NCBI RefSeq assembly: GCF_900104525.1
Contig: NZ_LT629711.1
Location: forward strand, 3,348,001 to 3,412,000
Origin: Pedococcus dokdonensis
Lineage (GTDB): Bacteria; Actinomycetota; Actinomycetes; Actinomycetales; Dermatophilaceae
Length of the DNA stretch: 64,000 bases
Reading direction: 5' to 3'
Under the pieces are notes generated by a model. The model made no database searches. It was not told the origin of the DNA and was given only the letters and a program-made list of their open reading frames with translations. Made by a program: the position numbers and the translations under genes. Numbering within the stretch: the first letter of the stretch is position 1; each line of letters begins with the position of its first letter. Shown one piece after another: positions 1 to 64,000 of the stretch.

Positions 1-1
1 C

Positions 2-1318
2 GCTCGCCTGACAAGGCTGCCAGCGCACACCCAGTTCGTTGTCGCGGGAGGGCCTGAACAGGTACAGCAGGCGCTGCGCTCCGTGCTTCGCCGACGCCGG
101 TACCGGCTTCGCAAACCGGACCCAACCAACCCACGGGCGCTCAGCGCGCAGCGCGGCCAAGCCCGGGAGACCGGGAACCTGCTCTTCCACACAGCCCTGA
201 TCGTCGTCATCGCCGCCGTCGGCGCCCGTTACCTCTGGGGGTGGCGCGGTGACGTCATCGTCCCTGCCGGACAGACCTTCGCCAGCACCGCCTCCGGGTA
301 CGGCACCCTCAGCCCCGGACCGTTCGTCGACCCGGCCAAGCTGCCCCCCTTCACCGTCCGCGTCAACACGATGGACGTCACCTTCGAGGACCGTGCATCC
401 GGCGCCCAGTTCGGCGCCCCCCGCGACTTCATCGCCGACACCACCACCACGACCGCCCCCGGAGCGCCGCCCCAGCAGCAGCGGCTGAGCGTGAACAACC
501 CACTGTCCCTGTCAGGTACGTCGGTCTTCCTCCTGGGCAACGGCTACGCACCCGTCGTCACCGTCCGCGACAGCAAGGGAAACGTCCTGTACCGGGAAGC
601 GACGCCCTTCCTGCCCCAGGACAACAACTACCGCTCCGTCGGTGCCGTCAAGGTGCCCGCCGCCAGCCCGAAACAGTTCGGGTTCACGGGACTGTTCCTG
701 CCCACCGCGACCATCGACCCGACCGCGGGGCCGGTGTCGGTGTTTCCGGACACCAGAGCCCCAGCACTCGCCCTGACGATGTACGAGGGTGACATGTTCG
801 CCTCCGGCCGATCCCAGTCGGTGTACACGCTCAACACTGATGGCATGTCGCAGGTGCGCCGCCCCGACGGCCAACCGCTACGACTGTGGCTCACCCCGGG
901 AAACGACGTCACCCTGCCGGGCGGGCGCGGCACCATCACCCTCGAGCGGGTGGACCGTTTCGCGGGGCTCTCCGTGCGGTACGACCCCGGCAAGGGGTAC
1001 GCGCTGGCTGGAGCACTCGCCGCCCTCGGCGGGCTCGTCCTTTCCCTGACCATTCGTCGGCGTCGCGTGTTCGCACGCCTCGATCCGTGCGAGACATACC
1101 CCCCGACCGGCCCGCGCACCAAGGTCGTGCTCGCAGGCATCAGCAAGAACGACGACCCGGCCCTGCCCGAAGAGCTGAACCGGATCGTCGCCGCGCTGGA
1201 AAAGCTTCTCGGGCCCGCCATCGCGAATGCGCCCCGCGACACGGCCAGCCCTAACGCGGACAGCCCCGACACCAACCGCGGCCACCGCTCCCACAACCCC
1301 GACGGAGACCCACGATGA
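2..1318 (+). CDS. resB: Cytochrome c biogenesis protein ResB, 5' end outside window
   Basis: ResB works with CcsA/CcsB at the membrane to deliver and attach heme to apocytochromes c. The reading frame is open from the first bases of the window, so the N-terminal membrane part lies to the left. Visible are a membrane segment (LLFHTALIVVIAAVGARYLW), a long extracytoplasmic domain and a last membrane helix before a cytoplasmic tail rich in Asp and Pro. The stop overlaps the ccsB start by four bases (ATGA), so the two are co-translated. Family assignment rests on this architecture and on the ccsB partner. Its place in a copper island suggests heme supply for a cytochrome or protection of heme assembly under copper stress, which is inference. 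Confidence 0.85.
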   Translation, partial: ARLTRLPAHTQFVVAGGPEQVQQALRSVLRRRRYRLRKPDPTNPRALSAQRGQARETGNLLFHTALIVVIAAVGARYLWGWRGDVIVPAGQTFASTASGYGTLSPGPFVDPAKLPPFTVRVNTMDVTFEDRASGAQFGAPRDFIADTTTTTAPGAPPQQQRLSVNNPLSLSGTSVFLLGNGYAPVVTVRDSKGNVLYREATPFLPQDNNYRSVGAVKVPAASPKQFGFTGLFLPTATIDPTAGPVSVFPDTRAPALALTMYEGDMFASGRSQSVYTLNTDGMSQVRRPDGQPLRLWLTPGNDVTLPGGRGTITLERVDRFAGLSVRYDPGKGYALAGALAALGGLVLSLTIRRRRVFARLDPCETYPPTGPRTKVVLAGISKNDDPALPEELNRIVAALEKLLGPAIANAPRDTASPNADSPDTNRGHRSHNPDGDPR

Positions 1319-2313
1319 CCGTTCACCCGATGCTGTCCCAGTACGCCAACATTGCCGCGTACTCCGCCATCGTGGTGCTCGCGGCGGCCATGATCGCCTT
1401 CGTCGTCGACCTGGCCCGGAGCACGTCACGACAAACGTCGGCAACGACCCGCGACGGCGCACCGGCGCCCGTGCCGGCCGCGGCCACCGCAAGCCACACC
1501 ATTCACGCCATTGGTCCAACGGCCGTGGCCCTAAGCCCGGCGGCGGCGCCTAGTACTCCGGCGGCACCGCGTCAGGCCGCCGGAATCGGGACATCGCTGA
1601 CCTGGCTGGGAGCTGTGTTGCTCGTTGCTGCTGCGGTCATGCGCGGAGCCGCAGTGTCGCGGGTGCCGTGGGGAAACATGTTTGAGTTCTCCCTCACCGG
1701 GTCCGCCGCCGTGACCGTTACCTACCTGGTCCTGAGCCTTCGTCGGGACGTGCGCTGGCTCGGGACCTTCGTGGTGGGGCCGGTCGTCCTGACCCTCGGG
1801 CTGGCGGTCACGGTGTTCTACACCGAGGCCAGCCCGCTGCTGCCGTCGCTGCGGTCGTTCTGGCTGGTCATCCACGTCAGCATCGCCATTCTGGCGGTCG
1901 CGCTGTTCACGCTCGCCGCCGCGGTCACCGTCCTGCAGATGATCCAGGACCGGCGCGAGAAGGCGGCCTCACAGGGTCGCTCGTTCATGCGCGCACTGCC
2001 CAACGCCGCCGCCCTGGACCGGCTGGGACACGGGCTGCACGTGGCGGCTTTCCCGCTGTGGACATTCACCCTGATCGCCGGCGCCATCTGGGCGCAGAAG
2101 GCGTGGGGGGCCTACTGGCAGTGGGATCCCAAAGAGGTGTGGACGTTCGTGATCTGGGTCGTCTACGCGGCATACCTGCACGCGCGTGCCACGTCTGGCT
2201 GGTCAACGCGCTCGTCCAACATCATCGCCCTAGCCGGATACGGGTGCATCATCATCAACTACACCGTCGTCAACATGTACTTCGTCGGCATGCACTCCTA
2301 CTCCGGAATGTAA
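1315..2313 (+). CDS. ccsB: Cytochrome c biogenesis protein CcsB (heme handling)
   Basis: This polytopic membrane protein of 332 residues carries the tryptophan-rich heme-handling motif WGAYWQWDPKEVW near residue 265, diagnostic of the CcsA/CcsB family. Several hydrophobic helices precede it, and the conserved WGNMFEFS segment near residue 118 is typical of the family. It exports or presents heme for cytochrome c maturation together with ResB, whose stop codon it overlaps. It is followed by 110 bases of spacer and then by the convergent oxidase gene. Length is close to normal for actinobacterial CcsB. Confidence 0.93.
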   Translation: MTVHPMLSQYANIAAYSAIVVLAAAMIAFVVDLARSTSRQTSATTRDGAPAPVPAAATASHTIHAIGPTAVALSPAAAPSTPAAPRQAAGIGTSLTWLGAVLLVAAAVMRGAAVSRVPWGNMFEFSLTGSAAVTVTYLVLSLRRDVRWLGTFVVGPVVLTLGLAVTVFYTEASPLLPSLRSFWLVIHVSIAILAVALFTLAAAVTVLQMIQDRREKAASQGRSFMRALPNAAALDRLGHGLHVAAFPLWTFTLIAGAIWAQKAWGAYWQWDPKEVWTFVIWVVYAAYLHARATSGWSTRSSNIIALAGYGCIIINYTVVNMYFVGMHSYSGM

Positions 2314-2423
2314 TCCCGCCGCGACGACTTCGGTCGGTCGCGCGGCCCAGCCGATAGGCGGCGCGGTGTACCTGCGCGGCGTGGCCCTGATGAGCCGCAC
2401 ACGGTCACACTCGCCCCTGCGGG

Positions 2424-3962
2424 CTAGACCGTTTCGAAAGCGGCCATCATCGACATGTCCTCGTGCTCGAGGTTGTGGCAGTGGATCAGGTACTTGCCCT
2501 TGTGCGCAGTGAACCGGACCAGCACCTCAACCACCTCGGCTGGCCGAATGTCGACGGTGTCCTTCCAGCCGGCGTCGTACGGGCCGGGCTCCTTCCCGCC
2601 GCGGCGGAGCACCTGGAACGGAGCGAGGTGCACGTGCACCGGATGGTGGACGTCGGTGACGAACGTCCAGATTTCGTAGCTGTCAAGCTTCGGCCGAGCC
2701 TCCATCTCGTTCGGGTCGAACGGCCTGCCATTGATCAGCCACCCCTGGTGATCACCGGCCTTGCCGCGCTGGAAGGTCCACCTCCGTCTGACTGTGCCCT
2801 TCCGCGCCCTAGGCTCCTCGTAGGAAGAGAGTCGCCTGGGGATGGCGCTGTCGTCGGGGGCACTGCGGGCGACCTTGAACCGCATCACGCTGCCGGTCGA
2901 CCCCTGCCCCAGTCGGTTCAGCAGGGTCACCTCGGTGCCGACTGAGTAGGACGTGAAGTCGACGATCAGGTCGAACCGCTCTCCCGGGGCGAGGATCACC
3001 GTGTCGTGCCCGATCGGCTTGCCCAGTAGGCCGCCGTCGCTGCCGATCTGAACCAGCTTCGCCGGGCCGGGATCGAGCTGAAGCTCGTACCGACGGGCAT
3101 TGGAGGCGTTGAGCACCCGGAAGCGGTATCTGGCGGCATCCACCTCCAGCACCGGCCAGGGCGCGCCGTTGACCAGGATGACGTCGCCGAGGACGCCTTC
3201 CATGTAGTCCTTCTCGACGCCCGGCGTCCGCTGCAGTGTGGGGTCGAGCGCCGGGTAGCGGAACGAGCCATCTGCGGCGAAGGCCCGGTCGGTGATCATC
3301 AGCGGCATTTCGCGCTCGCCGTGCGGCATTGACAGCGCATCCTCCTCGGCGTCGCGGATGAGGAACAACCCGAAGAGGCCGCGATACACCTGGGGCGCGG
3401 TGAAGTCCATACGATGGTCGTGGTACCACAGCGTTGCCGCGCGCTGGGAATTCGGATAGCTGTGGCTCCGGCGCACCTGGCTGATGTCGCCGTTGTCATG
3501 ACGGCCCTGCCCATGCTGTTGGGAATAGCCTTGCGGCATCACCAGATCGAGCGGCCAGCCGTCACTCGCCGCCGGGGTGTGGCCACCGTGCAGGTGCACC
3601 GACGTGGGCACCGCAAGCCGGTTGACCTGCTCCACGACACAAGCTTGGCCGCTGCGGACATCGAAGGTCGGTCCCGGGAAGAGGCCGTCGTACCCCAGGA
3701 TCTTGGTCCGCAGCCCGGGGAGGATCTCGACCTCGGCTTCGGCCTGGGTGATCTGGTAGTGGTCGACGCCGCCGACCGTGGCTACGGACTTCTTCACCGG
3801 CGGCCTTGGCAGGGGTACGGCGTACGGCTGGGGCAGTGGCGCCTCACTGTGCAACAGCTCGCCGGTCTGGCCGGGCAGCAGGTTGATGCCACAGCCGGGC
3901 ACCGCGAGACTGACGCCAGCGCCGAGAGCACCGCCAAGAAAAATGCGCCGGGTCGTAGTCAT
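2424..3962 (-). CDS. Multicopper oxidase, Tat/lipoprotein type
   Basis: A three-cupredoxin-type multicopper oxidase of 512 residues, probably a cuprous oxidase (Cu(I) to Cu(II)) outside the membrane. Copper ligands are visible as HLHGG, YHDHR, HPVHVHL and the C-terminal HCHNLEHEDMSMM cluster. The chosen ATG gives a twin-arginine leader (TTTRRIFLGG) followed by a lipobox-like AVPGCG, so it is probably a folded, exported lipoprotein. This ATG overlaps the upstream gene's stop (ATGA); the frame extends further upstream but that part overlaps the neighbour and lacks protein-like character. The last gene of a leftward set with two small membrane proteins. Confidence 0.93.
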   Translation of the reverse strand: MTTTRRIFLGGALGAGVSLAVPGCGINLLPGQTGELLHSEAPLPQPYAVPLPRPPVKKSVATVGGVDHYQITQAEAEVEILPGLRTKILGYDGLFPGPTFDVRSGQACVVEQVNRLAVPTSVHLHGGHTPAASDGWPLDLVMPQGYSQQHGQGRHDNGDISQVRRSHSYPNSQRAATLWYHDHRMDFTAPQVYRGLFGLFLIRDAEEDALSMPHGEREMPLMITDRAFAADGSFRYPALDPTLQRTPGVEKDYMEGVLGDVILVNGAPWPVLEVDAARYRFRVLNASNARRYELQLDPGPAKLVQIGSDGGLLGKPIGHDTVILAPGERFDLIVDFTSYSVGTEVTLLNRLGQGSTGSVMRFKVARSAPDDSAIPRRLSSYEEPRARKGTVRRRWTFQRGKAGDHQGWLINGRPFDPNEMEARPKLDSYEIWTFVTDVHHPVHVHLAPFQVLRRGGKEPGPYDAGWKDTVDIRPAEVVEVLVRFTAHKGKYLIHCHNLEHEDMSMMAAFETV

Positions 3963-4372
3963 CCGACCGGCTCCGCCTGCTTCGCCGGACGGGGCTCGCG
4001 AGCTGCGGTGGTGAACGACCAGACGGTGAACACAAACACGCTGGTCACGATCGTGACTCCAAGCGGCAGGTGCATCTTCATGAGGCGGGCCTGGCCGAGG
4101 AACATCTGCAGGAACTCCGCGACGAACAGGACGACAGTGGCGCCCGCGGGGTAGATCTGGCCGCCGCCGAATCCCCAGTACAGGAGTGCGATCGCAAGCT
4201 GGATCACGCTGATCAGCCACAGCGAGGACCCGATCGGGCTGTGCACGTTGTTCATGGCATCCACGTCACCGGACAGGTACAAGCCCGCCATCAGGGGCTG
4301 GGTCACAACGGCGATCGCATGCACAACCAGGATCGCCTGCAGCAGTCTGAGCGTCACCCGCGGTCGCTTCAT
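3959..4372 (-). CDS. Four-helix membrane protein next to multicopper oxidase (paralog A)
   Basis: I do not recognise the family. The 137-residue protein has four hydrophobic helices. It is clearly paralogous to the gene just upstream: both have HA[IL]AV in helix 1, a VH pair after the first loop (NVHSPIG), and a [MI]HxPLGV motif starting helix 4 (KMHLPLGV here). Three conserved membrane histidines suggest metal or heme binding, which is inference. Start chosen at MKRPRV because its ATG overlaps the preceding stop (ATGA). Co-transcribed with the multicopper oxidase. Confidence 0.8.
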   Translation of the reverse strand: MKRPRVTLRLLQAILVVHAIAVVTQPLMAGLYLSGDVDAMNNVHSPIGSSLWLISVIQLAIALLYWGFGGGQIYPAGATVVLFVAEFLQMFLGQARLMKMHLPLGVTIVTSVFVFTVWSFTTAAREPRPAKQAEPVG

Positions 4373-4809
4373 GCCGCGGCCCCAGTAGATGCACCGGGCG
4401 TGGTAGGGGTACCCGCGTCGGATTCGGTCGGTACGAGGCGGCTGGCCGAGTTGAGTGCCCAAGCAGCGAAAGCTAGCGAGACCACCACAATCGCTACCCC
4501 GAGGGGCACGTGAATGGCGAGCGATCGGGTGTAACCCAATCCCACCTCGAGCCCGTTGGCGGCCAGCAGCAGTGCGGCCACCCCTGTCGGCCAGAGTCCA
4601 CCACGCCCGGGCCGCCAGAAGAGCACCGCCGCGATCAGTTGGGCCACGGCAAGGAAAACCGCGGACAGGCCGACCGACCCGTGCACCACCATGGCCTTAC
4701 CCGAGCCGTCGAGGTAGGAGCCGGCCACCACCACCTGCACCAGGACGGCCAGCGCGTGCATGGTGACGGCAACACACAGGAGCACGAGAGTTCGGCGTGG
4801 CCCCGGCAT
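4369..4809 (-). CDS. Four-helix membrane protein next to multicopper oxidase (paralog B)
   Basis: First gene of the leftward oxidase operon. The 146-residue protein has four predicted helices and the same conserved histidines as its neighbour (MHALAVL, VVHGSVG, IHVPLGV), followed by a Thr/Pro/Ala-rich tail. Tandem duplication is evident from the matching order of motifs. No function is known to me; redox partnering or membrane copper/heme binding for the oxidase is a guess. The 125 bases upstream hold no obvious -35/-10 pair. Confidence 0.78.
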   Translation of the reverse strand: MPGPRRTLVLLCVAVTMHALAVLVQVVVAGSYLDGSGKAMVVHGSVGLSAVFLAVAQLIAAVLFWRPGRGGLWPTGVAALLLAANGLEVGLGYTRSLAIHVPLGVAIVVVSLAFAAWALNSASRLVPTESDAGTPTTPGASTGAAA

Positions 4810-4934
4810 GGCACCGGAGCATAGCCGGGCGAGTGGGACGGGCTAGGTGTCCGCTTTTCCGTCCTCGCCGAACCCCACCTGCCCTCAGACTCGGAGCAGC
4901 CGGACCAGCCGCCGCAACGGGGGCGCGGCGGTCA

Positions 4935-6488
4935 TCACCGACGTCGGCGACGTCGGGCGGTGCGGTTGCGAGCCATCACGAGCCCCGGCACGGCGAACCC
5001 GGCCGCCCCGATGAGCGTTTCTGGCCAGGCGCCCAGTCGAGCGGCGGGCGTCAGGGCGGTGCTGACCGGAAGGGTGGCCGACAGAACCTCGGCGGTGAAG
5101 TGTCCGCCGCTCGAGGTGACTGACCCGTCCGGTCGGATGAGGGCGCTGACCCCAACGGTCGAGATGTGCACGACTGACCGGCCCAGCTCGACCGCTCGCA
5201 AGCGCGACATGGCCAGCTGCTGGAGGCTCTCGTCGGTCCGGCCGAAGGTTGCGTTGTTCGTCGGCACGAGCAACACTCCCGCTCCCTGCCGGACCGCATC
5301 ACGCAGCTGGTCGTCGAAGGCGACCTCGAAGCAGATGGCGACGCCGAAACGGACCGGTCCCGCGTTGATGACGGGCGCGCCCTTCCCGGCGGCGAAGTCG
5401 GTCCGGACCAGGTCCACCTGGGTCGTCACGGTGCGGAAGAAGGACCGGTACGGCACGTACTCGGCGAAGGGGACTGGACGCCGCTTCACATATGAGTCAG
5501 TCACTTCGCCCAGCGGTGACCACACCAACGTCGCGTTGGACACTCTCGGGGCCGGTTCGGCGAGCACGGCTCCCACGACTACGGGGACGCCGACGGCCTC
5601 GGCTGCCGCGGTGATGTCCCGGGCTGCCAGCCTGTCCCTGGTTGGGTCGATGTCGCTGGAGTTCTCCGGCCACAGCACCACGTCGGGGGCAGGCACTCGA
5701 CCCGCTCGCACGTCCGCGGCCAGTGCGAGCGTCCCGGCGTGGTGGTTGGCCAGGACCTGACGGCGCTCGGCGTTGAAGTCCAGTCCTGGACGCGCGACAT
5801 TGCCCTGGACCGCCGCCACGGAAACGCTTCGGCTAGGTTCCCCATCGCCTCCGGCGCCTAGCGGAAGCAGGGCGCCGCCGGCCATCAGCAAGGCGGAACC
5901 GACCACGGCAGCCAGTGGCGTTGCCGGGTTCTTGGTGACGTGAGCCCGCCCCCGCCGGTCTCGCATCTCAAAGGCTGCCACTGCCAGCAACGCCCCCGTT
6001 GATGCGACCACGAACGAGACGACTGGTGCACCACCTGCCCATGCCCACCCCAAGGCCGGGCTGTCCGCCTGCGAGAATGCGACCCGGCCCCATGGGAAAC
6101 CACCGAATGGCGTCCGGGCCCGTGCCGCCTCCTGGGCCACCCACAAAGGCGCCATGAGCATCAACTGACCAGTCCGCTGTGGACCGACGCGGCCGAGCAG
6201 GGCAACCGCGACACCGAACCCCGCGATGTATGCCGCCTGCAGGGCCGCCAGCGCAAGCCAAGGTCCCGGTCCAACGTAAATCCCCGACCAGCCCAGGTGC
6301 GGGACGAAGAAGCCGAGACCGAACAGGCCACCGACCAGGGCGCCGACGGCCGGCCGGACGCCGCGCAACAGCACGAAGAGACCGGCTAGCGCCAACGGCG
6401 CCGCCGGCCACCAGCCGACGCCCGGGAACGCGAGGTCAAGTCCGACGCCAGCAGCCGCAGCCGCGACGGCTCGCACAAGCAGCCTCAC
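4935..6488 (-). CDS. lnt: Apolipoprotein N-acyltransferase
   Basis: Transfers an acyl chain to the N-terminal cysteine of diacylated lipoproteins in the membrane. An N-terminal multi-helix region is followed by a nitrilase-fold domain with the expected catalytic residues: Glu in WPENSSD, Lys in VKRRPVPFAEYVP and Cys in AICFEVAFDD. Length of 517 residues is normal. I chose the GTG at 6488 because it overlaps the preceding stop (GTGA); an upstream GTG at 6512 is possible. It ends the copper operon that starts with the DUF3105 gene. Lnt is not a typical copper gene; exported lipoproteins encoded nearby (multicopper oxidases, DUF305) are plausible substrates. Confidence 0.93.
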   Translation of the reverse strand: MRLLVRAVAAAAAGVGLDLAFPGVGWWPAAPLALAGLFVLLRGVRPAVGALVGGLFGLGFFVPHLGWSGIYVGPGPWLALAALQAAYIAGFGVAVALLGRVGPQRTGQLMLMAPLWVAQEAARARTPFGGFPWGRVAFSQADSPALGWAWAGGAPVVSFVVASTGALLAVAAFEMRDRRGRAHVTKNPATPLAAVVGSALLMAGGALLPLGAGGDGEPSRSVSVAAVQGNVARPGLDFNAERRQVLANHHAGTLALAADVRAGRVPAPDVVLWPENSSDIDPTRDRLAARDITAAAEAVGVPVVVGAVLAEPAPRVSNATLVWSPLGEVTDSYVKRRPVPFAEYVPYRSFFRTVTTQVDLVRTDFAAGKGAPVINAGPVRFGVAICFEVAFDDQLRDAVRQGAGVLLVPTNNATFGRTDESLQQLAMSRLRAVELGRSVVHISTVGVSALIRPDGSVTSSGGHFTAEVLSATLPVSTALTPAARLGAWPETLIGAAGFAVPGLVMARNRTARRRRRR

Positions 6489-6817
6489 GCGTCGCGGCCT
6501 GCCAGCCCGCACCCTGGCCCGCAGGGCTCTTCATCGTCGCGCTCGATACCTTGCACCGCCTCAACCTCGTGAGGCAGCAACCCGGTTTGATCGGGCTGCC
6601 TCAACTCCGGGTCGGGCGCCTCGAGGTCCGCGCGTGTGGAGGACTCGCTCTGGTCCGCGGGGGCAGGGGTCGACTGACTACGGGCCGCTTCCCATTGGGA
6701 CAGCGCAAGACGTTCGCGGCGGTCACCTTCGAGCATCGCCCGGATCACCAGGTAGAAGAGGAACCCGACGCCGGTGGAGGGGATCAGGGCGGCGACGTAC
6801 TTGAGGAAGTCAGGCAT
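6485..6817 (-). CDS. Small single-pass membrane protein
   Basis: A 110-residue protein starting MPDFLKYVAALIPSTG, with one hydrophobic segment (VGFLFYLVIRAML) and then a charged, Pro/Glu-rich cytoplasmic tail ending in a small Cys/Gly cluster (EPCGPGCG). Its start overlaps the end of copD-ctaG by eight bases and its stop overlaps lnt, so it is an internal gene of the copper operon. No function can be assigned. Confidence 0.7.
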   Translation of the reverse strand: MPDFLKYVAALIPSTGVGFLFYLVIRAMLEGDRRERLALSQWEAARSQSTPAPADQSESSTRADLEAPDPELRQPDQTGLLPHEVEAVQGIERDDEEPCGPGCGLAGRDA

Positions 6818-8930
6818 CGCTCTGCGGCTCTTCCCTCTTGACGGTTTCGGCGCCCTGACTGGCCTGTTCTCTTTTGGCAGTCCGTGTGGTGAGGGGCCCC
6901 GCATGCCTGGCGTGGAGCTGGCGCAGGTGCTCGTTGTAGGCGGCCAGCGCGGCGTCGCCGTCGCGGGTTGCCTGCCTGTCGTACCTGCGTGCCTCGCGCT
7001 TGTCGGAGCGAATCCAGCCCACGGCCATGGCGACTGCCATCATCGCGACGGGGTAGTCGCCGATTGCCCATCCGAGCGCGCCGCCGAGGTACTGTTCCTT
7101 GGCCAAGGAGTTCCCCCAGGGTCGTCCCAAGGTGCCGAACCAGTCCTGCGACAAGATGGTGCTGCTACTCATCAAGGCGACTGCGAACAGGGCGTGGAAC
7201 CCGAACGTGGCCATGAGCAGGAGTAGCCGAAACACGTATGGTGGCCGGGCTGGGCCGGGGTCGATACCGACGAGGGCTGAGGCGAGCAGGTACCCGGACA
7301 GCAGGAAGTGCAGTGTCATCAGCACGTGTCCGGTGTGGGTCCGCAACGCAAGGTCGAGCAGTGGGCTGTAGTAGAAGGCGACCATCGACGCGACGAAGTT
7401 GCCGGCGGTAACCAGGGGGTGGCCCAGCACCGCCAACGGGCGGGAGTGGACGATAGCCAGCAACCATTCGCGCGGTCCGCGGCTGCCGTCCGCTCGCGAT
7501 GACAGGGTACGCAGCGCCAGCGTCACCGGGGCACCGAACACCAGCAGGACGGGAACCGTCATCGCGATCGTCATGTGCTGGACCATGTGCACGCTGAACA
7601 GGACCCGCCCATACACCCCGGGGCTGGCGCTGGTCGCAACGATCATGACGATGCATCCGGCGGCCCATGCCACGGTCCGCCCTGGGGGCCACACGTCGCC
7701 GCGAGCCTTCAGCCTCCGTACCGCCAGCAGGTACCAGCCGAGGCCGGCGACGGACACCGGGACCCAGATGCTGTCGAGCCGCCACTGGGTCAGCCAGTGA
7801 AGGTCCGTACCCAGCGCAGGGGGCATGGGGTAGCCAAGGAGGGACTCGGCGGTGCTCTCCTGACCGGACGAGCCGACGGGCGGCGGCGACGTCGCAGACA
7901 GTGCCGCAGCGAGTCCGATGGCCACCGACATCACGGTTGCCTCGCCCAGCACCAGCCGAGTGAACCTCCGGGTAGCGTCAACGCCCGACAACTGGGGCAG
8001 AAGCCAGCGACGGTGTGCCCAGCCCGCGGCACCCAGCCCGGTGAACAGCAGCGCCTTCGCGGCCAGCAAGGCCCCGTAGGGGCTGCGCAGAACCTCGAGG
8101 CTGTCCAGCCGTGCCAGGGCAGCTGCGACACCAGACACCGCCACCAACAGGTAGGCCCATCCCGCCAGGGTTGAGAAACGCTTCACACTGGTTGGCAGTG
8201 CGGACCCCAGCTGCTTGCGCAGGAGCAGCAGCGCGGTGAGCCCACCGACCCAGATGGTCACTCCCACCAGATGGGCTGCTTGGGCGTCGACGGCGAGGCT
8301 GTGGTTGGCGGCTCCGGCAGCGTGCCCGGTCAACGCGAGTGGAAGCAGGGCCCCGATGGCGACGACCAGTGCCCAGCCGGCTGTCGCGATTCGTTGGGCG
8401 CTGGCGGCCAGGCCTGCCGCAACGATGACGAGGGCGGCGCTGACGGCCAAGGACCGGCCCAGGTCGAAGTCGGTCACGAAGGAGTGAATGCCCCGCCAGG
8501 TGCTGTTTGTCGCCAGCGGGACAGCGGCGAGGTCGGAGTACGTCAACGCGAGCATCAGCACGCTGGCGACCGCCCAAACCGACCCGAACATTCCTGCGAA
8601 CCGCAGTGCCAGGGCGCGCGTCCCTTCGATGCGGTCCTTGCCTGCGCGCTTCGCTGGTGGCAGGACAGCCGCGGCCATCACGAGCATGCCGACGGTGATG
8701 GCGGCACTCGAGTCGCGCAAGCCACGGACGACGGGGAGCCCGAAGCGCGTCGCCACACCCGGGTCCGGCAGGCCAGGAAAACTTTGGGGGATGGCTCCGG
8801 CCACGACCAACGCGGCCACGCTGACGAAGCCGGGGAGTAGGACGAGGACGGGCCCGATGCGTGGCGCCCGCCGGGCCTGATCGGCGGGTGTGGTGGAGGG
8901 CGGGCTTGGGGTAGGAATCGAGGGTGCCAT
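6810..8930 (-). CDS. CopD-CtaG fusion, copper import/cytochrome oxidase assembly membrane protein
   Basis: A 706-residue polytopic protein joining an N-terminal CopD-type domain (roughly residues 1-340, with TGHAAGAANHSLAVDAQAAHLVG) to a C-terminal CtaG/caa3-assembly domain (roughly 370-650, with VHMVQHMTIAM, LHFLLSGYLLAS and FHALFAVALM). Such fusions are common in actinobacteria. Conserved membrane His and Met residues fit copper passage across the membrane and delivery to cuproenzymes. The start ATG overlaps the copC stop (ATGA). The C-terminal tail is long, charged and probably cytoplasmic. Confidence 0.92.
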   Translation of the reverse strand: MAPSIPTPSPPSTTPADQARRAPRIGPVLVLLPGFVSVAALVVAGAIPQSFPGLPDPGVATRFGLPVVRGLRDSSAAITVGMLVMAAAVLPPAKRAGKDRIEGTRALALRFAGMFGSVWAVASVLMLALTYSDLAAVPLATNSTWRGIHSFVTDFDLGRSLAVSAALVIVAAGLAASAQRIATAGWALVVAIGALLPLALTGHAAGAANHSLAVDAQAAHLVGVTIWVGGLTALLLLRKQLGSALPTSVKRFSTLAGWAYLLVAVSGVAAALARLDSLEVLRSPYGALLAAKALLFTGLGAAGWAHRRWLLPQLSGVDATRRFTRLVLGEATVMSVAIGLAAALSATSPPPVGSSGQESTAESLLGYPMPPALGTDLHWLTQWRLDSIWVPVSVAGLGWYLLAVRRLKARGDVWPPGRTVAWAAGCIVMIVATSASPGVYGRVLFSVHMVQHMTIAMTVPVLLVFGAPVTLALRTLSSRADGSRGPREWLLAIVHSRPLAVLGHPLVTAGNFVASMVAFYYSPLLDLALRTHTGHVLMTLHFLLSGYLLASALVGIDPGPARPPYVFRLLLLMATFGFHALFAVALMSSSTILSQDWFGTLGRPWGNSLAKEQYLGGALGWAIGDYPVAMMAVAMAVGWIRSDKREARRYDRQATRDGDAALAAYNEHLRQLHARHAGPLTTRTAKREQASQGAETVKREEPQSDA

Positions 8931-9526
8931 CAGCCTCGATCCCTGGCCCAGTAGAGGGCGGCGGCCAGCAGCAGCATCGCTCCCACAATCCCTTCGACCC
9001 AGTAGATGAGGCGGCGCCGAGGCTGGAGCGGATCAGAGTCCTGGTGACCAGATGCCCGGGGCGATGTCGCCGTGGTCGTTGCCGCCGCGGGAGGTGTGGT
9101 GCTGCCGGACGCTGTCGGAGTAGGTGTTGGTGACCTGCCGGTCGAGGCAGCAGCCGGGCGAACGGTGAAGGCAATCGTTCCGGAGATCGGGTGACCATCG
9201 ACGGAGACAACCCGGAACGCGAACTTCCAGGCGCCCGTAAGCCGGAGACCGTCCGGGACGCTGACACGGAGCGTCTCACCGTCAACCGTAACCGGCACCG
9301 CCCGGGGGGCGCCGCCGGCCACGGCCAAGGTTGCCTTGGAGAACTTCGGTTCGATGCGATCCGAGAACGTTGCCCGCACGGTCGACGGCGCACTGGTGAC
9401 CACGGCATTCGCGCCGGGCGTGGACGAGGTGAGCTCGGAGTGCGCGGCCACCGGCGGCGTGAAGCTGAGCAGGGCCGCACCGGCCGTCACCGGAACCACC
9501 AAGAGTCGTGTCCGGAGCCGGCTCAC
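8930..9526 (-). CDS. copC: CopC-domain copper-binding exported protein
   Basis: A signal peptide is followed by the mature start AHSELTSSTPG, whose first His is the classic CopC copper ligand; a second conserved site is VDGHPISG. The CopC domain covers about residues 28-120. A Thr/Pro/Ala spacer and a C-terminal helix (VEGIVGAMLLLAAALYWA) anchor it to the membrane. It probably binds Cu(II) outside the cell and passes it to the CopD domain encoded next. Overlaps both neighbours by four bases. Confidence 0.93.
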   Translation of the reverse strand: MSRLRTRLLVVPVTAGAALLSFTPPVAAHSELTSSTPGANAVVTSAPSTVRATFSDRIEPKFSKATLAVAGGAPRAVPVTVDGETLRVSVPDGLRLTGAWKFAFRVVSVDGHPISGTIAFTVRPAAASTGRSPTPTPTASGSTTPPAAATTTATSPRASGHQDSDPLQPRRRLIYWVEGIVGAMLLLAAALYWARDRG

Positions 9527-10302
9527 GTGGACGCCCTGGACTGCAGCAGGGTCTCCATCTGCTCAATCTCGGCGGCCTGCGCCGACTTGATCGCCTGCGC
9601 CAGCGCGACGACCTCGGGGCGGTTCGTGCGCTCAAGGACTGCCTGCGCCATCTGCACCCCGCCACGGTGGTGCGCGATCATCAGCTGGAGGAACAGGCGC
9701 TCGGCCGCCACCCCGGAGGCGGCGTCCAGACGCTTGAGGTCGGCGGGGCTGGCCATGCCGGGCATGCTCGCGGACCCGATTGGGCTGGCCGAGTTGGTCC
9801 CTGACGTCGCCGACGTGCCGGTAGGCCCCATGCCGTTCATCTCGTGCCCGGCCGAGGACATCCACGCCATGGCGGGCTCCGACCCCGTCTGCGGCAGGTC
9901 CCACAGGGTCAGCCAACCGAACATCTGCCCGGACTGCTGCTGCTGGCTGGTGATGATGTCGTACGCGACCGTGCGAAGCGTCGGATCGGTGGTCTTGTCG
10001 CGAATGGTCAGCGCCATCTGCACGGCCTGCCCGTGGTGGGTCTGCATGTCCCGGGCGAAGCCAGCCTCCGGGCTGTTGTCGCCCGGGTGGGTGTTGCGGC
10101 CGGCGAGGCCGTAACCGAGCAGCCCAGCCGTGAACAGCGCCGCCATGGCGAGGACGACAGCAACGAGGACGACCTCGAGCCGTGCGCCGCGCCCGCGACG
10201 AGGATCGTCGACCTGGCTCGGAATCAGCGCCCCGGCATCCGTCCGGGACGCTGCACCGACTGCGAGGGCAGGAGCTGCGGTGTGCCGACGTGGGCGACTC
10301 AC
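9523..10302 (-). CDS. DUF305 family membrane-anchored protein
   Basis: A 259-residue protein with one N-terminal membrane anchor (VVLVAVVLAMAALFTAGLLG) and two His/Met-rich DUF305 halves marked by FARDMQTHHGQAVQMA and LMIAHHRGGVQMAQAV, typical of ferritin-like DUF305 proteins linked to copper handling. The central loop is Met/Gly/Ser-rich (GHEMNGMGP, SMPGMAS), a composition that favours copper binding. GTG start overlaps the upstream stop. A second DUF305 lipoprotein lies at 30,046. Confidence 0.9.
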   Translation of the reverse strand: MSRPRRHTAAPALAVGAASRTDAGALIPSQVDDPRRGRGARLEVVLVAVVLAMAALFTAGLLGYGLAGRNTHPGDNSPEAGFARDMQTHHGQAVQMALTIRDKTTDPTLRTVAYDIITSQQQQSGQMFGWLTLWDLPQTGSEPAMAWMSSAGHEMNGMGPTGTSATSGTNSASPIGSASMPGMASPADLKRLDAASGVAAERLFLQLMIAHHRGGVQMAQAVLERTNRPEVVALAQAIKSAQAAEIEQMETLLQSRAST

Positions 10303-10943
10303 GAGCCCATGCCCGGCGCGGCGTCCGTCCCGTCGGTCCCACCAGTGCAGGGAGCTCCCGGCTCGGGAGCCTGCGAACCTTGGCGGAACTCACGGATGAA
10401 CGCTGGCAGACGAGAGTCGTTGACCCCCGTCAATGGCAACTGTCGACCCCACGCGGAGACAACAACGGGCGCCTTCAAACCCTCAAACGGGGACAGCACC
10501 GCATACGTGTCCGGCATCGACTTGCTCAGCTCCGCAACCTCGGCCGCCGGCAGGTCGGGCTTGTAGGTGATCCACACCGCGCCGTGCTCCATTGAATGCA
10601 CGGCGTTCTCGTTCGGGACCGGTTTGTCATACGTCGCGCAGTTCAGCCACGCGGGGGCGTGCTCACCACCCGCTGGCGGGGTCTGGGCATAGGTCACCGG
10701 TTTGTCGGTGTGGCCCGATTCCACCGTGTACGTGGCCACCTGCTTCAGGCTTGGCTTGTTCTGCTGCTCCCGGACGATGGAGAACGTCACGATGCCGGCC
10801 ACGAGGACCAGCACGGTGGCGGTAGCACTCCAGATGGCGACGCTGCGCCGCCGCTCGGCCCGCAATTGCTTCTTGCGCAGCTGCGTCACCTTGTCTCGGG
10901 CGGAATCGCGGGCCTGCTTGCTCGCGCTGCCGGACGGCGACAC
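10299..10943 (-). CDS. DUF3105 family membrane-anchored protein
   Basis: First gene of the leftward copper operon. The GTG start at 10943 is preceded by AAGGAG at a good distance. A basic N-terminus (SKQARDSARDKVTQLRKKQL) leads into one membrane helix, then the exported DUF3105 domain with the family motif PPAGGEHAPAWLNCATYD and VHSMEHGAVWITY. Conserved His and Cys may bind metal; the function is unknown. DUF3105 and DUF305 genes often adjoin in actinobacteria. The 230-base divergent intergenic region carries a direct-repeat operator. Confidence 0.88.
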   Translation of the reverse strand: MSPSGSASKQARDSARDKVTQLRKKQLRAERRRSVAIWSATATVLVLVAGIVTFSIVREQQNKPSLKQVATYTVESGHTDKPVTYAQTPPAGGEHAPAWLNCATYDKPVPNENAVHSMEHGAVWITYKPDLPAAEVAELSKSMPDTYAVLSPFEGLKAPVVVSAWGRQLPLTGVNDSRLPAFIREFRQGSQAPEPGAPCTGGTDGTDAAPGMGS

Positions 10944-11094
10944 GGGGAACTCCTTGCTGGTCGGAAACCGGTTGGACGGCGCGGCCGGAGCGCAGGGGTG
11001 TGCTCGGCCGCGCCTAGGACCGACCGGCTGAAGGGCCCGTGTGGCGGTCCTGTGTGCCACAGTCCGACATGACTGCCGTGAAACTGCCGAGAAA

Positions 11095-11118
11095 CGATGA
11101 AGATCTGACGAAGATCCG
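11095..11118. promoter_or_regulatory. Direct-repeat operator, 11-bp period, between copper operon and response regulator
   Basis: Reads GATGAAG at 11096 and GACGAAG at 11107, exactly 11 bases apart, which is the head-to-tail spacing bound by OmpR/PhoB-type response regulators. On the other strand this is CTTCGTC-CTTCATC. The same arrangement occurs at 27857 and 29908, beside other copper genes. It lies between the divergent DUF3105 operon and the response regulator. Confidence 0.65.
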
Positions 11119-11174
11119 CCGTGGGAAGGCGGAGCGCAGCCCCTTCCGAAGCACCCGGCAGTGACACTGGAGGC

Positions 11175-11915
11175 GTGAGCCTGACAGCCGTCCAGGGCCG
11201 AACCGGTCCAGAACCCGTCGCAAGAGTGCTCGTCGTCGACGACGAGCGTGCTCTCGCACGACTCATCGCCGGGTACTTGACGAAGGCTGGCATGGCTGCG
11301 CAGGTGTGCCACTCGGGCCCCGAGGCCGTCGAGGCCGCCAGGGAAGCGCAGCCGGACCTGATCATCCTTGACCTTGGCCTCCCTGGCATGGACGGCGTCG
11401 AAGTATGCCGGCGCGTGCGCACCTTCTCCGACTGCTACATCGTCATGTTGACCGCCCGTGACGACGAGATCGACAAGCTCGTAGGCCTGTCCGTGGGTGC
11501 AGACGACTACGTCACCAAACCATTCAGCCCCAGGGAGCTGATTGCCCGCGTCCAGGCCATGCTGCGCCGACCACGAGCCGGGCCAGTCGCACACACCGTC
11601 ACGGAGGAACCGGCACGCGTGTTCGGCGACTTGGTGATCGACGCCGCTGGCCGCGAGGTACACGTCGCCGGGGCGCAGATCGAGCTCACACCAACAGAGT
11701 TCGACATCCTCGGTGTCCTCTCCGCACGGCCCAAGCTCGCGTTCAGCAGAGCCCAGCTCATCGAGGATGTCTGGGGTTCCGCCTGGAGTGGTGACGAACG
11801 GCTCGTCGACGTGCACGTCGGACACCTTCGTCGCAAGCTCGGGGACGACCCGACATCGCCACGGTACGTGCGCACCGTGCGCGGTGTGGGTTACCGGATG
11901 GGCAGCGGCGAATGA
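11175..11915 (+). CDS. OmpR/PhoB-family response regulator, copper-type
   Basis: A receiver domain (about residues 16-130) has the acidic pair DDE at 22-24, phospho-acceptor Asp66 (LILDLGLPG region) and Lys in the TKPFSP motif. It is followed by a winged-helix DNA-binding domain ending VRTVRGVGYRM. The GTG at 11175 is preferred although its GGAGG lies very close; GTG at 11121 is an alternative. The stop overlaps the kinase start (ATGA). The neighbouring operon suggests copper-responsive activation. A close paralog is encoded at 27059-27796, with the same active-site motifs and Asp66 at the same position. Confidence 0.93.
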   Translation: MSLTAVQGRTGPEPVARVLVVDDERALARLIAGYLTKAGMAAQVCHSGPEAVEAAREAQPDLIILDLGLPGMDGVEVCRRVRTFSDCYIVMLTARDDEIDKLVGLSVGADDYVTKPFSPRELIARVQAMLRRPRAGPVAHTVTEEPARVFGDLVIDAAGREVHVAGAQIELTPTEFDILGVLSARPKLAFSRAQLIEDVWGSAWSGDERLVDVHVGHLRRKLGDDPTSPRYVRTVRGVGYRMGSGE

Positions 11916-13045
11916 GGTCCCCGCTACCGATGCTGACTCGACGCGGACTGGTCACCAGGCTCCTGGTGACTCAGGCGATCGTGCTCGTGGCTGGGCTGGT
12001 CATCTGCTGGGGGGTCGCCATCCTTGTCGGCCCGCCGCTGTTCCACCAACACCTGCAGCAGGCTGGGCACACAACCCAGTCGCCCGAGCTCGACCACATC
12101 GAGGACGCGTTCGCGTCCGCGAACTTCATCGCCCTCGCGGTGGCTCTCGTTACCGCGCTCCTCATCGCACTGGCTGTCAGCGTCTACCTCACACGGCGCA
12201 TCCAAGGCCCCCTCACCGCACTGGCTCAGGCCGCGGGCGACGTGGCCCAGGGTCGACACGTGCACGTGTCCGCATCCGGCATCGGTGCCGAATTCGACCA
12301 GCTGGCGGTCGCGTTCAACCAGATGGCCGACCGCCTCGACAGCGTGGAGGACACCCGCCGCCGTCTCCTGTCCGATCTTGCGCACGAGATGCGTACCCCC
12401 GTCACCACGATCGAGGGGTACCTGGAGGGTCTGGAGGATGGGGTCGTGGAGTGGGACGAGGACACCGCGTCCGTGATGCGCGAACAAGCAAGCCGCCTCA
12501 TCCGCCTCATTGAGGACATCGACGACGTCTCCCGCGCCGAAGAGGGTCGAATGCAATTGGAGCTGCACGACGCTGCGGTGTCAGACCTCATCTGGAACGC
12601 GGGCGCCACCTTCCGGGACCGGTACGCCCGCAAGGGGGTGAACCTGCTCGCCGACCCGCGTAGGGGGGCTGGGTATGTCGTCAGCGTGGACGCGCAGCGC
12701 ATGGCGCAGGTCCTGTCCAACCTGCTCGCAAACGCATTGCGGCACACCACTCCCGGCGGCACCGTCCAGCTGAGCGCGCAGGTCGCCACGGATACGGTCA
12801 CGCTCACCGTGCAGGACACCGGCGAAGGCATCCCGGCGGACGCGCTGCCCCACCTGTTCGAGCGGTTCTACCGGGGCGACACCGCCAGGGACCGCGATCA
12901 CGGCGGCGCCGGCATCGGACTGACTATCAGCAGGGCCATCACCGAAGCCCACGGAGGACGGCTCGTTGCTCATAGCGACGGCCCTGACATGGGGGCCGAG
13001 TTCTCGGTCGTCCTGCCCGCCCGGCCTGAAGGCCGCAGGGAATGA
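11912..13045 (+). CDS. Sensor histidine kinase, partner of the response regulator
   Basis: Two membrane helices flank a short extracellular loop containing FHQHLQQAGHTTQSPELDHIE. A HAMP domain, a phospho-acceptor box LSDLAHEMRTPVTTIEGY and a complete ATPase domain (NLLANALRH, DTGEGIP, GGAGIGL) follow. The loop is shared with the kinase at 25854-27062 (FHQH, AG, ELDHIE), so the two probably sense the same ligand; His residues make copper the best guess. 377 residues. Confidence 0.93.
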   Translation: MRSPLPMLTRRGLVTRLLVTQAIVLVAGLVICWGVAILVGPPLFHQHLQQAGHTTQSPELDHIEDAFASANFIALAVALVTALLIALAVSVYLTRRIQGPLTALAQAAGDVAQGRHVHVSASGIGAEFDQLAVAFNQMADRLDSVEDTRRRLLSDLAHEMRTPVTTIEGYLEGLEDGVVEWDEDTASVMREQASRLIRLIEDIDDVSRAEEGRMQLELHDAAVSDLIWNAGATFRDRYARKGVNLLADPRRGAGYVVSVDAQRMAQVLSNLLANALRHTTPGGTVQLSAQVATDTVTLTVQDTGEGIPADALPHLFERFYRGDTARDRDHGGAGIGLTISRAITEAHGGRLVAHSDGPDMGAEFSVVLPARPEGRRE

Positions 13046-13278
13046 GGGCTTCCGACAACAGCCCACCCCAGCGTGCTGAAGATCCCGTCGCAAAGCCTGC
13101 GCCGCTGCGCCGGTCCCGCCGAGGCCGTGCCCTGCCGGCGTTGGCACTCGCCATCCTTGGTCTAGTAATTGTGCTCGCGTTGCGGGGAGCTCTGAGCGCC
13201 ACCACCCTGCTCTTTCCCGCGGTGCTTTTCGCTGCCGCGGCATGGGTGGCACACTTTCTGAGCCAGGAGCGGCGGTGA
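13042..13278 (+). CDS. Small two-helix membrane protein
   Basis: A 78-residue protein whose ATG overlaps the kinase stop (ATGA), which supports it as a real gene. A basic N-terminal half (LRRSRRGRALP) precedes two hydrophobic segments and a short charged end (FLSQERR). No family recognised; it may modulate the kinase or simply travel with it. Confidence 0.6.
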   Translation: MRASDNSPPQRAEDPVAKPAPLRRSRRGRALPALALAILGLVIVLALRGALSATTLLFPAVLFAAAAWVAHFLSQERR

Positions 13279-13414
13279 GCGCGCCGGCGATGGCGCGCGC
13301 CAGTTCCTGCCACACGACGAAAGGCAACCGGCCGCGCATACCCACGTGCTGGCTCAAAGGGCGGCCGAAGCACGGGCAGCCACAAGCGCCGCCGGACCAA
13401 GCAAGGAGAGGCTC

Positions 13415-14176
13415 ATGAACGCCGTGGGGCAGGCCGCCATACTTGTCGCGTTCCCGGTTAGCGCAGCCGTCGCTGGGTCCGTCACCGCGGTGTTGCGCCG
13501 CCCCGGGCCGCGCCTGTCCAGCGGCATCCAGCACTTCGCGGCCGGGGTCGTCATGGCTGCCCTCGTCGGAGAGGTCCTGCCAGGGCTCCGGGAGGAGGGG
13601 AACCTGCCCTGGGCGGTGGTCGGGTTCGCCTCGGGTGTCGCCGTCCTGCTCGCCCTGAGCGCATACAGCCGCAACCGCGAGAAGGCTCTGGAATCGCACC
13701 AGGCCGCGTTGGGTGCAGCCGCACGGACCACCGCGGCAGCCGTGCCTCTGGCATTGCTGGCCACCGTGGCGATCGACCTGCTCCTGGACGGGGTGCTGGT
13801 TGGGCTGGGAGCAACCCTCGGTGCAACTCAGGGCCTCATCCTCACGATCGCGCTGACCATCGAGATCCTGTTCCTGGGCCTGTCCTTGGCCGCGGAACTC
13901 GTGGACTCAGGTCTGAGCAGGACCCGGGCAGCGGTCACCTGCTCCGCGGTCGGGCTGTCGACAGCTGTCGGGGCCATTGGCGGGGCTGCCCTGCTCAGCG
14001 ACGCGACCAGACCGGTGCTGGCGGCCGTCCTGGCATTTGGCGCCGCGGCGCTGCTTTACCTCGCCGTTGAGGAGCTCCTCGTCGAGGCCCACGAGGAACA
14101 GGAGACGACTCTGCTCGCCGCTATGTTCTTCCTCGGCTTCCTCGTCATCTACGTCCTCGGCGAAATCGCTCAGTGA
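13415..14176 (+). CDS. ZIP-like divalent metal transporter
   Basis: A 253-residue membrane protein of about seven helices. The layout is that of small ZIP-family carriers: an N-terminal helix group with IQHFAAGVVMAALVGEVLPGL (a His and Glu in the helix), then IDLLLDGVLVGLG and IEILFLGLSLAAEL helices with acidic residues, and EELLVEAHEE near the end. The start is fixed by AAGGAGAGG just before ATG 13415. Substrate unknown; Zn, Mn or Cu are possible. Some metal-binding His of classic ZIPs are replaced by Asp/Glu, so direction and substrate are uncertain. Confidence 0.7.
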   Translation: MNAVGQAAILVAFPVSAAVAGSVTAVLRRPGPRLSSGIQHFAAGVVMAALVGEVLPGLREEGNLPWAVVGFASGVAVLLALSAYSRNREKALESHQAALGAAARTTAAAVPLALLATVAIDLLLDGVLVGLGATLGATQGLILTIALTIEILFLGLSLAAELVDSGLSRTRAAVTCSAVGLSTAVGAIGGAALLSDATRPVLAAVLAFGAAALLYLAVEELLVEAHEEQETTLLAAMFFLGFLVIYVLGEIAQ

Positions 14177-14260
14177 CGAATGCCCTGGCTGTCCGCCCTC
14201 CTTACGACCCTCACTGTCCGCGTGCCGAGCTGACCTCGCAGACCTGCTTCCCGAGGCGGG

Positions 14261-14341
14261 CGGAGCGACTGCGCGCCTGCAGCAAGGGAATCGAAAAGGC
14301 CTGGACGAACGAGCAGCTGCAGCTTTCCCTGGTGTTCAGGT
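14261..14341 (+). pseudogene. Remnant of a DinB-like gene
   Basis: Within the 251-base gap between the ZIP-like gene and arsC, about 80 bases match the DinB-like gene at 38935-39492. The translated pieces ERLRACSKG and AWTNEQL correspond to ERLRARSNG and AWTNEQLLFHMVF, with a small insertion and divergence after it. There is no start codon in context and no continuation, so it is a degraded copy. Confidence 0.6.
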
Positions 14342-14427
14342 CCCGCCTTGTGCGGCGCCGGTCCCGCCGCCAATGATCAACTAGCTCGCCGAGACCATCT
14401 CCCGGCGTCCGCTCACGTTACGTCACG

Positions 14428-14865
14428 TCACGTCCGGCGCGGGAGGGGCTCGACCTGGAGCTCCTTGAGGAGGGTCAGGACTCGCTCTTTGATTTCGTCG
14501 CGGATCGGTCGGACCGAGTCCACGCCCTGCCCGGCCGGGTCTTCGAGAGTCCAGTCCTCGTACCGCTTGCCTGGGTAGATGGGGCAGGTGTCGCCGCAGC
14601 CCATCGTGATGACGACGTCGGAGGCCTGGACGGCTTCGTTGGTCAGGATCTTGGGCTTCTCGGCGGAGATGTCGACGCCCTCTTCGAGCATGGCCTCGCG
14701 GACGGCGGGGTTGATCGACTCGGCGGGGGCGGAACCGGCGGAGCGGACCTCGACGGCGCCACCGGACAGGTGGTGGGTGTAGGCGGCGGCCATCTGGGAC
14801 CGTCCGGCGTTGTGGACGCAGACGTACAAGACGGACGGGCGGCTGGTGGCCTGGTCGGTGCTCAT
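14428..14865 (-). CDS. arsC: Arsenate reductase, LMW-phosphatase type
   Basis: Reduces arsenate to arsenite in the cytoplasm. The P-loop VCVHNAGRS (CX5R) is near residue 16 and a second catalytic region is MGCGDTCPIYPGKRYEDW, typical of actinobacterial thioredoxin- or mycothiol-linked ArsC. 145 residues. Lies downstream of a second arsC in a leftward operon that begins with the aquaporin. Confidence 0.94.
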   Translation of the reverse strand: MSTDQATSRPSVLYVCVHNAGRSQMAAAYTHHLSGGAVEVRSAGSAPAESINPAVREAMLEEGVDISAEKPKILTNEAVQASDVVITMGCGDTCPIYPGKRYEDWTLEDPAGQGVDSVRPIRDEIKERVLTLLKELQVEPLPRRT

Positions 14866-14888
14866 GGTGGCTTCCTGGGGTGGAGGGG

Positions 14889-15506
14889 TCAGTTGAGAAT
14901 GTCGCGCAGCAATGCGGTGACGCGGGCCTGGATGTCGTCTCGGATGTCACGGACGACCTCGATGGGCCGCCCGGCGGGGTCGGCGACGTTCCAGTCCTCG
15001 TACCGCTTGCCGGGGAAGATCGGGCAGGCGTCGCCGCAGCCCATGGTGATGATGACGTCCGCTGCGCCGATGACGTTGTCGGACAAGGGCTTGGGGTAAG
15101 CCGTGGTCAGGGCGATACCGCGTTCGGCGAGGACCTCGACGACGAGCGGGTTGATGCTCCCGGCCGGGGCGGACCCGGCGGACCGGACGTGGACCCGGTG
15201 GGCGGACAGGTGCTCGGCGAGAGCGGCGGCCATCTGCGACCGTCCGGCGTTCTGGACGCACACGAACAGCAGTTCTGGGACGGCCTTGGCTACGCGCCCT
15301 TCGGCCTGGGCGGCCGCCGTGAGCTGTTCCTTGGCGTGCCTGGCCACCAGGATCGGCAGGAACGTCTGCACCGTCGAGACCGGTTCGAGGAGGTGGCGCG
15401 CATCGGCCACGGCTCCGGCCACACTCTCGCGGGAGAACACTCCGTCGTACGAGTAGGCGAGGTCGTCGACAATGGCGGAGTACGGGTCGGTGGCGTGAAG
15501 TGTCAC
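14889..15506 (-). CDS. arsC: Arsenate reductase with N-terminal helical extension
   Basis: A second LMW-phosphatase-type arsenate reductase of 205 residues. About 75 extra N-terminal residues form a helical domain (AIVDDLAYSYDGVFSRESV) known from some actinobacterial ArsC proteins. The catalytic part has VCVQNAGRS and MGCGDACPIFPGKRYEDW. GTG start overlaps the aquaporin stop (GTGA). The two ArsC proteins may differ in electron donor, which is inference. Confidence 0.93.
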   Translation of the reverse strand: MTLHATDPYSAIVDDLAYSYDGVFSRESVAGAVADARHLLEPVSTVQTFLPILVARHAKEQLTAAAQAEGRVAKAVPELLFVCVQNAGRSQMAAALAEHLSAHRVHVRSAGSAPAGSINPLVVEVLAERGIALTTAYPKPLSDNVIGAADVIITMGCGDACPIFPGKRYEDWNVADPAGRPIEVVRDIRDDIQARVTALLRDILN

Positions 15507-16252
15507 GGGGTACTCCTGGGCGTGGAGTGGGCGGGGTGGGGGACAACCACGTCGTCGGCGGTGGCGCTGATGTCCGGGTAGAGGCCGAGCGTGACGACGA
15601 TCCCGACGGCGAGGCCGACGAGCTGGGCGGCGATGAACGCGACGGCGGAGCCGGGGGCGATCCCGGCGAACGTGTCGGAGAAGATGCGTCCGATGGTGAC
15701 AGCGGGGTTGGCGAACGAGGTGGAGCTGGTGAACCAGTACGCGGCCCCGATGTAAGCCCCAACGGCGGGGGCCGCGATTGCGCCGCGGCCGGAGCGGACC
15801 AGGGCGAAGATCAGCGCGAGCAGGAAGGTGGTGGCGACCACCTCGGCGAGCAGGCGCCCACCGGTGGCACGGTCCTTGGTGGAGATCGACGTGCCGACGT
15901 CGAACATCGCGTTGGCCAGCACCGACCCGCCGATCGAGCCGAGGACCTGCGCAACCGTGTACGCGCCCACGTCCGGCAGGGTCAAGCCGTGCCCCGTGCG
16001 ACGACCGAGGAACCAGTCGGCCAACGACACGACCGGGTTGAAGTGGGCACCGGAGACGGGACCGAACAGGAGGATCAGGACGGTGAGCCCGAGCACGGTC
16101 GCGATGCTGTTCTCCAGCAGCTGCAGCCCGACGTCCTCCGGGGACAGTTGCTGGGCGGCGATGCCTGACCCGACCACAACGGCGACAAGCAGGGCGGTCC
16201 CGAGGAACTCGGCGAGGAGACGGCGGGGCAGCGGCGGTGCGGGAGTGCTCAC
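15503..16252 (-). CDS. aqpS: Aquaporin-family channel in the arsenic operon
   Basis: A MIP-family channel of 249 residues with six helices and the two pore half-helices: HFNPVV (NPV instead of NPA) and FANPAV. In arsenic operons such as that of Sinorhizobium meliloti, AqpS lets arsenite formed by ArsC leave the cell down its gradient; the arrangement here (aquaporin followed by two arsC, divergent arsR) fits that role. No Acr3 or ArsB pump is encoded in this window. The gene symbol is by analogy. Confidence 0.88.
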   Translation of the reverse strand: MSTPAPPLPRRLLAEFLGTALLVAVVVGSGIAAQQLSPEDVGLQLLENSIATVLGLTVLILLFGPVSGAHFNPVVSLADWFLGRRTGHGLTLPDVGAYTVAQVLGSIGGSVLANAMFDVGTSISTKDRATGGRLLAEVVATTFLLALIFALVRSGRGAIAAPAVGAYIGAAYWFTSSTSFANPAVTIGRIFSDTFAGIAPGSAVAFIAAQLVGLAVGIVVTLGLYPDISATADDVVVPHPAHSTPRSTP

Positions 16253-16261
16253 CCGACCATG

Positions 16262-16297
16262 TTGACGCGGGAGAACGTCTCAGTCAAACTTGAGGCA
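16262..16297 (+). promoter_or_regulatory. ArsR operator/promoter
   Basis: TTGACG at 16262 is a likely -35. The palindrome TCAAACTTGA within CTCAGTCAAACTTGAGG lies just before the start of the ArsR fusion gene and would cover the -10 region. TCAA-N2-TTGA palindromes are usual for ArsR repressors. It lies between the divergent aquaporin and ArsR genes, so it can control both. Confidence 0.6.
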
Positions 16298-16978
16298 ATG
16301 AACATTGAGCGAACTGCCGAGTTGGAGTCGCGAGCGAAGGTCCACGGGGCCTTGGCGGAGGTGACGCGCCTGCAGATCGTCGACCTGCTCACCGTGGGCG
16401 ATGCGTCAGCATCCGAGGTCGGCGCCGAGCTGGACGTGCCGTCGAACCTGCTGGCCCACCACCTCAAGGTCCTCGAGCAGGCCGACCTGGTGACCCGTCG
16501 CCGCTCCGAGGGCGACGGGCGCCGCTGGTACCTCTCGCTGGGCCCTGCCGCCGACCCGAACCTGACTGGCGGATCGGTGCTGGGTTCGGCCTCACGCGTG
16601 GTGTTCGTGTGCTCCGCGAACACCGCCCGCTCCCACCTGGCCGCCGCGCTCTGGCGCCGAGCCAGCCCCATCGCCGCGATTTCCGCTGGGACCCACCCGG
16701 GTGAACGCATCCATCCCGGTGCGGTGAAGACCGCCGGCCGCCACCGCCTCCCGGTGCCGGACGTCGCCCCGCAGCTGCTCGACGCGGTCGCGCGCGACGG
16801 GGACCTGGTCATCACCGTGTGCGACCGCGCGCACGAGGAGCTCGGCGGCCTTGGCTGGGTGCACTGGTCGGTCCTGGACCCGGTTCCGCACGGCACGGAG
16901 GCCGCATTCGACGCCGCCTACGACGACCTCGCGACACGGGTAGCCGCGCTGGCCCCGCGGCTCGCACAAGCGTCCTGA
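16298..16978 (+). CDS. arsR: ArsR repressor fused to an LMW-phosphatase (ArsC-like) domain
   Basis: A 226-residue fusion. Residues about 1-90 form an ArsR winged helix (VTRLQIVDLLTVGDASASEV, SNLLAHHLKVLEQADLV). Residues about 95-220 are an LMW-phosphatase-type domain with intact P-loop VCSANTARS (CX5R). It lacks the MGCGDxCP element of the two arsC enzymes and has VITVCDRAHEEL instead. The classic ArsR arsenic cysteine pair in the DNA-binding helix is not seen, so sensing may involve the fused domain. Start chosen at MNIERTAEL, directly behind the operator. Confidence 0.9.
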   Translation: MNIERTAELESRAKVHGALAEVTRLQIVDLLTVGDASASEVGAELDVPSNLLAHHLKVLEQADLVTRRRSEGDGRRWYLSLGPAADPNLTGGSVLGSASRVVFVCSANTARSHLAAALWRRASPIAAISAGTHPGERIHPGAVKTAGRHRLPVPDVAPQLLDAVARDGDLVITVCDRAHEELGGLGWVHWSVLDPVPHGTEAAFDAAYDDLATRVAALAPRLAQAS

Positions 16979-16993
16979 CCCCTGTCAGGCCGG

Positions 16994-17023
16994 AGGCCCG
17001 AACCTCCAGGGTGGTTCGGGCCT
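16994..17023 (+). terminator. Rho-independent-type hairpin after arsR fusion
   Basis: An 11-bp perfect stem (AGGCCCGAACC with GGTTCGGGCCT) and an 8-base loop, 15 bases after the arsR-fusion stop. No T-run follows, as is common in actinobacteria. Confidence 0.75.
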
Positions 17024-17232
17024 CACCGCTTGGGTCGGGATCAGGCAGGGCAGCACACCGGCTGCGGTGCACAGACCACGCTCGAGGCGGGTGCGGGCTT
17101 TGCCAGCAGGCGAAGCCTCTCGCCGACCCGGGCCCCTGCGGCCTGCGCCTGGGTCAGTCCGCGGCGGGGACGGGCCGCACGAGCCTGCATGACGAGCCGG
17201 CGCTGCTCAGCCTCCCGGAGCAGGTCCTCTCG

Positions 17233-18123
17233 GTGCGGGCGCTGGTGCGGGCCGCGATGACACGATGGACCGCCGCCGGCGCCACCCTGTCCGTGGTGGG
17301 CGGCCGGTTCCGGGTGCTCCGCTCGGCACTGTCCTGGGCCTGGGACGAACGCACCCTGCCCGAGCACCCACTGCGCGGGATGCGCAGCCCCGGCCGCGTC
17401 CCACCCCGACGCCCCCTGCCCGACCACGCCGTGCGGGCGCTGATCGCCACCGCCGAGACCGCCGTCCTGGAAGCCCACGCCAACCACCGCCCCGGCGACA
17501 CCGGCTCCGCGGGCCGGCTGCGCCGCGCCGAGCAGGACCTGCTCCTGGTTCGGCTCGCCGCCGACACCGGCGCCCGCCGCGGCGAGCTGGCCGCCCTGCG
17601 CGTGGCCGACCTGGACGGCCGCGTCCTGACCATCGAACGCGCCCTGTCCGCCGGTCAGCTCACGACGCCCAAGTCCGGACGAAGCCGCGCGCTCACGGTC
17701 GGGTGCTCCACCGCACAGCTGTGGCACCACCTGGAACGGCAATGGTCGACGCGAGCCCGGCAACCGGTGGGTCCATGGCTGTTCAGCCCCGACCTGGCCC
17801 ACCAACGCAGACTCGGCGCCGAAGTCCTCGGTCACCGCTTCGCGCTCGTGCGCGACGCCGCCGGAGTCCCTGACGCCACCCTGCACCGGCTGCGGCACTC
17901 CGTCGCGACCTTCCTGGTCGCTCGCGGCGAGATCCTCGCTGCACAGGCCCGGCTCGGGCACGCCGACGCCGCCACTACCCTGCGCGAATACGCCCACGCG
18001 CTCCCGCTGACCGACGGCGCCGTCGCCGATGCCATCGACCGGCACCTTCACCACCCAGAAGGCCCGGCGCGAGCAGCGTCCGAACAGGATGCCGGAGGGC
18101 AGGCAGCAACGCCCGAGCTGTGA
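17233..18123 (+). CDS. Tyrosine recombinase (integrase), probably 5'-truncated
   Basis: The catalytic domain is complete: Arg in ARRGELAALR, Lys in TTPKSGRSR, His-X-X-Arg in LHRLRHS, His in LGHADAATT and the nucleophile Tyr in REYAHAL. In front is part of a core-binding SAM-like domain (TLSVVGGRFRVLRSALSWAW). No good start with ribosome site exists; the frame stays open far upstream but overlaps the arsR fusion and is not protein-like. I place the start at an in-frame GTG, so 60 or more N-terminal residues may be lost. It lies next to a tRNA-Phe-like fragment, its likely attachment site. It may be inactive. Confidence 0.75.
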   Translation: MRALVRAAMTRWTAAGATLSVVGGRFRVLRSALSWAWDERTLPEHPLRGMRSPGRVPPRRPLPDHAVRALIATAETAVLEAHANHRPGDTGSAGRLRRAEQDLLLVRLAADTGARRGELAALRVADLDGRVLTIERALSAGQLTTPKSGRSRALTVGCSTAQLWHHLERQWSTRARQPVGPWLFSPDLAHQRRLGAEVLGHRFALVRDAAGVPDATLHRLRHSVATFLVARGEILAAQARLGHADAATTLREYAHALPLTDGAVADAIDRHLHHPEGPARAASEQDAGGQAATPEL

Positions 18124-18294
18124 CCCCCAGACCTTGGCTCGGGCTCGTGATCCGCGCCCTTTCCTCGCCGTACACCACTGTGCTGGACTCAACTCGAGCC
18201 GGTGGCGTGCACACCTTCAGAGGGGCAGATCGCGGTCGTTCGAAACGTGGGCTGTCTGACGAAGGGATACGCAGTGCCTGACCTGCGGTGTTGC

Positions 18295-18339
18295 TGGTGG
18301 CCGTAGGCAGGGTCGAACCGCCGACCTTCCGCTTCTCAG
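18295..18339 (-). other. tRNA-Phe-like 3' fragment, likely attachment core
   Basis: On the minus strand it reads anticodon loop CTGAGAA, 3' anticodon stem GCGGA, variable AGGTC, T-arm GGCGG-TTCGACC-CTGCC, acceptor TACGGCC, then A and CCA. This matches the 3' half of an actinobacterial tRNA-Phe except for one anticodon-loop base (CTGAAAA expected). The 5' half is absent, so it is not a working tRNA. A segment running from anticodon loop to 3' end is the classic identity block of tRNA-targeting integrases. The integrase lies on its 3' side, as expected for a cognate pair. Confidence 0.7.
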
Positions 18340-18378
18340 ACGTAGACGAACGCGCAGGTCAGCGGCCATTTCCGATCA

Positions 18379-18403
18379 TCCGTGCACCAACTCGTGCAAC
18401 ATC
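18379..18403 (+). repeat. 25-bp direct repeat, copy 1
   Basis: Consists of TCCGTGCACC, four variable bases, then CGTGCAACATC. The identical halves recur with the same spacing at 39672-39696 (22 of 25 bases equal). Both copies lie close to and inside the two tRNA fragments that bound this part of the island. Possible integrase arm-type or excisionase sites. Confidence 0.6.
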
Positions 18404-18500
18404 TCACCTCTCAAGCCCGCATCCAGGAGGCGCGAACGCGTCGTCATCGTCGCCCTCCCGTTCGGCCGGCTACGCGGCGGCCGGGCGGCAGGTCCGACCG

Positions 18501-18647
18501 TCAGACCTGGTAACCGGGCTGGTACCGGTGCTCGTCGTCGCGGTCGACGACGGTGATGTCCCACTCCCGCGCCGGCAGCCTGCGCCGCAGCTTGTTCACG
18601 ATCATCGTCCCGGCAGTACCGCCACCGAGAACCAGTAGTCGCCTCAA
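18501..18647 (-). pseudogene. sqr: Sulfide:quinone oxidoreductase, only the N-terminal 48 residues remain
   Basis: The TTG start (with AGGAG eight bases before it) opens MRRLLVLGGGTAGT, an FAD-binding Rossmann motif, and continues to HRYQPGYQV before a stop. In intact SQR proteins HxYQPG is followed by some 350 more residues. The gene is cut at about 18,505, next to the recombination junction. It is the last member of the leftward persulfide operon (TauE, Cys-rich protein, persulfide dioxygenase, rhodanese), so that pathway has lost its sulfide-oxidising first step here. Confidence 0.8.
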
Positions 18648-18735
18648 GCGTCTCACTCCTAGCTCCTGATCCAGCACTACTGACGCTAGAGAGAGGGCTT
18701 GGAAGTCACAGGACACAACGTCCCCCGTCCTGACG

Positions 18736-19548
18736 TCAGCGCAAGGAGGCGATGCTGTTGGCTGCGATGTACACCGCCACGGCGACCAACAGGACGGCGA
18801 ATGCCTGGGTGAGGTGGCGGGGTTCGACGCGGGTGGTGATGCGGCCGCCGAACAGGCTGCCGGCGATGGCGGCTGCGGTGAACCCGGCGATGAGGCGCCA
18901 GTCGAGGTGGGTGCCACCGGTGGTAATGCGGGCGGTCAGGGCTGTGGCGCTGTTGACGGCGATGACCAGCAGCGAGGTGCCGACGGCTACGGGCATCGGG
19001 AACGACAGGGCGAGCACGAGGGCGGGGACGAGGACGAAGCCGCCGCCGACTCCGAAGAACCCGGTGAGCAGGCCCACGGCAGTGGCGGTGACGACGACCT
19101 TGGCCAGGCGGGGGCAGGCGCAGGTGATGGGGTGGAAGGTGAGGATGGGCTCGACGGTGGGGTCCTCGAGGTCGCTGCTCGACTGCGGGTTGCGTAGGGA
19201 ACGGCGGATCATGAGGGTGGCGACGACGAGCATGAGGCCGGCGAACGCGGTCAGCAGCACCTGCGGGTCCACGTGTGAGGCGAGTGCGGACCCGGCGAAC
19301 GACCCCGCGGTCCCCAGAGCTCCGAACGTCAGACCCTGAACGAACCGGACGCGTCCGGCGCGGGCGTGCGGGACCAGGGCGATGAGGGACGTGGCTCCGA
19401 CGATGAGCAGGGAGCTGGTGGTGGCCGACCGTGGGTCTTGGTCGAGCAGGTACACCAGGGCGGGGACGGTGAGGATGGAGCCGCCACCGCCGAGGGCGCC
19501 GAGGGCGAGGCCGATGAGCACTCCGAGGGGCAGGACCAGGGGCGACAC
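18736..19548 (-). CDS. TauE/SafE-family sulfite/sulfur exporter
   Basis: A 270-residue membrane permease of about eight helices with the repeated TSUP pattern (GALGGGGSILTVPALVYLL and VGLLTGFFGVGGGFVLVPALV). In persulfide-oxidising operons it is thought to export sulfite or thiosulfate. A Cys pair (CACPRL) lies in the central loop. GTG start. Separated from the Cys-rich small protein upstream by a hairpin that may lower its expression. Confidence 0.9.
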   Translation of the reverse strand: MSPLVLPLGVLIGLALGALGGGGSILTVPALVYLLDQDPRSATTSSLLIVGATSLIALVPHARAGRVRFVQGLTFGALGTAGSFAGSALASHVDPQVLLTAFAGLMLVVATLMIRRSLRNPQSSSDLEDPTVEPILTFHPITCACPRLAKVVVTATAVGLLTGFFGVGGGFVLVPALVLALSFPMPVAVGTSLLVIAVNSATALTARITTGGTHLDWRLIAGFTAAAIAGSLFGGRITTRVEPRHLTQAFAVLLVAVAVYIAANSIASLR

Positions 19549-19580
19549 GGTGGGTGTTCTCTCCTAGGTTTCGTGGGCCT

Positions 19581-19614
19581 GTCGGGGACCGGCGCAGGGG
19601 CGCCGGCCCCCGAC
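19581..19614 (-). terminator. Strong hairpin between two genes of the persulfide operon
   Basis: GTCGGGG-A-CCGGCGC pairs with GCGCCGG-C-CCCCGAC, giving 14 bp with one A/C mismatch and a four-base loop. It stands between the small Cys-rich protein gene and tauE on the transcribed strand. It may act as a partial terminator or mRNA stabiliser. Confidence 0.7.
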
Positions 19615-19710
19615 GGGTTGACCAGGACGCGGTACGGGGGGTGTGCGTCCCGGTCTGGGCGCCGCCGCCATGGGGGATGAGGGCGACGCCCGGTCTTGGG
19701 TGGGTACCGG

Positions 19711-19890
19711 TCAGTTCCTGCCGAACAGGCGGCTCAGGAATGACCCACCGCCGGCGGCGGCCTGCTCCTGGGCGCTGTGGCCGGGGCAGCGGTCGGAGCG
19801 GGGCACGCTGGCCATGACCTGGTCGACGTGCTGGCCGCAGCCGGCCCAGGTGGTCTTGCCGCAGACCTTGCAGGTGGCGGGACGGCACAT
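19711..19890 (-). CDS. Cys-rich small protein (probable zinc ribbon)
   Basis: A 59-residue protein beginning MCRPATCKVCGKTTWAGCGQ. Cys at positions 2, 7, 10, 18 and 34 with His at 21 form a plausible zinc or persulfide site. The tail is Gly/Ser-rich and ends FLSRLFGRN. ATG 19890 is preceded by AAGGAG eight bases upstream. It lies between the persulfide dioxygenase and tauE. Similar small proteins accompany persulfide dioxygenase genes in actinobacteria, from memory; function is unknown. Confidence 0.8.
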   Translation of the reverse strand: MCRPATCKVCGKTTWAGCGQHVDQVMASVPRSDRCPGHSAQEQAAAGGGSFLSRLFGRN

Positions 19891-19936
19891 GGTGGTTCTC
19901 CTTCGAGGGATGGGGTCGTACGCGGGTGAAAGAGGG

Positions 19937-21346
19937 TCAGGCCGCTGCGGTGATGGGCAGGCCGGAGCTGGCGGCGTTCTCGTCGAAGCTGTCGTCGACT
20001 GCCACCACGGGGATGCCGCGGGCGGCCAGGACCGAGGCGGCGATGGAGGCGCGGTAGCCGCCGGCGCAGTGCACCCAGACCTCACCGGCAGGGACTTCGT
20101 CGACGCGGGCGAGCAGCTCGTGCAGGGGGATGTTGAAGGCGCCGTCGATGTGCCCGGTGTCGAACTCCGACGCGCGGCGGACGTCCAGGACGGTGACCCG
20201 GCGGTGGTGGCGGACCTGGGCGAGGTCGCCGAACACGGCCCGCTCGAAGGCGCCGAGTTCGTCGTCGGTCCACTGGTGCGGGGTGCCGGTGGCGGCGCCG
20301 GCGAGGTGGTCGATGCCGATGCGAACGAGCTCACGCTGGGCCTCGGCCACTTGGTCGGGGCTGTCCCCGAGCAGGGTCAGCGGGGTGCCACACGGGATGA
20401 GCCAGCCGAGGTAGGTGGCGAACTGGCCGTCGAGGCCGAAGTTGAGGGTGCCGGTGACGTGCCCGGCTGCGTACGCGGTGCGGGTGCGCAGGTCGACGAC
20501 CCATTCACCGGCCGCGATGCGCGCGGCGAGGGTGTCCTTGTCCGCTTCCTCGGGGGTGGCGAGGTCTGGGGCGACAGGCCCGGCACTGTTGGCGGGGGCC
20601 ATGTGCGCGTAGTAGGCGGGGTAGGCGTCGAGGCCAGCGAGGGTGTTCGCGACCCAGCGCTCCTCGTCCTGGGTGAGGGCCGGGTTCTGGCGCTTCTCCG
20701 CCCCGATCGTGGAGGCGGTCGTGTCGCCAGTCGAGCCGGCGGAGCAGAACGACCCGAAGCCATGGGTGGGCAGGACGTGGGTGTGCTCGGGGAGCTCGTC
20801 CGCGAGGCGGTGGGCCGACGCGAACTGGTGGTGGACCAGGTCGTTCGTGTGGTCATGCCCCAGCAGGTCCGGGCGGCCGGTAGCCCCGAACAGCAGGGAC
20901 CCGCCGGTGAACACGCCGACCGGCTCGAACTCGTCGCCCGCCTGCTCGGCCGACTCGAGGGCGTAGGACAGGTGCGTGTAGGTGTGGCCGGGAGTCGCGA
21001 TGGCGCGGACCCGCATCGTTGCGGACACGTCGATGACGTCGCCATCGCTGATGGGCGAACGGTCGTAGGACACCTCGTCGGCGGCGTTGACGTGGTAGCG
21101 GGCGCCGGTGGCCTGGGCGAGGGCGAGGCCACCGGTGACGTAGTCGTTGTGGATGTGGGTCTCGAACACGTCGGTGATGCGCACGCCGGCGTCCGAGGCC
21201 AGGGCCAGGACGCGGTCGATGTCGCGCTGCGGGTCGATGACCACGCCGACCTGACCGTCATGGGCCAGGTAGGAACGGTCACCTAGGGTGGGGGTGTCGA
21301 TGGGGACGATGACCGGGGTGCTCACGGTCGTGGTGGCGGTGCTCAT
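19937..21346 (-). CDS. Persulfide dioxygenase-rhodanese fusion (CstB-like)
   Basis: A 469-residue enzyme that would oxidise low-molecular-weight persulfides to sulfite or thiosulfate. The N-terminal metallo-beta-lactamase domain (about 1-240) has ETHIHNDYVTGG, TPGHTYTHL and LPTHGFGSFCS, the iron-ligand pattern of ETHE1/CstB enzymes. Two rhodanese domains follow: the first (about 270-360) has no catalytic Cys, the second (about 375-465) has it in VWVHCAGGYR. ATG 21346 chosen because it follows GGAAGGA and gives a family-like N-terminus. Second gene of the leftward operon. Confidence 0.93.
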   Translation of the reverse strand: MSTATTTVSTPVIVPIDTPTLGDRSYLAHDGQVGVVIDPQRDIDRVLALASDAGVRITDVFETHIHNDYVTGGLALAQATGARYHVNAADEVSYDRSPISDGDVIDVSATMRVRAIATPGHTYTHLSYALESAEQAGDEFEPVGVFTGGSLLFGATGRPDLLGHDHTNDLVHHQFASAHRLADELPEHTHVLPTHGFGSFCSAGSTGDTTASTIGAEKRQNPALTQDEERWVANTLAGLDAYPAYYAHMAPANSAGPVAPDLATPEEADKDTLAARIAAGEWVVDLRTRTAYAAGHVTGTLNFGLDGQFATYLGWLIPCGTPLTLLGDSPDQVAEAQRELVRIGIDHLAGAATGTPHQWTDDELGAFERAVFGDLAQVRHHRRVTVLDVRRASEFDTGHIDGAFNIPLHELLARVDEVPAGEVWVHCAGGYRASIAASVLAARGIPVVAVDDSFDENAASSGLPITAAA

Positions 21347-21393
21347 GGGTGTCCTTCCGGGACTGGTCTGGGTGCGTTGCTGGCCGGGCAGGG

Positions 21394-21714
21394 TCAGGCG
21401 GTCGGGCGCTGTCCGGTGACGACGGGGCGGCCCGTGCTGGCCCAGGCGGACGTGCCGCCGGCGACCGAGACGGCATCGAAGCCGGCGCGGACGAGGTAGT
21501 CGGTCATGGCGCCGGATCGGTTGCCGCTGGCGCAGATGACGTACACGGTCTGGTCCCGGGCGAGCTCGCTGGTGCGCGAGGGCAGCTGTCCCATCGGCAT
21601 CAGCACGGCACCGGGGACGTGGCCACCGACGTACTCGCCGGGCTCCCGGACGTCGATGACGGCAGCACCGTCGGCGTGGGCCGCGGCGAACGCTTCGAGG
21701 CTGACCTCGGACAT
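21394..21714 (-). CDS. Single-domain rhodanese
   Basis: A 106-residue sulfurtransferase with active-site loop YVICASGNRSGAM and the substrate motif VIDVREPGEYVGGHVPGA. ATG 21714 is preceded by AAGGAG. First gene of the leftward persulfide operon, 28 bases downstream of the first TACCC/GGGTA operator. It would pass sulfane sulfur between thiols, feeding the dioxygenase. Confidence 0.93.
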   Translation of the reverse strand: MSEVSLEAFAAAHADGAAVIDVREPGEYVGGHVPGAVLMPMGQLPSRTSELARDQTVYVICASGNRSGAMTDYLVRAGFDAVSVAGGTSAWASTGRPVVTGQRPTA

Positions 21715-21741
21715 CTGACGGCTCTCCTTCACGGGGACTCC

Positions 21742-21759
21742 GATACCCAGTGGGGTATC
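21742..21759. promoter_or_regulatory. CsoR/CstR-type operator 1
   Basis: GATACCCAGTGGGGTATC is a near-perfect palindrome of the TACCC-N-GGGTA class bound by CsoR-family repressors. It is the operator closest to the rhodanese gene. Confidence 0.75.
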
Positions 21760-21822
21760 CGATGAGGCCAAGAGTAGTACCCCCCGGGGCATTCCCGTCA
21801 AATCGCGAAGCGGGCATGTGAC

Positions 21823-21839
21823 GTACCCCACGGGGTATC
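21823..21839. promoter_or_regulatory. CsoR/CstR-type operator 2
   Basis: GTACCCCACGGGGTATC lies in the middle of the 211-base divergent intergenic region. A weaker, decayed version occurs at about 21777-21789. Confidence 0.72.
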
Positions 21840-21880
21840 CCTCCGGGCATTGGGAATGGAGCAGACTGGCCGGGCGCTGC

Positions 21881-21897
21881 ATACCCCAGCAGGTATC
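21881..21897. promoter_or_regulatory. CsoR/CstR-type operator 3
   Basis: ATACCCCAGCAGGTATC is 29 bases before the thioredoxin start and so controls the rightward operon that includes the repressor gene itself. Confidence 0.7.
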
Positions 21898-21925
21898 CTC
21901 ACCTCAGCAGACCAAGGAGAACCCC

Positions 21926-22294
21926 ATGAGCACCACGACCCTGACCGGGCAGAACTTCGAGTCCACCATCACCGGCGGCGGCATCGTAATGGTCGACTTC
22001 TGGGCGTCCTGGTGCGGCCCGTGCCGCCAGTTCGCCCCGGTCTTCGAGGCAGCCTCGATCCAGCACGAGGACATCGTGTTCGGCAAGGTCGACACCGAGG
22101 CCGAGCAGGCCCTCGCCGCTGCTGCGAAGATCACGTCCATCCCCACCCTGATGGCGTTCCGCGACGGCATCCTGGTGTTCTCCGAGCCCGGCGCCCTGCC
22201 CGCAGCCGGCCTGGAGCAGGTCATCGACGGCGTGCGCGCCCTGGACATGGACGCCATCCGCACCCAGCTCGCCCAGCAGACCCAGCCCGCGTGA
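21926..22294 (+). CDS. Thioredoxin
   Basis: A 122-residue thioredoxin with active site WASWCGPCRQF and the cis-proline loop SIPTLMAF. ATG 21926 follows AAGGAGAA. First gene of the rightward arm of the persulfide locus. It probably reduces persulfides or disulfides formed by the rhodaneses; it could also serve ArsC. Confidence 0.93.
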   Translation: MSTTTLTGQNFESTITGGGIVMVDFWASWCGPCRQFAPVFEAASIQHEDIVFGKVDTEAEQALAAAAKITSIPTLMAFRDGILVFSEPGALPAAGLEQVIDGVRALDMDAIRTQLAQQTQPA

Positions 22295-22363
22295 CTGGCT
22301 GCCGCCAGCACCCGCACGGCTCCGCCAAGCGCCACCGTCAGCACTGACCAAGGAGACTCACCC

Positions 22364-22756
22364 GTGAGCTACGCCCTGAGCGCCACCGTCGACCAGCCGT
22401 TCGGACCTACCCTCGAGGCCGCGAGGTCAGCCCTGGCCGACCAGGGCTTCGGCGTCCTGACCGAGATCGACCTCGCGGCCACACTCAAGGCCAAGCTCGA
22501 CGTCGACATCCCCGCCCAGGTCATCCTCGGCGCCTGCCGACCGCCTTTGGCGTACGCCGCGGTCCAGGCCGAGCCGTCCATCGGGCTGCTACTGCCGTGC
22601 AACGTGGTCGTCCGCGCCATCGATGACACCACCACCCTCGTCGAGGCCATGGACCCCAAGGTCATGGTCACCATGACCCGCAACGAGAACCTCATCGACG
22701 TCGCCGCCGACGCCCGCGAACGACTCACGGCCGCCCTCACCGCCCTCACCGCCTGA
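22364..22756 (+). CDS. DUF302 family protein
   Basis: A 130-residue cytoplasmic protein with the DUF302 pattern (ALADQGFGVLTEIDLAATLKAKL, ILGACRPPLAYAA, LLLPCNVVVR). Two conserved Cys are visible. GTG start after AAGGAG. DUF302 genes are frequent in sulfur-oxidation and metal loci; molecular role unknown. Lies between thioredoxin and the repressor gene in the same operon. Confidence 0.9.
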   Translation: MSYALSATVDQPFGPTLEAARSALADQGFGVLTEIDLAATLKAKLDVDIPAQVILGACRPPLAYAAVQAEPSIGLLLPCNVVVRAIDDTTTLVEAMDPKVMVTMTRNENLIDVAADARERLTAALTALTA

Positions 22757-23056
<300 letters not shown>

Positions 23057-23139
23057 GATGCCTACACCCGCCGCGCCCTCGACACTCGGCGCGGGCCACG
23101 CCGTCACGCCCACCCTCAGCCGACGCGCCAACCTGCCGC

Positions 23140-23245
23140 GGTTTCGTCAACGCCCTCGTCGGCGGCAACGCGGACGAGAGCGCACCGTGCTCCCGCTGCT
23201 TGCTGCAGACGAGTTCGTCGTCCTCGCTGACACATTCAAACCCGG
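23140..23245 (+). pseudogene. Remnant of the MFS transporter gene
   Basis: The only recognisable content of the 330-base gap between cstR and copA. The pieces FVNALVGG and, after a frameshift, ERTVLPLLAADEF match the N-terminal VNALVGG and ERTVLPLLGDREF of the MFS protein at 34773-36152. The rest of the gene is missing. Confidence 0.6.
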
Positions 23246-23386
23246 CCGTCGCCGCTCTCACCGCAGCGTGAGGCGCCGGTCGGTCACCTTCGGATGAGGT
23301 CAGCTGCTCCGCCTGGCAGACGCGTTGAACGCTGACCGGGCGAGGGCTCACGGCCTCACCAGTCCCTACGACAACGCGGATACCGC

Positions 23387-25780
23387 CTACAGGCGACGAC
23401 TCCGTAGCCGCAGCGCGTTGCTGATGACGCTGACCGATGACAGTGCCATCGCTGCGGCGGCGATCATCGGTGAGAGCAGCAGCCCGAACGCCGGGTACAG
23501 GACACCCGCTGCCAGGGGGATTCCGGCAGCGTTGTAGACGAAGGCGAACACGAGGTTCTGGCGGATGTTGCCCATGGTGGCCTTGGACAGGGCGCGGGCT
23601 GCGACGATGCCGTTGAGGTCGCCGCGCAGGAGGGTGACGCCGGCGCTCTCGATGGCCACGTCGGTCCCGGTGCTCATGGCGATGCCGACATCGGCCGCGG
23701 AGAGGGCGGGTGCGTCGTTGACGCCGTCGCCGGCCATGGCCACGACCTTGCCCTCGGCGCGGAGTCTGGTGACGACGTCGGCTTTGTGGTCGGGCATGAC
23801 TTCGGCCTCGACCCGGTCGATGCCCAAGGTGCGTGCGACGGCCTGGGCGGTCCTGGTGTTGTCGCCGGTGAGCATGACGACCTCGAGGCCGTCCCGGCGC
23901 AGGGCGTTCAGGGCTGATGCGGTGGTGTCCTTGACGGGGTCGGCGATGGCCAGGACCGCGGCCAAGCTTCCGTCGACGGCGACGTAGACGGCGCTGGCGC
24001 CGTCGGTGCGCAACCGGTCCGCCTCCCCGTCCAGAGCGCTCGTGGGGACGTTCTCGGCAGTCAGGAACGAGGCGGTGCCGACCAGGACCCGTCGCCCGTC
24101 GACGGTTCCGAGGACTCCCTTGCCGGTGGGGGCGTCGAAGTGTGTCACCTCCGGGACGGTCAGGTCGGCGTCGGTGGCGGCGGCGACGATGGCTGCCCCG
24201 AGTGGGTGCTGGGAGGGTCGTTCGACTGCGGCCGCCAGGCGCAGCACGTCGCTCTTGTCGAACCCGGCCGCAGGCGTGATGTGGGTCAGGGATGGCCGTC
24301 CCTGGGTGAGGGTGCCGGTCTTGTCGACGACGAGGGTGTCGACCTTCTCGAGCAGCTCGAGCGCCTCGGCGTTCTTGATGAGCACGCCCAACGACGCACC
24401 TCGTCCCACTCCCACCATGATGGACACCGGTGTCGCCAGGCCGAGGGCACAGGGGCAGGCGATGATGAGCACACTGACGGCGATCACGAGGGCGTGCGCG
24501 AGACGGGGGTCAGGGCCGAGCGTGGCCCAGATGATGAACGCGACGATCGCCGCCAAGATGACGGCAGGCACGAACAGGGCTGAGACCCGGTCGGCGAGGC
24601 GCTGGATGGGTGCCCGGGAGCGTTGCGCGTCGGCGACCATCTGCACGATGCGGGCCAGCATCGTGTCGGCGCCCACCTTGCCGGCGCGCACGACCAGGGA
24701 ACCGGTCTGGTTGACGGTGCCACCGATGACCGGGTCGCCTGCCGCCTTGGTGACGGGCATGGACTCGCCGGTCACCATGGACTCGTCCAGGGTGGAGGAC
24801 CCGTCGTGGACCTGTCCGTCGACGGGGACGGACTCCCCGGGACGGACGCGCAGCAGGTCGCCGACGACGACCCTCTCCAGCGGCACGTCGGTCTCGGTCC
24901 CGGAGTCGTCGAGTCGGCGGGCGGTCTTCGGGGTCAGGTCGAGCAGCGCCCGGATGGCGCCCGAGGTGCTCTCTCGTGCGCGCAACTCGAGGACCTGGCC
25001 GAGCAGGACGAGGGCGGTGATGACGGCGGCCGCTTCGAAGTAGACCGCGACCCCGCCGTCCATGCGGAACGACTCCGGGAACACCCCGGGCGCCACGGTG
25101 GCGACCACGCTGAACAACCACGCGACGCCGGTGCCCATCGCGATGAGGGTGAACATGTTCAGCTTCATCGTGCGCACCGAGGTCCAGCCCCGGGCGAAGA
25201 ACGGGGCACCTGCCCACAGCACGACCGGTGTCGCGAATGCCAGCTGGACCCAGTTCGACGCCGTCGCGGAGACGGCATCGTGCAGGGCTGGGACCAGGTC
25301 GCGGCCCATGCCCAGGATGAGGACCGGGATGCTCAGCGCGGTTGCGAGCTTGAACCGGCGGGTCATGTCGGCCAGCTCGGGGTTGGGGCCACTGTCGGCG
25401 GTGACGGTTACCGGTTCGAGAGCCATGCCGCAGATAGGGCACGTGCCGGGCCCGGGCCGGCGGATCTCGGGGTGCATCGGGCACGTCCACTCGGCCGCCG
25501 CCACGCCACCACCGGAGTCGCCAGCGGCGGCGGCGTGAGCGGTGTGGTCGGCGTGGTGTAGGTGCGCCTCGGGTCCGGCGACCAGGTATGCGCTGGGGTC
25601 GGTGTCGAACTTCGCTTTGCACCCGGGCGAGCAGAAGTGGTGGGTGCCCCCGTCGAGGTCGGTGCGGTGCTCGCTGGTGGCGGGGTCGACGTCCATGCCG
25701 CAGACGGGGTCCTTCACCGACGACACCCGCAGATCCCCCGGCAGGTCGGAGTGGTTCGCGTGGTCGGGGGTCGTGTCCAT
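23387..25780 (-). CDS. copA: Copper-exporting P-type ATPase with YHS and metal-binding domains
   Basis: A 797-residue P1B ATPase. In order: a YHS domain ([22 protein letters not shown]), a His/Ala linker, a heavy-metal-binding domain ([22 protein letters not shown]), membrane helices, actuator motif VTGESMPV, transport motif [11 protein letters not shown], phosphorylation site DKTGTLT and hinge [10 protein letters not shown]. The CPC motif and metal domain support Cu(I) export. I prefer ATG 25780; GTG 25789 is possible. A palindromic operator ends ten bases upstream and no ribosome site is visible, so the message may be leaderless. Confidence 0.95.
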
Positions 25781-25790
25781 ATCCACCACG

Positions 25791-25806
25791 ATACCCCTAG
25801 GGGTAT
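25791..25806. promoter_or_regulatory. CsoR-type operator within the copA promoter
   Basis: ATACCCCTAGGGGTAT is a perfect 16-bp palindrome. On the copA strand a TTGACA box lies just upstream and TATCGT follows, so the operator occupies the -35/-10 spacer. It resembles the three sites at the persulfide locus. Confidence 0.8.
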
Positions 25807-25837
25807 GATGTCAAGGGGTGAAGGTCCTTGTGCGGGG

Positions 25838-25853
25838 CCCGCCGCACGGCGGG
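25838..25853 (-). terminator. Short hairpin after kinase gene
   Basis: CCCGCC-GCAC-GGCGGG directly abuts the stop of the kinase gene at 25854 and separates it from copA. Confidence 0.6.
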
Positions 25854-27062
25854 TCAGGGGTGGTGGTGCCCGGATTCGGGGAGGGTGGCGGTGAAGGTGG
25901 CGCCGCATCCGGGTCCGTTGCTGGTGGCGACGAGGGTGCCGCCGTGGGCGTCGATGATGGCGCGGCTGATGGTCAGTCCGATGCCGCTGCCGCCGCGGTG
26001 CTGGCGGGACGGGTCGGCGCGGTAGAACCGTTCGAAAATGTGCGGCAGGTCGGCTTCGCTGATGCCGTCGCCGGTGTCGGTGACGACGAGCTCGACCGTG
26101 TGGTCGTGACCGCGGCGGGCGCTGAGGGTGACTGCTCCTGGGGCGCTGGTGTGGTGCAGGGCGTTGTCGAGCAGGTTCGTCAGGACCTGGCTGATGCGGT
26201 CGGGGTCGACGTCGATGGTGGCGGGGGTGTTGACCTCGGTCCGCAGGGAGACACCAGCGGTGGAGTAGGCGTCCGCGGCAGCAGAGGCGGCGCCGCGCAG
26301 GAGGTCGGCCGCTGCCGTGGGTGTCCGTCGCAGGTCCAGGCGTCCTTCCTCAGCGCGGCTGACGGTGGTGATGTCGTTGGCCAAGCGGTGCAGGCGCCGG
26401 CTGTTGCCGCGCAGGACGGCCATCGTGGCTGCGTCGGTGGTGCGGACCCCGTCCTCGATGGCCTCGAGGTGGGCGTCGATGCTGGCCAGGGGGGTGCGCA
26501 TCTCGTGGGCGAGGTCGGCCAGCAGCCGGGTGCGGGTCTGTTCGACGTGCCCGAGGCGGGTGGCGAGCTCGTTCACGGTGTCGGCGAGGTGGTCGAACTC
26601 CAGACCGAGGCCGACGGTCGGCACGCGGGTGTCGTAGTGGCCGTGGCTGATGCGGGTGGTGGACGCGGCGACGGCAGCGGTGGAGGTGCGCAGGCGTCGG
26701 CTGAACCACCACGTGACGACCAGGGCGATGAGGACGGCGGCGACCAGGCCGGTGGACAGCGCCACGACGAGCGAGTCACGGAAACCGCGCTCGATGTGGT
26801 CGAGCTCGGCCGGGGTGTGGGTGCCGCCGGCCTCGATCATGTGCTGGTGGAAGATGCCGGGGCCGATGGCGATGGCGACGAGCCATGCTGTGCCTGCCCC
26901 GGCGACCAGGAGCAGCCCCTGGGCGAGCAGCAGGCGCGTCGACAGCCCCGCGGGACGCCGCCGTTCCCGCCCTGACGACGAAGGTGCCGGCGTTCGTGAC
27001 GACGGCGTTGAGCGCGCTGATTCGGGCGAGGGCGGGGGCGTCGGCTGCGCCGGGGTGGTCAT
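25854..27062 (-). CDS. Sensor histidine kinase (second copper-type kinase)
   Basis: A 402-residue kinase with a Pro/Ser-rich N-terminus, two helices around a loop with GPGIFHQHMIEAGGTHTP and ELDHIE, HAMP, phospho-acceptor box LADLAHEMRTPLASIDAH and ATPase motifs (NLLDNALHH, DTGDGIS, GGSGIGL). It is paralogous along its whole length to the kinase at 11912-13045. Start overlaps the regulator's stop. It ends shortly before copA in the same orientation. Confidence 0.93.
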   Translation of the reverse strand: MTTPAQPTPPPSPESARSTPSSRTPAPSSSGRERRRPAGLSTRLLLAQGLLLVAGAGTAWLVAIAIGPGIFHQHMIEAGGTHTPAELDHIERGFRDSLVVALSTGLVAAVLIALVVTWWFSRRLRTSTAAVAASTTRISHGHYDTRVPTVGLGLEFDHLADTVNELATRLGHVEQTRTRLLADLAHEMRTPLASIDAHLEAIEDGVRTTDAATMAVLRGNSRRLHRLANDITTVSRAEEGRLDLRRTPTAAADLLRGAASAAADAYSTAGVSLRTEVNTPATIDVDPDRISQVLTNLLDNALHHTSAPGAVTLSARRGHDHTVELVVTDTGDGISEADLPHIFERFYRADPSRQHRGGSGIGLTISRAIIDAHGGTLVATSNGPGCGATFTATLPESGHHHP

Positions 27063-27796
27063 GCGCCGGTCCCCATCCGGTACCCGATGCCGCGAACGGT
27101 GCGGATGAACCGGGACGTGGTGGCGTCGTCACCGAGCTTGCGACGCAGGTGGAGCACGTGGACGTCGACGAGGTGCTCGTCACCGACCCATCCCGACCCC
27201 CACACGTCCTCGATGAGCTGTCGTCGGCTGAACGCCATCTGCGGCCTGGCTGACAGGGCAGCGAGGAGGTCGAACTCGGTGCGGGTCAAGGGAACCGGCT
27301 CGGTACCAATCCAAACGTCGCGGCCGAGTGGGTCGATGGACAGGTCGCCGAAGGTGCGCAGCTGCGGCGCGGCATTCCCGTGTCCGCCGATGGGCCGGGG
27401 GCGGCGCAGCATGGCGCGCAACCTCGCGACGAGCTCTCGGGGGCTGAACGGTTTGGTCATGTAGTCGTCGGCCCCGACGGACAACCCGACGAGGGTGTCG
27501 ACCTCGTCGGTGCGGGCGGTGAGCATGATGACGTACGCGTCGGAGAAGGTGCGCAGCTGCCGGCACACCTCCAGCCCGTCCTGCCCGGGTAGCCCGAGGT
27601 CGAGGACGACGACGTCGGGGTCGAGCTCTCGGGCGACGTCGACCGCGTCGAGGCCGTTGCCGCAGGTGCGGACCTCGAACCCGTCGCGGTCCAGGTAGCT
27701 GGCGATGACGTCGGCCATCGGGGTGTCGTCCTCGACGACCAGAGCGCGCAGCCCGCGTACTTCGCTGGCTGGTTGGGCGGCGTCGGAGGTGCTCAT
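27059..27796 (-). CDS. OmpR/PhoB-family response regulator (second copper-type regulator)
   Basis: A 245-residue regulator with phospho-acceptor Asp66 (VVVLDLGLPG), MTKPFSP and a winged helix ending IRTVRGIGYRM. It is strongly similar to the regulator at 11175-11915. ATG 27796 chosen; ATG 27817 is an alternative. A direct-repeat operator lies about 60 bases upstream, in the region shared with the divergent SHOCT/multicopper oxidase operon, suggesting autoregulation plus control of the oxidase. Confidence 0.93.
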   Translation of the reverse strand: MSTSDAAQPASEVRGLRALVVEDDTPMADVIASYLDRDGFEVRTCGNGLDAVDVARELDPDVVVLDLGLPGQDGLEVCRQLRTFSDAYVIMLTARTDEVDTLVGLSVGADDYMTKPFSPRELVARLRAMLRRPRPIGGHGNAAPQLRTFGDLSIDPLGRDVWIGTEPVPLTRTEFDLLAALSARPQMAFSRRQLIEDVWGSGWVGDEHLVDVHVLHLRRKLGDDATTSRFIRTVRGIGYRMGTGA

Positions 27797-27856
27797 GGCG
27801 ACATCGTCGCAGGCCATCGCGCGCGGCCGAGCTGCCAAGAGCCCTACCGGGTGCTT

Positions 27857-27875
27857 CTTCAGTGAACCTTCATCG
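27857..27875. promoter_or_regulatory. Direct-repeat operator, 11-bp period, divergent promoter
   Basis: CTTCAGTGAACCTTCATCG: CTTCAGT at 27857 and CTTCATC at 27868, 11 bases apart. Shares GAACCTTCATCG with the site at 29908. It lies between the response regulator and the SHOCT/oxidase operon. Confidence 0.68.
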
Positions 27876-27933
27876 TTGCGCGACCGGGGGTGTGGTGGGG
27901 CCGTCGCACGCTGGGAGGACACACAACGAGAAG

Positions 27934-28236
27934 ATGAAGAGGGTGGTCCTGATGATGGGTGGCTACGACACCGGCTGGGGCAGCTGGGTGGTCATGTCGG
28001 TGATGATGGTCGTGCTGTGGGTCCTGGTGGCTGTGGCCATCGTGGCCGTGATCCGCTGGCCGTGGGGTGCGCGTGACCGCACGATGGTCGCTGGGACCGA
28101 CAACGGTTCGGCGCCCCCGGTCGGGCACGAGGTGTCCCCGGCGGCGCGGGCCCTGCTCGAGCAGCGGTTCGCCGCAGGTGACATCGACGAGCCCGAGTAC
28201 CGGGCCCGGCTTGCCGCCCTGATGAGCCGGGCATGA
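27934..28236 (+). CDS. SHOCT-domain membrane protein
   Basis: A 100-residue protein: one hydrophobic helix (MSVMMVVLWVLVAVAIVAVI) and a C-terminal SHOCT motif (ALLEQRFAAGDIDEPEYRARL). Met-rich start (LMMGG, MSVMM). The start is uncertain: ATG 27934 or 27952. Stop overlaps the multicopper oxidase start (ATGA). SHOCT proteins often precede multicopper oxidase or copper genes in actinobacteria; the role is unknown. Confidence 0.82.
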   Translation: MKRVVLMMGGYDTGWGSWVVMSVMMVVLWVLVAVAIVAVIRWPWGARDRTMVAGTDNGSAPPVGHEVSPAARALLEQRFAAGDIDEPEYRARLAALMSRA

Positions 28237-29825
28237 GCCGATCGAGCACGCGACACTGGTTCGACCCCGCCTACACCGTCCCGCCGTCCGTGTCCCTGGC
28301 GCGACGGGCAGTTCTGGCGGGGGGCGCCGGGCTGGCCGGGTTGGGAGTCCTTGCGGCGTGCGGGGCCCCGCCGTCGCGGCTCGTCCGCCCGACCTCCCCC
28401 GTGGTGGGGGCAGTCGACCGTGCCCGTCGGCACACCGGACGGACTGTGACCTCCCGACTGGTTGCGGCGCCGGGACGGGTCGACCTGGGCGGACCTGTGG
28501 TCGACACATGGTCGTTCGGGTCGGTGCCGGGCCCCACGATCCGTGCCCGAGCAGGTGACCGCCTGGTCGTCGACCTGAGCAACGGCCTTCCGGCGCCCAC
28601 GACGGTGCACTGGCACGGGATTGCGCTGCGAAACGACATGGACGGCGTCCCCGACATGACGCAGGCCTCGGTCGCCCCGAACACCTCGTTCCGGTACGAC
28701 TTCACCGTCCCCGACCCGGGCACGTACTTCTTCCACCCGCACGTGGGGGTCCAGCTCGACAGGGGCCTCTACGGAGTCCTGGTGGTGGACGACCCGGCCG
28801 AACCCGGCGCGTACGACCAGGAGTGGGTCGTGGTCCTGGACGACTGGGTCGACGGCACCGGACAAACCCCCGACCAGGTCCTGGCCTCGCTGAAGTCCGC
28901 CACGGGGTCCGGTATGGGCGGCATGGGCGGGATGGGTGGCATGGGGATGGGTGGAGGTGGCATGGGTGGTGAGTCGATGAGGTCACCGTTGCTGGGTGGC
29001 GCCGGCGATGTCGCCTACCCGTACTACCTGGTCAACGGCCGCGTGCCAGCGGCGCCGGTGACACTGACCGGTCGTCCCGGGCAGCGGGTCCGGGTACGCC
29101 TGGTGAACGCCGCATCGGACACCGCTTTCCGTGTTGCGGTCGGCGGGCACCAGCTGAGCCTGACCCACGCCGACGGGTTCCCCGTGGTGCCCGTGACCGG
29201 TGACGCGGTCCTGCTCGGCATGGGTGAACGCGTCGACGTCATGCTCACCCTGGGCGACGGTGCGTTCCCGCTCGTGGCGTCGGCGGAGGGCAAGCAAGGC
29301 CAGGGTCTGGCAGTGGTGCGTACCGCTGCCGGGCAGGTTCCGTCCCCTGCGGCGCGACCGGTCGAGCTCGACGGGCGCGTCCTGACCGTGGCCGACCTCA
29401 GTCCAGGTGCGTCAGCGATACTCCCGGCCCGCCGTGTGGACCGCACCCACGACCTGGTCCTCGGGGGCTCCATGGGCGGGATGGGTGGCGGCATGGGCGG
29501 GTCCTCGGCTGGCTACGTGTGGACCATCAACGGGCGCACCTTTGACCGGCAACGGCCGCTGGACGTGCGCCAGGGCGAGCGAGTCAGGCTGCGGCTGAAG
29601 AATGCGACGATGATGTTCCACCCGATGCACGTGCACGGCCACACGTTCGCTGTCGTCGACGCCTCCGGCCGCCCCGGAGTGCGCAAGGACACGGTCATTG
29701 TGGCCCCGATGCGTACGGTCACCGTTGATCTCGACGCAACGAACCCGGGCCAGTGGATGACGCACTGCCACAACGCCTACCACGGTGAGGCCGGGATGAT
29801 GACGACGCTTTCGTACCGGACCTGA
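28233..29825 (+). CDS. Multicopper oxidase, Met-rich lipoprotein
   Basis: A 530-residue cuproxidase. A leader with twin Arg (SLARRAVLAGGAG) ends in a lipobox LAACG. Copper ligands: TVHWHGIAL, FHPHVG, FHPMHVHGHTF and HCHNAYHGEAGM. Two Met/Gly stretches (around residues 230-250 and 412-425, repeats of GGMGG) are typical of Cu(I)-loading segments in cuprous oxidases such as CueO. Distinct from the oxidase at 2424-3962, which lacks these. Translationally coupled to the SHOCT gene and close to a copper-type two-component system. Confidence 0.94.
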   Translation: MSRSSTRHWFDPAYTVPPSVSLARRAVLAGGAGLAGLGVLAACGAPPSRLVRPTSPVVGAVDRARRHTGRTVTSRLVAAPGRVDLGGPVVDTWSFGSVPGPTIRARAGDRLVVDLSNGLPAPTTVHWHGIALRNDMDGVPDMTQASVAPNTSFRYDFTVPDPGTYFFHPHVGVQLDRGLYGVLVVDDPAEPGAYDQEWVVVLDDWVDGTGQTPDQVLASLKSATGSGMGGMGGMGGMGMGGGGMGGESMRSPLLGGAGDVAYPYYLVNGRVPAAPVTLTGRPGQRVRVRLVNAASDTAFRVAVGGHQLSLTHADGFPVVPVTGDAVLLGMGERVDVMLTLGDGAFPLVASAEGKQGQGLAVVRTAAGQVPSPAARPVELDGRVLTVADLSPGASAILPARRVDRTHDLVLGGSMGGMGGGMGGSSAGYVWTINGRTFDRQRPLDVRQGERVRLRLKNATMMFHPMHVHGHTFAVVDASGRPGVRKDTVIVAPMRTVTVDLDATNPGQWMTHCHNAYHGEAGMMTTLSYRT

Positions 29826-29907
29826 CGCCCCCACCCGGACAACGGCAGCCGGAGGTCGAGTGGCCCGACCACAGGGGGAGGGCGCCGCGGACCTGGTCCT
29901 ACTGGTT

Positions 29908-29927
29908 CTTCATCGAACCTTCATCGG
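29908..29927 (+). promoter_or_regulatory. Direct-repeat operator, 11-bp period, upstream of DUF305 gene
   Basis: CTTCATCGAACCTTCATCGG has two perfect CTTCATC copies exactly 11 bases apart, the best example of this motif in the window. It lies 119 bases before the DUF305 lipoprotein start, inside an otherwise gene-free stretch of 220 bases. Confidence 0.72.
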
Positions 29928-30045
29928 ATACCGACCAGACCCTCAGGGGACGAACCGGACAGTGGTGGGTGTGGGTGCCGGGCTCGCGAGTCCCCCCTTC
30001 CGGCCCGGCACCCGCGTCCCGCCCCCAACGCAAGGAGTCCACGCC

Positions 30046-30666
30046 GTGCGCACCACCGCTCGTGCCCTGTCCGTCACCGCTGTCCTGGCGGGCGCCGTCG
30101 CCCTCAGCGCCTGCGGCGGGGCAGACACCGATCACAACGGCATGACCGGGATGAACGGAATGGGAACCGCCAGCTCGAGCGCGACGTCCACGGCCAAGGT
30201 TGACCCAGCCGACGTGATGTTCGCGCAGACGATGGTGCCGCACCACCAGCAGGCCGTGCAGATGGCCGACCTGGCCCTGACCCGGGCCTCCTCCGCCGAC
30301 GTCAAGGCTCTCGCCACGAAGATCAAGGCTGCCCAGGACCCCGAGATCGCCACCATGACCGGATGGCTGGGCACGTGGGGCGCACCCACCGGCTCCGCGG
30401 ACATGAACGGTGTGGCCGGCATGAACCACGGAAGTGACGGCATGATGAGCCAGGCCGACATGACCAAGCTGAGCCAGGCGTCCGGTGCCCAGTTCGACCG
30501 GATGTGGCTGACGATGATGGTCGCCCACCACCAGGGGGCTCTCACCATGGCCAACGACGTCCTGGCCACCACGAAAGACACGCAGGTTCGGACCCTGGCG
30601 CAGAGCATCATCGACGGTCAGACGAAGGAAATCGCCGCGATGAAGGGGCTGCTCTCGGCGAGCTGA
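30046..30666 (+). CDS. DUF305 family lipoprotein
   Basis: A 206-residue protein with a signal peptide ending in lipobox ALSACGG. The DUF305 motifs FAQTMVPHHQQAVQMADLA and MMVAHHQGALTMA are present, plus several Met/Gly/His clusters (HNGMTGMNGMG, MNHGSDGMM). GTG 30046 is preceded by AAGGAG. Probably an exported copper-binding protein controlled by the direct-repeat operator upstream. Confidence 0.92.
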   Translation: MRTTARALSVTAVLAGAVALSACGGADTDHNGMTGMNGMGTASSSATSTAKVDPADVMFAQTMVPHHQQAVQMADLALTRASSADVKALATKIKAAQDPEIATMTGWLGTWGAPTGSADMNGVAGMNHGSDGMMSQADMTKLSQASGAQFDRMWLTMMVAHHQGALTMANDVLATTKDTQVRTLAQSIIDGQTKEIAAMKGLLSAS

Positions 30667-30721
30667 ACGTCAGCGTCCGCCTCGCAGGGTTCGTGACGTG
30701 ATTTCGCCCGGTCAGTGTTCC

Positions 30722-31123
30722 TCAGCGGGGTGATGGGGCGGCGTCAGACGTGGGCGGGGCGCCAGCACGAAGGGCATGCCGGTGCGTGCCCTCCGAGCCG
30801 AGGTCGGAATCGGTGTGCTCCGCATGGGACAGCGCTTCAGCCAACAAGGCGTGCACATGGGTGTTGGCGGCCGTGTAGTAAATGAACGTCCCTTCCCGGC
30901 GTCCCCGGACCAAGCCAGCCAGTCGCAGCTTGGCCAGGTGCTGACTCACCGACGTCGGCGTGACCCCGGCCAGTTCGGCCAGGCAGGTCACCGATGACTC
31001 GCCCTGCATCAGCGCCCAGAGCAGCTTGATCCGTGTCGGGTCGGCCAGCATCCGGAAGGTCTCCGCCGCCAGCTGGGCTTGGTCGTCGTGCGGCATGGAC
31101 AGGGTGGGGAGTTCGTCGTGCAC
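30722..31123 (-). CDS. ArsR/SmtB-family metal-sensing repressor
   Basis: A 133-residue winged-helix repressor (FRMLADPTRIKLLWAL, TSVSQHLAKLRLAGLV). The last helix has HVHALLAEALSHAEH, resembling the alpha-5 zinc/cobalt/nickel site of CzrA and NmtR. GTG start. Divergent from the cation diffusion facilitator gene 54 bases away, its likely target. Confidence 0.9.
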   Translation of the reverse strand: MHDELPTLSMPHDDQAQLAAETFRMLADPTRIKLLWALMQGESSVTCLAELAGVTPTSVSQHLAKLRLAGLVRGRREGTFIYYTAANTHVHALLAEALSHAEHTDSDLGSEGTHRHALRAGAPPTSDAAPSPR

Positions 31124-31177
31124 ACAGCAGACCCTACCGCCTGCGTACCTTCACACACACGCAGGTATGCTCAACTC

Positions 31178-32263
31178 ATGCCCGCGCCGCCGAACGTGCC
31201 GAACCAGCCCCACGAGTCACGGGTTGTCGATGGCCTGCACGGCCACGAGCATGCGCACGAGGGCGAGCCAGTGCGTGACCACGACCATGACCACGACCAC
31301 CAGCACGGGTGGCTGGGTCGGGTTCGCCACGTGTTCACCCCGCACTCCCACGATGCGGCGGACTCCGTCGATGACGCCCTGGAGTCCAGCGCCCGCGGAA
31401 TCCGCGCCGTCAAGGTCAGCCTTGTCGGGTTGGCCCTCACCGCAGTCCTCCAGCTGCTGGTTTTCCTCGCGTCAGGGTCGGTCGCTCTGTTGGCCGACAC
31501 CATCCACAACTTCTCCGACGCGTTCACCGCCATCCCGCTGTGGGTGGCGTTCTGGCTCGGTCGGCGTCCACCGACCCGCAGGTACACCTACGGGTTCGGG
31601 CGCGCCGAGGACCTTGCCGGCCTCTTCGTCATCCTGATGATTGCCGCCTCCGCAGTCCTGGCTGGCTGGGAGGCCGTCCGCCGGCTGCTTGAACCGGCAC
31701 CGGTACACAACCTCGGCTGGGTGGCCCTCGCCGGGTTCGTCGGCTTCCTCGGCAACGAAGCCGTGGCCGCGTACCGGATCCGCGAGGGCAACGCCATCGG
31801 CTCGGCAGCTCTCGTTGCAGACGGCCACCATGCGCGCACCGACGGCCTGACCTCCCTGGCGGTCCTGGGCGGGGCAGGAGGTGTAGCCGTCGGCTGGAAC
31901 TGGGCAGACCCGTTGGTGGGCCTGCTCATCACCGTCGCCATCGTCATGGTGCTCCGCACTGCGGCGCGCGAGGTGTTCCGGCGCCTGATGGACGGCGTGG
32001 AACCGGACAAGGTCGAAGCCGCGGAGAACGCCTTGGCGTCGATGCCGCACGTGGTGGGCGTGCGTGACCTGCGGATGCGGTGGGTCGGTCACGAGCTACT
32101 GGCAGACGTCACCCTCGACGTAGAGACGGGCGTGAGCGCCGCGGCCGCCCATGACCTGGCGCACGAGGCGCAGCAACACATGTTCGCCGCCGTTCCTCGC
32201 CTGCGACGAGCAGTCGTCCACGCGTACCCGGCAGCGGTCGAGGGTGGGCAACTCGATCGGTAA
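31178..32263 (+). CDS. Cation diffusion facilitator (Zn/Co/Ni exporter type)
   Basis: A 361-residue CDF antiporter. A His/Asp-rich N-terminus (HGHEHAHEGEPVRDHDHDHD) precedes six helices with the metal-site signatures LLADTIHNFSDAF and VADGHHARTDGLTSLAV, then a cytoplasmic C-terminal domain. TATGCT at 31165 lies about eight bases before the ATG and there is no ribosome site, so the message is probably leaderless with repressor control at the promoter. Confidence 0.94.
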   Translation: MPAPPNVPNQPHESRVVDGLHGHEHAHEGEPVRDHDHDHDHQHGWLGRVRHVFTPHSHDAADSVDDALESSARGIRAVKVSLVGLALTAVLQLLVFLASGSVALLADTIHNFSDAFTAIPLWVAFWLGRRPPTRRYTYGFGRAEDLAGLFVILMIAASAVLAGWEAVRRLLEPAPVHNLGWVALAGFVGFLGNEAVAAYRIREGNAIGSAALVADGHHARTDGLTSLAVLGGAGGVAVGWNWADPLVGLLITVAIVMVLRTAAREVFRRLMDGVEPDKVEAAENALASMPHVVGVRDLRMRWVGHELLADVTLDVETGVSAAAAHDLAHEAQQHMFAAVPRLRRAVVHAYPAAVEGGQLDR

Positions 32264-32275
32264 GTGATAACTTAC
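32260..32275 (+). promoter_or_regulatory. Palindromic operator before ArsR gene
   Basis: GTAAGT-GATA-ACTTAC is a perfect 6-bp inverted repeat, six bases before the GTG start of the ArsR gene, overlapping the CDF stop. Likely autoregulatory site; the transcript would be nearly leaderless. Confidence 0.7.
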
Positions 32276-32280
32276 GGTTC

Positions 32281-32607
32281 GTGGTGGCTAACCAACAGGT
32301 GGATGGGCTCAGCGCCCTCGGGGACCCCACGCGACGCGCCATCTTCGAGTGCCTGGCCGAACGGCCCCGCGCCGTGGGTGAGCTGGCTGATGTCCTGCCC
32401 GTGAGCCGGCCCGCGGTGTCCCAGCACCTGAAGGTGCTCAAGGCCGCCCGCCTGGTCACCGAGCAGGCCGAAGGCACTCGCCGCATCTACCGGCTCAACC
32501 CCGAGGGTGTGGCCGCGATGCGCGACCAGCTCGACACCTTCTGGAATCGGGCCCTGACCGGGTACGTACAGAACACCAACGAACCGACACCGAGGGAGCA
32601 GTCATGA
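32281..32607 (+). CDS. ArsR-family repressor paired with SRPBCC genes
   Basis: A 108-residue winged helix (LSALGDPTRRAIFECLAE, SRPAVSQHLKVLKAARLV) of the metal-independent subgroup usually found with SRPBCC/AHSA1 genes. No Cys or clustered His for metal binding is visible. GTG start; the stop overlaps the next gene. Confidence 0.9.
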   Translation: MVANQQVDGLSALGDPTRRAIFECLAERPRAVGELADVLPVSRPAVSQHLKVLKAARLVTEQAEGTRRIYRLNPEGVAAMRDQLDTFWNRALTGYVQNTNEPTPREQS

Positions 32608-33086
32608 CCCAGACCGCCGCGCCGGTGGTGCGCAAGGAAGTGGTGGTGAACGTCCCGGTTGAGCGGGCGTTCGCCCTGTTCACCGACGGGTTCGGCGACT
32701 TCAAGCCGGCCGAGCACAACCTGCTGGCAGTGCCCATCGCGGCGACCGTGTTCGAGCCGCGCGTCGGAGGTCACATCATCGACCGCGGCACGGACGGGTC
32801 CGAGTGCCGGTGGGCACGAATCCTCACCTACGACCCGCCGAGCCGGGTCGTGTTCAGCTGGGACATCGGCCCGACCTGGCAGGTCGAGACCGACCCGGCG
32901 AACACCAGCGAAGTCGATGTCCAGTTCACGCCGTTGAGCGGCGGTCAGACACGTGTCGTGCTCGAGCACCGCCACATCTACCGGCACGGACCCGGCTGGG
33001 AAGCGGTCCATGAAGGCATCGACGGCGACCAGGGCTGGCCGCTGTACCTGGACCGGTACGCCGCCATCACCAACGGGGCGTCCTGA
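32604..33086 (+). CDS. SRPBCC (AHSA1-like) protein
   Basis: A 160-residue START-like domain protein (VVVNVPVERAFALFTDGF, GGHIIDRGTDG, RVVFSWDIG). Binds an unknown hydrophobic ligand. Translationally coupled to the ArsR gene (ATGA) and to the next SRPBCC gene (TGATG). Confidence 0.88.
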   Translation: MTQTAAPVVRKEVVVNVPVERAFALFTDGFGDFKPAEHNLLAVPIAATVFEPRVGGHIIDRGTDGSECRWARILTYDPPSRVVFSWDIGPTWQVETDPANTSEVDVQFTPLSGGQTRVVLEHRHIYRHGPGWEAVHEGIDGDQGWPLYLDRYAAITNGAS

Positions 33087-33586
33087 TGGCACCGGTCGCC
33101 GTGACCATGGACGTCAACCGCGCCGCTGCGGACGTGTTCGCCTACGCCACCGACCCCACCCGGTTCCACGAGTGGCAGAACGGCGTCGTCGACGGCCACA
33201 TGGAGGCCACCGGCGCCCCCAAGGTCGGAGACCGATGCCTGACGTCGCGCCGCATCGGCGGCGCCGTCCGGTCCTCCACCTCCACAGTCACCCACATCGA
33301 GCCGCCGCACCGGTGGGGAGTGCACGGCATCGACGGCCCCATCCGAGCCATCGTCGACGTCACCGTCGAACCGCTCGACGATGCCCGTTCCCGCTTGACC
33401 ATCGCCGTCGACTTCGAGGGCCACGGCATCGGCAAGCTGCTCGTCCCACTCATGGTGCGCCGCCAAGCGGCCAAAGAGATGCCCGCCAACCTGACCGCGT
33501 TGAAGCAACACCTCGAGGAGCCGGGGCGCTCTGAGCCGCAGCGTCCGGACGGACGTCACGCTGGACCAGAGGCGGGTCCCTCCTGA
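33086..33586 (+). CDS. SRPBCC-family protein
   Basis: A 166-residue polyketide-cyclase-like protein (TMDVNRAAADVFAYATDPTR, FHEWQNGVVDG). The C-terminal 20 residues are Pro/Gly-rich and disordered. Third gene of the ArsR-SRPBCC operon. Substrate unknown. Confidence 0.87.
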   Translation: MAPVAVTMDVNRAAADVFAYATDPTRFHEWQNGVVDGHMEATGAPKVGDRCLTSRRIGGAVRSSTSTVTHIEPPHRWGVHGIDGPIRAIVDVTVEPLDDARSRLTIAVDFEGHGIGKLLVPLMVRRQAAKEMPANLTALKQHLEEPGRSEPQRPDGRHAGPEAGPS

Positions 33587-33657
33587 GCTGACGCGGGGTC
33601 GCTTCCGGTGAGTACCTGAGCGGATGTGGTGCGCACTGGGACACGTCAGGGTTGGGC

Positions 33658-34092
33658 ATGCACACAGCAGGTTCGTCGGAGGCGCCCGGCCAGGGTGCCG
33701 TCGGTCCAACTTGTGCGTCCACTGGTGTAGACACTGGCTGGCGTCCGTTGATCCGGTGGCGCGGCTGGCGCCCGGCCCGGTGGACCGCCATCGTCGTCGG
33801 GATGCTGGTCACGTGGGTCGTCACGTTCGTCGTCTCCGCGTACCAGACCCTCATGCACGCGGGCGTGTGCAACGAACCCGCACAGGCTGCTGACCTCGGC
33901 GAAGCTCAACGGTCACTCGTGCTGCTCGCTGCCCTGGTCGCCATCCCGTGGGCTGTCACCCTGTGGCGAACCCGGTACCGGCTCCGCGTGGGACTGTTTG
34001 CATTGCCCGCGCTGGCACCGGTGACCGTGTGGGCAGTGCAGGCGCTGCAGGCAAGCCCGGCCGACTATGTCCTGAGCTGGTGCCTGTACTGA
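33658..34092 (+). CDS. Three-helix membrane protein of unknown function
   Basis: A 144-residue protein: a polar N-terminal 40 residues, then helices at about 44-63, 84-100 and 110-128, with a short extracellular segment (MHAGVCNEPAQAADL) between the first two. Ends SWCLY. Start uncertain (ATG 33658; TTG 33652 possible). Convergent with the ArsR-rhodanese gene, 22 bases apart. Confidence 0.55.
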   Translation: MHTAGSSEAPGQGAVGPTCASTGVDTGWRPLIRWRGWRPARWTAIVVGMLVTWVVTFVVSAYQTLMHAGVCNEPAQAADLGEAQRSLVLLAALVAIPWAVTLWRTRYRLRVGLFALPALAPVTVWAVQALQASPADYVLSWCLY

Positions 34093-34114
34093 GCGAACGG
34101 CCTGGACTTACCCG

Positions 34115-34780
34115 TCAGGCGGCTCCGTCCAGCCTTGCGCTGCCAGTGATGCGCCATTCCAGGACGCCGTCCTCCGCGCGTCGAGCCGTCATGCCTTCGT
34201 TGTTCAGCAGCCGCGCGGCGTCGTGGGCCAGGACGCAGTACCTGCCGCGGCAGTACGCGACGATGTCTGCCCCGGCAGGCAGCTCAGCGAGTCGGTCGGC
34301 GAGCTCGTCCAGCGGGATGTTCACCGCCCCCGGCAGGTGCCCGGCGTCGTACTCGGTGCCGGGGCGAACGTCCAGGACAACGGTGCGGCCGTCGCCCAAG
34401 CGGTCCAGCAGCTCCTGGGTGCTCACCGCGGTCGTGTCGTCGGGCCCCAGGTACGCCTGGCGGGCCAGCTCGGTGTGCGGGCGGTGCCCCTGGGCGACGG
34501 TGCGCAGCTGCGCGAACAGGGCGGCGACGTCGTCGCCGGTCAAGGAGTAGAAGACGCGCTTGCCGTCGCGCCGAGTGCTGACCATGCCAGCCTCCCGCAG
34601 CGTCTGCAGGTGAGCCGAGCAGGTGCCGACGGCCAGGTCCGCGGCGGCGGCGAGGTCCTCGACGCTGCGTGGCCCCTGCGCGAGCAGGTCCAACAGCTCG
34701 AGGCGGGACGGGTTGGACAGGGCCTTCCCGGTGGCGGCGAACTCGGCGAAGAGCGCAGCTTTGGCGTCGCGGTCACCCAT
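34115..34780 (-). CDS. ArsR repressor fused to a rhodanese domain
   Basis: A 221-residue fusion. Residues 1-95 are an ArsR winged helix (LSNPSRLELLDLLAQGPRSVEDLA, CSAHLQTLREAGMV); residues about 115-215 are a rhodanese domain with VVLDVRPGTEYDAGHLPGA and active loop VAYCRGRYCVLAHDA. Probably a sulfur-responsive repressor related in role to BigR/SqrR. ATG 34780 follows AGGAGG. It is the last gene of an operon starting with the second persulfide dioxygenase, so it would autoregulate at the AT-rich operator at 37541. Confidence 0.92.
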   Translation of the reverse strand: MGDRDAKAALFAEFAATGKALSNPSRLELLDLLAQGPRSVEDLAAAADLAVGTCSAHLQTLREAGMVSTRRDGKRVFYSLTGDDVAALFAQLRTVAQGHRPHTELARQAYLGPDDTTAVSTQELLDRLGDGRTVVLDVRPGTEYDAGHLPGAVNIPLDELADRLAELPAGADIVAYCRGRYCVLAHDAARLLNNEGMTARRAEDGVLEWRITGSARLDGAA

Positions 34781-36152
34781 GGTGAACCTCCTGCTCGGCG
34801 GTCGGCGTCGGGGTTGGGTTTGGGTCTGTGGCGGTGGTGTTTGGCTGTCGGTGGGAGCGGGGGTGGGTCTCGTACATGCGGACAGCCACCACCAGCCCGG
34901 ACGCTGCAGTGAGGGCGGCGACCACCCAGATCGCGGCTCGGACCCCCACGGCGTCGGCGATGAGACCAGCCAGAAGTGCGCCTGCGGCGAACCCACCGTC
35001 GCGCCACAGCCGGTAGATGCCGACCGCACGGGCGCGCCATGCCGGGTGGGCAACGTCACCGATGGACGCAAGCAACGTCGGGTACACCGCCGCAGTCCCC
35101 AGCCCCAAAGACGCAGCAGCGAGGGCCCATACGGTGAACGAGTCCCCGAGTGCTACAAGCCCGAGTGCGACGGCTTGCAGGAACATCCCGGAGGCGATGA
35201 GCCACTTGCGACCCCACCGGTCGGACAGGGCACCCGTGACCAGCTGCCCCGCACCCCACACGGCTGGGTACACCGCGGCCAGGACGCCGATGCGTCCCAC
35301 GCTCAGGCCAGCGCCGGCGAACAGGATGGGAAACAGTCCCCACGCCAGGCCGTCGTTGAGGTTGTTGACCAGGCCAGCCTGGCTGGCTGAGGACAGCGCG
35401 GGCTCACGGAAGCTCGTCTGGGTGAACACGGCCCGGTTGCCCAGCTCGGCGTGCAGGTGGTCATGCAACCCGTCGTCCCGGGCGACATGGCCGGCGGCCT
35501 CCAGGCGTGCGTGGTCGCGGGTCTCCCGCACGACCAGCGTGGACAGACCCAAGCCGAGGGCGGCGAACGCGATGCCGAGCAGGAACGGTGCCGGGCGCAG
35601 CCCGTAGGACTGGGCCAGGTACCCGGTGAGCAACGCGGTCACGGCCACGGCCCCGTAGCCCGCGGCCTCGTTTAGCCCCATCGCCAGGCCACGGCGGGCC
35701 GGCCCGACCAGGTCGATCTTCATCACCACGGTGGTGGACCAGGTCAGGCCCTGACTGATGCCGAGCAGGACGTTGGCGACGATGACCCACGCCCACGAAG
35801 GAGCCCAGATCAACATCAGCGGCACCGGGACAGCGACCAGCCACCCAGCGACCAGGACCGGTTTGCGCCCGTACCGGTCCGCCATCGTGCCGGCGAAGTA
35901 GTTCGTGGCCGCCTTCGCGAGCCCGAACACGAGGATGAAGCTGAGCCCAGCGGTGTACGCCTTCAGCCCGAACTCGCGGTCGCCCAGCAGCGGAAGAACG
36001 GTGCGTTCCTGCCCGAGCATCCCGCCGACGAGGGCGTTGACGGCAACGAGCAGCCCGAACTGGGCGGCGTTCTGCCGCAGCCCCAACCGGATGGCTGGAG
36101 CTCCTTCAGTCCGCGCAGCGTCCGTGGAGTCGGGGGCGTTGGTGCCGCTCAT
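34773..36152 (-). CDS. MFS transporter in the second persulfide operon
   Basis: A 459-residue, twelve-helix MFS carrier with the loop motif GTMADRYGRKPVL and a second-half copy ALSDRWGRKWLI. A His-rich loop (DHARLEAAGHVARDDGLHDHLH) lies between the halves. It is coupled to the dioxygenase (ATGA) and overlaps the ArsR-rhodanese gene. Substrate unknown; a sulfur oxyanion or thiol compound is a guess from context. A broken copy exists at 23140-23245. Confidence 0.9.
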   Translation of the reverse strand: MSGTNAPDSTDAARTEGAPAIRLGLRQNAAQFGLLVAVNALVGGMLGQERTVLPLLGDREFGLKAYTAGLSFILVFGLAKAATNYFAGTMADRYGRKPVLVAGWLVAVPVPLMLIWAPSWAWVIVANVLLGISQGLTWSTTVVMKIDLVGPARRGLAMGLNEAAGYGAVAVTALLTGYLAQSYGLRPAPFLLGIAFAALGLGLSTLVVRETRDHARLEAAGHVARDDGLHDHLHAELGNRAVFTQTSFREPALSSASQAGLVNNLNDGLAWGLFPILFAGAGLSVGRIGVLAAVYPAVWGAGQLVTGALSDRWGRKWLIASGMFLQAVALGLVALGDSFTVWALAAASLGLGTAAVYPTLLASIGDVAHPAWRARAVGIYRLWRDGGFAAGALLAGLIADAVGVRAAIWVVAALTAASGLVVAVRMYETHPRSHRQPNTTATDPNPTPTPTAEQEVHHG

Positions 36153-37534
36153 CGTCCGGTCTCCAACGTCCGGCTGGTCGTGGCCGCCCAGTCGCCGGGT
36201 CCGCCGGCCAGGACGGCAACCTCACGTCGGCCGGCGCGGGCCAGGAGGCTGGCGGCGCTCATCGCACGCTCCCCGTGACCGCACATGACCACCAGGGGTC
36301 CCGCCGGCAGAGTTGGGAGGGGGTGGCCGGTCAGGGTGCCGAGCTCGACGTGGGCTGCGCCGGGCACGTGTCCGGAGGTGAACTCGCCGCTCTGGCGGAT
36401 GTCCAGGACGGTCGCACCGTCCAGGGCGTCGGCGGCGACCAGCGGGATCGACGCGGTGGGCAACCCGGCTGCGCTCCACGACGTCATCCCGTCGGTGAGC
36501 TCGCCAGCGAACAGGTCGTAGCCAACCTTGCGCGCCTGCCACACGATCTCGGCGGGGTCCTGGTCGGCGTCACGCACCACGACCAGTGGCGTGCCGGGGG
36601 TGATGAGCCAGCCGAGCCAGGTCGCGAACGCGTCCCGCAACGGGATTGACACCGCCCCGGGCACGTGGGCGCGCGAGAACGCCTCCAAGGCGCGCACGTC
36701 GACGACAGGGGACCCGGCCGACGCCAGCGCCCGAACCTGTCCCGGTTCCAAGGGGTTCAGGGAGTCGCCGTCGACCAAGGGTGGCCCGAGGCGGTTGACC
36801 TCGCCGAGCCGGCTGAAGTACGGCGGGTAAGTGCCCAACGAACCCAGCAGGGCCTGGACGAATGCGTCCTCGGACGGCGCGCGTAGCAGCTGGTTGGTGG
36901 CGCGCTCGGTCCCGATGCTGGAGGTCCGCTGGGCACCGGGGGGTGCGGAACAGAACGACCCGGCGCCGTGCGTGGGCCACACCGCGACCCGGTCATCAAG
37001 GCCGGCGAGGCGCTGCAGCGACCGGTACTGCGCCCTGGCCAGCTCCTCGGTTAGCTCGGGCGAGACGAGATCGGTGCGGGCCGCGGACCCGACCAGCAAA
37101 GACCCGCCGGTGAACACGCCGACGGTGTTCGCGCCGTCCAGCACCTCGAACGCGATGTGCTCGTGGGTGTGGCCCGGAGTTGCCAAGGTGCGCAGGGTCA
37201 GGCCACCGAGGTCGACCTCGTCACCGTCGGCCAAGGCCCTGTGGGCGAACTCGCGGCCGCCGGCGGCGGAGGCCAACACCGTCGCACCATCACTGGCAGC
37301 CAGACCCAGCGAGCCGGACAGGAAGTCCGCGTGCAGGTGGGTGTCCGCGGCGAAGGCTACCTTCAGCCCGCGCTGGTCGGCGGTCGCGTGCAGGGCCCGA
37401 AGGTCCCGGCTCGCGTCCATCGCCAACCCGCGCCCGTCACCGAGATCGAGCAGGTAGGCCGAGTTCCCCAGCCCCTCGTCAACCAGCGGGAGGATGCGGA
37501 CCGGCAAGGCGGGGGTGGGCTCGGACGAGGTCAT
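36149..37534 (-). CDS. Metallo-beta-lactamase/rhodanese protein, second persulfide dioxygenase-type enzyme
   Basis: A 461-residue protein: metallo-beta-lactamase domain (ADTHLHADFLSGS, TPGHTHEHI, WPTHGAGSFC), a first rhodanese domain without Cys (about 270-355) and a second with Cys in VVMCGHGERAMS. It has the same three-domain order as the enzyme at 19937 but clearly different sequence. It heads the operon with MFS and ArsR-rhodanese. The ATG lies six bases after an AT-rich palindrome, with no ribosome site, so leaderless translation is likely. Confidence 0.92.
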   Translation of the reverse strand: MTSSEPTPALPVRILPLVDEGLGNSAYLLDLGDGRGLAMDASRDLRALHATADQRGLKVAFAADTHLHADFLSGSLGLAASDGATVLASAAGGREFAHRALADGDEVDLGGLTLRTLATPGHTHEHIAFEVLDGANTVGVFTGGSLLVGSAARTDLVSPELTEELARAQYRSLQRLAGLDDRVAVWPTHGAGSFCSAPPGAQRTSSIGTERATNQLLRAPSEDAFVQALLGSLGTYPPYFSRLGEVNRLGPPLVDGDSLNPLEPGQVRALASAGSPVVDVRALEAFSRAHVPGAVSIPLRDAFATWLGWLITPGTPLVVVRDADQDPAEIVWQARKVGYDLFAGELTDGMTSWSAAGLPTASIPLVAADALDGATVLDIRQSGEFTSGHVPGAAHVELGTLTGHPLPTLPAGPLVVMCGHGERAMSAASLLARAGRREVAVLAGGPGDWAATTSRTLETGR

Positions 37535-37540
37535 TTCCTC

Positions 37541-37560
37541 ATTCTATATTTATATGGAAT
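37541..37560 (-). promoter_or_regulatory. AT-rich palindromic operator of second persulfide operon
   Basis: ATTCTATATTTATATGGAAT is a near-perfect inverted repeat and the most AT-rich stretch of this region. It sits directly at the start of the dioxygenase gene. Its position and composition fit an ArsR-type (BigR-like) sulfur repressor site. Confidence 0.7.
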
Positions 37561-37636
37561 GACTTCCGTTCCGGGGTGCGCGCTCTACCCGGTGGCGCTC
37601 AGGCCAGGGTGGACAAGTAGTCCCGGAACCTGACTT

Positions 37637-37828
37637 GCCGCGACGGCCGTCACCTTCGTCTTCGCCGGGACCGTGTTCGCACTCGTCGTCGCGGGGGCCG
37701 CCGGACTCGCTCTGACCCGTCGCCGCAAGGCGGTCGCCGCGGCCTCATGCACGCCGGCCGCGCCCGGGCCGGTCGACGTCACCCGCACCACCGCGCCGCT
37801 CGGACATGGGCCCAAGGCGGATGACGGC
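37637..37828 (+). pseudogene. C-terminal remnant of a membrane-anchored protein
   Basis: Between the operator and ynfA the frame reads [20 protein letters not shown] followed by LTRRRK and a Pro/Thr tail, in frame with ynfA but without its own start. It looks like the last helix and basic tail of a lost membrane protein, or an unlikely long N-terminus of YnfA. Confidence 0.35.
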
Positions 37829-38173
37829 ATGGCTGTTATGACTGTGATCCGCTCCATCCTGCTGTTCCTGACCGCCGCCATCGCTGAGATCGGTGGGGCC
37901 TGGCTGGTCTGGCAGGGGGTGCGTGAGCACCGCGGCTGGGTGTGGGTCGGCGCCGGCGTGCTGGCGCTGGCTGCGTACGGGTTCGTCGCCACCTTCCAGT
38001 CGGACCCGAACTTCGGGCGCATCCTGGCCGCGTACGGCGGGGTGTTCGTCGCCGGGTCGCTGGCCTGGGGTGTCGTGTTCGATGGGTTCCGTCCGGATCG
38101 GTCCGACATCGTCGGCGTCTTGGTCTGCCTGGTTGGGGTCGGGGTCATCATGTACGCGCCCCGCTCCGCGTGA
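37829..38173 (+). CDS. YnfA-family (UPF0060) membrane protein
   Basis: A 114-residue four-helix protein with family signatures [23 protein letters not shown] and [18 protein letters not shown], ending [20 protein letters not shown]. Distantly related to small multidrug resistance carriers; some homologs are linked to heavy-metal export. ATG 37829 matches the usual N-terminus. Confidence 0.92.
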
Positions 38174-38246
38174 GCGCGGATGCCTGCGGCAAGCAGATTG
38201 GGCGGTCGGTGGTCTCAGCGATTCGGCGTGAGGCGATGATGAGGGC

Positions 38247-38561
38247 ATGAGCATGGACGTGACGGTGCTGTACTTCGCCGGATGCCCCAGCTGGCGGACG
38301 ACGGTGGAGCGCGTGCACATGGCGGCTGAGCAGGCGAGCGTCCCGGTTGAGGTGACCACCCTGGCGGTTGAGACCATCGAGGAAGCGCAGCGGGTTGGCT
38401 TCGCGGGGTCGCCCACCGTCTGGCTTGAGGGCACCGACCCGTTTGGGCAGCCGGATGCCGTGCCGGCACTGGCGTGTCGCGTGTACGCCACCGCGGATGG
38501 CATGGCTGGTTCACCCACGGTCCGCCAGCTCGCTGACGCCCTGAGGCAGCGGGCCGCCTGA
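38247..38561 (+). CDS. Thioredoxin-fold small protein
   Basis: A 104-residue protein starting MSMDVTVLYFAGCPSWRTTVERV. A single N-terminal Cys (GCPSW), the GSPTVWLEGTDPF loop and another Cys (ALACRVY) resemble a thioredoxin-like family often seen near metal and mercury genes. Enzymatic role unclear; it cannot form the usual CXXC pair. Confidence 0.75.
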   Translation: MSMDVTVLYFAGCPSWRTTVERVHMAAEQASVPVEVTTLAVETIEEAQRVGFAGSPTVWLEGTDPFGQPDAVPALACRVYATADGMAGSPTVRQLADALRQRAA

Positions 38562-38615
38562 ACGGGGGAGCCCTGACCTCTGGCGACGCGGGGGGTGTGG
38601 GGCGACGATGGGCTA

Positions 38616-38918
38616 ATGACAGCTGCAGCGGTGGAGCACGAGGGGGCCGAGCGCCCGGCTTGCTGGTGCTGCGGGAACACGTTCGACGAGCAAGACCTGT
38701 CCCGGCTTGGGACGCACCCGGAGGTCGGGGTGTGCGCCGGGTGCGCGCATTGGCTGCACCGGCGCGCGCGCTCCGCCGCCGACGCCGGCCGCCGCACACC
38801 GGGTGCTCTCGCACGCCAGGGTGGTGCCTCGGCCAGAGGGCGGGTCATGCGCGCCGGCGCTCAGAACTGGCCGATCGTCGGACCGCTGCTCCGACGCCTG
38901 GACAGGCACCTGCCCTGA
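38616..38918 (+). CDS. Small zinc-ribbon-like protein
   Basis: A 100-residue protein with two Cys knuckles, ACWCCGN and GVCAGCAHW, about 23 residues apart, then a basic region (LHRRARSAADAGRR). Reasonable zinc-binding layout. Start at MTAAAVEH; upstream ATG lacks support. Function unknown. Confidence 0.65.
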   Translation: MTAAAVEHEGAERPACWCCGNTFDEQDLSRLGTHPEVGVCAGCAHWLHRRARSAADAGRRTPGALARQGGASARGRVMRAGAQNWPIVGPLLRRLDRHLP

Positions 38919-38934
38919 TGGTTCGAGCCACCCG

Positions 38935-39492
38935 ATGACCGCCCAGGACGAGGAGGGCGCGGGGCAGGTGGATCGTGGCGCCATCGTCGGCGACCTGACC
39001 GGATGCCGGCGCGACCTGCACGAACTCCTCGCGATCGCCACGCCGGAGCGGCTGCGCGCGCGGAGCAACGGGACGGCCTGGACCAACGAGCAGCTGCTGT
39101 TCCACATGGTGTTCGGGTTCCTCATCGTGCGTCGGCTCCTGCCGCTGGTCCGCCTCATCAGCTCGATGCCGCCATGGGTCGGGCGCGGCTTCGCCAGCCT
39201 GCTGAACGCCGGGCGGATTCCGTTCCACTGGGTCAACTACGCGGGGGCCTGCGGCGGCGTACTCGCGTTCAACCACGCCCGGATGGGCTGGTTATGCGAC
39301 CGCACCATCGACCACCTGGTCACCAGCCTCGAGCAGGAGCCGGAGGAGCGGCTGCGCCGTGGCATGCCCTTCCCGACCAGCTGGGACCCGTACTTCGAAC
39401 CGCTCATGACTTTGGCGGACGTGTACGCCTACCCGGTGTTGCACTACGCCCACCACCGCGCCCAGCTCACAATCGAGGCGTGGGGGGTTTGA
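38935..39492 (+). CDS. DinB-like four-helix protein
   Basis: A 185-residue protein with a DinB/YfiT-type helical layout: AWTNEQLLFHMVFGF in helix 2 and VLHYAHHRAQLTIEAW in the last helix supply His residues in the usual metal positions. Such proteins are often mycothiol- or bacillithiol-dependent transferases; the reaction here is unknown. Last gene of the island. A broken copy lies at 14261-14341. Confidence 0.8.
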   Translation: MTAQDEEGAGQVDRGAIVGDLTGCRRDLHELLAIATPERLRARSNGTAWTNEQLLFHMVFGFLIVRRLLPLVRLISSMPPWVGRGFASLLNAGRIPFHWVNYAGACGGVLAFNHARMGWLCDRTIDHLVTSLEQEPEERLRRGMPFPTSWDPYFEPLMTLADVYAYPVLHYAHHRAQLTIEAWGV

Positions 39493-40011
39493 CGCAGTCC
39501 TCTAAGACGTGGCCAAGTCGAGCTAACGCGGGAATCATGGAATGCGCGACTCCATGGCGATCACCCGGCCCGTGGGGTCTCGAGCCGCTCTTTGAGCCGC
39601 GCAGGGTCGAAGGCTGACGTTCCGATCTTCAGGCAGAGGCGAACCCGCACGTCATCAGCCATCCCTACGTCTCCGTGCACCGCCCCGTGCAACATCCGGC
39701 CTTCTGTTGCCCGCGCGGTGTACGCACTGCCCGAGAACTAGGTCGGATCTCTGCGCCGCCTCGCGGAGAAGTCGTTGGGGCGGGCATGCAATCCAATCAG
39801 CCACTCCGCGGCACGGAGGCCATCTGCAGATCGAGGAGGCAGGCCCAGAAATGGGCCCAAGAAGCCCGACTCTGAACGAACTGAGTAACAATCCGACAAC
39901 ACTCGGCTTTGGACGACTGAACGCGTCTACAGCGCTGTGACCTGCGACGATGCGCCACCGAGATCCTCTGTAAGTCGTGTCGAGTCACGTCCAGCCGGCG
40001 TCCGCGAATTG
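39493..40011. other. Gene-free right end of the island
   Basis: 519 bases with no convincing gene. It contains the second copy of the 25-bp repeat (39672-39696) and several short inverted repeats (ATGGA..TCCAT at about 39538-39555). It looks like attachment-site flanking DNA. Confidence 0.6.
39672..39696 (+). repeat. 25-bp direct repeat, copy 2
   Basis: TCCGTGCACC and CGTGCAACATC separated by four variable bases, as at 18379-18403. It is 316 bases inside the right attachment fragment. Confidence 0.6.
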
Positions 40012-40053
40012 CTACGGATCAGAAGGTTAGGGGTTCGAATCCCTTCGGGCGCA
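40012..40053 (+). other. tRNA-Arg(ACG) 3' fragment: right attachment site of the island
   Basis: Begins in the anticodon loop (CTACGGA, anticodon ACG), continues with stem TCAG, variable region, T-arm AGGGG-TTCGAAT-CCCTT, acceptor CGGGCGC and discriminator A. No 5' half precedes it. The order fragment then chromosome means the island lies to its left. A complete tRNA-Arg would be expected at the far, unseen left end. Confidence 0.85.
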
Positions 40054-40103
40054 CTCGATCGTCGTTCCGGCGATCACCAGGTCTGAGTTGAGACAGACGA
40101 TGG

Positions 40104-40134
40104 GGCCCCCGCTCGCGGCAACGCGACGGGGGCC
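40104..40134 (+). terminator. Hairpin terminator after the tRNA-Arg fragment
   Basis: GGCCCCCG pairs with CGGGGGCC, and an inner TCGCG-GCAA-CGCGA helix carries a GNRA-type tetraloop; TT follows. It is probably the original terminator of the tRNA-Arg gene and also serves the convergent idi gene. Confidence 0.8.
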
Positions 40135-40172
40135 TTACTCGTGCCCCGCTCCTGGTGGCCGGGCCTTCCCCG

Positions 40173-40778
40173 TCACCAATCCCCGGTCCGCGCCAAACCT
40201 GCGAGGCGAGCGGCTCGGGGCAGGAGTGTGGGGTCGGCGGCTGGCCAGTCCCGGGGCTGGGGACCGAGGAGCACGAGCTGCTCGACCTGCTCGCGGCACC
40301 AGGACGACACGGTGCGCCGGCCGTCCAGCACCTCGGCGGAGAAGTCCGCCCACGGCACCCACTCGGTGCCACCCACCTCCGCGGGGTCGAGGGTCAGCTC
40401 GCGACTGGTCAGCTCGGTCATGAAGACCGGGCACCGCTCGTTCTCGACCACACCGCCCTGCTCGGCGACGTACGCGAACGCCGGCAGCACCAGCCGCAGC
40501 GCGCCGATGGTCACTCCGAGCTCGTCCCGTGCGCGCCGCCGCACTGCCGCGTCGAGCGGCTCACCGGGCGCGGGGTGCCCACAGACCGAGTTGGTCCAGA
40601 CCCCCGGGAAGGTCGCCTTGCTCGGCGCCCGCTGGGTGACGAGCAGCGCCCCTTCCGGGTCGACGAGGTATGCCGAGAAGGCCAGGTGCAGGGGCGTCGC
40701 ACCATGGTGGACGGTCGCCTTGTCCTGCGTGCCCACCGCGCGACCCTGGTCGTCGAGGAGGACGACGAGCTCGGTCAC
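40173..40778 (-). CDS. idi: Isopentenyl-diphosphate delta-isomerase, type I
   Basis: A 201-residue Nudix-fold enzyme interconverting IPP and DMAPP. The catalytic Cys is in TNSVCGHP, the Nudix-like segment AAVRRRARDELGV follows, and ENERCPVF and TEWVPWADF are family motifs. GTG 40778 overlaps the upstream stop (GTGA). Last gene of the leftward type III PKS cluster; it would supply allylic precursor for the UbiA prenyltransferase. Confidence 0.94.
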   Translation of the reverse strand: MTELVVLLDDQGRAVGTQDKATVHHGATPLHLAFSAYLVDPEGALLVTQRAPSKATFPGVWTNSVCGHPAPGEPLDAAVRRRARDELGVTIGALRLVLPAFAYVAEQGGVVENERCPVFMTELTSRELTLDPAEVGGTEWVPWADFSAEVLDGRRTVSSWCREQVEQLVLLGPQPRDWPAADPTLLPRAARLAGLARTGDW

Positions 40779-41833
40779 GCGGACCGACCCAGCTCGTTGA
40801 CGGCTGCGGAGAACACCCAGGGTGCGCGTGCCGCCAGTGGCACCAGTGCCCGGCGGGCGACCTGCGGCCGGGTGGCCTGCAGCAGTCCGTGCGTGAGCAA
40901 CGAGCAGCGCCAGGTGGCCGCGAGCCAGGCCCGCTCGTAGTCCCGGGGGTGCCCGCCCGCCACTGCGGACACGGCCGCCCGAGCCTGCGCCAGGCCGAGC
41001 GAGATCCCTTCGCCGGTCAGGGCGTCGACGTAGCCGCTGGCGTCGCCGACGAGGAGCACGCGGCCGTCGACCCGTCGGCGGCTGCGCTGCCGCAACGGCC
41101 CGGCTCCCTGCACCGCCGTGGCGGGCTCGGCACCAGCCAGGTGCGAGGCCAGGGAGGGGAACTGCGCGAGGTGCTCGGCGAACGGTCGCCGCCGGCGGCT
41201 CAGGACCGCCACCCCGACCAGGTCGTCCCCCACCGGGGTGACGTAGGCCTCCGCATCCGCGGCCCAGAGCACGTCGACGTGGTTCGACCAGGGCGCGAGG
41301 TGGAAGTGCTGACGGAGCCCGTAGCGCGCGGCCCGGTCCGGGGGGTGGTCGAGGCCCAGGTGGCGCCGGGTCCACGAGTGCAGCCCGTCTGCCGCGACGA
41401 CGTGGCCGGCGCGAAGGGTCGGTCCTTCCGTGCCGCCGGGCGAGCTGGTCGCCACGTCCACGCCGTCGGCGTCCTGTCGCAGGTCGGTGGCGGAGAGCCG
41501 GTGGACGGCAACGCCCGCATGCTCGACCGCGCCCGCCAGCCGGGAGTGCAGCTCGGTGCGCCGGACTCCGCGCCCGAGGCCGTGCCGGAAGTCGGCCACG
41601 GCGCTGCCGCGAGCCGACAGGTAGCGGATCCCCTTGACGGCGTGGCCATCCGGATGGACGCCGAGCTCAGCCAAGGCGGTGAGCCCGCCAGGCATGAGCC
41701 CTTCGCCGCAGGCCTTGTCCACCGGGCCGGGTCTCGGCTCCAGCACCTCCACCGTGAGGCCACGCCGCACGGCATACAGGGCGGTGGCCAACCCGACCGG
41801 TCCGCCGCCGACCACGAGCAGGTCGACGCTCAC
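40775..41833 (-). CDS. FAD-dependent oxidoreductase, geranylgeranyl-reductase/SrsC-like
   Basis: A 352-residue flavoprotein with N-terminal GGGPVGLATALYAVRRG, the CGEGLMPGG segment typical of geranylgeranyl reductase-like enzymes, and the second FAD motif VLLVGDASGYVDALTGEGI. By its place beside a type III PKS and a methyltransferase it parallels SrsC, which hydroxylates alkylresorcinols in Streptomyces griseus. Reduction of a prenyl chain is the alternative. GTG start overlaps the upstream stop. Confidence 0.88.
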   Translation of the reverse strand: MSVDLLVVGGGPVGLATALYAVRRGLTVEVLEPRPGPVDKACGEGLMPGGLTALAELGVHPDGHAVKGIRYLSARGSAVADFRHGLGRGVRRTELHSRLAGAVEHAGVAVHRLSATDLRQDADGVDVATSSPGGTEGPTLRAGHVVAADGLHSWTRRHLGLDHPPDRAARYGLRQHFHLAPWSNHVDVLWAADAEAYVTPVGDDLVGVAVLSRRRRPFAEHLAQFPSLASHLAGAEPATAVQGAGPLRQRSRRRVDGRVLLVGDASGYVDALTGEGISLGLAQARAAVSAVAGGHPRDYERAWLAATWRCSLLTHGLLQATRPQVARRALVPLAARAPWVFSAAVNELGRSA

Positions 41834-42360
41834 GTCGCGCCCGGCCGGACGCCGAGGGCCTGCTCCTCGACCCGGATGCGCACCGACAGCAGGGCGACGT
41901 TGAGGACGCTGAACGCCACGGCGGTCAGCCACGCGGTGTGGACCAGCGGCAGAGCCACCCCTTCGACGACCACGGCGACGTAGTTGGGGTGGCGCAGGAG
42001 CCGGTAGGGGCCGCCGGCGACGAGGGGAGCCCCCGGCACCACGATCACGCGCGTGTTCCACTGCGGTCCGAGCGTCAGGATGCACCACCAGCGCAGGGCC
42101 TGGGCCGCGACGACGAGGGCGAGCATCGGCCAGGCCAGGAGGGGGACGAACGGCCGGTCGGTGGCGACGACCTCGACCACGGCGCCCACCAGGAGGGCGG
42201 TGTGCAGCGCCACCATCGCAGGGAAGTGGCTGCGACCCGACTCGACGCCGCCGCGCGCGAAGGCCCAGGCCGCATGGCGTTTCGACACGACCATCTCGGC
42301 GAGGCGCTCGACGCCGACCGCAGCGACGAGCACGGTGAACCAGAGCTGGGAGGTGGTCAT
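41830..42360 (-). CDS. Isoprenylcysteine-methyltransferase-like membrane methyltransferase
   Basis: A 176-residue membrane protein with about five helices. The C-terminal SAM-binding motif GGPYRLLRHPNYVAVVVEG and RVRIRVEEQAL-type end are those of the ICMT/SrsB family. In the srs system the homolog O-methylates an alkylresorcinol. Seven bases after the PKS stop. Confidence 0.9.
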   Translation of the reverse strand: MTTSQLWFTVLVAAVGVERLAEMVVSKRHAAWAFARGGVESGRSHFPAMVALHTALLVGAVVEVVATDRPFVPLLAWPMLALVVAAQALRWWCILTLGPQWNTRVIVVPGAPLVAGGPYRLLRHPNYVAVVVEGVALPLVHTAWLTAVAFSVLNVALLSVRIRVEEQALGVRPGAT

Positions 42361-42367
42361 GGCCGCC

Positions 42368-43447
42368 TCAGCCGGCCGCTCTCAGCAGCACCAGCTCGAG
42401 GCAGAAGCCCGGCCCCATGGCCATCAGCACCCCGTGGCTCCCGGGTGTCGGTGGGTGGTCGCGCAGGGTGTCGGCGAGGACGTGCAGGACCGAGGCCGAC
42501 GAGAGGTTGCCGATCCGGTCCAGCGAGTCCCAGGTGACGCCGAGCGCCTCGCGCGGCACCGAGAGCGCGTCGGCCATCGCCTCCAGCACCTTCGGGCCAC
42601 CCGGGTGGGCCACCCAGAACCCGATGTCGGCCCGGGTCAGCCCGTGCTGCTCGAGGAAGCCGTCGACGTCCTCGCGCAGGTTGGCCCGAACCAGCTCGGG
42701 CACCTCGACGCCGAGGACGATCCGCAGGCCGGAGGCTCCGACGTCCCAGCCCATGGCCCGCTCGCTGTCGGGGTACATCCGGCTGCGGGTCGCCACGACG
42801 CGCACGTCGTGACCGGTGTCCGGGCCGACCTCGGCGGCCCGCTCGGCGCCGAGCAGCACGACGGCCGCGGCCCCGTCGCCGAAGAGCCCGCTCGCAACGA
42901 GGTTCGCCGTGGAGGTGTCGTCACGCTGGACGGTGAGGCTGCAGAGCTCGGCCGAGAGCAGCACCGCCACATCGCGGGGGTGTCCGAGCAGGTGGTCGTG
43001 GACCCGCGCGACGCCAGCAGCCCCGGCCACACAACCCAGGCCCACGATCGGCAGCCGCTTCACGTCGGGGCGCAGCCCGATCCGGGCGGCGATGCGGGCC
43101 TCGAGGGACGGGACGGCGAGGCCGGTGACGGTCGTCGAGACGATGAGGTCGACGTCGGTCGGGGTGAGGCCGGCGGCCTTGAGGGCGTCGACGACCGCCT
43201 CGGAGCCGAGGTCGACTGCTGCTGCGATGAACTCGTCGTTGGCCTCGCCGAAGTCGCGCAGCTCCGCATAGCGCTCCAGGGGCAGCGCGAGGTGCCGGTG
43301 GCTGACCCCCGCGTTGGCGTGGATGCGCTCGAGGAGCAGCCGGTCCACCCCGTGCGCGCCGAGCACGCTCGCGAAGGCCTCGGTCACCTGGGCCTGGGCG
43401 TAGCGGTGCTCGGGCAGGACCCCGGCGACGGACACGATGCGGCTCAC
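42368..43447 (-). CDS. Type III polyketide synthase
   Basis: A 359-residue chalcone-synthase-fold enzyme. The catalytic triad is visible: Cys139 in GLGCVAG, His281 in WVAHPGG and Asn314 in GNLSSAS. It condenses a starter (probably a fatty acyl-CoA) with malonyl-CoA. First gene of the leftward cluster and divergent from ubiA, 66 bases apart. Product type is inferred from the neighbours. Confidence 0.95.
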
Positions 43448-43513
43448 CCAGTCAGCCTAGGCACAGCCGGACGCTTCGCGCCCGCAAGCACCGCCGAGAC
43501 CTAGGGTGGCTGC

Positions 43514-44359
43514 GTGACGACCGAGCCGACGACGGCAGGCCCGCCGGTGCGGCCCCGGGCCGGGACGCTCGGCGCACTGGTCCGGGCGAGCCACGCCGGG
43601 CCCACCGTCGCCGTCACGGTCCTGACCGCACTGCTCACCGTCGCGCTCGACCTCACCGCCCGCCCCGCGTCCCTCGTGACGGCCGCCGTGTTCACCGGGC
43701 AGCTCACGATCGGGTGGTCCAACGACCTCCTCGACGCCGGCCGCGACCGCGCCGTCCACCGCGCCGACAAGCCGGTGGCGCGGGGCGAGGTCTCGACGAA
43801 GCTGGTGCGCACCGCGATCGGCGCCGCAGGCCTGACCTGCCTCGTCCTGTCGATGGCGTGCGGCTGGCGCTCGGGCCTGGCCCACCTCCTGCTCGGGGTC
43901 GGGTCGGGTTGGGCCTACAACCTCGGCCTCAAGCGCACCGGGTGGTCCGCCCTGCCGTATGCCGTGGCCTTCGGGATCCTGCCCGCCGTCGTCTCCCTCG
44001 CGGGGCCCGACCGGGGCTGGCCCCCCGGGTGGATGGTGGCCACCGGTGCGCTGCTCGGCGTGGGTGCGCACCTGCTCAACGCGCTGCCCGACCTCGCCGA
44101 CGACGCCGCCACCGGGGTGCACGGCCTGCCGCAGCGGCTGGGCGCCGCTCGGGTGCGGATGCTGGCCCCGGCCGTCCTGCTGGCCGGCTCGGCGGTCGCC
44201 ACCCTCGGCCCCGCCGGGACGGTGCCGGCCTGGTCGTGGACGGTCCTGGGCGGCTGCGTGCTGCTCACCGTCGTCGCGGTCGTCGGGCGCGGCCGCGTGC
44301 CGTTCCTCGCGGCGATCGGCATCGCCCTCGTCGACGTGGTGGCCCTGCTCGCCCGCTGA
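43514..44359 (+). CDS. UbiA-family prenyltransferase
   Basis: A 281-residue membrane enzyme with the first aspartate motif NDLLDAGRDRAVHRADKP and a second acidic motif LPDLADD. It would attach an isoprenoid chain to an aromatic acceptor. GTG start. Divergent from the type III PKS; shared promoter region suggests joint control. Confidence 0.92.
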   Translation: MTTEPTTAGPPVRPRAGTLGALVRASHAGPTVAVTVLTALLTVALDLTARPASLVTAAVFTGQLTIGWSNDLLDAGRDRAVHRADKPVARGEVSTKLVRTAIGAAGLTCLVLSMACGWRSGLAHLLLGVGSGWAYNLGLKRTGWSALPYAVAFGILPAVVSLAGPDRGWPPGWMVATGALLGVGAHLLNALPDLADDAATGVHGLPQRLGAARVRMLAPAVLLAGSAVATLGPAGTVPAWSWTVLGGCVLLTVVAVVGRGRVPFLAAIGIALVDVVALLAR

Positions 44360-44438
44360 GCCCCGGGGCCGCCGCCGGTGCATCGAGGCGCAGGAGGCCG
44401 GTCGCACCCTTCTGGGAGCTACGGCGTGGAGGTGGGAA

Positions 44439-44753
44439 TCAGGCTGCTCCGCGACGGAGGGAACGTCCCGCACCTGCTGCGGCAGGTTGGTCGCGGATCG
44501 CCGCGCGCTCCAGGGCGGTGAGCCCACCCCATACCCCGTAGTCCTCGGCGGCGATGGCGTGCACCCGGCACTGTGCGATCACCGGGCAGACCCGGCAGAC
44601 CCGCTTGGCGGCTTCCTCCCCGGCTGCCCTCACCCCGCCACGCGCGTTCTCCGACTGGAAGAAGACGGCGACCGGCACGGACCGGCACGACGCGCGGTCC
44701 TGCCACTCGTACTCATCGAGGGTGGGCTGCGGGAGCCGCTGTGGCTTTCTCAT
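44439..44753 (-). CDS. whiB: WhiB-family transcriptional regulator
   Basis: A 104-residue protein with four cluster cysteines at 23, 53, 56 and 62 (C-X29-C-X2-C-X5-C), the G[VI]WGG turn at 73-77 and a basic C-terminus (GRSLRRGAA). Binds a [4Fe-4S] cluster and the housekeeping sigma factor. The subclass cannot be decided here. ATG 44753 gives the usual length. Confidence 0.95.
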   Translation of the reverse strand: MRKPQRLPQPTLDEYEWQDRASCRSVPVAVFFQSENARGGVRAAGEEAAKRVCRVCPVIAQCRVHAIAAEDYGVWGGLTALERAAIRDQPAAAGAGRSLRRGAA

Positions 44754-44831
44754 GACGACCACCTGCCGATCGGGGACTGGACGTCCGAGTCGTGCCCCGC
44801 GGGAGCCCGGGCCAAACCTCGGTGAGTCGAG

Positions 44832-44861
44832 TTGAAACGGTTTTGCCCGGTTGTCTAGAGT
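44832..44861 (+). promoter_or_regulatory. Probable promoter of the hybrid kinase gene
   Basis: TTGAAA at 44832 and TAGAGT at 44856 are 18 bases apart, followed by the kinase gene about 70 bases downstream. No other good promoter-like pair is near. Confidence 0.55.
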
Positions 44862-44929
44862 TCTCCCGTTCAACCGCGGTCAGACAGTCGGCGCAGCGGG
44901 TGGCACTGAATGTTGCTCCTGGGTGCCCG

Positions 44930-47326
44930 ATGACTGATTCCTCGGAGCTGCTCGCATCGCTGTTCCCCGGCGACGACGAGGCAGCCTCCCTCGCCCGTGC
45001 CACCGACTGGGCAGCCACCCCGCTCGGCCCGCCCGAGAGCTGGGGACCCGAGCTGTGCGCAGCGATCCGCACCGTCCTGCCGTCGAAGGTGCCGATGCTG
45101 CTGTGGTGGGGCGAGGACCTGGTCCAGGTCTACAACGACGCCTACCGCCCGTTCCTCGGGTCCAAGCACCCGGGCGCGATGGGGCAACCCGGTGCCGAGT
45201 GCTGGCCGGAGATCTGGGCCGAGGTCGGTCCGATGGCCCGCAAGGTGGTCGAGTCGGGCGTCGCCAACTACGAGCAGAGCCTGCTGCTGTTCCTGGAACG
45301 CCACGGCTTCACCGAGGAGACCTACTGGACGTTCTCCTACAGCCCGGTCTGGTCCGCAGACGGTGCCGTGCTGGGGGTCTTCGTCGCGACCAGTGACGTG
45401 ACCGCGCCGCGCATCGAATCGCGTCGGCTCCAGACCGTGCGCGAGCTCGCGGTCCTCAGCAGTGCCGAGCCCGCCGCCACCCTGGCAGGCAAGGTCACGG
45501 CGGCTTTGGAGGGCAACCGCTACACGGTCCCCTTCGCTGCGGTCTACCTCCCGGACGCCGACAGAGGCGCCCTGGTGCGCACCGCCGACTACGGACTGGG
45601 CCCGGCCAACTCGACCCTGCCCGCGTCGATCGCCCTCGACGGCCACCACCCCGTCGCGAAGGTGGCGACGTCTCGCTCCGGGGGCTTCCACATCTGGGAC
45701 CCGGATGAGCTCAACGCCGAGCCGGGGCCGTTGGGGCCGACCCGACCGACCGGCGGACACATCCTCCCCCTCGGTGACCCCACCCGGTCCCTGGAGGGAG
45801 TGGTGGTGCTGGGGCTCAATCCCTACCGCCCCATCGACGACGCCTACCTCACCTTCGTCACGTTGTTGGGCCGTCAGGTGTCCGCCCTGCTGGCCGAGGC
45901 GCGCATGGGTGAGGTGGAGCGGGCGAGGACCACGGCGCTCACCGCCCTGGACGCGAGCAAGACCGCCTTCTTCGCCAACGTCAGCCACGAGTTCGGCACG
46001 CCGTTGACGGTGGCGTTCGCCGCGGTCCGCGAGCTGCGTGAGTCCGGACTGTCTGACGAGCAGGCCCAGCACGTCGACGCGATCGCCCGGGCCTCGACGC
46101 GGCTCAACCGCCTCGTCGAGGCGCTCCTGGACTTCGCTCGGGCCGAGGCAGGGCAGCTGGTCCCCGAACCGGAGCCGGTCGACCTGGCCGAGCTGACCAC
46201 GGACGTCCTCGGCATGTTCCGGAGCGCCATCGAGTCGGCCGGGTTGGCACTGCACGCCGAGGTCGACGACGTGGGGCTCGTCGTCACCGACCGCGAGACG
46301 TGGGTCAAGGTGGTCGGCAACCTCGTGTCCAACGCCTACAAGTTCACCGAGTCGGGGGCCATCCGGGTGAGCCTGCGCCGGATCGACGAGACCGTCGAGC
46401 TGGCGGTGGCCGACACCGGCCGGGGCATCGCCCCCGAGCAGGTCGACAAGGTCTTCGCGCGCTTCCACCAGGTCGTCCAGCAGCCCGCCCGCGGCGTGGC
46501 GGGCACCGGCATCGGCCTCGCGCTCGTGAGGGACCTGGTGGAGACGCAGGCAGGGCGGGTCAGCCTCGAGTCCAGGCTCGGCGAGGGCACGACCGTGACC
46601 GTGACCATGCCCGTGGTGCGCCACGCCGAGGGGGCCCTGCCGCCCCGGCGTGCTGAGCTGGCCACGGGGGCCGAGGGGCTGTTGCCCGACGCGGACGTCG
46701 TCGCCCTCCCCGCTGGTTCGGTGGCTGCCGAGGACGCGCCACGCCTGCTGTTGGTCGAGGACCACGCCGACGTGCGGGCCTACCTGAGCCGGTTGCTCGC
46801 GGCCGACGGCTGGTCGGTCGTGGCCGTCGCCGACGCCGCTGCCGCGATGCGGACGACCGAGGCCCCGGACATCGTGCTGTGTGACGTGATGCTGCCCGGG
46901 CCGAGCGGTCTGGACCTGGTCCGCATGCTGCGTGCCGACCGGGCCTGGGCGCACGTCCCCGTCGTCCTGCTCACGGCCCGGACGGGCACCGCCGAGGTCG
47001 CCGAAGGGCTCGCCGCCGGCGCCGACGACTACGTGCGCAAGCCGTTCGAGCCGGTCGAGCTCGCGGCGCGGTTGCGCAGCCACCTCGAGCTGGCCCGTGG
47101 CCGGAGCGAGGTCGCGGTGCAGGACGCCCAGCGAGCCGCCAATCTCGAGTCCGCGCTCGAGAGCAACCGGGTCATCGGGATGGCGATCGGTGTCCTCATG
47201 TCATCGCACCGGGTCACCAGCGCCCGGGCCTTCGAGCTCCTGCGGGTCCGCAGCAACCAGACCAACCGCAAGCTGCGGGAGGTCGCCGAGGAGGTCGTGC
47301 TCAGCGGCGAGCTCTCCACTCCCTGA
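44930..47326 (+). CDS. PAS-GAF hybrid histidine kinase with receiver and ANTAR domain
   Basis: A 798-residue cytoplasmic protein. Domains in order: PAS-like (about 20-165, WGEDLVQVYNDAYRPFLG), GAF (about 175-315), histidine kinase with H-box FFANVSHEFGTPLTVAF, ATPase (NLVSNAYKF, DTGRGIAP, GTGIGLALV), receiver (LLLVEDHADVR, phospho-Asp in VLCDVMLPG, Lys in VRKPFEP) and a C-terminal ANTAR RNA-binding domain (NRVIGMAIGVLMSSHRVT). The usual Arg of the H-box (ELRTPL) is Gly here. A phosphorelay ending in an antiterminator domain within one chain is unusual. ATG 44930 chosen. Confidence 0.9.
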   Translation: MTDSSELLASLFPGDDEAASLARATDWAATPLGPPESWGPELCAAIRTVLPSKVPMLLWWGEDLVQVYNDAYRPFLGSKHPGAMGQPGAECWPEIWAEVGPMARKVVESGVANYEQSLLLFLERHGFTEETYWTFSYSPVWSADGAVLGVFVATSDVTAPRIESRRLQTVRELAVLSSAEPAATLAGKVTAALEGNRYTVPFAAVYLPDADRGALVRTADYGLGPANSTLPASIALDGHHPVAKVATSRSGGFHIWDPDELNAEPGPLGPTRPTGGHILPLGDPTRSLEGVVVLGLNPYRPIDDAYLTFVTLLGRQVSALLAEARMGEVERARTTALTALDASKTAFFANVSHEFGTPLTVAFAAVRELRESGLSDEQAQHVDAIARASTRLNRLVEALLDFARAEAGQLVPEPEPVDLAELTTDVLGMFRSAIESAGLALHAEVDDVGLVVTDRETWVKVVGNLVSNAYKFTESGAIRVSLRRIDETVELAVADTGRGIAPEQVDKVFARFHQVVQQPARGVAGTGIGLALVRDLVETQAGRVSLESRLGEGTTVTVTMPVVRHAEGALPPRRAELATGAEGLLPDADVVALPAGSVAAEDAPRLLLVEDHADVRAYLSRLLAADGWSVVAVADAAAAMRTTEAPDIVLCDVMLPGPSGLDLVRMLRADRAWAHVPVVLLTARTGTAEVAEGLAAGADDYVRKPFEPVELAARLRSHLELARGRSEVAVQDAQRAANLESALESNRVIGMAIGVLMSSHRVTSARAFELLRVRSNQTNRKLREVAEEVVLSGELSTP

Positions 47327-47384
47327 GCGACCTGTCGGTGTTCCGCGTGGCCCCACTCGCAGGGCGAACGGGACGGTCGAGTCG

Positions 47385-47570
47385 TCAGCGACGGCGGCGG
47401 GCACCGAGGGCGACGACGACGCCGACCAGCGCCACGAACGGCCCGATCACCGCCCAGATCGCGACCCCGCTCATGCCACTGCCCCCGACGATGTCGAGTC
47501 CCTGGAGCGTCCAGAGCAGCCCGACGAGGACGAGGACGATGCCGATGACCAGCGAGACGCGGGGGTTCAC
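47385..47570 (-). CDS. Small two-helix membrane protein
   Basis: A 61-residue protein with helices VSLVIGIVLVLVGLLWTLQG and VIGPFVALVGVVVALGA and a GARRRR end. This compact form is common in actinobacteria and unassigned. GTG start. Twenty bases from the next gene on the same strand. Confidence 0.72.
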   Translation of the reverse strand: MNPRVSLVIGIVLVLVGLLWTLQGLDIVGGSGMSGVAIWAVIGPFVALVGVVVALGARRRR

Positions 47571-47590
47571 GGGTCGAGCCTACGTCGGGG

Positions 47591-48595
47591 TCAGGCCGGG
47601 TGGTCGGTGGCGAGGTGGGCGCGCAGCGCGACGTAGACCTTGCGCACGCCGATCGCGCGCTGCAGGTCGTCCTGGATCCGGGTGAAGAACTCCCGGCGGT
47701 AGTTCTGGTCGATCACGGCCTGGACCGTGAAGTACAGGCCGGCGAAGGCCGACAGGAAGATCGCCACCGAGAAGAGCTCGTCGCTGACCAGGTGGAACGG
47801 CCCCGTGTAGTGCGGCGGCGACCCGACCCAGGCCTCGATCACGCTGGGGCGGATGGCGACCGAGCCGAAGAGCACGAAGAAGCCGAACACGATCAGGGCC
47901 AGCGACAGCATCTGGATGGCCTGCGCGATGAAGAGCATCAGCATCAGGTTGCGGCGCTGCAGGGGCGGCAGCCGGATGCCGGCCACTTCGGACGCGAGGT
48001 GCGGCTCGGCGAGGATCTCGCGGGCGGCCGACGCGACCGGCGTGCCGACACAGGTCGCGGCCAGCTGCTCTCCCTCGATCTCGGCGCCGACCCGCTCGAT
48101 CTCGCTGCGGAACGACGGCGCGAGGAAGGCGACCGCGAGCGCCGCGAAGATGCCCACGCACACCCACAGCAGCGGCCTCGGAAGGGCCGACGAGACCTGC
48201 CAGACCTCGGTGTTGATGAAGAGGAAGGTGATGAACAGCAGGAGGAACGGCAGCGCCCGGGTGGCCAGCGGACCGATCAGCGACCGGTTCTCCCAGGCGT
48301 GGGCGAGCGCCCAGCGGCCGATCCGTCCCACCCGGAACATGCGCACCGCCCGGGCCAGCACCACGGCCGCCGCCATCAGCAGCCCCGCCGCCACGGCTGG
48401 GCCCGCACCGGTGTCCAGGTTCAGCAGGAGCACGGTCACGAGCACTGCGGGGACCGCGGCGAAGGCCGCCCAGAGGCCGACCACCCGCGGCGCCAGGGCC
48501 CGCTGGATGGCGTCGTGGCCGGACTCGACGAAGTAGGGCAACCCGTGGTCGTCGAACCAGGCCTCGCACTTCGCGACGTCGTTCGTGGTGAGCAC
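47591..48595 (-). CDS. Polytopic membrane protein of unknown function
   Basis: A 334-residue protein with about seven hydrophobic helices, an N-terminal soluble segment (CEAWFDDHGLPYFVESGHDAI) and a charged C-terminus (FTRIQDDLQRAIGVRKVY). I do not recognise the family. GTG start. It may form an operon with the small membrane protein downstream. Confidence 0.8.
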   Translation of the reverse strand: MLTTNDVAKCEAWFDDHGLPYFVESGHDAIQRALAPRVVGLWAAFAAVPAVLVTVLLLNLDTGAGPAVAAGLLMAAAVVLARAVRMFRVGRIGRWALAHAWENRSLIGPLATRALPFLLLFITFLFINTEVWQVSSALPRPLLWVCVGIFAALAVAFLAPSFRSEIERVGAEIEGEQLAATCVGTPVASAAREILAEPHLASEVAGIRLPPLQRRNLMLMLFIAQAIQMLSLALIVFGFFVLFGSVAIRPSVIEAWVGSPPHYTGPFHLVSDELFSVAIFLSAFAGLYFTVQAVIDQNYRREFFTRIQDDLQRAIGVRKVYVALRAHLATDHPA

Positions 48596-48641
48596 GGGGC
48601 AACCCTCTCAGGCCGCGGTGGTCAGGCTGCCACGCCGCGCC

Positions 48642-49097
48642 TCAGACCACGCAGAACTCGTTGCCCTCGGGGTCGCGCAGGGTCACGGCGTAGTAGTCGG
48701 CGCCCTCGGGGGCGTTGCGGTAGGCGATGCTCGCGCCCAGTCCGACCAGCCGCTCGACCTCGGCCTCGATGCTCGCCCGCCGCGCGGCATACTCCATCGC
48801 CTCGCGCCCGGGCGTGTGCCTGACGTCGAGGTGCAGGCGGTTCTTCCCCGACTTGGGTTCGGGCACCTCCTGGAACCAGATGCGTGGGCGCACGCCCTCG
48901 GGGTCGACGATCGCGCCGCTGCCGGCCTCCGCGCCCTCGAGCTCGTCGTCCGGGATGCCGGCCGCCCGCCAGTAGGCGAGCCACGAGTCCCAGCCGTCGG
49001 GGGCCGGCTCCGGCACGTAACCCAGCGCCTCGCACCAGAACGCCACGAGGCGTGAGGTGTCGGCACAGTCGAATGTGAGCTGCCAGGTGGGGTTCAT
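48642..49097 (-). CDS. VOC (glyoxalase-like) protein
   Basis: A 151-residue protein of the glyoxalase-like DUF type: WQLTFDCADTSRLVAFWCEALGY at the N-terminus, RLHLDV in the middle and VTLRDPEGNEFCVV at the end. Substrate unknown. Start set at MNPTWQL; the longer upstream frame overlaps the WYL gene. Confidence 0.9.
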   Translation of the reverse strand: MNPTWQLTFDCADTSRLVAFWCEALGYVPEPAPDGWDSWLAYWRAAGIPDDELEGAEAGSGAIVDPEGVRPRIWFQEVPEPKSGKNRLHLDVRHTPGREAMEYAARRASIEAEVERLVGLGASIAYRNAPEGADYYAVTLRDPEGNEFCVV

Positions 49098-49122
49098 GCG
49101 GGCAGTGTCGCAGCCGGGTGTG

Positions 49123-50100
49123 TCAGCGGGCCCCGTCGGCGGCGGCGGCGAAGCGGGCCGACCACGTCCGCAGCACGTCGAGCACCTCGGGCGTCGCCTG
49201 CTCGAGCGTGAACGGCGCCTCGACCACGCCCAACCCGAAGGCCGCCCACCCCGGGTGCACCGCATCCATCTCGAGCAGGCAGGTCTCGTCGTCGACGGGG
49301 GTGACCCGGGCCCAGCGCCCCGTGCGGCGCTCGACCTGCTCTGCCGGCGCCTGCACCCGGGCGCGCACCACGACGCGGGTCTCGTTGCGGGACAGTCCCT
49401 TTCGCACGTATGCCGCCGCGTCACCTCCCGGCACCTCACGCGGCCGGAAGCGTGACCGGGTGCCGAACGGCTCGGTCAGCCGGTCCAGCCGGAACGATCG
49501 CCAGTCCTGGCGGTCGAGGTCGTAGCCGAGGAGGTACCAGCGGCGGCCGACGGTGACGAGACGGTGGGGCTCGACGTGCCGGCGGACCGCCTCGCCCGCG
49601 CCCTGCCCACCGCGGGCCTCGTAGGTGAACCTGATGCGTTCGGTGTCGCGGGTGGCCTGGGCCACCGCTGCGAGGACGTCCGCGTGGACGGCGGGTGCTT
49701 CGGAGAAGGGCGAGTCGTCGGTCACCGCGCGCAGCGCCTCGGCCCTGCGACGCAGCTTGGGTGGCAGCACCTGCACCACCTTGGACAGCGCGCTGACCGA
49801 CGCCTCGGACAGCGCGCCGGCGGTGAGCTGGGCCGCACCGTTGAGCGCCACGACCATCGCGATCGCCTCGTCCTCGTCGACCGTGAGGGGTGGCATCGTC
49901 GCGCCGGCTCCCAGCTGGTAGCCACCCTCGACCCCGCGGACCGAGTCGACGGGGTAGCCGAGCTCGCGCAGCCGCTCGACGTCCCGGCGCAGGGTGCGCT
50001 CGGAGACCTCGAGCCGGTCGGCGAGCTCCGGGCCGGCCCAGAACCGGTGGGTCTGGAGCAGCGAGAGCAGTCGCAGGGTGCGGGAGCTGGTGTTGGCCAT
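49123..50100 (-). CDS. WYL-domain transcriptional regulator (YafY type)
   Basis: A 325-residue regulator: N-terminal HTH (TLRLLSLLQTHRFWAGPELADRLEVSERTLRRDV), WYL domain (about 140-230, with GRRWYLLGYDLDRQDWRSFRLDR) and a C-terminal WCX extension. ATG 50100 gives the standard N-terminus. Divergent from the MFS pump 97 bases away, its likely target. Confidence 0.92.
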   Translation of the reverse strand: MANTSSRTLRLLSLLQTHRFWAGPELADRLEVSERTLRRDVERLRELGYPVDSVRGVEGGYQLGAGATMPPLTVDEDEAIAMVVALNGAAQLTAGALSEASVSALSKVVQVLPPKLRRRAEALRAVTDDSPFSEAPAVHADVLAAVAQATRDTERIRFTYEARGGQGAGEAVRRHVEPHRLVTVGRRWYLLGYDLDRQDWRSFRLDRLTEPFGTRSRFRPREVPGGDAAAYVRKGLSRNETRVVVRARVQAPAEQVERRTGRWARVTPVDDETCLLEMDAVHPGWAAFGLGVVEAPFTLEQATPEVLDVLRTWSARFAAAADGAR

Positions 50101-50197
50101 GACTTCAGGATGCACGGGAAAGCGGTCAGGAAGTGACCGGAAGTCTTCCTAGCGTGGTTCCTGACAGGAGATCCACGGACGGACAGAGGAGAAGGGC

Positions 50198-51757
50198 ATG
50201 ACCACCACACTCGAGGCCACCCGCGACGGGGAGCCGACGGCATACCCACCGGTCGAGACCGGACACCGCACCGAGCCGGGCACGCCGCCGGCCGACCCGA
50301 CGGAGACGCAGGCCGTCGCGCGCGGCGCGCTGCCGGTCGGCAAGGCGCGGACGATCGCGCTGCTCAGCCTGTTCCTCGCGTCGACGATGGAGCTGCTCGA
50401 CACGACCATCGTCAACGTCGCGCTCCCGACCATCGAGTCCGGGCTCGGGGCCAGCGCCGCGCAGCTGCAGTGGATGGTGGCGGCCTACCCGTTGGCGTTC
50501 GCGGTCGGCCTGATCACCGGCTCGCGGCTCGGTGACCTCTGGGGTCGCAAGCGGGTCTTCCTCGGTGGCCTGGTGGGCTTCACGCTCATGTCGGCTGCCT
50601 GCGGGTTCGCGCCGCACGCCGAGGCGCTGGTCGGGTTCCGCGCGCTGCAGGGGATGGCCGCGGCGGCGATGATCCCGCAGGTGCTGTCGAGCCTGCAGGT
50701 GATGTACGCACCGCACGAGCGGGCCAAGGCGATGGGGCTCTTCACCGGCCTGGCCGGGCTGTCGGCGGTGCTGGGCCCGGTGATCGGCGCGCTGCTGACC
50801 GAGGCAGACCTCGGTGGGCTGGGCTGGCGCTCGATCTTCCTGGTCAACGTCCCGTTCGGTGCACTTGCCATCATCGCGGCAGTGCGCTGGGTGCCGGAAT
50901 CCGTTGCGGCACAGAGGCCGCGGATCGACCTGCGCGCAGTGGCGGTGCTGGCCGCCGGTCTGCTCGCGGTGCTCTACCCGCTCACCATGGGTCGCGAGCT
51001 GGGTTGGCCGGCCTGGGTGTATGCCGCGATGGCTGCGGGTGTCGTGGTGCTGGGGCTCTTCGCCCGTTCACAGGTGCGCTCCGAGCGGGTCGGTCGGGAG
51101 CCGCTGGTCGCGCTCGGCCTCTACCGCGGTCGGGGCTTCGCGGCCGGGTCGGCGATGAACTCGTTGCTCTTCATGGCGATGGCGTCCTACTTCCTCTGCC
51201 AGACCATCTACCTGCAGGCAGGGCTCGGCTGGTCGGTGCTGAAGGCCGGTCTGGCCGGGGTGCCGTTCGCGCTGACGACGACGGTCTTCGCGGGGGTGGG
51301 TGTCGCGGTGCTGGCGCCGCGGATCGGCCGGCGGGTGCTGCAGATCGGGGCGCTCACCTGGGCCGCCGGCGCCGTCGTCCTGGGTGTCGCGGTGCACGGG
51401 GCTGACGCCTCGACGTCGGTGTGGACGTTCCTGCCCGGGTTCGTCGTGGCCGGGGCCGGGTTCGGCCTGATGGTGTCGCCGATCGGCGTCTTCACCCTCG
51501 CCGACGTGCCGGTCGACAAGGCCGGGTCGGCCTCGGGGCTGTTCAGCACGACCGGTCAGCTGTCCGGGGCCGCCGGGGTCGCGGTGCTGGGGTCGCTGTT
51601 CTTCTCCGTGGTCGACGGCCACCAGTCGCCGGTGCCGGTCGAGATGTTCCGGCCCGCGATGGAGGTCGCCCTCGCGGTGCTCGTCGGGCTGATGCTCGTG
51701 GCGGCGGTCGTCGCGCGCCAGCTGCCGGCCATGCCGAGCCAGCCCACGGACCACTGA
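50198..51757 (+). CDS. MFS multidrug efflux pump, EmrB/QacA type
   Basis: A 519-residue, fourteen-helix DHA2 carrier with LDTTIVNVALPTIESGLGA, GSRLGDLWGRKRVFL and VNVPFGALAI. Probably exports hydrophobic cations or drugs under control of the divergent WYL regulator. Confidence 0.93.
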   Translation: MTTTLEATRDGEPTAYPPVETGHRTEPGTPPADPTETQAVARGALPVGKARTIALLSLFLASTMELLDTTIVNVALPTIESGLGASAAQLQWMVAAYPLAFAVGLITGSRLGDLWGRKRVFLGGLVGFTLMSAACGFAPHAEALVGFRALQGMAAAAMIPQVLSSLQVMYAPHERAKAMGLFTGLAGLSAVLGPVIGALLTEADLGGLGWRSIFLVNVPFGALAIIAAVRWVPESVAAQRPRIDLRAVAVLAAGLLAVLYPLTMGRELGWPAWVYAAMAAGVVVLGLFARSQVRSERVGREPLVALGLYRGRGFAAGSAMNSLLFMAMASYFLCQTIYLQAGLGWSVLKAGLAGVPFALTTTVFAGVGVAVLAPRIGRRVLQIGALTWAAGAVVLGVAVHGADASTSVWTFLPGFVVAGAGFGLMVSPIGVFTLADVPVDKAGSASGLFSTTGQLSGAAGVAVLGSLFFSVVDGHQSPVPVEMFRPAMEVALAVLVGLMLVAAVVARQLPAMPSQPTDH

Positions 51758-51779
51758 CTCCGAGACGCTCGAACCGCAT

Positions 51780-51837
51780 CGAGAGTGCGCGACACGCTGA
51801 CGTCGGGACCGCCCGCGTAGCGTGTCGTGCACTCTCG
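51780..51837. terminator. Large inverted repeat between convergent genes
   Basis: Two 19-base arms (51780-51798 and 51819-51837) pair with a single mismatch around a 20-base loop. It lies between the MFS stop and the convergent crcB stop. Likely bidirectional terminator. Confidence 0.75.
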
Positions 51838-51839
51838 AC

Positions 51840-52202
51840 TCAGGAGGTGAGCAGGTAGCCGAGCCAGACGGCAGGGAGGCCGAGGCCCAGCGTGAGCGCC
51901 AGGTTGGCGGCGAATGGCTTCCAAGCGCGTTCCTCGAGGAACACCCAGGTCTCGAACGCCAGCGTCGAGAACGTCGTCAGCGCCCCGCAGAAACCGATGC
52001 CCACCAGCGGCATCAGCCACTCCGGCGGGTGCGGCACCCCCGCCACGAGGCCGAGCACGAACGAGCCCACGAGGTTGACCACCAGCGTGCCGAGGATGGT
52101 GCCGGCTCGCGTGTGGTCGCGGGCCCACCGGTCGACGACGAACCGCAGCGGCGCCCCGACCGCAGCCCCCGCCACCACCAGCAGCGCGCCCGAGCCGCTC
52201 AC
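51840..52202 (-). CDS. crcB: Fluoride channel CrcB subunit (second)
   Basis: A 120-residue, four-helix Fluc protein with GAPLRFVVDRW, TLVVNLVGSFVLGL and GFCGALTTFSTLAFE. Overlaps the first crcB by four bases (GTGA). Two adjacent crcB genes usually make a heterodimeric fluoride exporter. Confidence 0.93.
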   Translation of the reverse strand: MSGSGALLVVAGAAVGAPLRFVVDRWARDHTRAGTILGTLVVNLVGSFVLGLVAGVPHPPEWLMPLVGIGFCGALTTFSTLAFETWVFLEERAWKPFAANLALTLGLGLPAVWLGYLLTS

Positions 52203-52609
52203 GCGCGCCGCCCGAAGAGCCGCTCGCCGATCGTGATCCCGATCCCCACCGCGGCGATACCCACGAGCAGTGACCCGACGAGGTATGCCGCGGCGACCAG
52301 TCCGTGCCCCGCCTGCACCATCGCGTGGATGTCGAGCCCGTAGGACGAGAAGGTCGTCCAACCGCCGAGCACCCCGACCCCGAGGAAGGGGCGCAGCCAC
52401 GGGTGCGGCCGTGCCATCGAGAGCACCCAGACCACGAGCACCCCCATGGCCAGCGACCCGGTCACGTTGACGAGAAAGGTCGACCAGGCGAAGGAGCCGG
52501 CGACGTGGGGGAGCGCCAGCCCCACGGCATACCGGCCGAGGGAACCGAGCACGCCACCCGCGGCGACGGCCGCGAGCAGCCCGGCGTCACCGCGGCGCGC
52601 AACGTCCAT
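52199..52609 (-). CDS. crcB: Fluoride channel CrcB subunit (first)
   Basis: A 136-residue, four-helix Fluc protein with GGVLGSLGRYAVGL, TFLVNVTGSLAMGVL and GVLGGWTTFSSYGLD. The ATG overlaps the aminotransferase stop. No fluoride riboswitch is visible, since the gene sits inside an operon. Confidence 0.93.
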   Translation of the reverse strand: MDVARRGDAGLLAAVAAGGVLGSLGRYAVGLALPHVAGSFAWSTFLVNVTGSLAMGVLVVWVLSMARPHPWLRPFLGVGVLGGWTTFSSYGLDIHAMVQAGHGLVAAAYLVGSLLVGIAAVGIGITIGERLFGRRA

Positions 52610-53838
52610 CAGGCGCGCTGCGTCTCCAGGAAGTCGGCGATCCGCCCGATCGCCTCGGTGAGGACCTCGACGTCGGGCAGCGTCACGAGCCGGAAGTGGT
52701 CGGGCTCGAACCAGTTGAAGCCGGTGCCGTGGGTGACCAGGATCTTCTTGCTGCGCAACAGGTCGATGACGAAGGCCTGGTCGTCCTCGATCGGGTAGAC
52801 GTCCGGGTCGAGCCGCGGGAAGCAGTACAGCGCCCCGTGCGGTTCGACGCAGGAGACGCCGGGGATCTCGTTGAGCAGCCGCCACGCGGTCTTGCTCTGC
52901 TCGTAGAAGCGACCGCCGGGGTGGATGTACTCCTCGATCGACTGGTAACCGCCGAGCGCGGTCTGGATCGCGTGCTGCCCGGGGACGTTGGCGCACATGC
53001 GCATGTTGGCCAGCAGCGTCAGTCCCTCGAGGAAGTCGGTGGCGAGCTCCTTGGGTCCGGACACCATCACCCAGCCGGCGCGGTAGCCGCAGACCCGGTA
53101 GGCCTTGGACAGCCCGCTGAAGGTCAGGCACAGGACGTCGTCGCCCGCGAACGTCGCGGTGTGGTGGTGGACGGGCTGGTTGACGTCGTCGGCGAAGAGG
53201 ATCTTCTCGTAGATCTCGTCTGACATCAGGACCAGGTTGTGGCGGCGGGCGATGTCGGCCATGCCGCGCACGATGTCGTCGCTGTAGACGGCACCGGTGG
53301 GGTTGTTGGGGTTGATCACGACGAGGGCGTGGGTGTTCTCGGTGATCTTCGACTCGATGTCGGCGAGGTCGGGGTTCCAGCCGTTGGACTCGTCGCAGCG
53401 GTAGTGGACGGGCGTCCCGCCGGCGAGGGTCACGGCGCCGGTCCACAGCGGGTAGTCCGGTGCGGGCACGAGGATCTCGTTGCCGTCGTCGACGAAGGCG
53501 GTGAGCACCATCGAGATCAGCTCGGAGACACCGTTGCCGATGAAGACGTCGTCGACGTGCGTGTCGGTCAGCCCGCGCGACTGGTAGTAGTGCGCCACCG
53601 CGGTGCGCGCGGAGTAGATGCCGCGGGAGTCGCTGTAGCCCTGCGAGTTCGGCAGGTGGTGCACCATGTCCTGGAGGATCGCCTGGGGGGCCTCGAACCC
53701 GAACGGCTGCGGGTTGCCGATGTTGAGCTTGAGGATCTTGTGTCCCTCGGCCTCGAGCTTCTGGGCCTCGACCAGGATCGGGCCGCGGACGTCGTAGCGG
53801 ACCTGGTGGAGCTTGCGGGACTGGGTGATTCGGCGCAC
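52609..53838 (-). CDS. PLP-dependent aminotransferase (AlaA-like)
   Basis: A 409-residue class I aminotransferase with INPNNPTGAVY, the PLP-lysine motif FSGLSKAYRVCGYRAGW and N-terminal LKLNIGNPQPFGF. Resembles glutamate-pyruvate/AlaA-type enzymes. Chained to the two crcB genes by overlaps, with no obvious functional link. GTG start. Confidence 0.93.
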   Translation of the reverse strand: MRRITQSRKLHQVRYDVRGPILVEAQKLEAEGHKILKLNIGNPQPFGFEAPQAILQDMVHHLPNSQGYSDSRGIYSARTAVAHYYQSRGLTDTHVDDVFIGNGVSELISMVLTAFVDDGNEILVPAPDYPLWTGAVTLAGGTPVHYRCDESNGWNPDLADIESKITENTHALVVINPNNPTGAVYSDDIVRGMADIARRHNLVLMSDEIYEKILFADDVNQPVHHHTATFAGDDVLCLTFSGLSKAYRVCGYRAGWVMVSGPKELATDFLEGLTLLANMRMCANVPGQHAIQTALGGYQSIEEYIHPGGRFYEQSKTAWRLLNEIPGVSCVEPHGALYCFPRLDPDVYPIEDDQAFVIDLLRSKKILVTHGTGFNWFEPDHFRLVTLPDVEVLTEAIGRIADFLETQRA

Positions 53839-53842
53839 GGGC

Positions 53843-54454
53843 TCAGTCTCCCAGCAGTTCGACCGTGGTCACGACGCTGGTCACGCTCGGGCGCGTCGGA
53901 GTCGAGCTGAACCCGAACCGGCAGGGCGGGTCGACGTCGGCCAGCCGCCCCAGGGGAGTGCCGCGCCACGAGCCGCCGAGGCTCGACACGGAGCGCAGGT
54001 CGGTGGCGCCGTACCACTCGCGGCGTCCTTCCAGCGCGGTCCCGCGCGTGCGGACCCCGCGCATCACGACCTTGGCGACCGGGTCGATGAGGGTGGCCCA
54101 GGCCGGGCTGGCCGCCACCGGCGGTGGCACCGCGCGCAGCAGCCAGCCGAGCGGCATACGGGGCCCGAGAGCCAGGTATGCCGTGAGCGCGCCTTCCGCC
54201 TGCACGTCCCAGCCGTCCGTGGTCGCCTGCACCGACACGGGTGTCGTGACGACCTCGTCGAACGCGTAGGTCTGCTGGACGAAGTCGGCGACCTCGTCGT
54301 CCGGGGCGAGGAGCGTCCGGTGCCCGGCAGCGTCCTCGACCATCACGTCGGCGAACGACCCGAGGGGTGACTCGGTCCACCGCCCCACGACGAACCGCAC
54401 GCCGCTGGTCGAGCCGACCCCGGCGATGGCGCCCGTGAAACGCAGTCGCTGCAC
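53843..54454 (-). CDS. Conserved actinobacterial protein of unknown function
   Basis: A 203-residue soluble protein (VQRLRFTGAIAGVGSTSGVRF start). Predicted mainly beta; no recognised motif. The GTG at 54454 gives a compact start; the frame stays open upstream into a hairpin region. Four bases upstream of the aminotransferase gene, so probably one operon. Confidence 0.7.
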   Translation of the reverse strand: MQRLRFTGAIAGVGSTSGVRFVVGRWTESPLGSFADVMVEDAAGHRTLLAPDDEVADFVQQTYAFDEVVTTPVSVQATTDGWDVQAEGALTAYLALGPRMPLGWLLRAVPPPVAASPAWATLIDPVAKVVMRGVRTRGTALEGRREWYGATDLRSVSSLGGSWRGTPLGRLADVDPPCRFGFSSTPTRPSVTSVVTTVELLGD

Positions 54455-54470
54455 GCCCGCCAGCCTCTCA

Positions 54471-54537
54471 GACGCGCGAGTTTGAAGGGTCCGCCGGACC
54501 ATGGCCCGGGAGATTCTTCAAACTCCGTCTCGCGCGC
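54471..54537 (-). terminator. Inverted repeat between MFS and the unknown gene
   Basis: GAGTTTGAAG (54478-54487) pairs with CTTCAAACTC (54516-54525), extended by GCGCGAG with CTCGCGC. Follows the MFS stop on the minus strand. Confidence 0.7.
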
Positions 54538-54542
54538 AGCAC

Positions 54543-56015
54543 TCAGTGGGTCGGCTTGGTGAAGGCGAGGGCTGCGACGACGCCGATCAGCAGCACTGCG
54601 GCGGGGAGCAGCAGGGTCTGCGACATCGCCGTGGCGAAGCCGTCCGCGATCTGCGGCGGGAGCTTCACCCCCGAGGTGCGCTGCGACATGTCCTGCGGCA
54701 CGCCTGGGAGGTTCGCGGTGAGCCGGGCCTCGATCAGGGCCGCGATGGCGGCGCTGCCCAGCACGGCGCCGACCTGGCGGGTGGTGTTGTAGATGCCCGA
54801 CCCGGCACCGGCGGATGACAGCGGCAGGTTGCGGGTCGCGGTCGCGGCCAGCGGGGCCCACATGAAGGCGTTCGCGACACCCATGAGCGCCATGGGCAGC
54901 AGGAGCAGCCAGGTCTTGCTGTCGACCGTCGTGACCCGGCTCAGCCAGAAGAGGGAGGCCGAGCAGAGCGCCAGCCCGAACGCCGTGATGGTGCGCGGGT
55001 GGATGCGGTCGGTCAGCTTGCCTGCGACGGGTGCCAGCGCGGCAGACAGCACGGCCATCGGCACGAGCAGCAGGGCGGACCTGGTCGGGGTCAGGCCGCG
55101 GACGACCTGCGCGTACAGCATGAACGGGAAGGCCATGCCGGTGATCGAGAAGCCGACCGAGCTGATCGCGATGTTGGACAGCGAGAAGTTGCGGTCGCGG
55201 AAGAGTCCCAGCGGCACCAGCGGCTCGGTGCGGATCCGGCTCTGCCAGAAGATGAAGAGGCCGAAGATGACCAGGCCGGCGACGATGAGCAGGGGCACCG
55301 AGAGGATGCCGTTGATCTGGCCCCAGTCGTAGGTCTCGCCCTCCTGGATGCCGAAGACCAGCAGGAACATGCCGACGGCCGAGAGCGCCACGCCGACCCA
55401 GTCGAAGGTGTGGCTGTGCGTCTCGAGCCGGGGCACCAGGCGCATGGCCAGCACGAAGGCGACGACCCCGATCGGCACGTTGATGAAGAAGATCCACTCC
55501 CAGCCGGGACCGTCCACGAGCAGCCCACCCAGGAGCGGCCCGACCAGGATGGCGACGCCGGCGGTGGCGCCCCAGAGCGACATCGCCTGGCCGCGCGAGG
55601 CAGCCGGGAAGGTGCGGGTGATGACGGCCATCGTCTGCGGGGTCATCAGCGACGCGCCGAGACCCTGCACGACGCGGGCGATGATCAGCATCGCGATCGT
55701 GCTGGTCAGGCCGCACCACAGCGAGGCGACGGTGAACAGCGCGAGCCCGGCGAGGTAGACGTACTTCGGCCCGATCCGGTCGCCGAGCCGGCCGGTGATC
55801 AGCAACGGCACGGCATACGCGAGCAGGTAGGCGGAGGTGACCCAGATGACGGCGTTCACGTCGGAGTCGAGGCCCTGCATGATCGCCGGCGTCGCCACCG
55901 ACACGATCGTGGAGTCGACCAGGATCATGAAGAAGCCGATCACCATCGCCCACAGCGCCGGCCAGGGACGGTAGTCGGCGGGGAGGTCGGTCCTCACGGT
56001 TGTGGGTGCGGCCAT
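54543..56015 (-). CDS. MFS multidrug transporter, DHA2 type
   Basis: A 490-residue, fourteen-helix carrier (VDSTIVSVATPAIMQGL, GRLGDRIGPKYVYL, INVPIGVVAFVLA). The start ATG lies inside the end of padR (22-base overlap), so translation is coupled. Likely target of the PadR repressor. Confidence 0.93.
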   Translation of the reverse strand: MAAPTTVRTDLPADYRPWPALWAMVIGFFMILVDSTIVSVATPAIMQGLDSDVNAVIWVTSAYLLAYAVPLLITGRLGDRIGPKYVYLAGLALFTVASLWCGLTSTIAMLIIARVVQGLGASLMTPQTMAVITRTFPAASRGQAMSLWGATAGVAILVGPLLGGLLVDGPGWEWIFFINVPIGVVAFVLAMRLVPRLETHSHTFDWVGVALSAVGMFLLVFGIQEGETYDWGQINGILSVPLLIVAGLVIFGLFIFWQSRIRTEPLVPLGLFRDRNFSLSNIAISSVGFSITGMAFPFMLYAQVVRGLTPTRSALLLVPMAVLSAALAPVAGKLTDRIHPRTITAFGLALCSASLFWLSRVTTVDSKTWLLLLPMALMGVANAFMWAPLAATATRNLPLSSAGAGSGIYNTTRQVGAVLGSAAIAALIEARLTANLPGVPQDMSQRTSGVKLPPQIADGFATAMSQTLLLPAAVLLIGVVAALAFTKPTH

Positions 56016-56560
56016 GGCAGGTCGCCTTTCTCGAGTCGGGAGATGAAGCCGTTGATCCAGTCCTGCTGGGCGACGGTCATGTGACGGATGTAGTCGGCGG
56101 TGATCCAGTACGCCTCGGCGACCTCGCGAGCCCTGGCCTTGTCGACGAGGCAGTCGATGTCGGAGAGCTCGCGCTCGATCACCGCGAGGTGGTCGCGCAG
56201 GTCGGCGCACACGGCGCTCGCGGGGGCGTTGTGCGCCTCGGCGAGGGCGAGCGCGAAGGTGGGGAACTCGTTGACCGGCTCGCGCAGGATCTCGCGGATG
56301 CGCGCGACCAGGGCGGTGCGTCCGGCATCGGTGATGGCGTAGGTGGTGCGCTCGGGGCGGTTGCCCTCGCGCCCGGTGCCGGTGGCCTCGGCCATCCCGT
56401 CGGCGGTGAGCCGGTCGACGGTGCGGTACAGCGACCCGGGGGTGACCCGGACGATGCGGTCCTCGTGGCGCTCCAGCAGCAGCTGGTACATCTCGTAGGG
56501 GTGCATCGACCGCTCGTTGAGGAGGGCGAGCGCCGAGATGGCGAGGGGGGTGAGCGTCAT
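55994..56560 (-). CDS. PadR-family transcriptional repressor
   Basis: A 188-residue repressor: N-terminal winged helix (SALALLNERSMHPYEMYQLLLE, PGSLYRTVDRLTADGM) and C-terminal helical Vir-type domain. ATG 56560 is the family-like start. The promoter carries 22-bp tandem repeats and a palindromic operator. Confidence 0.93.
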   Translation of the reverse strand: MTLTPLAISALALLNERSMHPYEMYQLLLERHEDRIVRVTPGSLYRTVDRLTADGMAEATGTGREGNRPERTTYAITDAGRTALVARIREILREPVNEFPTFALALAEAHNAPASAVCADLRDHLAVIERELSDIDCLVDKARAREVAEAYWITADYIRHMTVAQQDWINGFISRLEKGDLPWPHPQP

Positions 56561-56610
56561 GCGGTGCCACGTCCCTTCGCTCGTCGGGTTGGTCGGGTGC
56601 GCCGGGAAGA

Positions 56611-56690
56611 CCGTTCCGGCTGAATGGGTCGACTGTTCCGGCTGAAAGGGTCGACTGTTCCGGCTGAAAGGGTCGACTGTTCCGGCTGAA
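56611..56690 (+). repeat. 22-bp tandem repeat array in the padR promoter
   Basis: Three full units (56611-56632, 56633-56654, 56655-56676) and a partial fourth (56677-56690). Each contains GTTCCGGCTGAA followed by [AT]GGGTCGA; the units are nearly identical. TTCCGGCTGAA is itself an imperfect inverted repeat. Confidence 0.85.
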
Positions 56691-56708
56691 ATATTCCGCG
56701 TGGAATAT
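56691..56708. promoter_or_regulatory. Palindromic operator, probably for PadR
   Basis: ATATTCCGCGTGGAATAT is an inverted repeat with 7-bp perfect arms (ATATTCC/GGAATAT), directly after the tandem repeats and between padR and the divergent MFS gene. The A/T-flanked arms fit PadR sites. Confidence 0.65.
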
Positions 56709-56773
56709 AGGCCCGTGTCGCGAGCCGCGTCAAACCACCCGCCCGGCGCCGCCCGCCCCCCTAGAGTCGGCGC

Positions 56774-58132
56774 GTGACGCCGCGATCCGCGCCGCCGTCG
56801 GCGCTGCCACCACGCGTGGTGCGCGGCTACGCGCTCGGGTCGGTCGCCACGGGCGCGTTCGGCACCGTGCCGGGGCTTTTGTTGCTGCCCTACCTCACCG
56901 ACCGGCTCGGGGTGGCCGCCGGGCTCGCGGGCGCGATCGTGTTCCTGCCCAAGGCCTGGGACGTCGTCCTCAACCCGGTCGCCGGCCGGATCAGCGACCA
57001 CACGGTCTCACCGTCGGGCCCACGCCGACCGTTCCTCCTGCGCGGCGGGGTCGCCCTCGCGCTCGCCTTCGCGGTGCTCTTCGCCGGACCTGCCTCGCCG
57101 CAGGGGGTGTCCGCCACGTGGGTCGTCGTCGCGTTCCTCGCCTGCGCGACGGCCTACGCGTTCTTCCAGGTGCCCTATGTCGCGATGCCGGCCGAGATGA
57201 CCGACGACTATGGCGAGCGCACCCGGCTGATGATCTGGCGGGTGGCGGTCCTGGCGCTCGCGATCCTCGTCAGCGGGGCGTCGGCCCCGGCGATCCGCGA
57301 CGCGGTCGGGCCCGCCCAGGGCTACCGCGTGATGGGCCTCGTCGTCGCCGCGCTCATCCTCGTCGGGGTGCTCGGGGCGTGGCGGGGCACCGCAGCGGCT
57401 CCCACTCGTGTCGTGCCGGCGTCCGCGGGCGGCTTGGCTGCTCAGCTGCGGATCGTGGCTGCTGCCAAGGACTTCCGCATGCTGCTCGGCACGTTCGTGC
57501 TCCAGGCGCTGGCGACCGGGGCGATGCTCGCGGGCGTCGACTACGTCGCCCGCCACGTCCTCGGGCGGCCCGGCGCCTCGACCGTCCTGTTCGTCTGCTT
57601 CGTGGGCCCTGCGCTGCTCGTGACGCCCGTGTGGCAGCGGGTGGGCGCCGTCCGCGGCAAGCGCTGGGGGTATGCCGCCGCGTCCGTCCTGCTCGCGGCT
57701 GGCGCCCTGGCACTGGTGGCCGCCCGGTCGCTGCCGCTCGTCCTCGTCTACCTCGCCGTCGCGGTGGTGGGTGTGGGTTACGCGGGTGCGCAGGTCTTCC
57801 CGCTGGCCATGCTGCCCGACGTCGCCGCGGTCGACGCCGCCCGCTCCGGCGCGAACCGGATCGGTGTCTTCACCGGCGTCTGGACCGCGGGCGAGACGCT
57901 CGGGCTGGCCCTCGGCCCCGGCCTGTATGCCGTGGTGCTCGCCGTGGGTGGCTACGTCTCCTCGACGGATTCGACTGCAGTGCAGCCGGACTCGGCGGTC
58001 ACTGCGATCGGGATCGGCTTCTCCGTGGTGCCGGCGGCCCTCGTGGCGGTGAGCCTGCTCCTCCTGGCTCGCTACCGTCTCGACGAGGCAGCGGTGTCCG
58101 GTGCCGCCGTCCCCACGCACGAGGAGGTCTGA
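56774..58132 (+). CDS. MFS transporter, GPH (glycoside-cation symporter) type
   Basis: A 452-residue, twelve-helix carrier with KAWDVVLNPVAGRISDHT and GPRRPFLL, typical of the melibiose-carrier/GPH group, and AEMTDDYGERTRLMIWR in the middle loop. GTG start. Overlaps the PLP enzyme by one base, so the two are coupled. Confidence 0.9.
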   Translation: MTPRSAPPSALPPRVVRGYALGSVATGAFGTVPGLLLLPYLTDRLGVAAGLAGAIVFLPKAWDVVLNPVAGRISDHTVSPSGPRRPFLLRGGVALALAFAVLFAGPASPQGVSATWVVVAFLACATAYAFFQVPYVAMPAEMTDDYGERTRLMIWRVAVLALAILVSGASAPAIRDAVGPAQGYRVMGLVVAALILVGVLGAWRGTAAAPTRVVPASAGGLAAQLRIVAAAKDFRMLLGTFVLQALATGAMLAGVDYVARHVLGRPGASTVLFVCFVGPALLVTPVWQRVGAVRGKRWGYAAASVLLAAGALALVAARSLPLVLVYLAVAVVGVGYAGAQVFPLAMLPDVAAVDAARSGANRIGVFTGVWTAGETLGLALGPGLYAVVLAVGGYVSSTDSTAVQPDSAVTAIGIGFSVVPAALVAVSLLLLARYRLDEAAVSGAAVPTHEEV

Positions 58133-59577
58133 TGGGACTGTCCACCGACGAGGTCGTCGCCCGGCTCGAGGCGATGCGGTCGGGCGACCTGCCGACCCAC
58201 GGCGGGCGCACCCTCGCCTACGTCTACGACTCGGGCCTGGCGGACGCCGACGCGCTGGGTCGTCGGGCGCTGGCGATGTTCGCGTCGGCGAACGGCCTCG
58301 ACCCCACCGCCTTCCCGAGCCTGCTGCAGATGGAGCAGGAGCTGGTCGGCTTCGCGGGACGGCTGCTCGACGCACCCGACGGTTACGTCGGCACGGCGAC
58401 CAGTGGAGGCACCGAGTCGATCCTGCTGGCCGTGCAGACCGCCCGCGACGCCCGCCCCGACGTCGAACGACCCCGGATGGTCCTGCCGACGACAGCCCAC
58501 GCGGCGTTCCACAAGGCAGCCCACTACTTCGGTGTCGAGGCGGTGCTCGTCCCGGTCGACCCGGTGACCTTCCGGGCCGATGCCGACGCCATGGCCGCCG
58601 CGATCGATGACCGCACGGTGCTCGTGGTCGCGAGTGCGCCCTCCTACGCCCACGGGGTGGTCGACCCGGTCGGCGCGATCGCGGGGACGGCGGCTGCCGC
58701 CGGCGCCCGGTGCCACGTCGACGCCTGCATCGGTGGTTGGGTGCTGCCCTACCTCCAGCGCGCCGGTGCCGAGCTGCCGGCGTGGACCTTCGAGGTGGAG
58801 GGCGTCACGAGCATCTCGGTCGACCTGCACAAGTACGCCTACACGCCGAAGGGAGTCTCCCTGCTGCTCCACCGCACGGCCGCCCTGCGGAGACCCCAGT
58901 TCTTCGCCGCCGCCGACTGGCCCGGCTACACGATGCTGAACTCGACCACCCAGTCCACCAAGTCGGGCGGCCCGCTGGCCGCAGCCTGGGCCGTGGTCAC
59001 GCACCTCGGCGACGACGGCTACGCGACGCTGGCCGCCCAGGTCGGCGACGGCATACGGGCGCTCCTGGCGGGGCTGGCCGCGATCCCGCAGCTGACCGTG
59101 GTCGCCGCGCCCGAGTCGACGCTGGTGGCCCTGCGCGTGGACGAGAGCTGTGACGTGTTCACGATCTGCGACGAGATGCAGTCCCGCGGGTGGTTCGTGC
59201 AGCCGCAGATGGCGTTCGGTGGGGAGCCACCGACGATGCACCTGACCCTGAGCGCCGCGACGGCTCCGCTGGTGCCGGAGTTCCTGGCCGCGCTGGCCGA
59301 CTCGGTCGCGGCGGCGGTGGCGGCCGGGCCGGTGCGGGTCGCCCCGGAGCTCGTGGCGGCGGCCGGCGCCATCGACCCCGCCACCCTCGACGAGGCGGCC
59401 TTCGACGGGCTGCTCCAGGTGGCCGGGCTGGCCGGCGCCGACGGCGAGCTGACGTTGCCGGAGCGGTTCGCGCCGGTCAACGCGCTGCTCGACGTGGCAC
59501 CGCCGCGCCTGCGCGAGGCGCTGCTCGTCGCCTTCCTTGACCGGCTTTCGCGCCCCCGGCCGACAACCAGCCCCTAG
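58132..59577 (+). CDS. PLP-dependent decarboxylase/lyase (sphingosine-1-phosphate lyase-like)
   Basis: A 481-residue group II PLP enzyme: ATSGGTESILLAVQTAR binds the cofactor phosphate, HVDACIGGWVLPYL carries the Asp, and SISVDLHKYAYTPKG contains the Schiff-base Lys. Close to glutamate decarboxylase and sphingosine-1-phosphate lyase families; substrate uncertain. Coupled to the upstream transporter, which may import the substrate. Confidence 0.92.
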   Translation: MGLSTDEVVARLEAMRSGDLPTHGGRTLAYVYDSGLADADALGRRALAMFASANGLDPTAFPSLLQMEQELVGFAGRLLDAPDGYVGTATSGGTESILLAVQTARDARPDVERPRMVLPTTAHAAFHKAAHYFGVEAVLVPVDPVTFRADADAMAAAIDDRTVLVVASAPSYAHGVVDPVGAIAGTAAAAGARCHVDACIGGWVLPYLQRAGAELPAWTFEVEGVTSISVDLHKYAYTPKGVSLLLHRTAALRRPQFFAAADWPGYTMLNSTTQSTKSGGPLAAAWAVVTHLGDDGYATLAAQVGDGIRALLAGLAAIPQLTVVAAPESTLVALRVDESCDVFTICDEMQSRGWFVQPQMAFGGEPPTMHLTLSAATAPLVPEFLAALADSVAAAVAAGPVRVAPELVAAAGAIDPATLDEAAFDGLLQVAGLAGADGELTLPERFAPVNALLDVAPPRLREALLVAFLDRLSRPRPTTSP

Positions 59578-59587
59578 GCTCCCCTCC

Positions 59588-60034
59588 ATGGCACCCACGT
59601 CAGACCTCGGCGAGCTCGAGGTCGAGCTGAGCCGGCTGCTCCGGCGGGCCCGCAGCGCTCAGCAGCGCACCGCCGCCCAGGTGCACCCCGACCTCGACTC
59701 CGCCGGGTATGCCGTGCTGGTCGCGATCCGCGACCTGGCCCTCGCCGGGGGAGGGGCCCGTGGCGGTGACATCTCCGACGTGCTCGGCCTGCACAAGTCG
59801 ACGACGAGCCGGAACCTCACGACGCTCGAGGAGCTCAGGCTGATCGAGCGGATCCCCGACCCGGCCGACGCCCGAGCCCGACAGGTGCGGCTGACGACCG
59901 CCGGTTCCGAGGCCCTCGAGCGCACGTTCGCGGGCCGCCGCGAACGGCTCAAGGCCCGGCTGGCCGACTGGACCGCCGACGACGTGGCCGACCTGGCCCG
60001 GCTCCTGCGCCTCCTCAACGACACCGCCCCCTGA
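59588..60034 (+). CDS. MarR-family regulator
   Basis: A 148-residue winged helix with SDVLGLHKSTTSRNLTTLEELRLI and DPADARARQVRLT. Ten bases after the PLP enzyme gene, so probably in its operon. ATG 59588. Confidence 0.92.
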   Translation: MAPTSDLGELEVELSRLLRRARSAQQRTAAQVHPDLDSAGYAVLVAIRDLALAGGGARGGDISDVLGLHKSTTSRNLTTLEELRLIERIPDPADARARQVRLTTAGSEALERTFAGRRERLKARLADWTADDVADLARLLRLLNDTAP

Positions 60035-60097
60035 TCCTCCGGTCGGGTGTGCCGGCCCGCGCGAGGCGCGCTGACACCCGGCTGCGGTCGACCAGAA

Positions 60098-60142
60098 GTT
60101 GCGTGTAGCAACTAACTGGAGTTATGGTTGTGTTCTGCAACC
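60098..60142 (+). promoter_or_regulatory. Two MarR-type palindromes before the marR/MFS operon
   Basis: GTTGCGTGTAGCAAC (60098-60112) and GGTTGTGTTCTGCAACC (60126-60142) are both inverted repeats of the GTTGC/GCAAC type, 28 bases apart centre to centre. They flank the likely -10 region of the operon and probably bind the MarR encoded next. Confidence 0.72.
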
Positions 60143-60154
60143 AAAGGACTCCGC

Positions 60155-60730
60155 ATGACCGCCCTCACCGACGCACCCGCGACGCAGCACCGAGCCACCG
60201 ACGACGTCCTCTCGGCACTCTCCAGCCTGATCCGGGCCAGTCGTTCGATCGCTCGTCAGCGCCAGGCCCAGCTCGGCGCGTCGGGGACTCCCCTGGCCAT
60301 CCTCAAGGTGCTGGCCACCCAGCCCGACGAGGACCGGCCGGGTGACCTCGCGCTGGCGACCGGCGTCGCGCCCTCCGTGGTCAGCCGGGCCCTGAGCCGG
60401 CTCGAGGAGGACGGCCTGGTCGTCCGCCACAAGGATGAGGTCGACGCGCGGGCCTGCCACATCACCCTCACCGCCGAGGGAAGCGACCAGCTCGCGACGA
60501 TCTCCGACCAGTACGTCGCCCTCCTCGACGACGCCCTGACCGACCTCACCGACGACGACGTCGAACGCCTCCCCGGCCTGCTCCGCACGCTGGAGCAGGC
60601 CCTGCGCCGGGCCGGCGAGCGAGCCGCAGCCCCGCGGCACGCCCCGCTCGCGCCCAGCCTCGCCGAGGCGCACCCCACCTACCCCGCACCCGCCACCGCA
60701 TCCGCGACGACCACCCACAGAGAGCCCTGA
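60155..60730 (+). CDS. MarR-family repressor of an MFS pump
   Basis: A 191-residue winged helix (LALATGVAPSVVSRALSRLEEDGLV, DEVDARACHITLT) with an Ala/Pro-rich C-terminal extension. One-base overlap with the MFS gene (TGATG). Likely autorepressor via the palindromes upstream. Confidence 0.93.
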   Translation: MTALTDAPATQHRATDDVLSALSSLIRASRSIARQRQAQLGASGTPLAILKVLATQPDEDRPGDLALATGVAPSVVSRALSRLEEDGLVVRHKDEVDARACHITLTAEGSDQLATISDQYVALLDDALTDLTDDDVERLPGLLRTLEQALRRAGERAAAPRHAPLAPSLAEAHPTYPAPATASATTTHREP

Positions 60731-62361
60731 TGTCAGTCACTTCCGTGTCCGCCAGCGCACCCGCACGCACCACCGCCGCGGCGTCCACCGCCGCCGGCAC
60801 CGGCGAGATGTCGCACCGTCAGATCCTCGAGGCCATGACCGGCCTGCTCGCGGGCCTGTTCACCGCGATGCTCAGCAGCACCATCGTCTCGACCGCCCTG
60901 CCGACCATCATCGGCGACCTGCGCGGCACCCAGCGCCAGTACACCTGGGTGATCACCGCGTCGCTGCTCGCCACCACCGTGAGCACCCCGATCTGGGGCA
61001 AGCTGTCCGACCTGTTCAGCAAGAAGCTCCTCGTCCAGCTGTCCCTGCTGGTCTTCGTCGCCGGATCGATCGCGGCCGGCCTGTCGCAGACGGTCGGCTT
61101 CCTGATCGCCTGCCGTGTCGTGCAGGGGCTGGGCATGGGCGGGCTCACCGCCCTCACCCAGTCGATCATGGGCGCGATGATCGCCCCGCGCCAGCGCGGT
61201 CGGTATGCCGGCTACATGGGTGCCGTGATGGCCGTCGCCACCGTGAGCGGCCCGCTGCTCGGTGGGCTCATCGTCGACAGCAGCCTCGGGTGGCGCTGGA
61301 CGTTCTACGTCTGCATCCCGCTGGCCGTCATCGCGCTGTTCGTCCTCCAGGCCACGCTGCACATCACGACCGCCAAGCGGAAGCCGAAGATCGACTACCT
61401 CGGCGCGGGCCTGATCGGGGTCACCGCGTCACTGCCGCTGCTCTGGGTCACCTTCGCGGGCAACGACTTCCCCTGGTGGTCGGCGCAGACCGTCTGGTAC
61501 CTCGGCGGCACCGTGGTGGCACTGGTCCTCACCGTCGTCGTCGAGCTGCGTGCTGCCGAGCCGATCATCCCGATCCGGCTGCTCAAGAGCATGACGACCG
61601 GCCTCGTCGTCATCGCGAGCGCCGCCGTCGGTGTCGCGATGTTCGGTGGCACCACCTTCCTCACCCAGTACTTCCAGATCTCGAGGGACTACAGCCCGAC
61701 CCATGCCGGTCTGCTCACGATCCCGCTGATGGGTGCGCTGCTCCTCTCGTCCACCGTCGGTGGCCAGGTCGTGAGCCGCACCGGCCGGTGGAAGGGCATC
61801 ATCATCGGCGGCGCGGTCTTCCTCGTCGCAGGGACCGCGGGGCTCGGCCGGATCGACCACCTCACCCCGATGTGGCAGATCGGCGTCGCGATGGCGCTGA
61901 TGGGCTTCGGTGTGGGCGCGATGATGCAGAACCTGGTGCTCGCGGTGCAGAACTCGGTCGACGTGAGCAACATCGGCGCGGCCTCGGCGACCATCGCCTT
62001 CTTCCGCACCCTCGGTGGCGCGATCGGGGTCTCCGTGCTCGGTGCGGTCCTGGCCAACGGGGTCCGCGACAACATCACGGCCGGGCTCGCCGCCCTCGGG
62101 CCCAAGGCTGCTGCGGCCGCCCAGTCCGGTGGGGGCACCGGCACCCTCGACCTCAAGGACATGCCTGCGCCGATCGCCGACATCGTCCGCGCGGCCTACG
62201 GCGACGCGACCGGCCACATCTTCCTGATCAGTGCGGTCTTCGCCGCGGTGGCGCTGCTGGCGGTGCTGTTCGTCAAGGAGGTGCCGCTGCGCACGACCGT
62301 CTCGATGGCCGACGAGGTCAAGGTCGCGGCCACCACCGGGACCGGCGCCCCCTCCGCCTGA
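60730..62361 (+). CDS. MFS multidrug efflux pump, EmrB/QacA type
   Basis: A 543-residue, fourteen-helix DHA2 carrier (MLSSTIVSTALPTIIGDL, GKLSDLFSKKLLVQ). Coupled to the MarR gene upstream. Long loop near the end (AAAAQSGGGTGTLDLKDMPA) precedes the last helix. Confidence 0.93.
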   Translation: MSVTSVSASAPARTTAAASTAAGTGEMSHRQILEAMTGLLAGLFTAMLSSTIVSTALPTIIGDLRGTQRQYTWVITASLLATTVSTPIWGKLSDLFSKKLLVQLSLLVFVAGSIAAGLSQTVGFLIACRVVQGLGMGGLTALTQSIMGAMIAPRQRGRYAGYMGAVMAVATVSGPLLGGLIVDSSLGWRWTFYVCIPLAVIALFVLQATLHITTAKRKPKIDYLGAGLIGVTASLPLLWVTFAGNDFPWWSAQTVWYLGGTVVALVLTVVVELRAAEPIIPIRLLKSMTTGLVVIASAAVGVAMFGGTTFLTQYFQISRDYSPTHAGLLTIPLMGALLLSSTVGGQVVSRTGRWKGIIIGGAVFLVAGTAGLGRIDHLTPMWQIGVAMALMGFGVGAMMQNLVLAVQNSVDVSNIGAASATIAFFRTLGGAIGVSVLGAVLANGVRDNITAGLAALGPKAAAAAQSGGGTGTLDLKDMPAPIADIVRAAYGDATGHIFLISAVFAAVALLAVLFVKEVPLRTTVSMADEVKVAATTGTGAPSA

Positions 62362-62382
62362 CTCGCGCCTCCTGACCCACCT

Positions 62383-62454
62383 CGCAATACGGCGGTTGCG
62401 TCCACTCCCGCCCAACTATTGCCGGGGGGAAGGGGACGCAACTGCCGTATTGCG
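62383..62454 (+). terminator. Large inverted repeat after the MFS gene
   Basis: Two 21-base arms (62383-62403 and 62434-62454) pair with one mismatch around a 30-base loop. The arms begin CGCAATACGGC and end GCCGTATTGCG. Likely terminator. Confidence 0.72.
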
Positions 62455-62513
62455 TGGGCGAGACGACGGCGACGGCGCGTGACGAGGGCCACGCGTGCTC
62501 CAGGTTCCGGACC

Positions 62514-62525
62514 TACCGATCGGTA
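62514..62525. promoter_or_regulatory. TetR-type palindrome upstream of the dehydrogenase
   Basis: TACCGATCGGTA is a perfect palindrome 15 bases before the dehydrogenase start. This is a common TetR-family operator core; no tetR gene is in the window. Confidence 0.5.
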
Positions 62526-62540
62526 ACTAGGCTCCGGGCC

Positions 62541-63365
62541 ATGACGACGCTCTCCGGCACGACCATCATCATGTCCGGCGGGAGCCGCGGGATCGGCCTC
62601 GCGATCGCGGTCCGCGCAGCCCGCGACGGCGCCAACGTCGCCCTGATCGCCAAGACCGACCAGCCCGACCCGCGGCTGGCCGGCACCATCCACACGGCGG
62701 CCGCGGCGATCGAGGCGGCCGGTGGTCACGCGCTCCCGATCGTCGGCGACGTCCGCGACGACGAGCTCCTCGCGGCTGCCGTGGAGAAGACCGCGGCGCA
62801 GTTCGGTGGGATCGACGTCGTGGTCAACAACGCCAGCGTCCTCAACCTCAGCCCGACCGCCCAGCTCGAGCCGAAGCGCTACGACCTCATGCAGGACATC
62901 AACGTCCGCGGAACCTTCATGCTGACCCGCGCGGCCATCCCGCACCTGCTGGCCAGCCCGGACCCCAAGGTCCTGACGCTCTCCCCGCCCATCAACCTGG
63001 ACCCGCGCTGGTTCGCCGGCCACCCGGCATACACGATGGCGAAGTATGGGATGACGCTGGCAGCACTGGGATTCGCGCACGAGCTGGGACAGAAGGGCGT
63101 CTCGTCGACCTGTCTCTGGCCGGCCACCCTGGTCGCCACCGACGCGATCGGCAACCTGCCGGGCGGTGACCAGATGGTGAAGGTGAGCCGCAAGCCCGAG
63201 ATCGTCGCCGACGCCGCCTACGAGGTGCTCACCACCGACGGACAGGGTCTCAACGGCCAGACCCTGATCGACGAGGACCTCCTGAGGGCCCGCGGGGTGG
63301 CCGACTTCGCGGCCTACTCCATGACGGGCAAGGACGAGGGCCTCGCGCCCGACATCTTCCTCTGA
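62541..63365 (+). CDS. Short-chain dehydrogenase/reductase
   Basis: A 274-residue Rossmann enzyme with cofactor motif SGGSRGIG, NNAS and catalytic YTMAK. Resembles the HSDL2-like group of SDRs. Substrate unknown. ATG 62541. Confidence 0.93.
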   Translation: MTTLSGTTIIMSGGSRGIGLAIAVRAARDGANVALIAKTDQPDPRLAGTIHTAAAAIEAAGGHALPIVGDVRDDELLAAAVEKTAAQFGGIDVVVNNASVLNLSPTAQLEPKRYDLMQDINVRGTFMLTRAAIPHLLASPDPKVLTLSPPINLDPRWFAGHPAYTMAKYGMTLAALGFAHELGQKGVSSTCLWPATLVATDAIGNLPGGDQMVKVSRKPEIVADAAYEVLTTDGQGLNGQTLIDEDLLRARGVADFAAYSMTGKDEGLAPDIFL

Positions 63366-63371
63366 CCCCCG

Positions 63372-63417
63372 GTTGTGTGCCTGAGCGCGGTCCATGGACC
63401 GCGCTCAGGCACACAAC
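63372..63417. terminator. Perfect 46-bp palindrome between convergent genes
   Basis: A 23-base arm beginning GTTGTGTGCCTGAGCG is followed without loop by its exact reverse complement ending CAGGCACACAAC. It fills the gap between the dehydrogenase and the ABC-F gene. Likely bidirectional terminator. Confidence 0.8.
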
Positions 63418-63422
63418 TCGGG

Positions 63423-64000
<578 letters not shown>

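Follow-up and report, generated by a model that had tools for sequence, protein, structure and literature searches.

Gene content and octamer distribution at the locus

The window analysed here, a stretch of 64,000 nucleotides from the soil-type actinobacterium Pedococcus dokdonensis, holds a metal-resistance island from position 1 to 40,500, with the boundary placed where the original prediction had drawn it. Ten ORFs were scanned in the island, and they include multicopper oxidases, CopD/CtaG, a heavy-metal P-type ATPase, ResB, and cytochrome c assembly proteins. Positions 1 to 25,000 matched 129 plasmid records, none of which reached 80% coverage, and the eight listed among these 129 carry metal-transport ATPase or MBL-fold genes. 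PADLOC, run on ten window ORFs, gave a single weak match, and neither Rfam nor a tRNA scan found anything in the window.

The octamer GTATGCCG occurs in the window as 21 exact copies. The island holds three, on the minus strand at 2168–2175 and on the plus strand at 6228–6235 and 11403–11410. The other 18 lie from 40,668 on. Ten are on the plus strand (40668–40675, 43957–43964, 49408–49415, 51019–51026, 52283–52290, 54176–54183, 57670–57677, 57925–57932, 59707–59714, and 61203–61210), and eight are on the minus strand (41770–41777, 48785–48792, 50238–50245, 52525–52532, 54152–54159, 55811–55818, 59049–59056, and 63025–63032). The copies at 54152–54159 and 54176–54183 are the left and right arms of an inverted pair in “−+” order, 16 bases apart. 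Seven copies share a longer word, as had been noticed before: those beginning at 41770, 43957, 52525, 54176, 55811, 57925, and 59707 are followed by TG and read GTATGCCGTG.

Our recount thus returned the same figures as the original prediction for both parts of the window. Dinucleotide shuffles of the whole window average 0.99 copies with a maximum of 4, against the 21 present. At the genome rate the island would hold 19.8 copies rather than three (Poisson P = 3.8e-6), in line with the proposal that recent imports lack the tag, and the 23.5 kb to its right are mildly enriched (18 seen vs. 11.5 expected, P = 0.045).

Abundance and arrangement in the genome

Over-representation goes beyond what had been claimed. 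The 3.94-Mb genome contains 1,927 copies of GTATGCCG (973 and 954 on the two strands), against 57 (28 and 29) of the reversed word. In a 400-kb sample taken from across the genome, GTATGCCG ranks first among all 8-mers, with 188 copies where order-1 and order-3 Markov models expect 5.4 and 10.0, and 188 of the 190 TATGCCG heptamers in that sample belong to it. The word is non-palindromic and evenly distributed over the genome. The balanced orientation reported earlier holds genome-wide (973:954) and in two halves of the sample that were set without a mapped origin (41:40 and 56:51), and a strand-biased, KOPS-like signal is unsupported by these ratios. Density is higher outside genes than inside (0.64 vs. 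0.44 per kb), and the octamer is depleted between divergent genes, with one copy in 5.9 kb.

Close pairs of GTATGCCG number 63, about as many as chance would give (66); 50 of them are inverted, 35 in “+−” and 15 in “−+” order. Five pairs that we folded gave uninterrupted stems of 12–16 bp. Two of the seven hairpin pairs in this genome (G000) lie within called genes, and T-tracts at the hairpins are poor.

Codon use and conservation at synonymous sites

Called genes contain 135 copies of GTATGCCG, and synonymous shuffling leaves 7.2 ± 2.7, so codon use does not explain the octamer. Both codon shuffles failed to reproduce the count, and an origin in codon use or codon context is rejected; the original prediction had likewise held codon pairing alone to be insufficient. 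Its reading of the word in genes also stands, since 99 of the 135 copies fall in two phases, Tyr-Ala (62) and Ala-Tyr (37). Within the octamer frame TAT-GCC was chosen 62 times and TAC-GCC 11 times; 78 genic copies are in sense and 57 in antisense orientation (P = 0.08). In aligned alanine codons, GCA was kept in 72 of 89 cases within the octamer vs. 123 of 837 elsewhere. Where octamer sites were compared with their counterparts, transversions turned up at every one of the eight positions. C-to-T deamination alone cannot account for this, which rules out a purely deaminative origin.

Spread and dialects in the family

We surveyed 186 genomes of the Dermatophilaceae, a family that includes Knoellia, Terrabacter, Janibacter, and Ornithinimicrobium. 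The comparison across related genera suggested earlier proved informative: GTATGCCG reaches at least 400 copies in 106 of the 186 genomes, and related words occur elsewhere in the family. Several of the genera poor in GTATGCCG have such a word in its place, GGATGCCG (2,099–4,480 copies in 7 of the 186 genomes) or GTACG[A/C/G]CG; GTACGMCG is the word of g65, and GTATG[N]CG is also in use in other genera. CGATGCGG is probably a further related word of these genera. The Janibacter word CGAAGGGG (1,198–3,180 copies, 19 of 186 genomes) has few positions in common with the others and is less surely related to them. Fixed positions are retained across GGATGCCG, GTATGNCG, and GTACGMCG, and less surely in CGATGCGG and CGAAGGGG. 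The dialect words other than GTATGCCG include GGATGCCG and GTACGACG.

On a ComEC tree the dialect labels group together. The sister genomes G035 and G127 have different words, G085 and G086 each carry two at once, and GTATGACG occurs alongside GTATGCCG in G013, G014, G015, G021, and G028.

Competence genes and the search for a reader

Competence genes, which the original prediction proposed to look for, are near-universal in the family: of the 186 genomes, 180 gave a comEC match and 181 a TadE match, with G000 positive for both. Both are equally present in genera where no word was seen. The octamer is therefore not tied to these genes, and their presence was discarded as a discriminator of bearers from non-bearers. 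The six genomes without a comEC match all carry GTATGCCG (341–1,485 copies) and are drafts of 30–760 contigs and 58–95% completeness. In all 40 loci compared, from bearers and non-bearers, a ComEA match adjoins comEC; in G024 and G058 it covers the C-terminal end only, and Pfam places SLBB and HHH domains in the ComEA of G000, the one genome so annotated.

A matching binding protein, also proposed earlier, did not emerge: among the gene families neighbouring comEC we found no reader gene, and SIR2, LysM, glycerol-3-phosphate acyltransferase, DegV, LysR, LexA, and other candidates were unconvincing. A type IVa pilus receptor of the ComP kind looks unlikely, as PilM was matched in just 7 of the 186 genomes.

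A putative DNA uptake sequence

By analogy with known systems, the combination of dialects, inverted pairs, conservation at synonymous sites, and a motif-poor island is the signature of DNA-uptake-sequence (DUS) dialects. We consider it probable that GTATGCCG is the local dialect of such a system in the Dermatophilaceae. We also lean, if less firmly, towards regarding it as the third independent DUS system and the first in a Gram-positive, one using Tad/Flp-pilus competence, with at least four or five octamer dialects in a single family of actinobacteria and the whole genome rewritten whenever the dialect switches. During natural transformation, a putative surface receptor would prefer DNA bearing the octamer over other DNA; it would probably be part of a Tad/Flp pilus that, like the one in Micrococcus luteus, passes DNA on to ComEA and ComEC. 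Chromosomal alleles bearing the octamer would enter cells and be integrated by recombination more frequently, and the octamer would thereby be multiplied and maintained (molecular drive). Foreign DNA, the metal island included, would lack it at first, and a shift in receptor specificity would slowly rewrite the genome to a new dialect. We infer the receptor as reader, the drive, and this order of events. Against this reading stand the chance-level number of close pairs, the hairpins within genes and the poor T-tracts, the presence of GTATGCCG in the draft genomes that gave no comEC match, the equal occurrence of comEC and TadE in genera where no word was seen, the failure to find a reader gene near comEC, and the few positions that the Janibacter word has in common with the others.

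A 2025 statement describes DUS dialects as known only in the Neisseriaceae and Pasteurellaceae. As described in PMC3630211, neisserial DUS resemble the present case in having thousands of copies and one word per species, dialects that keep certain positions fixed and differ by one or two bases, the coexistence of two dialects within a genome (Simonsiella there, G085 and G086 here), and family members that lack the word. They differ in phylum and cell envelope, in word length (10–12 bases against eight), and in the pilus, since PilM is nearly absent here. Pasteurellaceae USS, according to PMC1852404, PMC12616744, and PMC2346458, share the balanced overall orientation and inverted hairpin pairs, with the same bias to “+−” order (PMC1852404). 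One in-frame orientation is commoner in USS, to be set beside 78 sense and 57 antisense copies here (P = 0.08); the USS word is unrelated, and an uptake role is putative in our case. The comEA-comEC and Tad-type genes recall Flp-pilus competence in Micrococcus luteus (PMC4322843) and are the presumed machinery here; “uptake sequence” occurs 0 times in that paper. A literature search on the octamer or on uptake sequences in Dermatophilaceae or Actinobacteria, with bioRxiv and most subscription journals outside its scope, yielded nothing on point in its listings, the 15 papers listed of 643 containing the GTATGCCG string were unrelated by title, and we found no published uptake, binding, or transformation data for the family.

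If true, this would be a convergent system in the Actinomycetota, evidence that such tags also evolve in cells with another kind of envelope and, probably, another kind of pilus. The dialects would form a natural set for finding the receptor (G035 vs. G127, and the doubly marked G085 and G086) and for weighing molecular drive against selection, and the octamer would be a ready marker of recent imports against old chromosome.

Alternative explanations

The original prediction likened the octamer to either cyanobacterial HIP1 or an uptake sequence, as a host-specific tag. That reading, of a tag which recent imports lack, holds up: neither outcome that the original prediction had named as refuting it, a genome-wide count near expectation or an enrichment explained by codons, was seen. 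A HIP1-like or other methylation tag, kept through a cognate DNA methyltransferase with repair or self-marking and replaced where the enzyme changed, is in our view unlikely. HIP1 is likewise an octamer in extreme excess, and PMC4390886 reports alternate HIPs with matching methyltransferases in some cyanobacterial genomes; word-poor islands would fit equally. HIP1 is tied to methyltransferases (PMC4390886). However, HIP1 and its alternates are palindromes, unlike GTATGCCG and its relatives, and the transversions at all eight positions also speak against such a tag. Because the word is non-palindromic, has dialects, and forms mostly inverted, hairpin-forming close pairs, an uptake sequence is clearly the better analogy.

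The Chi of RecBCD is a short, non-palindromic, over-represented word, and AdnAB is a helicase-nuclease other than RecBCD. A Chi-like hotspot read by such an enzyme, which we consider similarly unlikely, would suit a word that is short, non-palindromic, genome-wide, island-poor, and variable among genera. The unbiased orientation, in total and by halves, argues against it, and enrichment here is far stronger than that of Chi. RecC (PF04257) had no match in G000 or in nine of its ten congeners (one of the 11 genomes of the genus has one), which rules out a RecBCD Chi for G000; RecC was found in all three g66 genomes and in 15 of 16 Janibacter without GTATGCCG.

Just as doubtful is a role as binding site for a regulator or for an abundant protein that organises the chromosome, with some sites recruited into terminator hairpins. 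Conservation across species, even spread, and depletion between divergent genes would all agree with it, but synonymous opportunities in genes are near-saturated (the TAT-GCC choice above) and sister species differ by a whole-genome change of word, neither of which, to our knowledge, is expected of such sites. We give almost no credence to codon, codon-pair, or mutational bias, despite the two favoured reading phases, given that both codon shuffles fall far short of the count, that the octamer is denser outside genes, and that 22 genomes from other families of the order hold 2–167 copies of GTATGCCG, 0.5 to 3.6 times their controls.

Abundance and strand balance of the octamer

The P. dokdonensis genome (G000) is a single contig of 3,942,064 bases, of which the window covers bases 3,348,001–3,412,000, and it carries 973 and 954 copies of GTATGCCG on the two strands vs. 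28 and 29 of the reversed word. The lack of strand bias claimed in the original prediction therefore extends genome-wide. Orientation was also even in a 400-kb sample of 20 spread stretches of 20 kb (41:40 in the first ten, 56:51 in the last ten), although these halves are only a rough stand-in for replichores. In this sample, GTATGCCG was the top over-represented 8-mer, with 188 copies vs. 5.4 (order-1 Markov) or 10.0 (order-3) expected. G preceded TATGCCG in 188 of 190 cases, and single-base variants were mostly near expectation, with a slight excess of GGATGCCG, GTAGGCCG, GTATGGCG, and GTATGTCG. The window itself holds 21 copies where shuffles give 0.99; the 18 copies previously counted right of the island (from 40,668 on, 10 plus and 8 minus) and the TG extension after seven copies were both recovered.

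Codon usage, gene position, and conservation

Codon preference could in principle generate such a word, and codon pairing had been claimed to be an insufficient cause. In 302 called genes (322 kb of the sample; ORF calling covered about three-quarters of the sequence) we found 135 copies, far above what 200 rounds of pooled synonymous shuffling (7.2 ± 2.7, at most 17) and 100 of context-keeping shuffling (11 ± 3.2, at most 19) produced, and both shuffles rule out codon use as the source of the excess. TAT makes up 153 of 1,852 Tyr codons, and 62 of these 153 lie inside GTATGCCG; in the frame xxG-Tyr-Ala-Gxx, TAT-GCC occurs 62 times vs. 11 for TAC-GCC. All six phases are used (62, 37, 12, 12, 6, and 6), and 71 of 206 copies lie outside called genes. 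When open-ended ORFs are taken as genes, 49 of 201 are intergenic, at a density of 0.64 per kb vs. 0.44 in genes. Called gaps shorter than 600 bp, with small numbers, contain 1.21 copies per kb when codirectional (17 copies), 1.19 when convergent (5), and 0.17 when divergent (1).

The octamer is conserved. Across seven same-genus comEC loci with 76–84% overall identity, 264 of 386 gap-free aligned counterparts were identical, and 11 further were gapped. As a synonymous control, GCA (Ala) was kept in 72/89 cases inside GTATGCCG vs. 123/837 elsewhere, and TAT (Tyr) in 97/134 vs. 39/75, counts that come from ordered pairwise comparisons, so that P values calculated from them lack independence. 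Among counterparts without the octamer, transversions affect every one of the eight positions and transitions six of them, the most frequent replacement being GTACGCCG (29).

Distribution across Dermatophilaceae and beyond

At least 400 copies were present in 106 of the 186 family genomes, and all 11 genomes of the window's genus have 625–3,986. In named genomes, a ComEC-based scan retained 80 loci, and the word was recounted in 23 of the genomes holding them. It is abundant in Knoellia remsis (3,277; control 276), Humibacillus xanthopallidus (3,225; 439), Intrasporangium oryzae (2,765; 357), Phycicoccus elongatus Lp2 (2,614; 80), Terrabacter sp. Root85 (2,300; 237), Ornithinimicrobium tianjinense (1,758; 29), and Arsenicicoccus bolidensis (1,660; 578), and low in Intrasporangium flavum (66; 21), Dermacoccus abyssi (46; 28), an uncultured Phycicoccus (35; 7), and Janibacter indicus (18; 12). 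Kribbella, Haloactinopolyspora, Nocardioides, Streptomyces, Sphaerisporangium, and Actinoplanes have 46–199 (controls 36–104), and 22 genomes of other families have 2–167, or 0.5 to 3.6 times their controls. Single poor members of rich genera also occur: G127 (19 copies), which has GTACG forms in place of GTATGCCG, G151 (50), and G065 (37). The latter two may be natural losses or further switches.

Dialect words

We ranked 8-mers against synonymous shuffles in 46 genomes (20–420 kb each), after five 100-kb sets. Among 20 genomes chosen as rich in GTATGCCG, it tops the ranking in 16 and comes second in G009, third in G010, and fourth in G082; it falls outside the best seven in G025. Genera poor in the octamer often have a relative of it, and these dialects are absent from the original prediction. 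GGATGCCG reaches 91 per 100 kb in G202 and 53 in 40 kb of G083; genome-wide it numbers 3,949 in G202 (genus group g74), 2,099–4,480 in four g53 genomes, and 3,816 and 3,838 in g17 (controls 200–439), the next highest of the 186 being 1,336. G085 and G086 combine it with GTATGCCG (2,195 + 1,217 and 2,099 + 1,189). Group g65 uses GTACGCCG and GTACGACG (66 seen/15 expected and 46/12 in genes of G130), and G127 has GTACGGCG (44/12), GTACGACG (50/20), and GTACGCCG (28/12), with fainter GTACG forms in G033 and G034. Because GTACG words are made of the commonest codons, they give lower ratios and are called with less certainty. GTATG[N]CG occurs in G013, G066, G082, and G141; GTATGACG numbers 1,557 in G013, 834 in G014, 597 in G021, 347 in G015, and 344 in G028 genome-wide (controls 58–151); CGATGCGG is found 44 times in 60 kb of G126, and GTATGCGG is weak in G030 (11 in 40 kb).

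CGAAGGGG is present in all 16 Janibacter genomes (g62, G098–G113) and all three of sister genus g66 (G132–G134), at 1,198–3,180 copies (controls 72–148; next highest of 186, 396), accompanied in G110 by CGAAGGG[A/G]G. It is a strong word in its own right and apparently unreported. No convincing word was found in 14 of the 46 genomes (G024, G029, G058, G061, G065, G067, G072, G087, G115, G136, G138, G180, G186, and G207); G029 and G061, with 293 copies of GTATGCCG each (controls 130 and 74), show a slight excess. A z of 7–9 is reached by CG-rich triplet-like words in many genomes and so is no evidence by itself.

In a gap-free alignment of the words, A at 3 and G at 5 are invariant. CGAAGGGG has little else in common with GTATGCCG, and may only tentatively be placed in the same series. 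Word labels cluster on a ComEC tree (40 genomes, one gene, two long branches), with 12 changes vs. a shuffled mean of 21.5 and none of 200 shuffles as low; the CGAAGGGG bearers form one clade, and G127 is sister to the GTATGCCG-bearing G035.

Inverted pairs and hairpins

In 32 genomes with an assigned word, close neighboring pairs (starts 8–50 bp apart) number 63 vs. 66 by chance; 50 of the 63 are inverted, 35 in '+-' and 15 in '-+' order. Hairpin examples involve the GTATGCCG, GTATGACG, GGATGCCG, GTACGACG, CGAAGGGG, and CGATGCGG forms. In P. dokdonensis, all seven pairs closer than 60 bp are inverted, and the five folded have uninterrupted stems of 12–16 bp (z −3.4 to −7.7). Since two of the seven lie inside called genes and T-tracts are poor, we infer no more than candidate terminators. 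The window's inverted pair (54,152/54,176) is in '-+' order.

Competence machinery and a possible uptake role

In P. dokdonensis, comEA (SLBB + helix-hairpin-helix) adjoins comEC. Of the 186 family genomes, 180 have a match to ComEC (PF03772), the other six being drafts that all contain GTATGCCG, and 181 have one to TadE; this near-universality points to competence potential family-wide. Work on the actinobacterium M. luteus describes its transformation as requiring two tad clusters, and tad together with comEA/EC as frequent in Actinobacteria (PMC4322843). PilM matches in 7 and RecC in 89 of the 186, with no RecC match in P. dokdonensis, and none of ComEC, TadE, PilM, or RecC discriminates GTATGCCG bearers among the 186 genomes. 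RecC is patchy at finer scale: in the window's genus it is found only in G002 of the 11 genomes, and in the genus of G065 it is found in G065 but in none of the four other genomes. The only strong PilM match in the family (G035, C2:210707–211714, L072; E 2.9e-38) hints that this one genome imported a type IVa pilus locus.

The word resembles the DNA uptake sequences (DUS/USS) of Neisseriaceae and Pasteurellaceae in copy number and orientation symmetry, in dialects keeping fixed positions, in the presence of two words in one genome and of relatives without the word, in its '+-' hairpins, and in its depletion in the imported island. By this signature, GTATGCCG probably works in a DUS-like manner, and we consider it a putative DUS member. 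Uptake tags are described in one account as known in those two families only (PMC12616744), and among the papers listed by our literature searches for the octamer and for uptake sequences we saw no report for Actinobacteria.

Gene content of the window

The ten ORFs scanned include a metal/copper-resistance gene set in window positions 1–40500: two multicopper oxidases, a CopD/CtaG fusion, a heavy-metal P-type ATPase carrying YHS and heavy-metal-binding domains, and cytochrome c assembly genes. Elsewhere in the window, the last 120 residues of a 415-aa ORF (52199–53446, minus strand), which may be a fusion or carry a misplaced start, match the fluoride channel CrcB.
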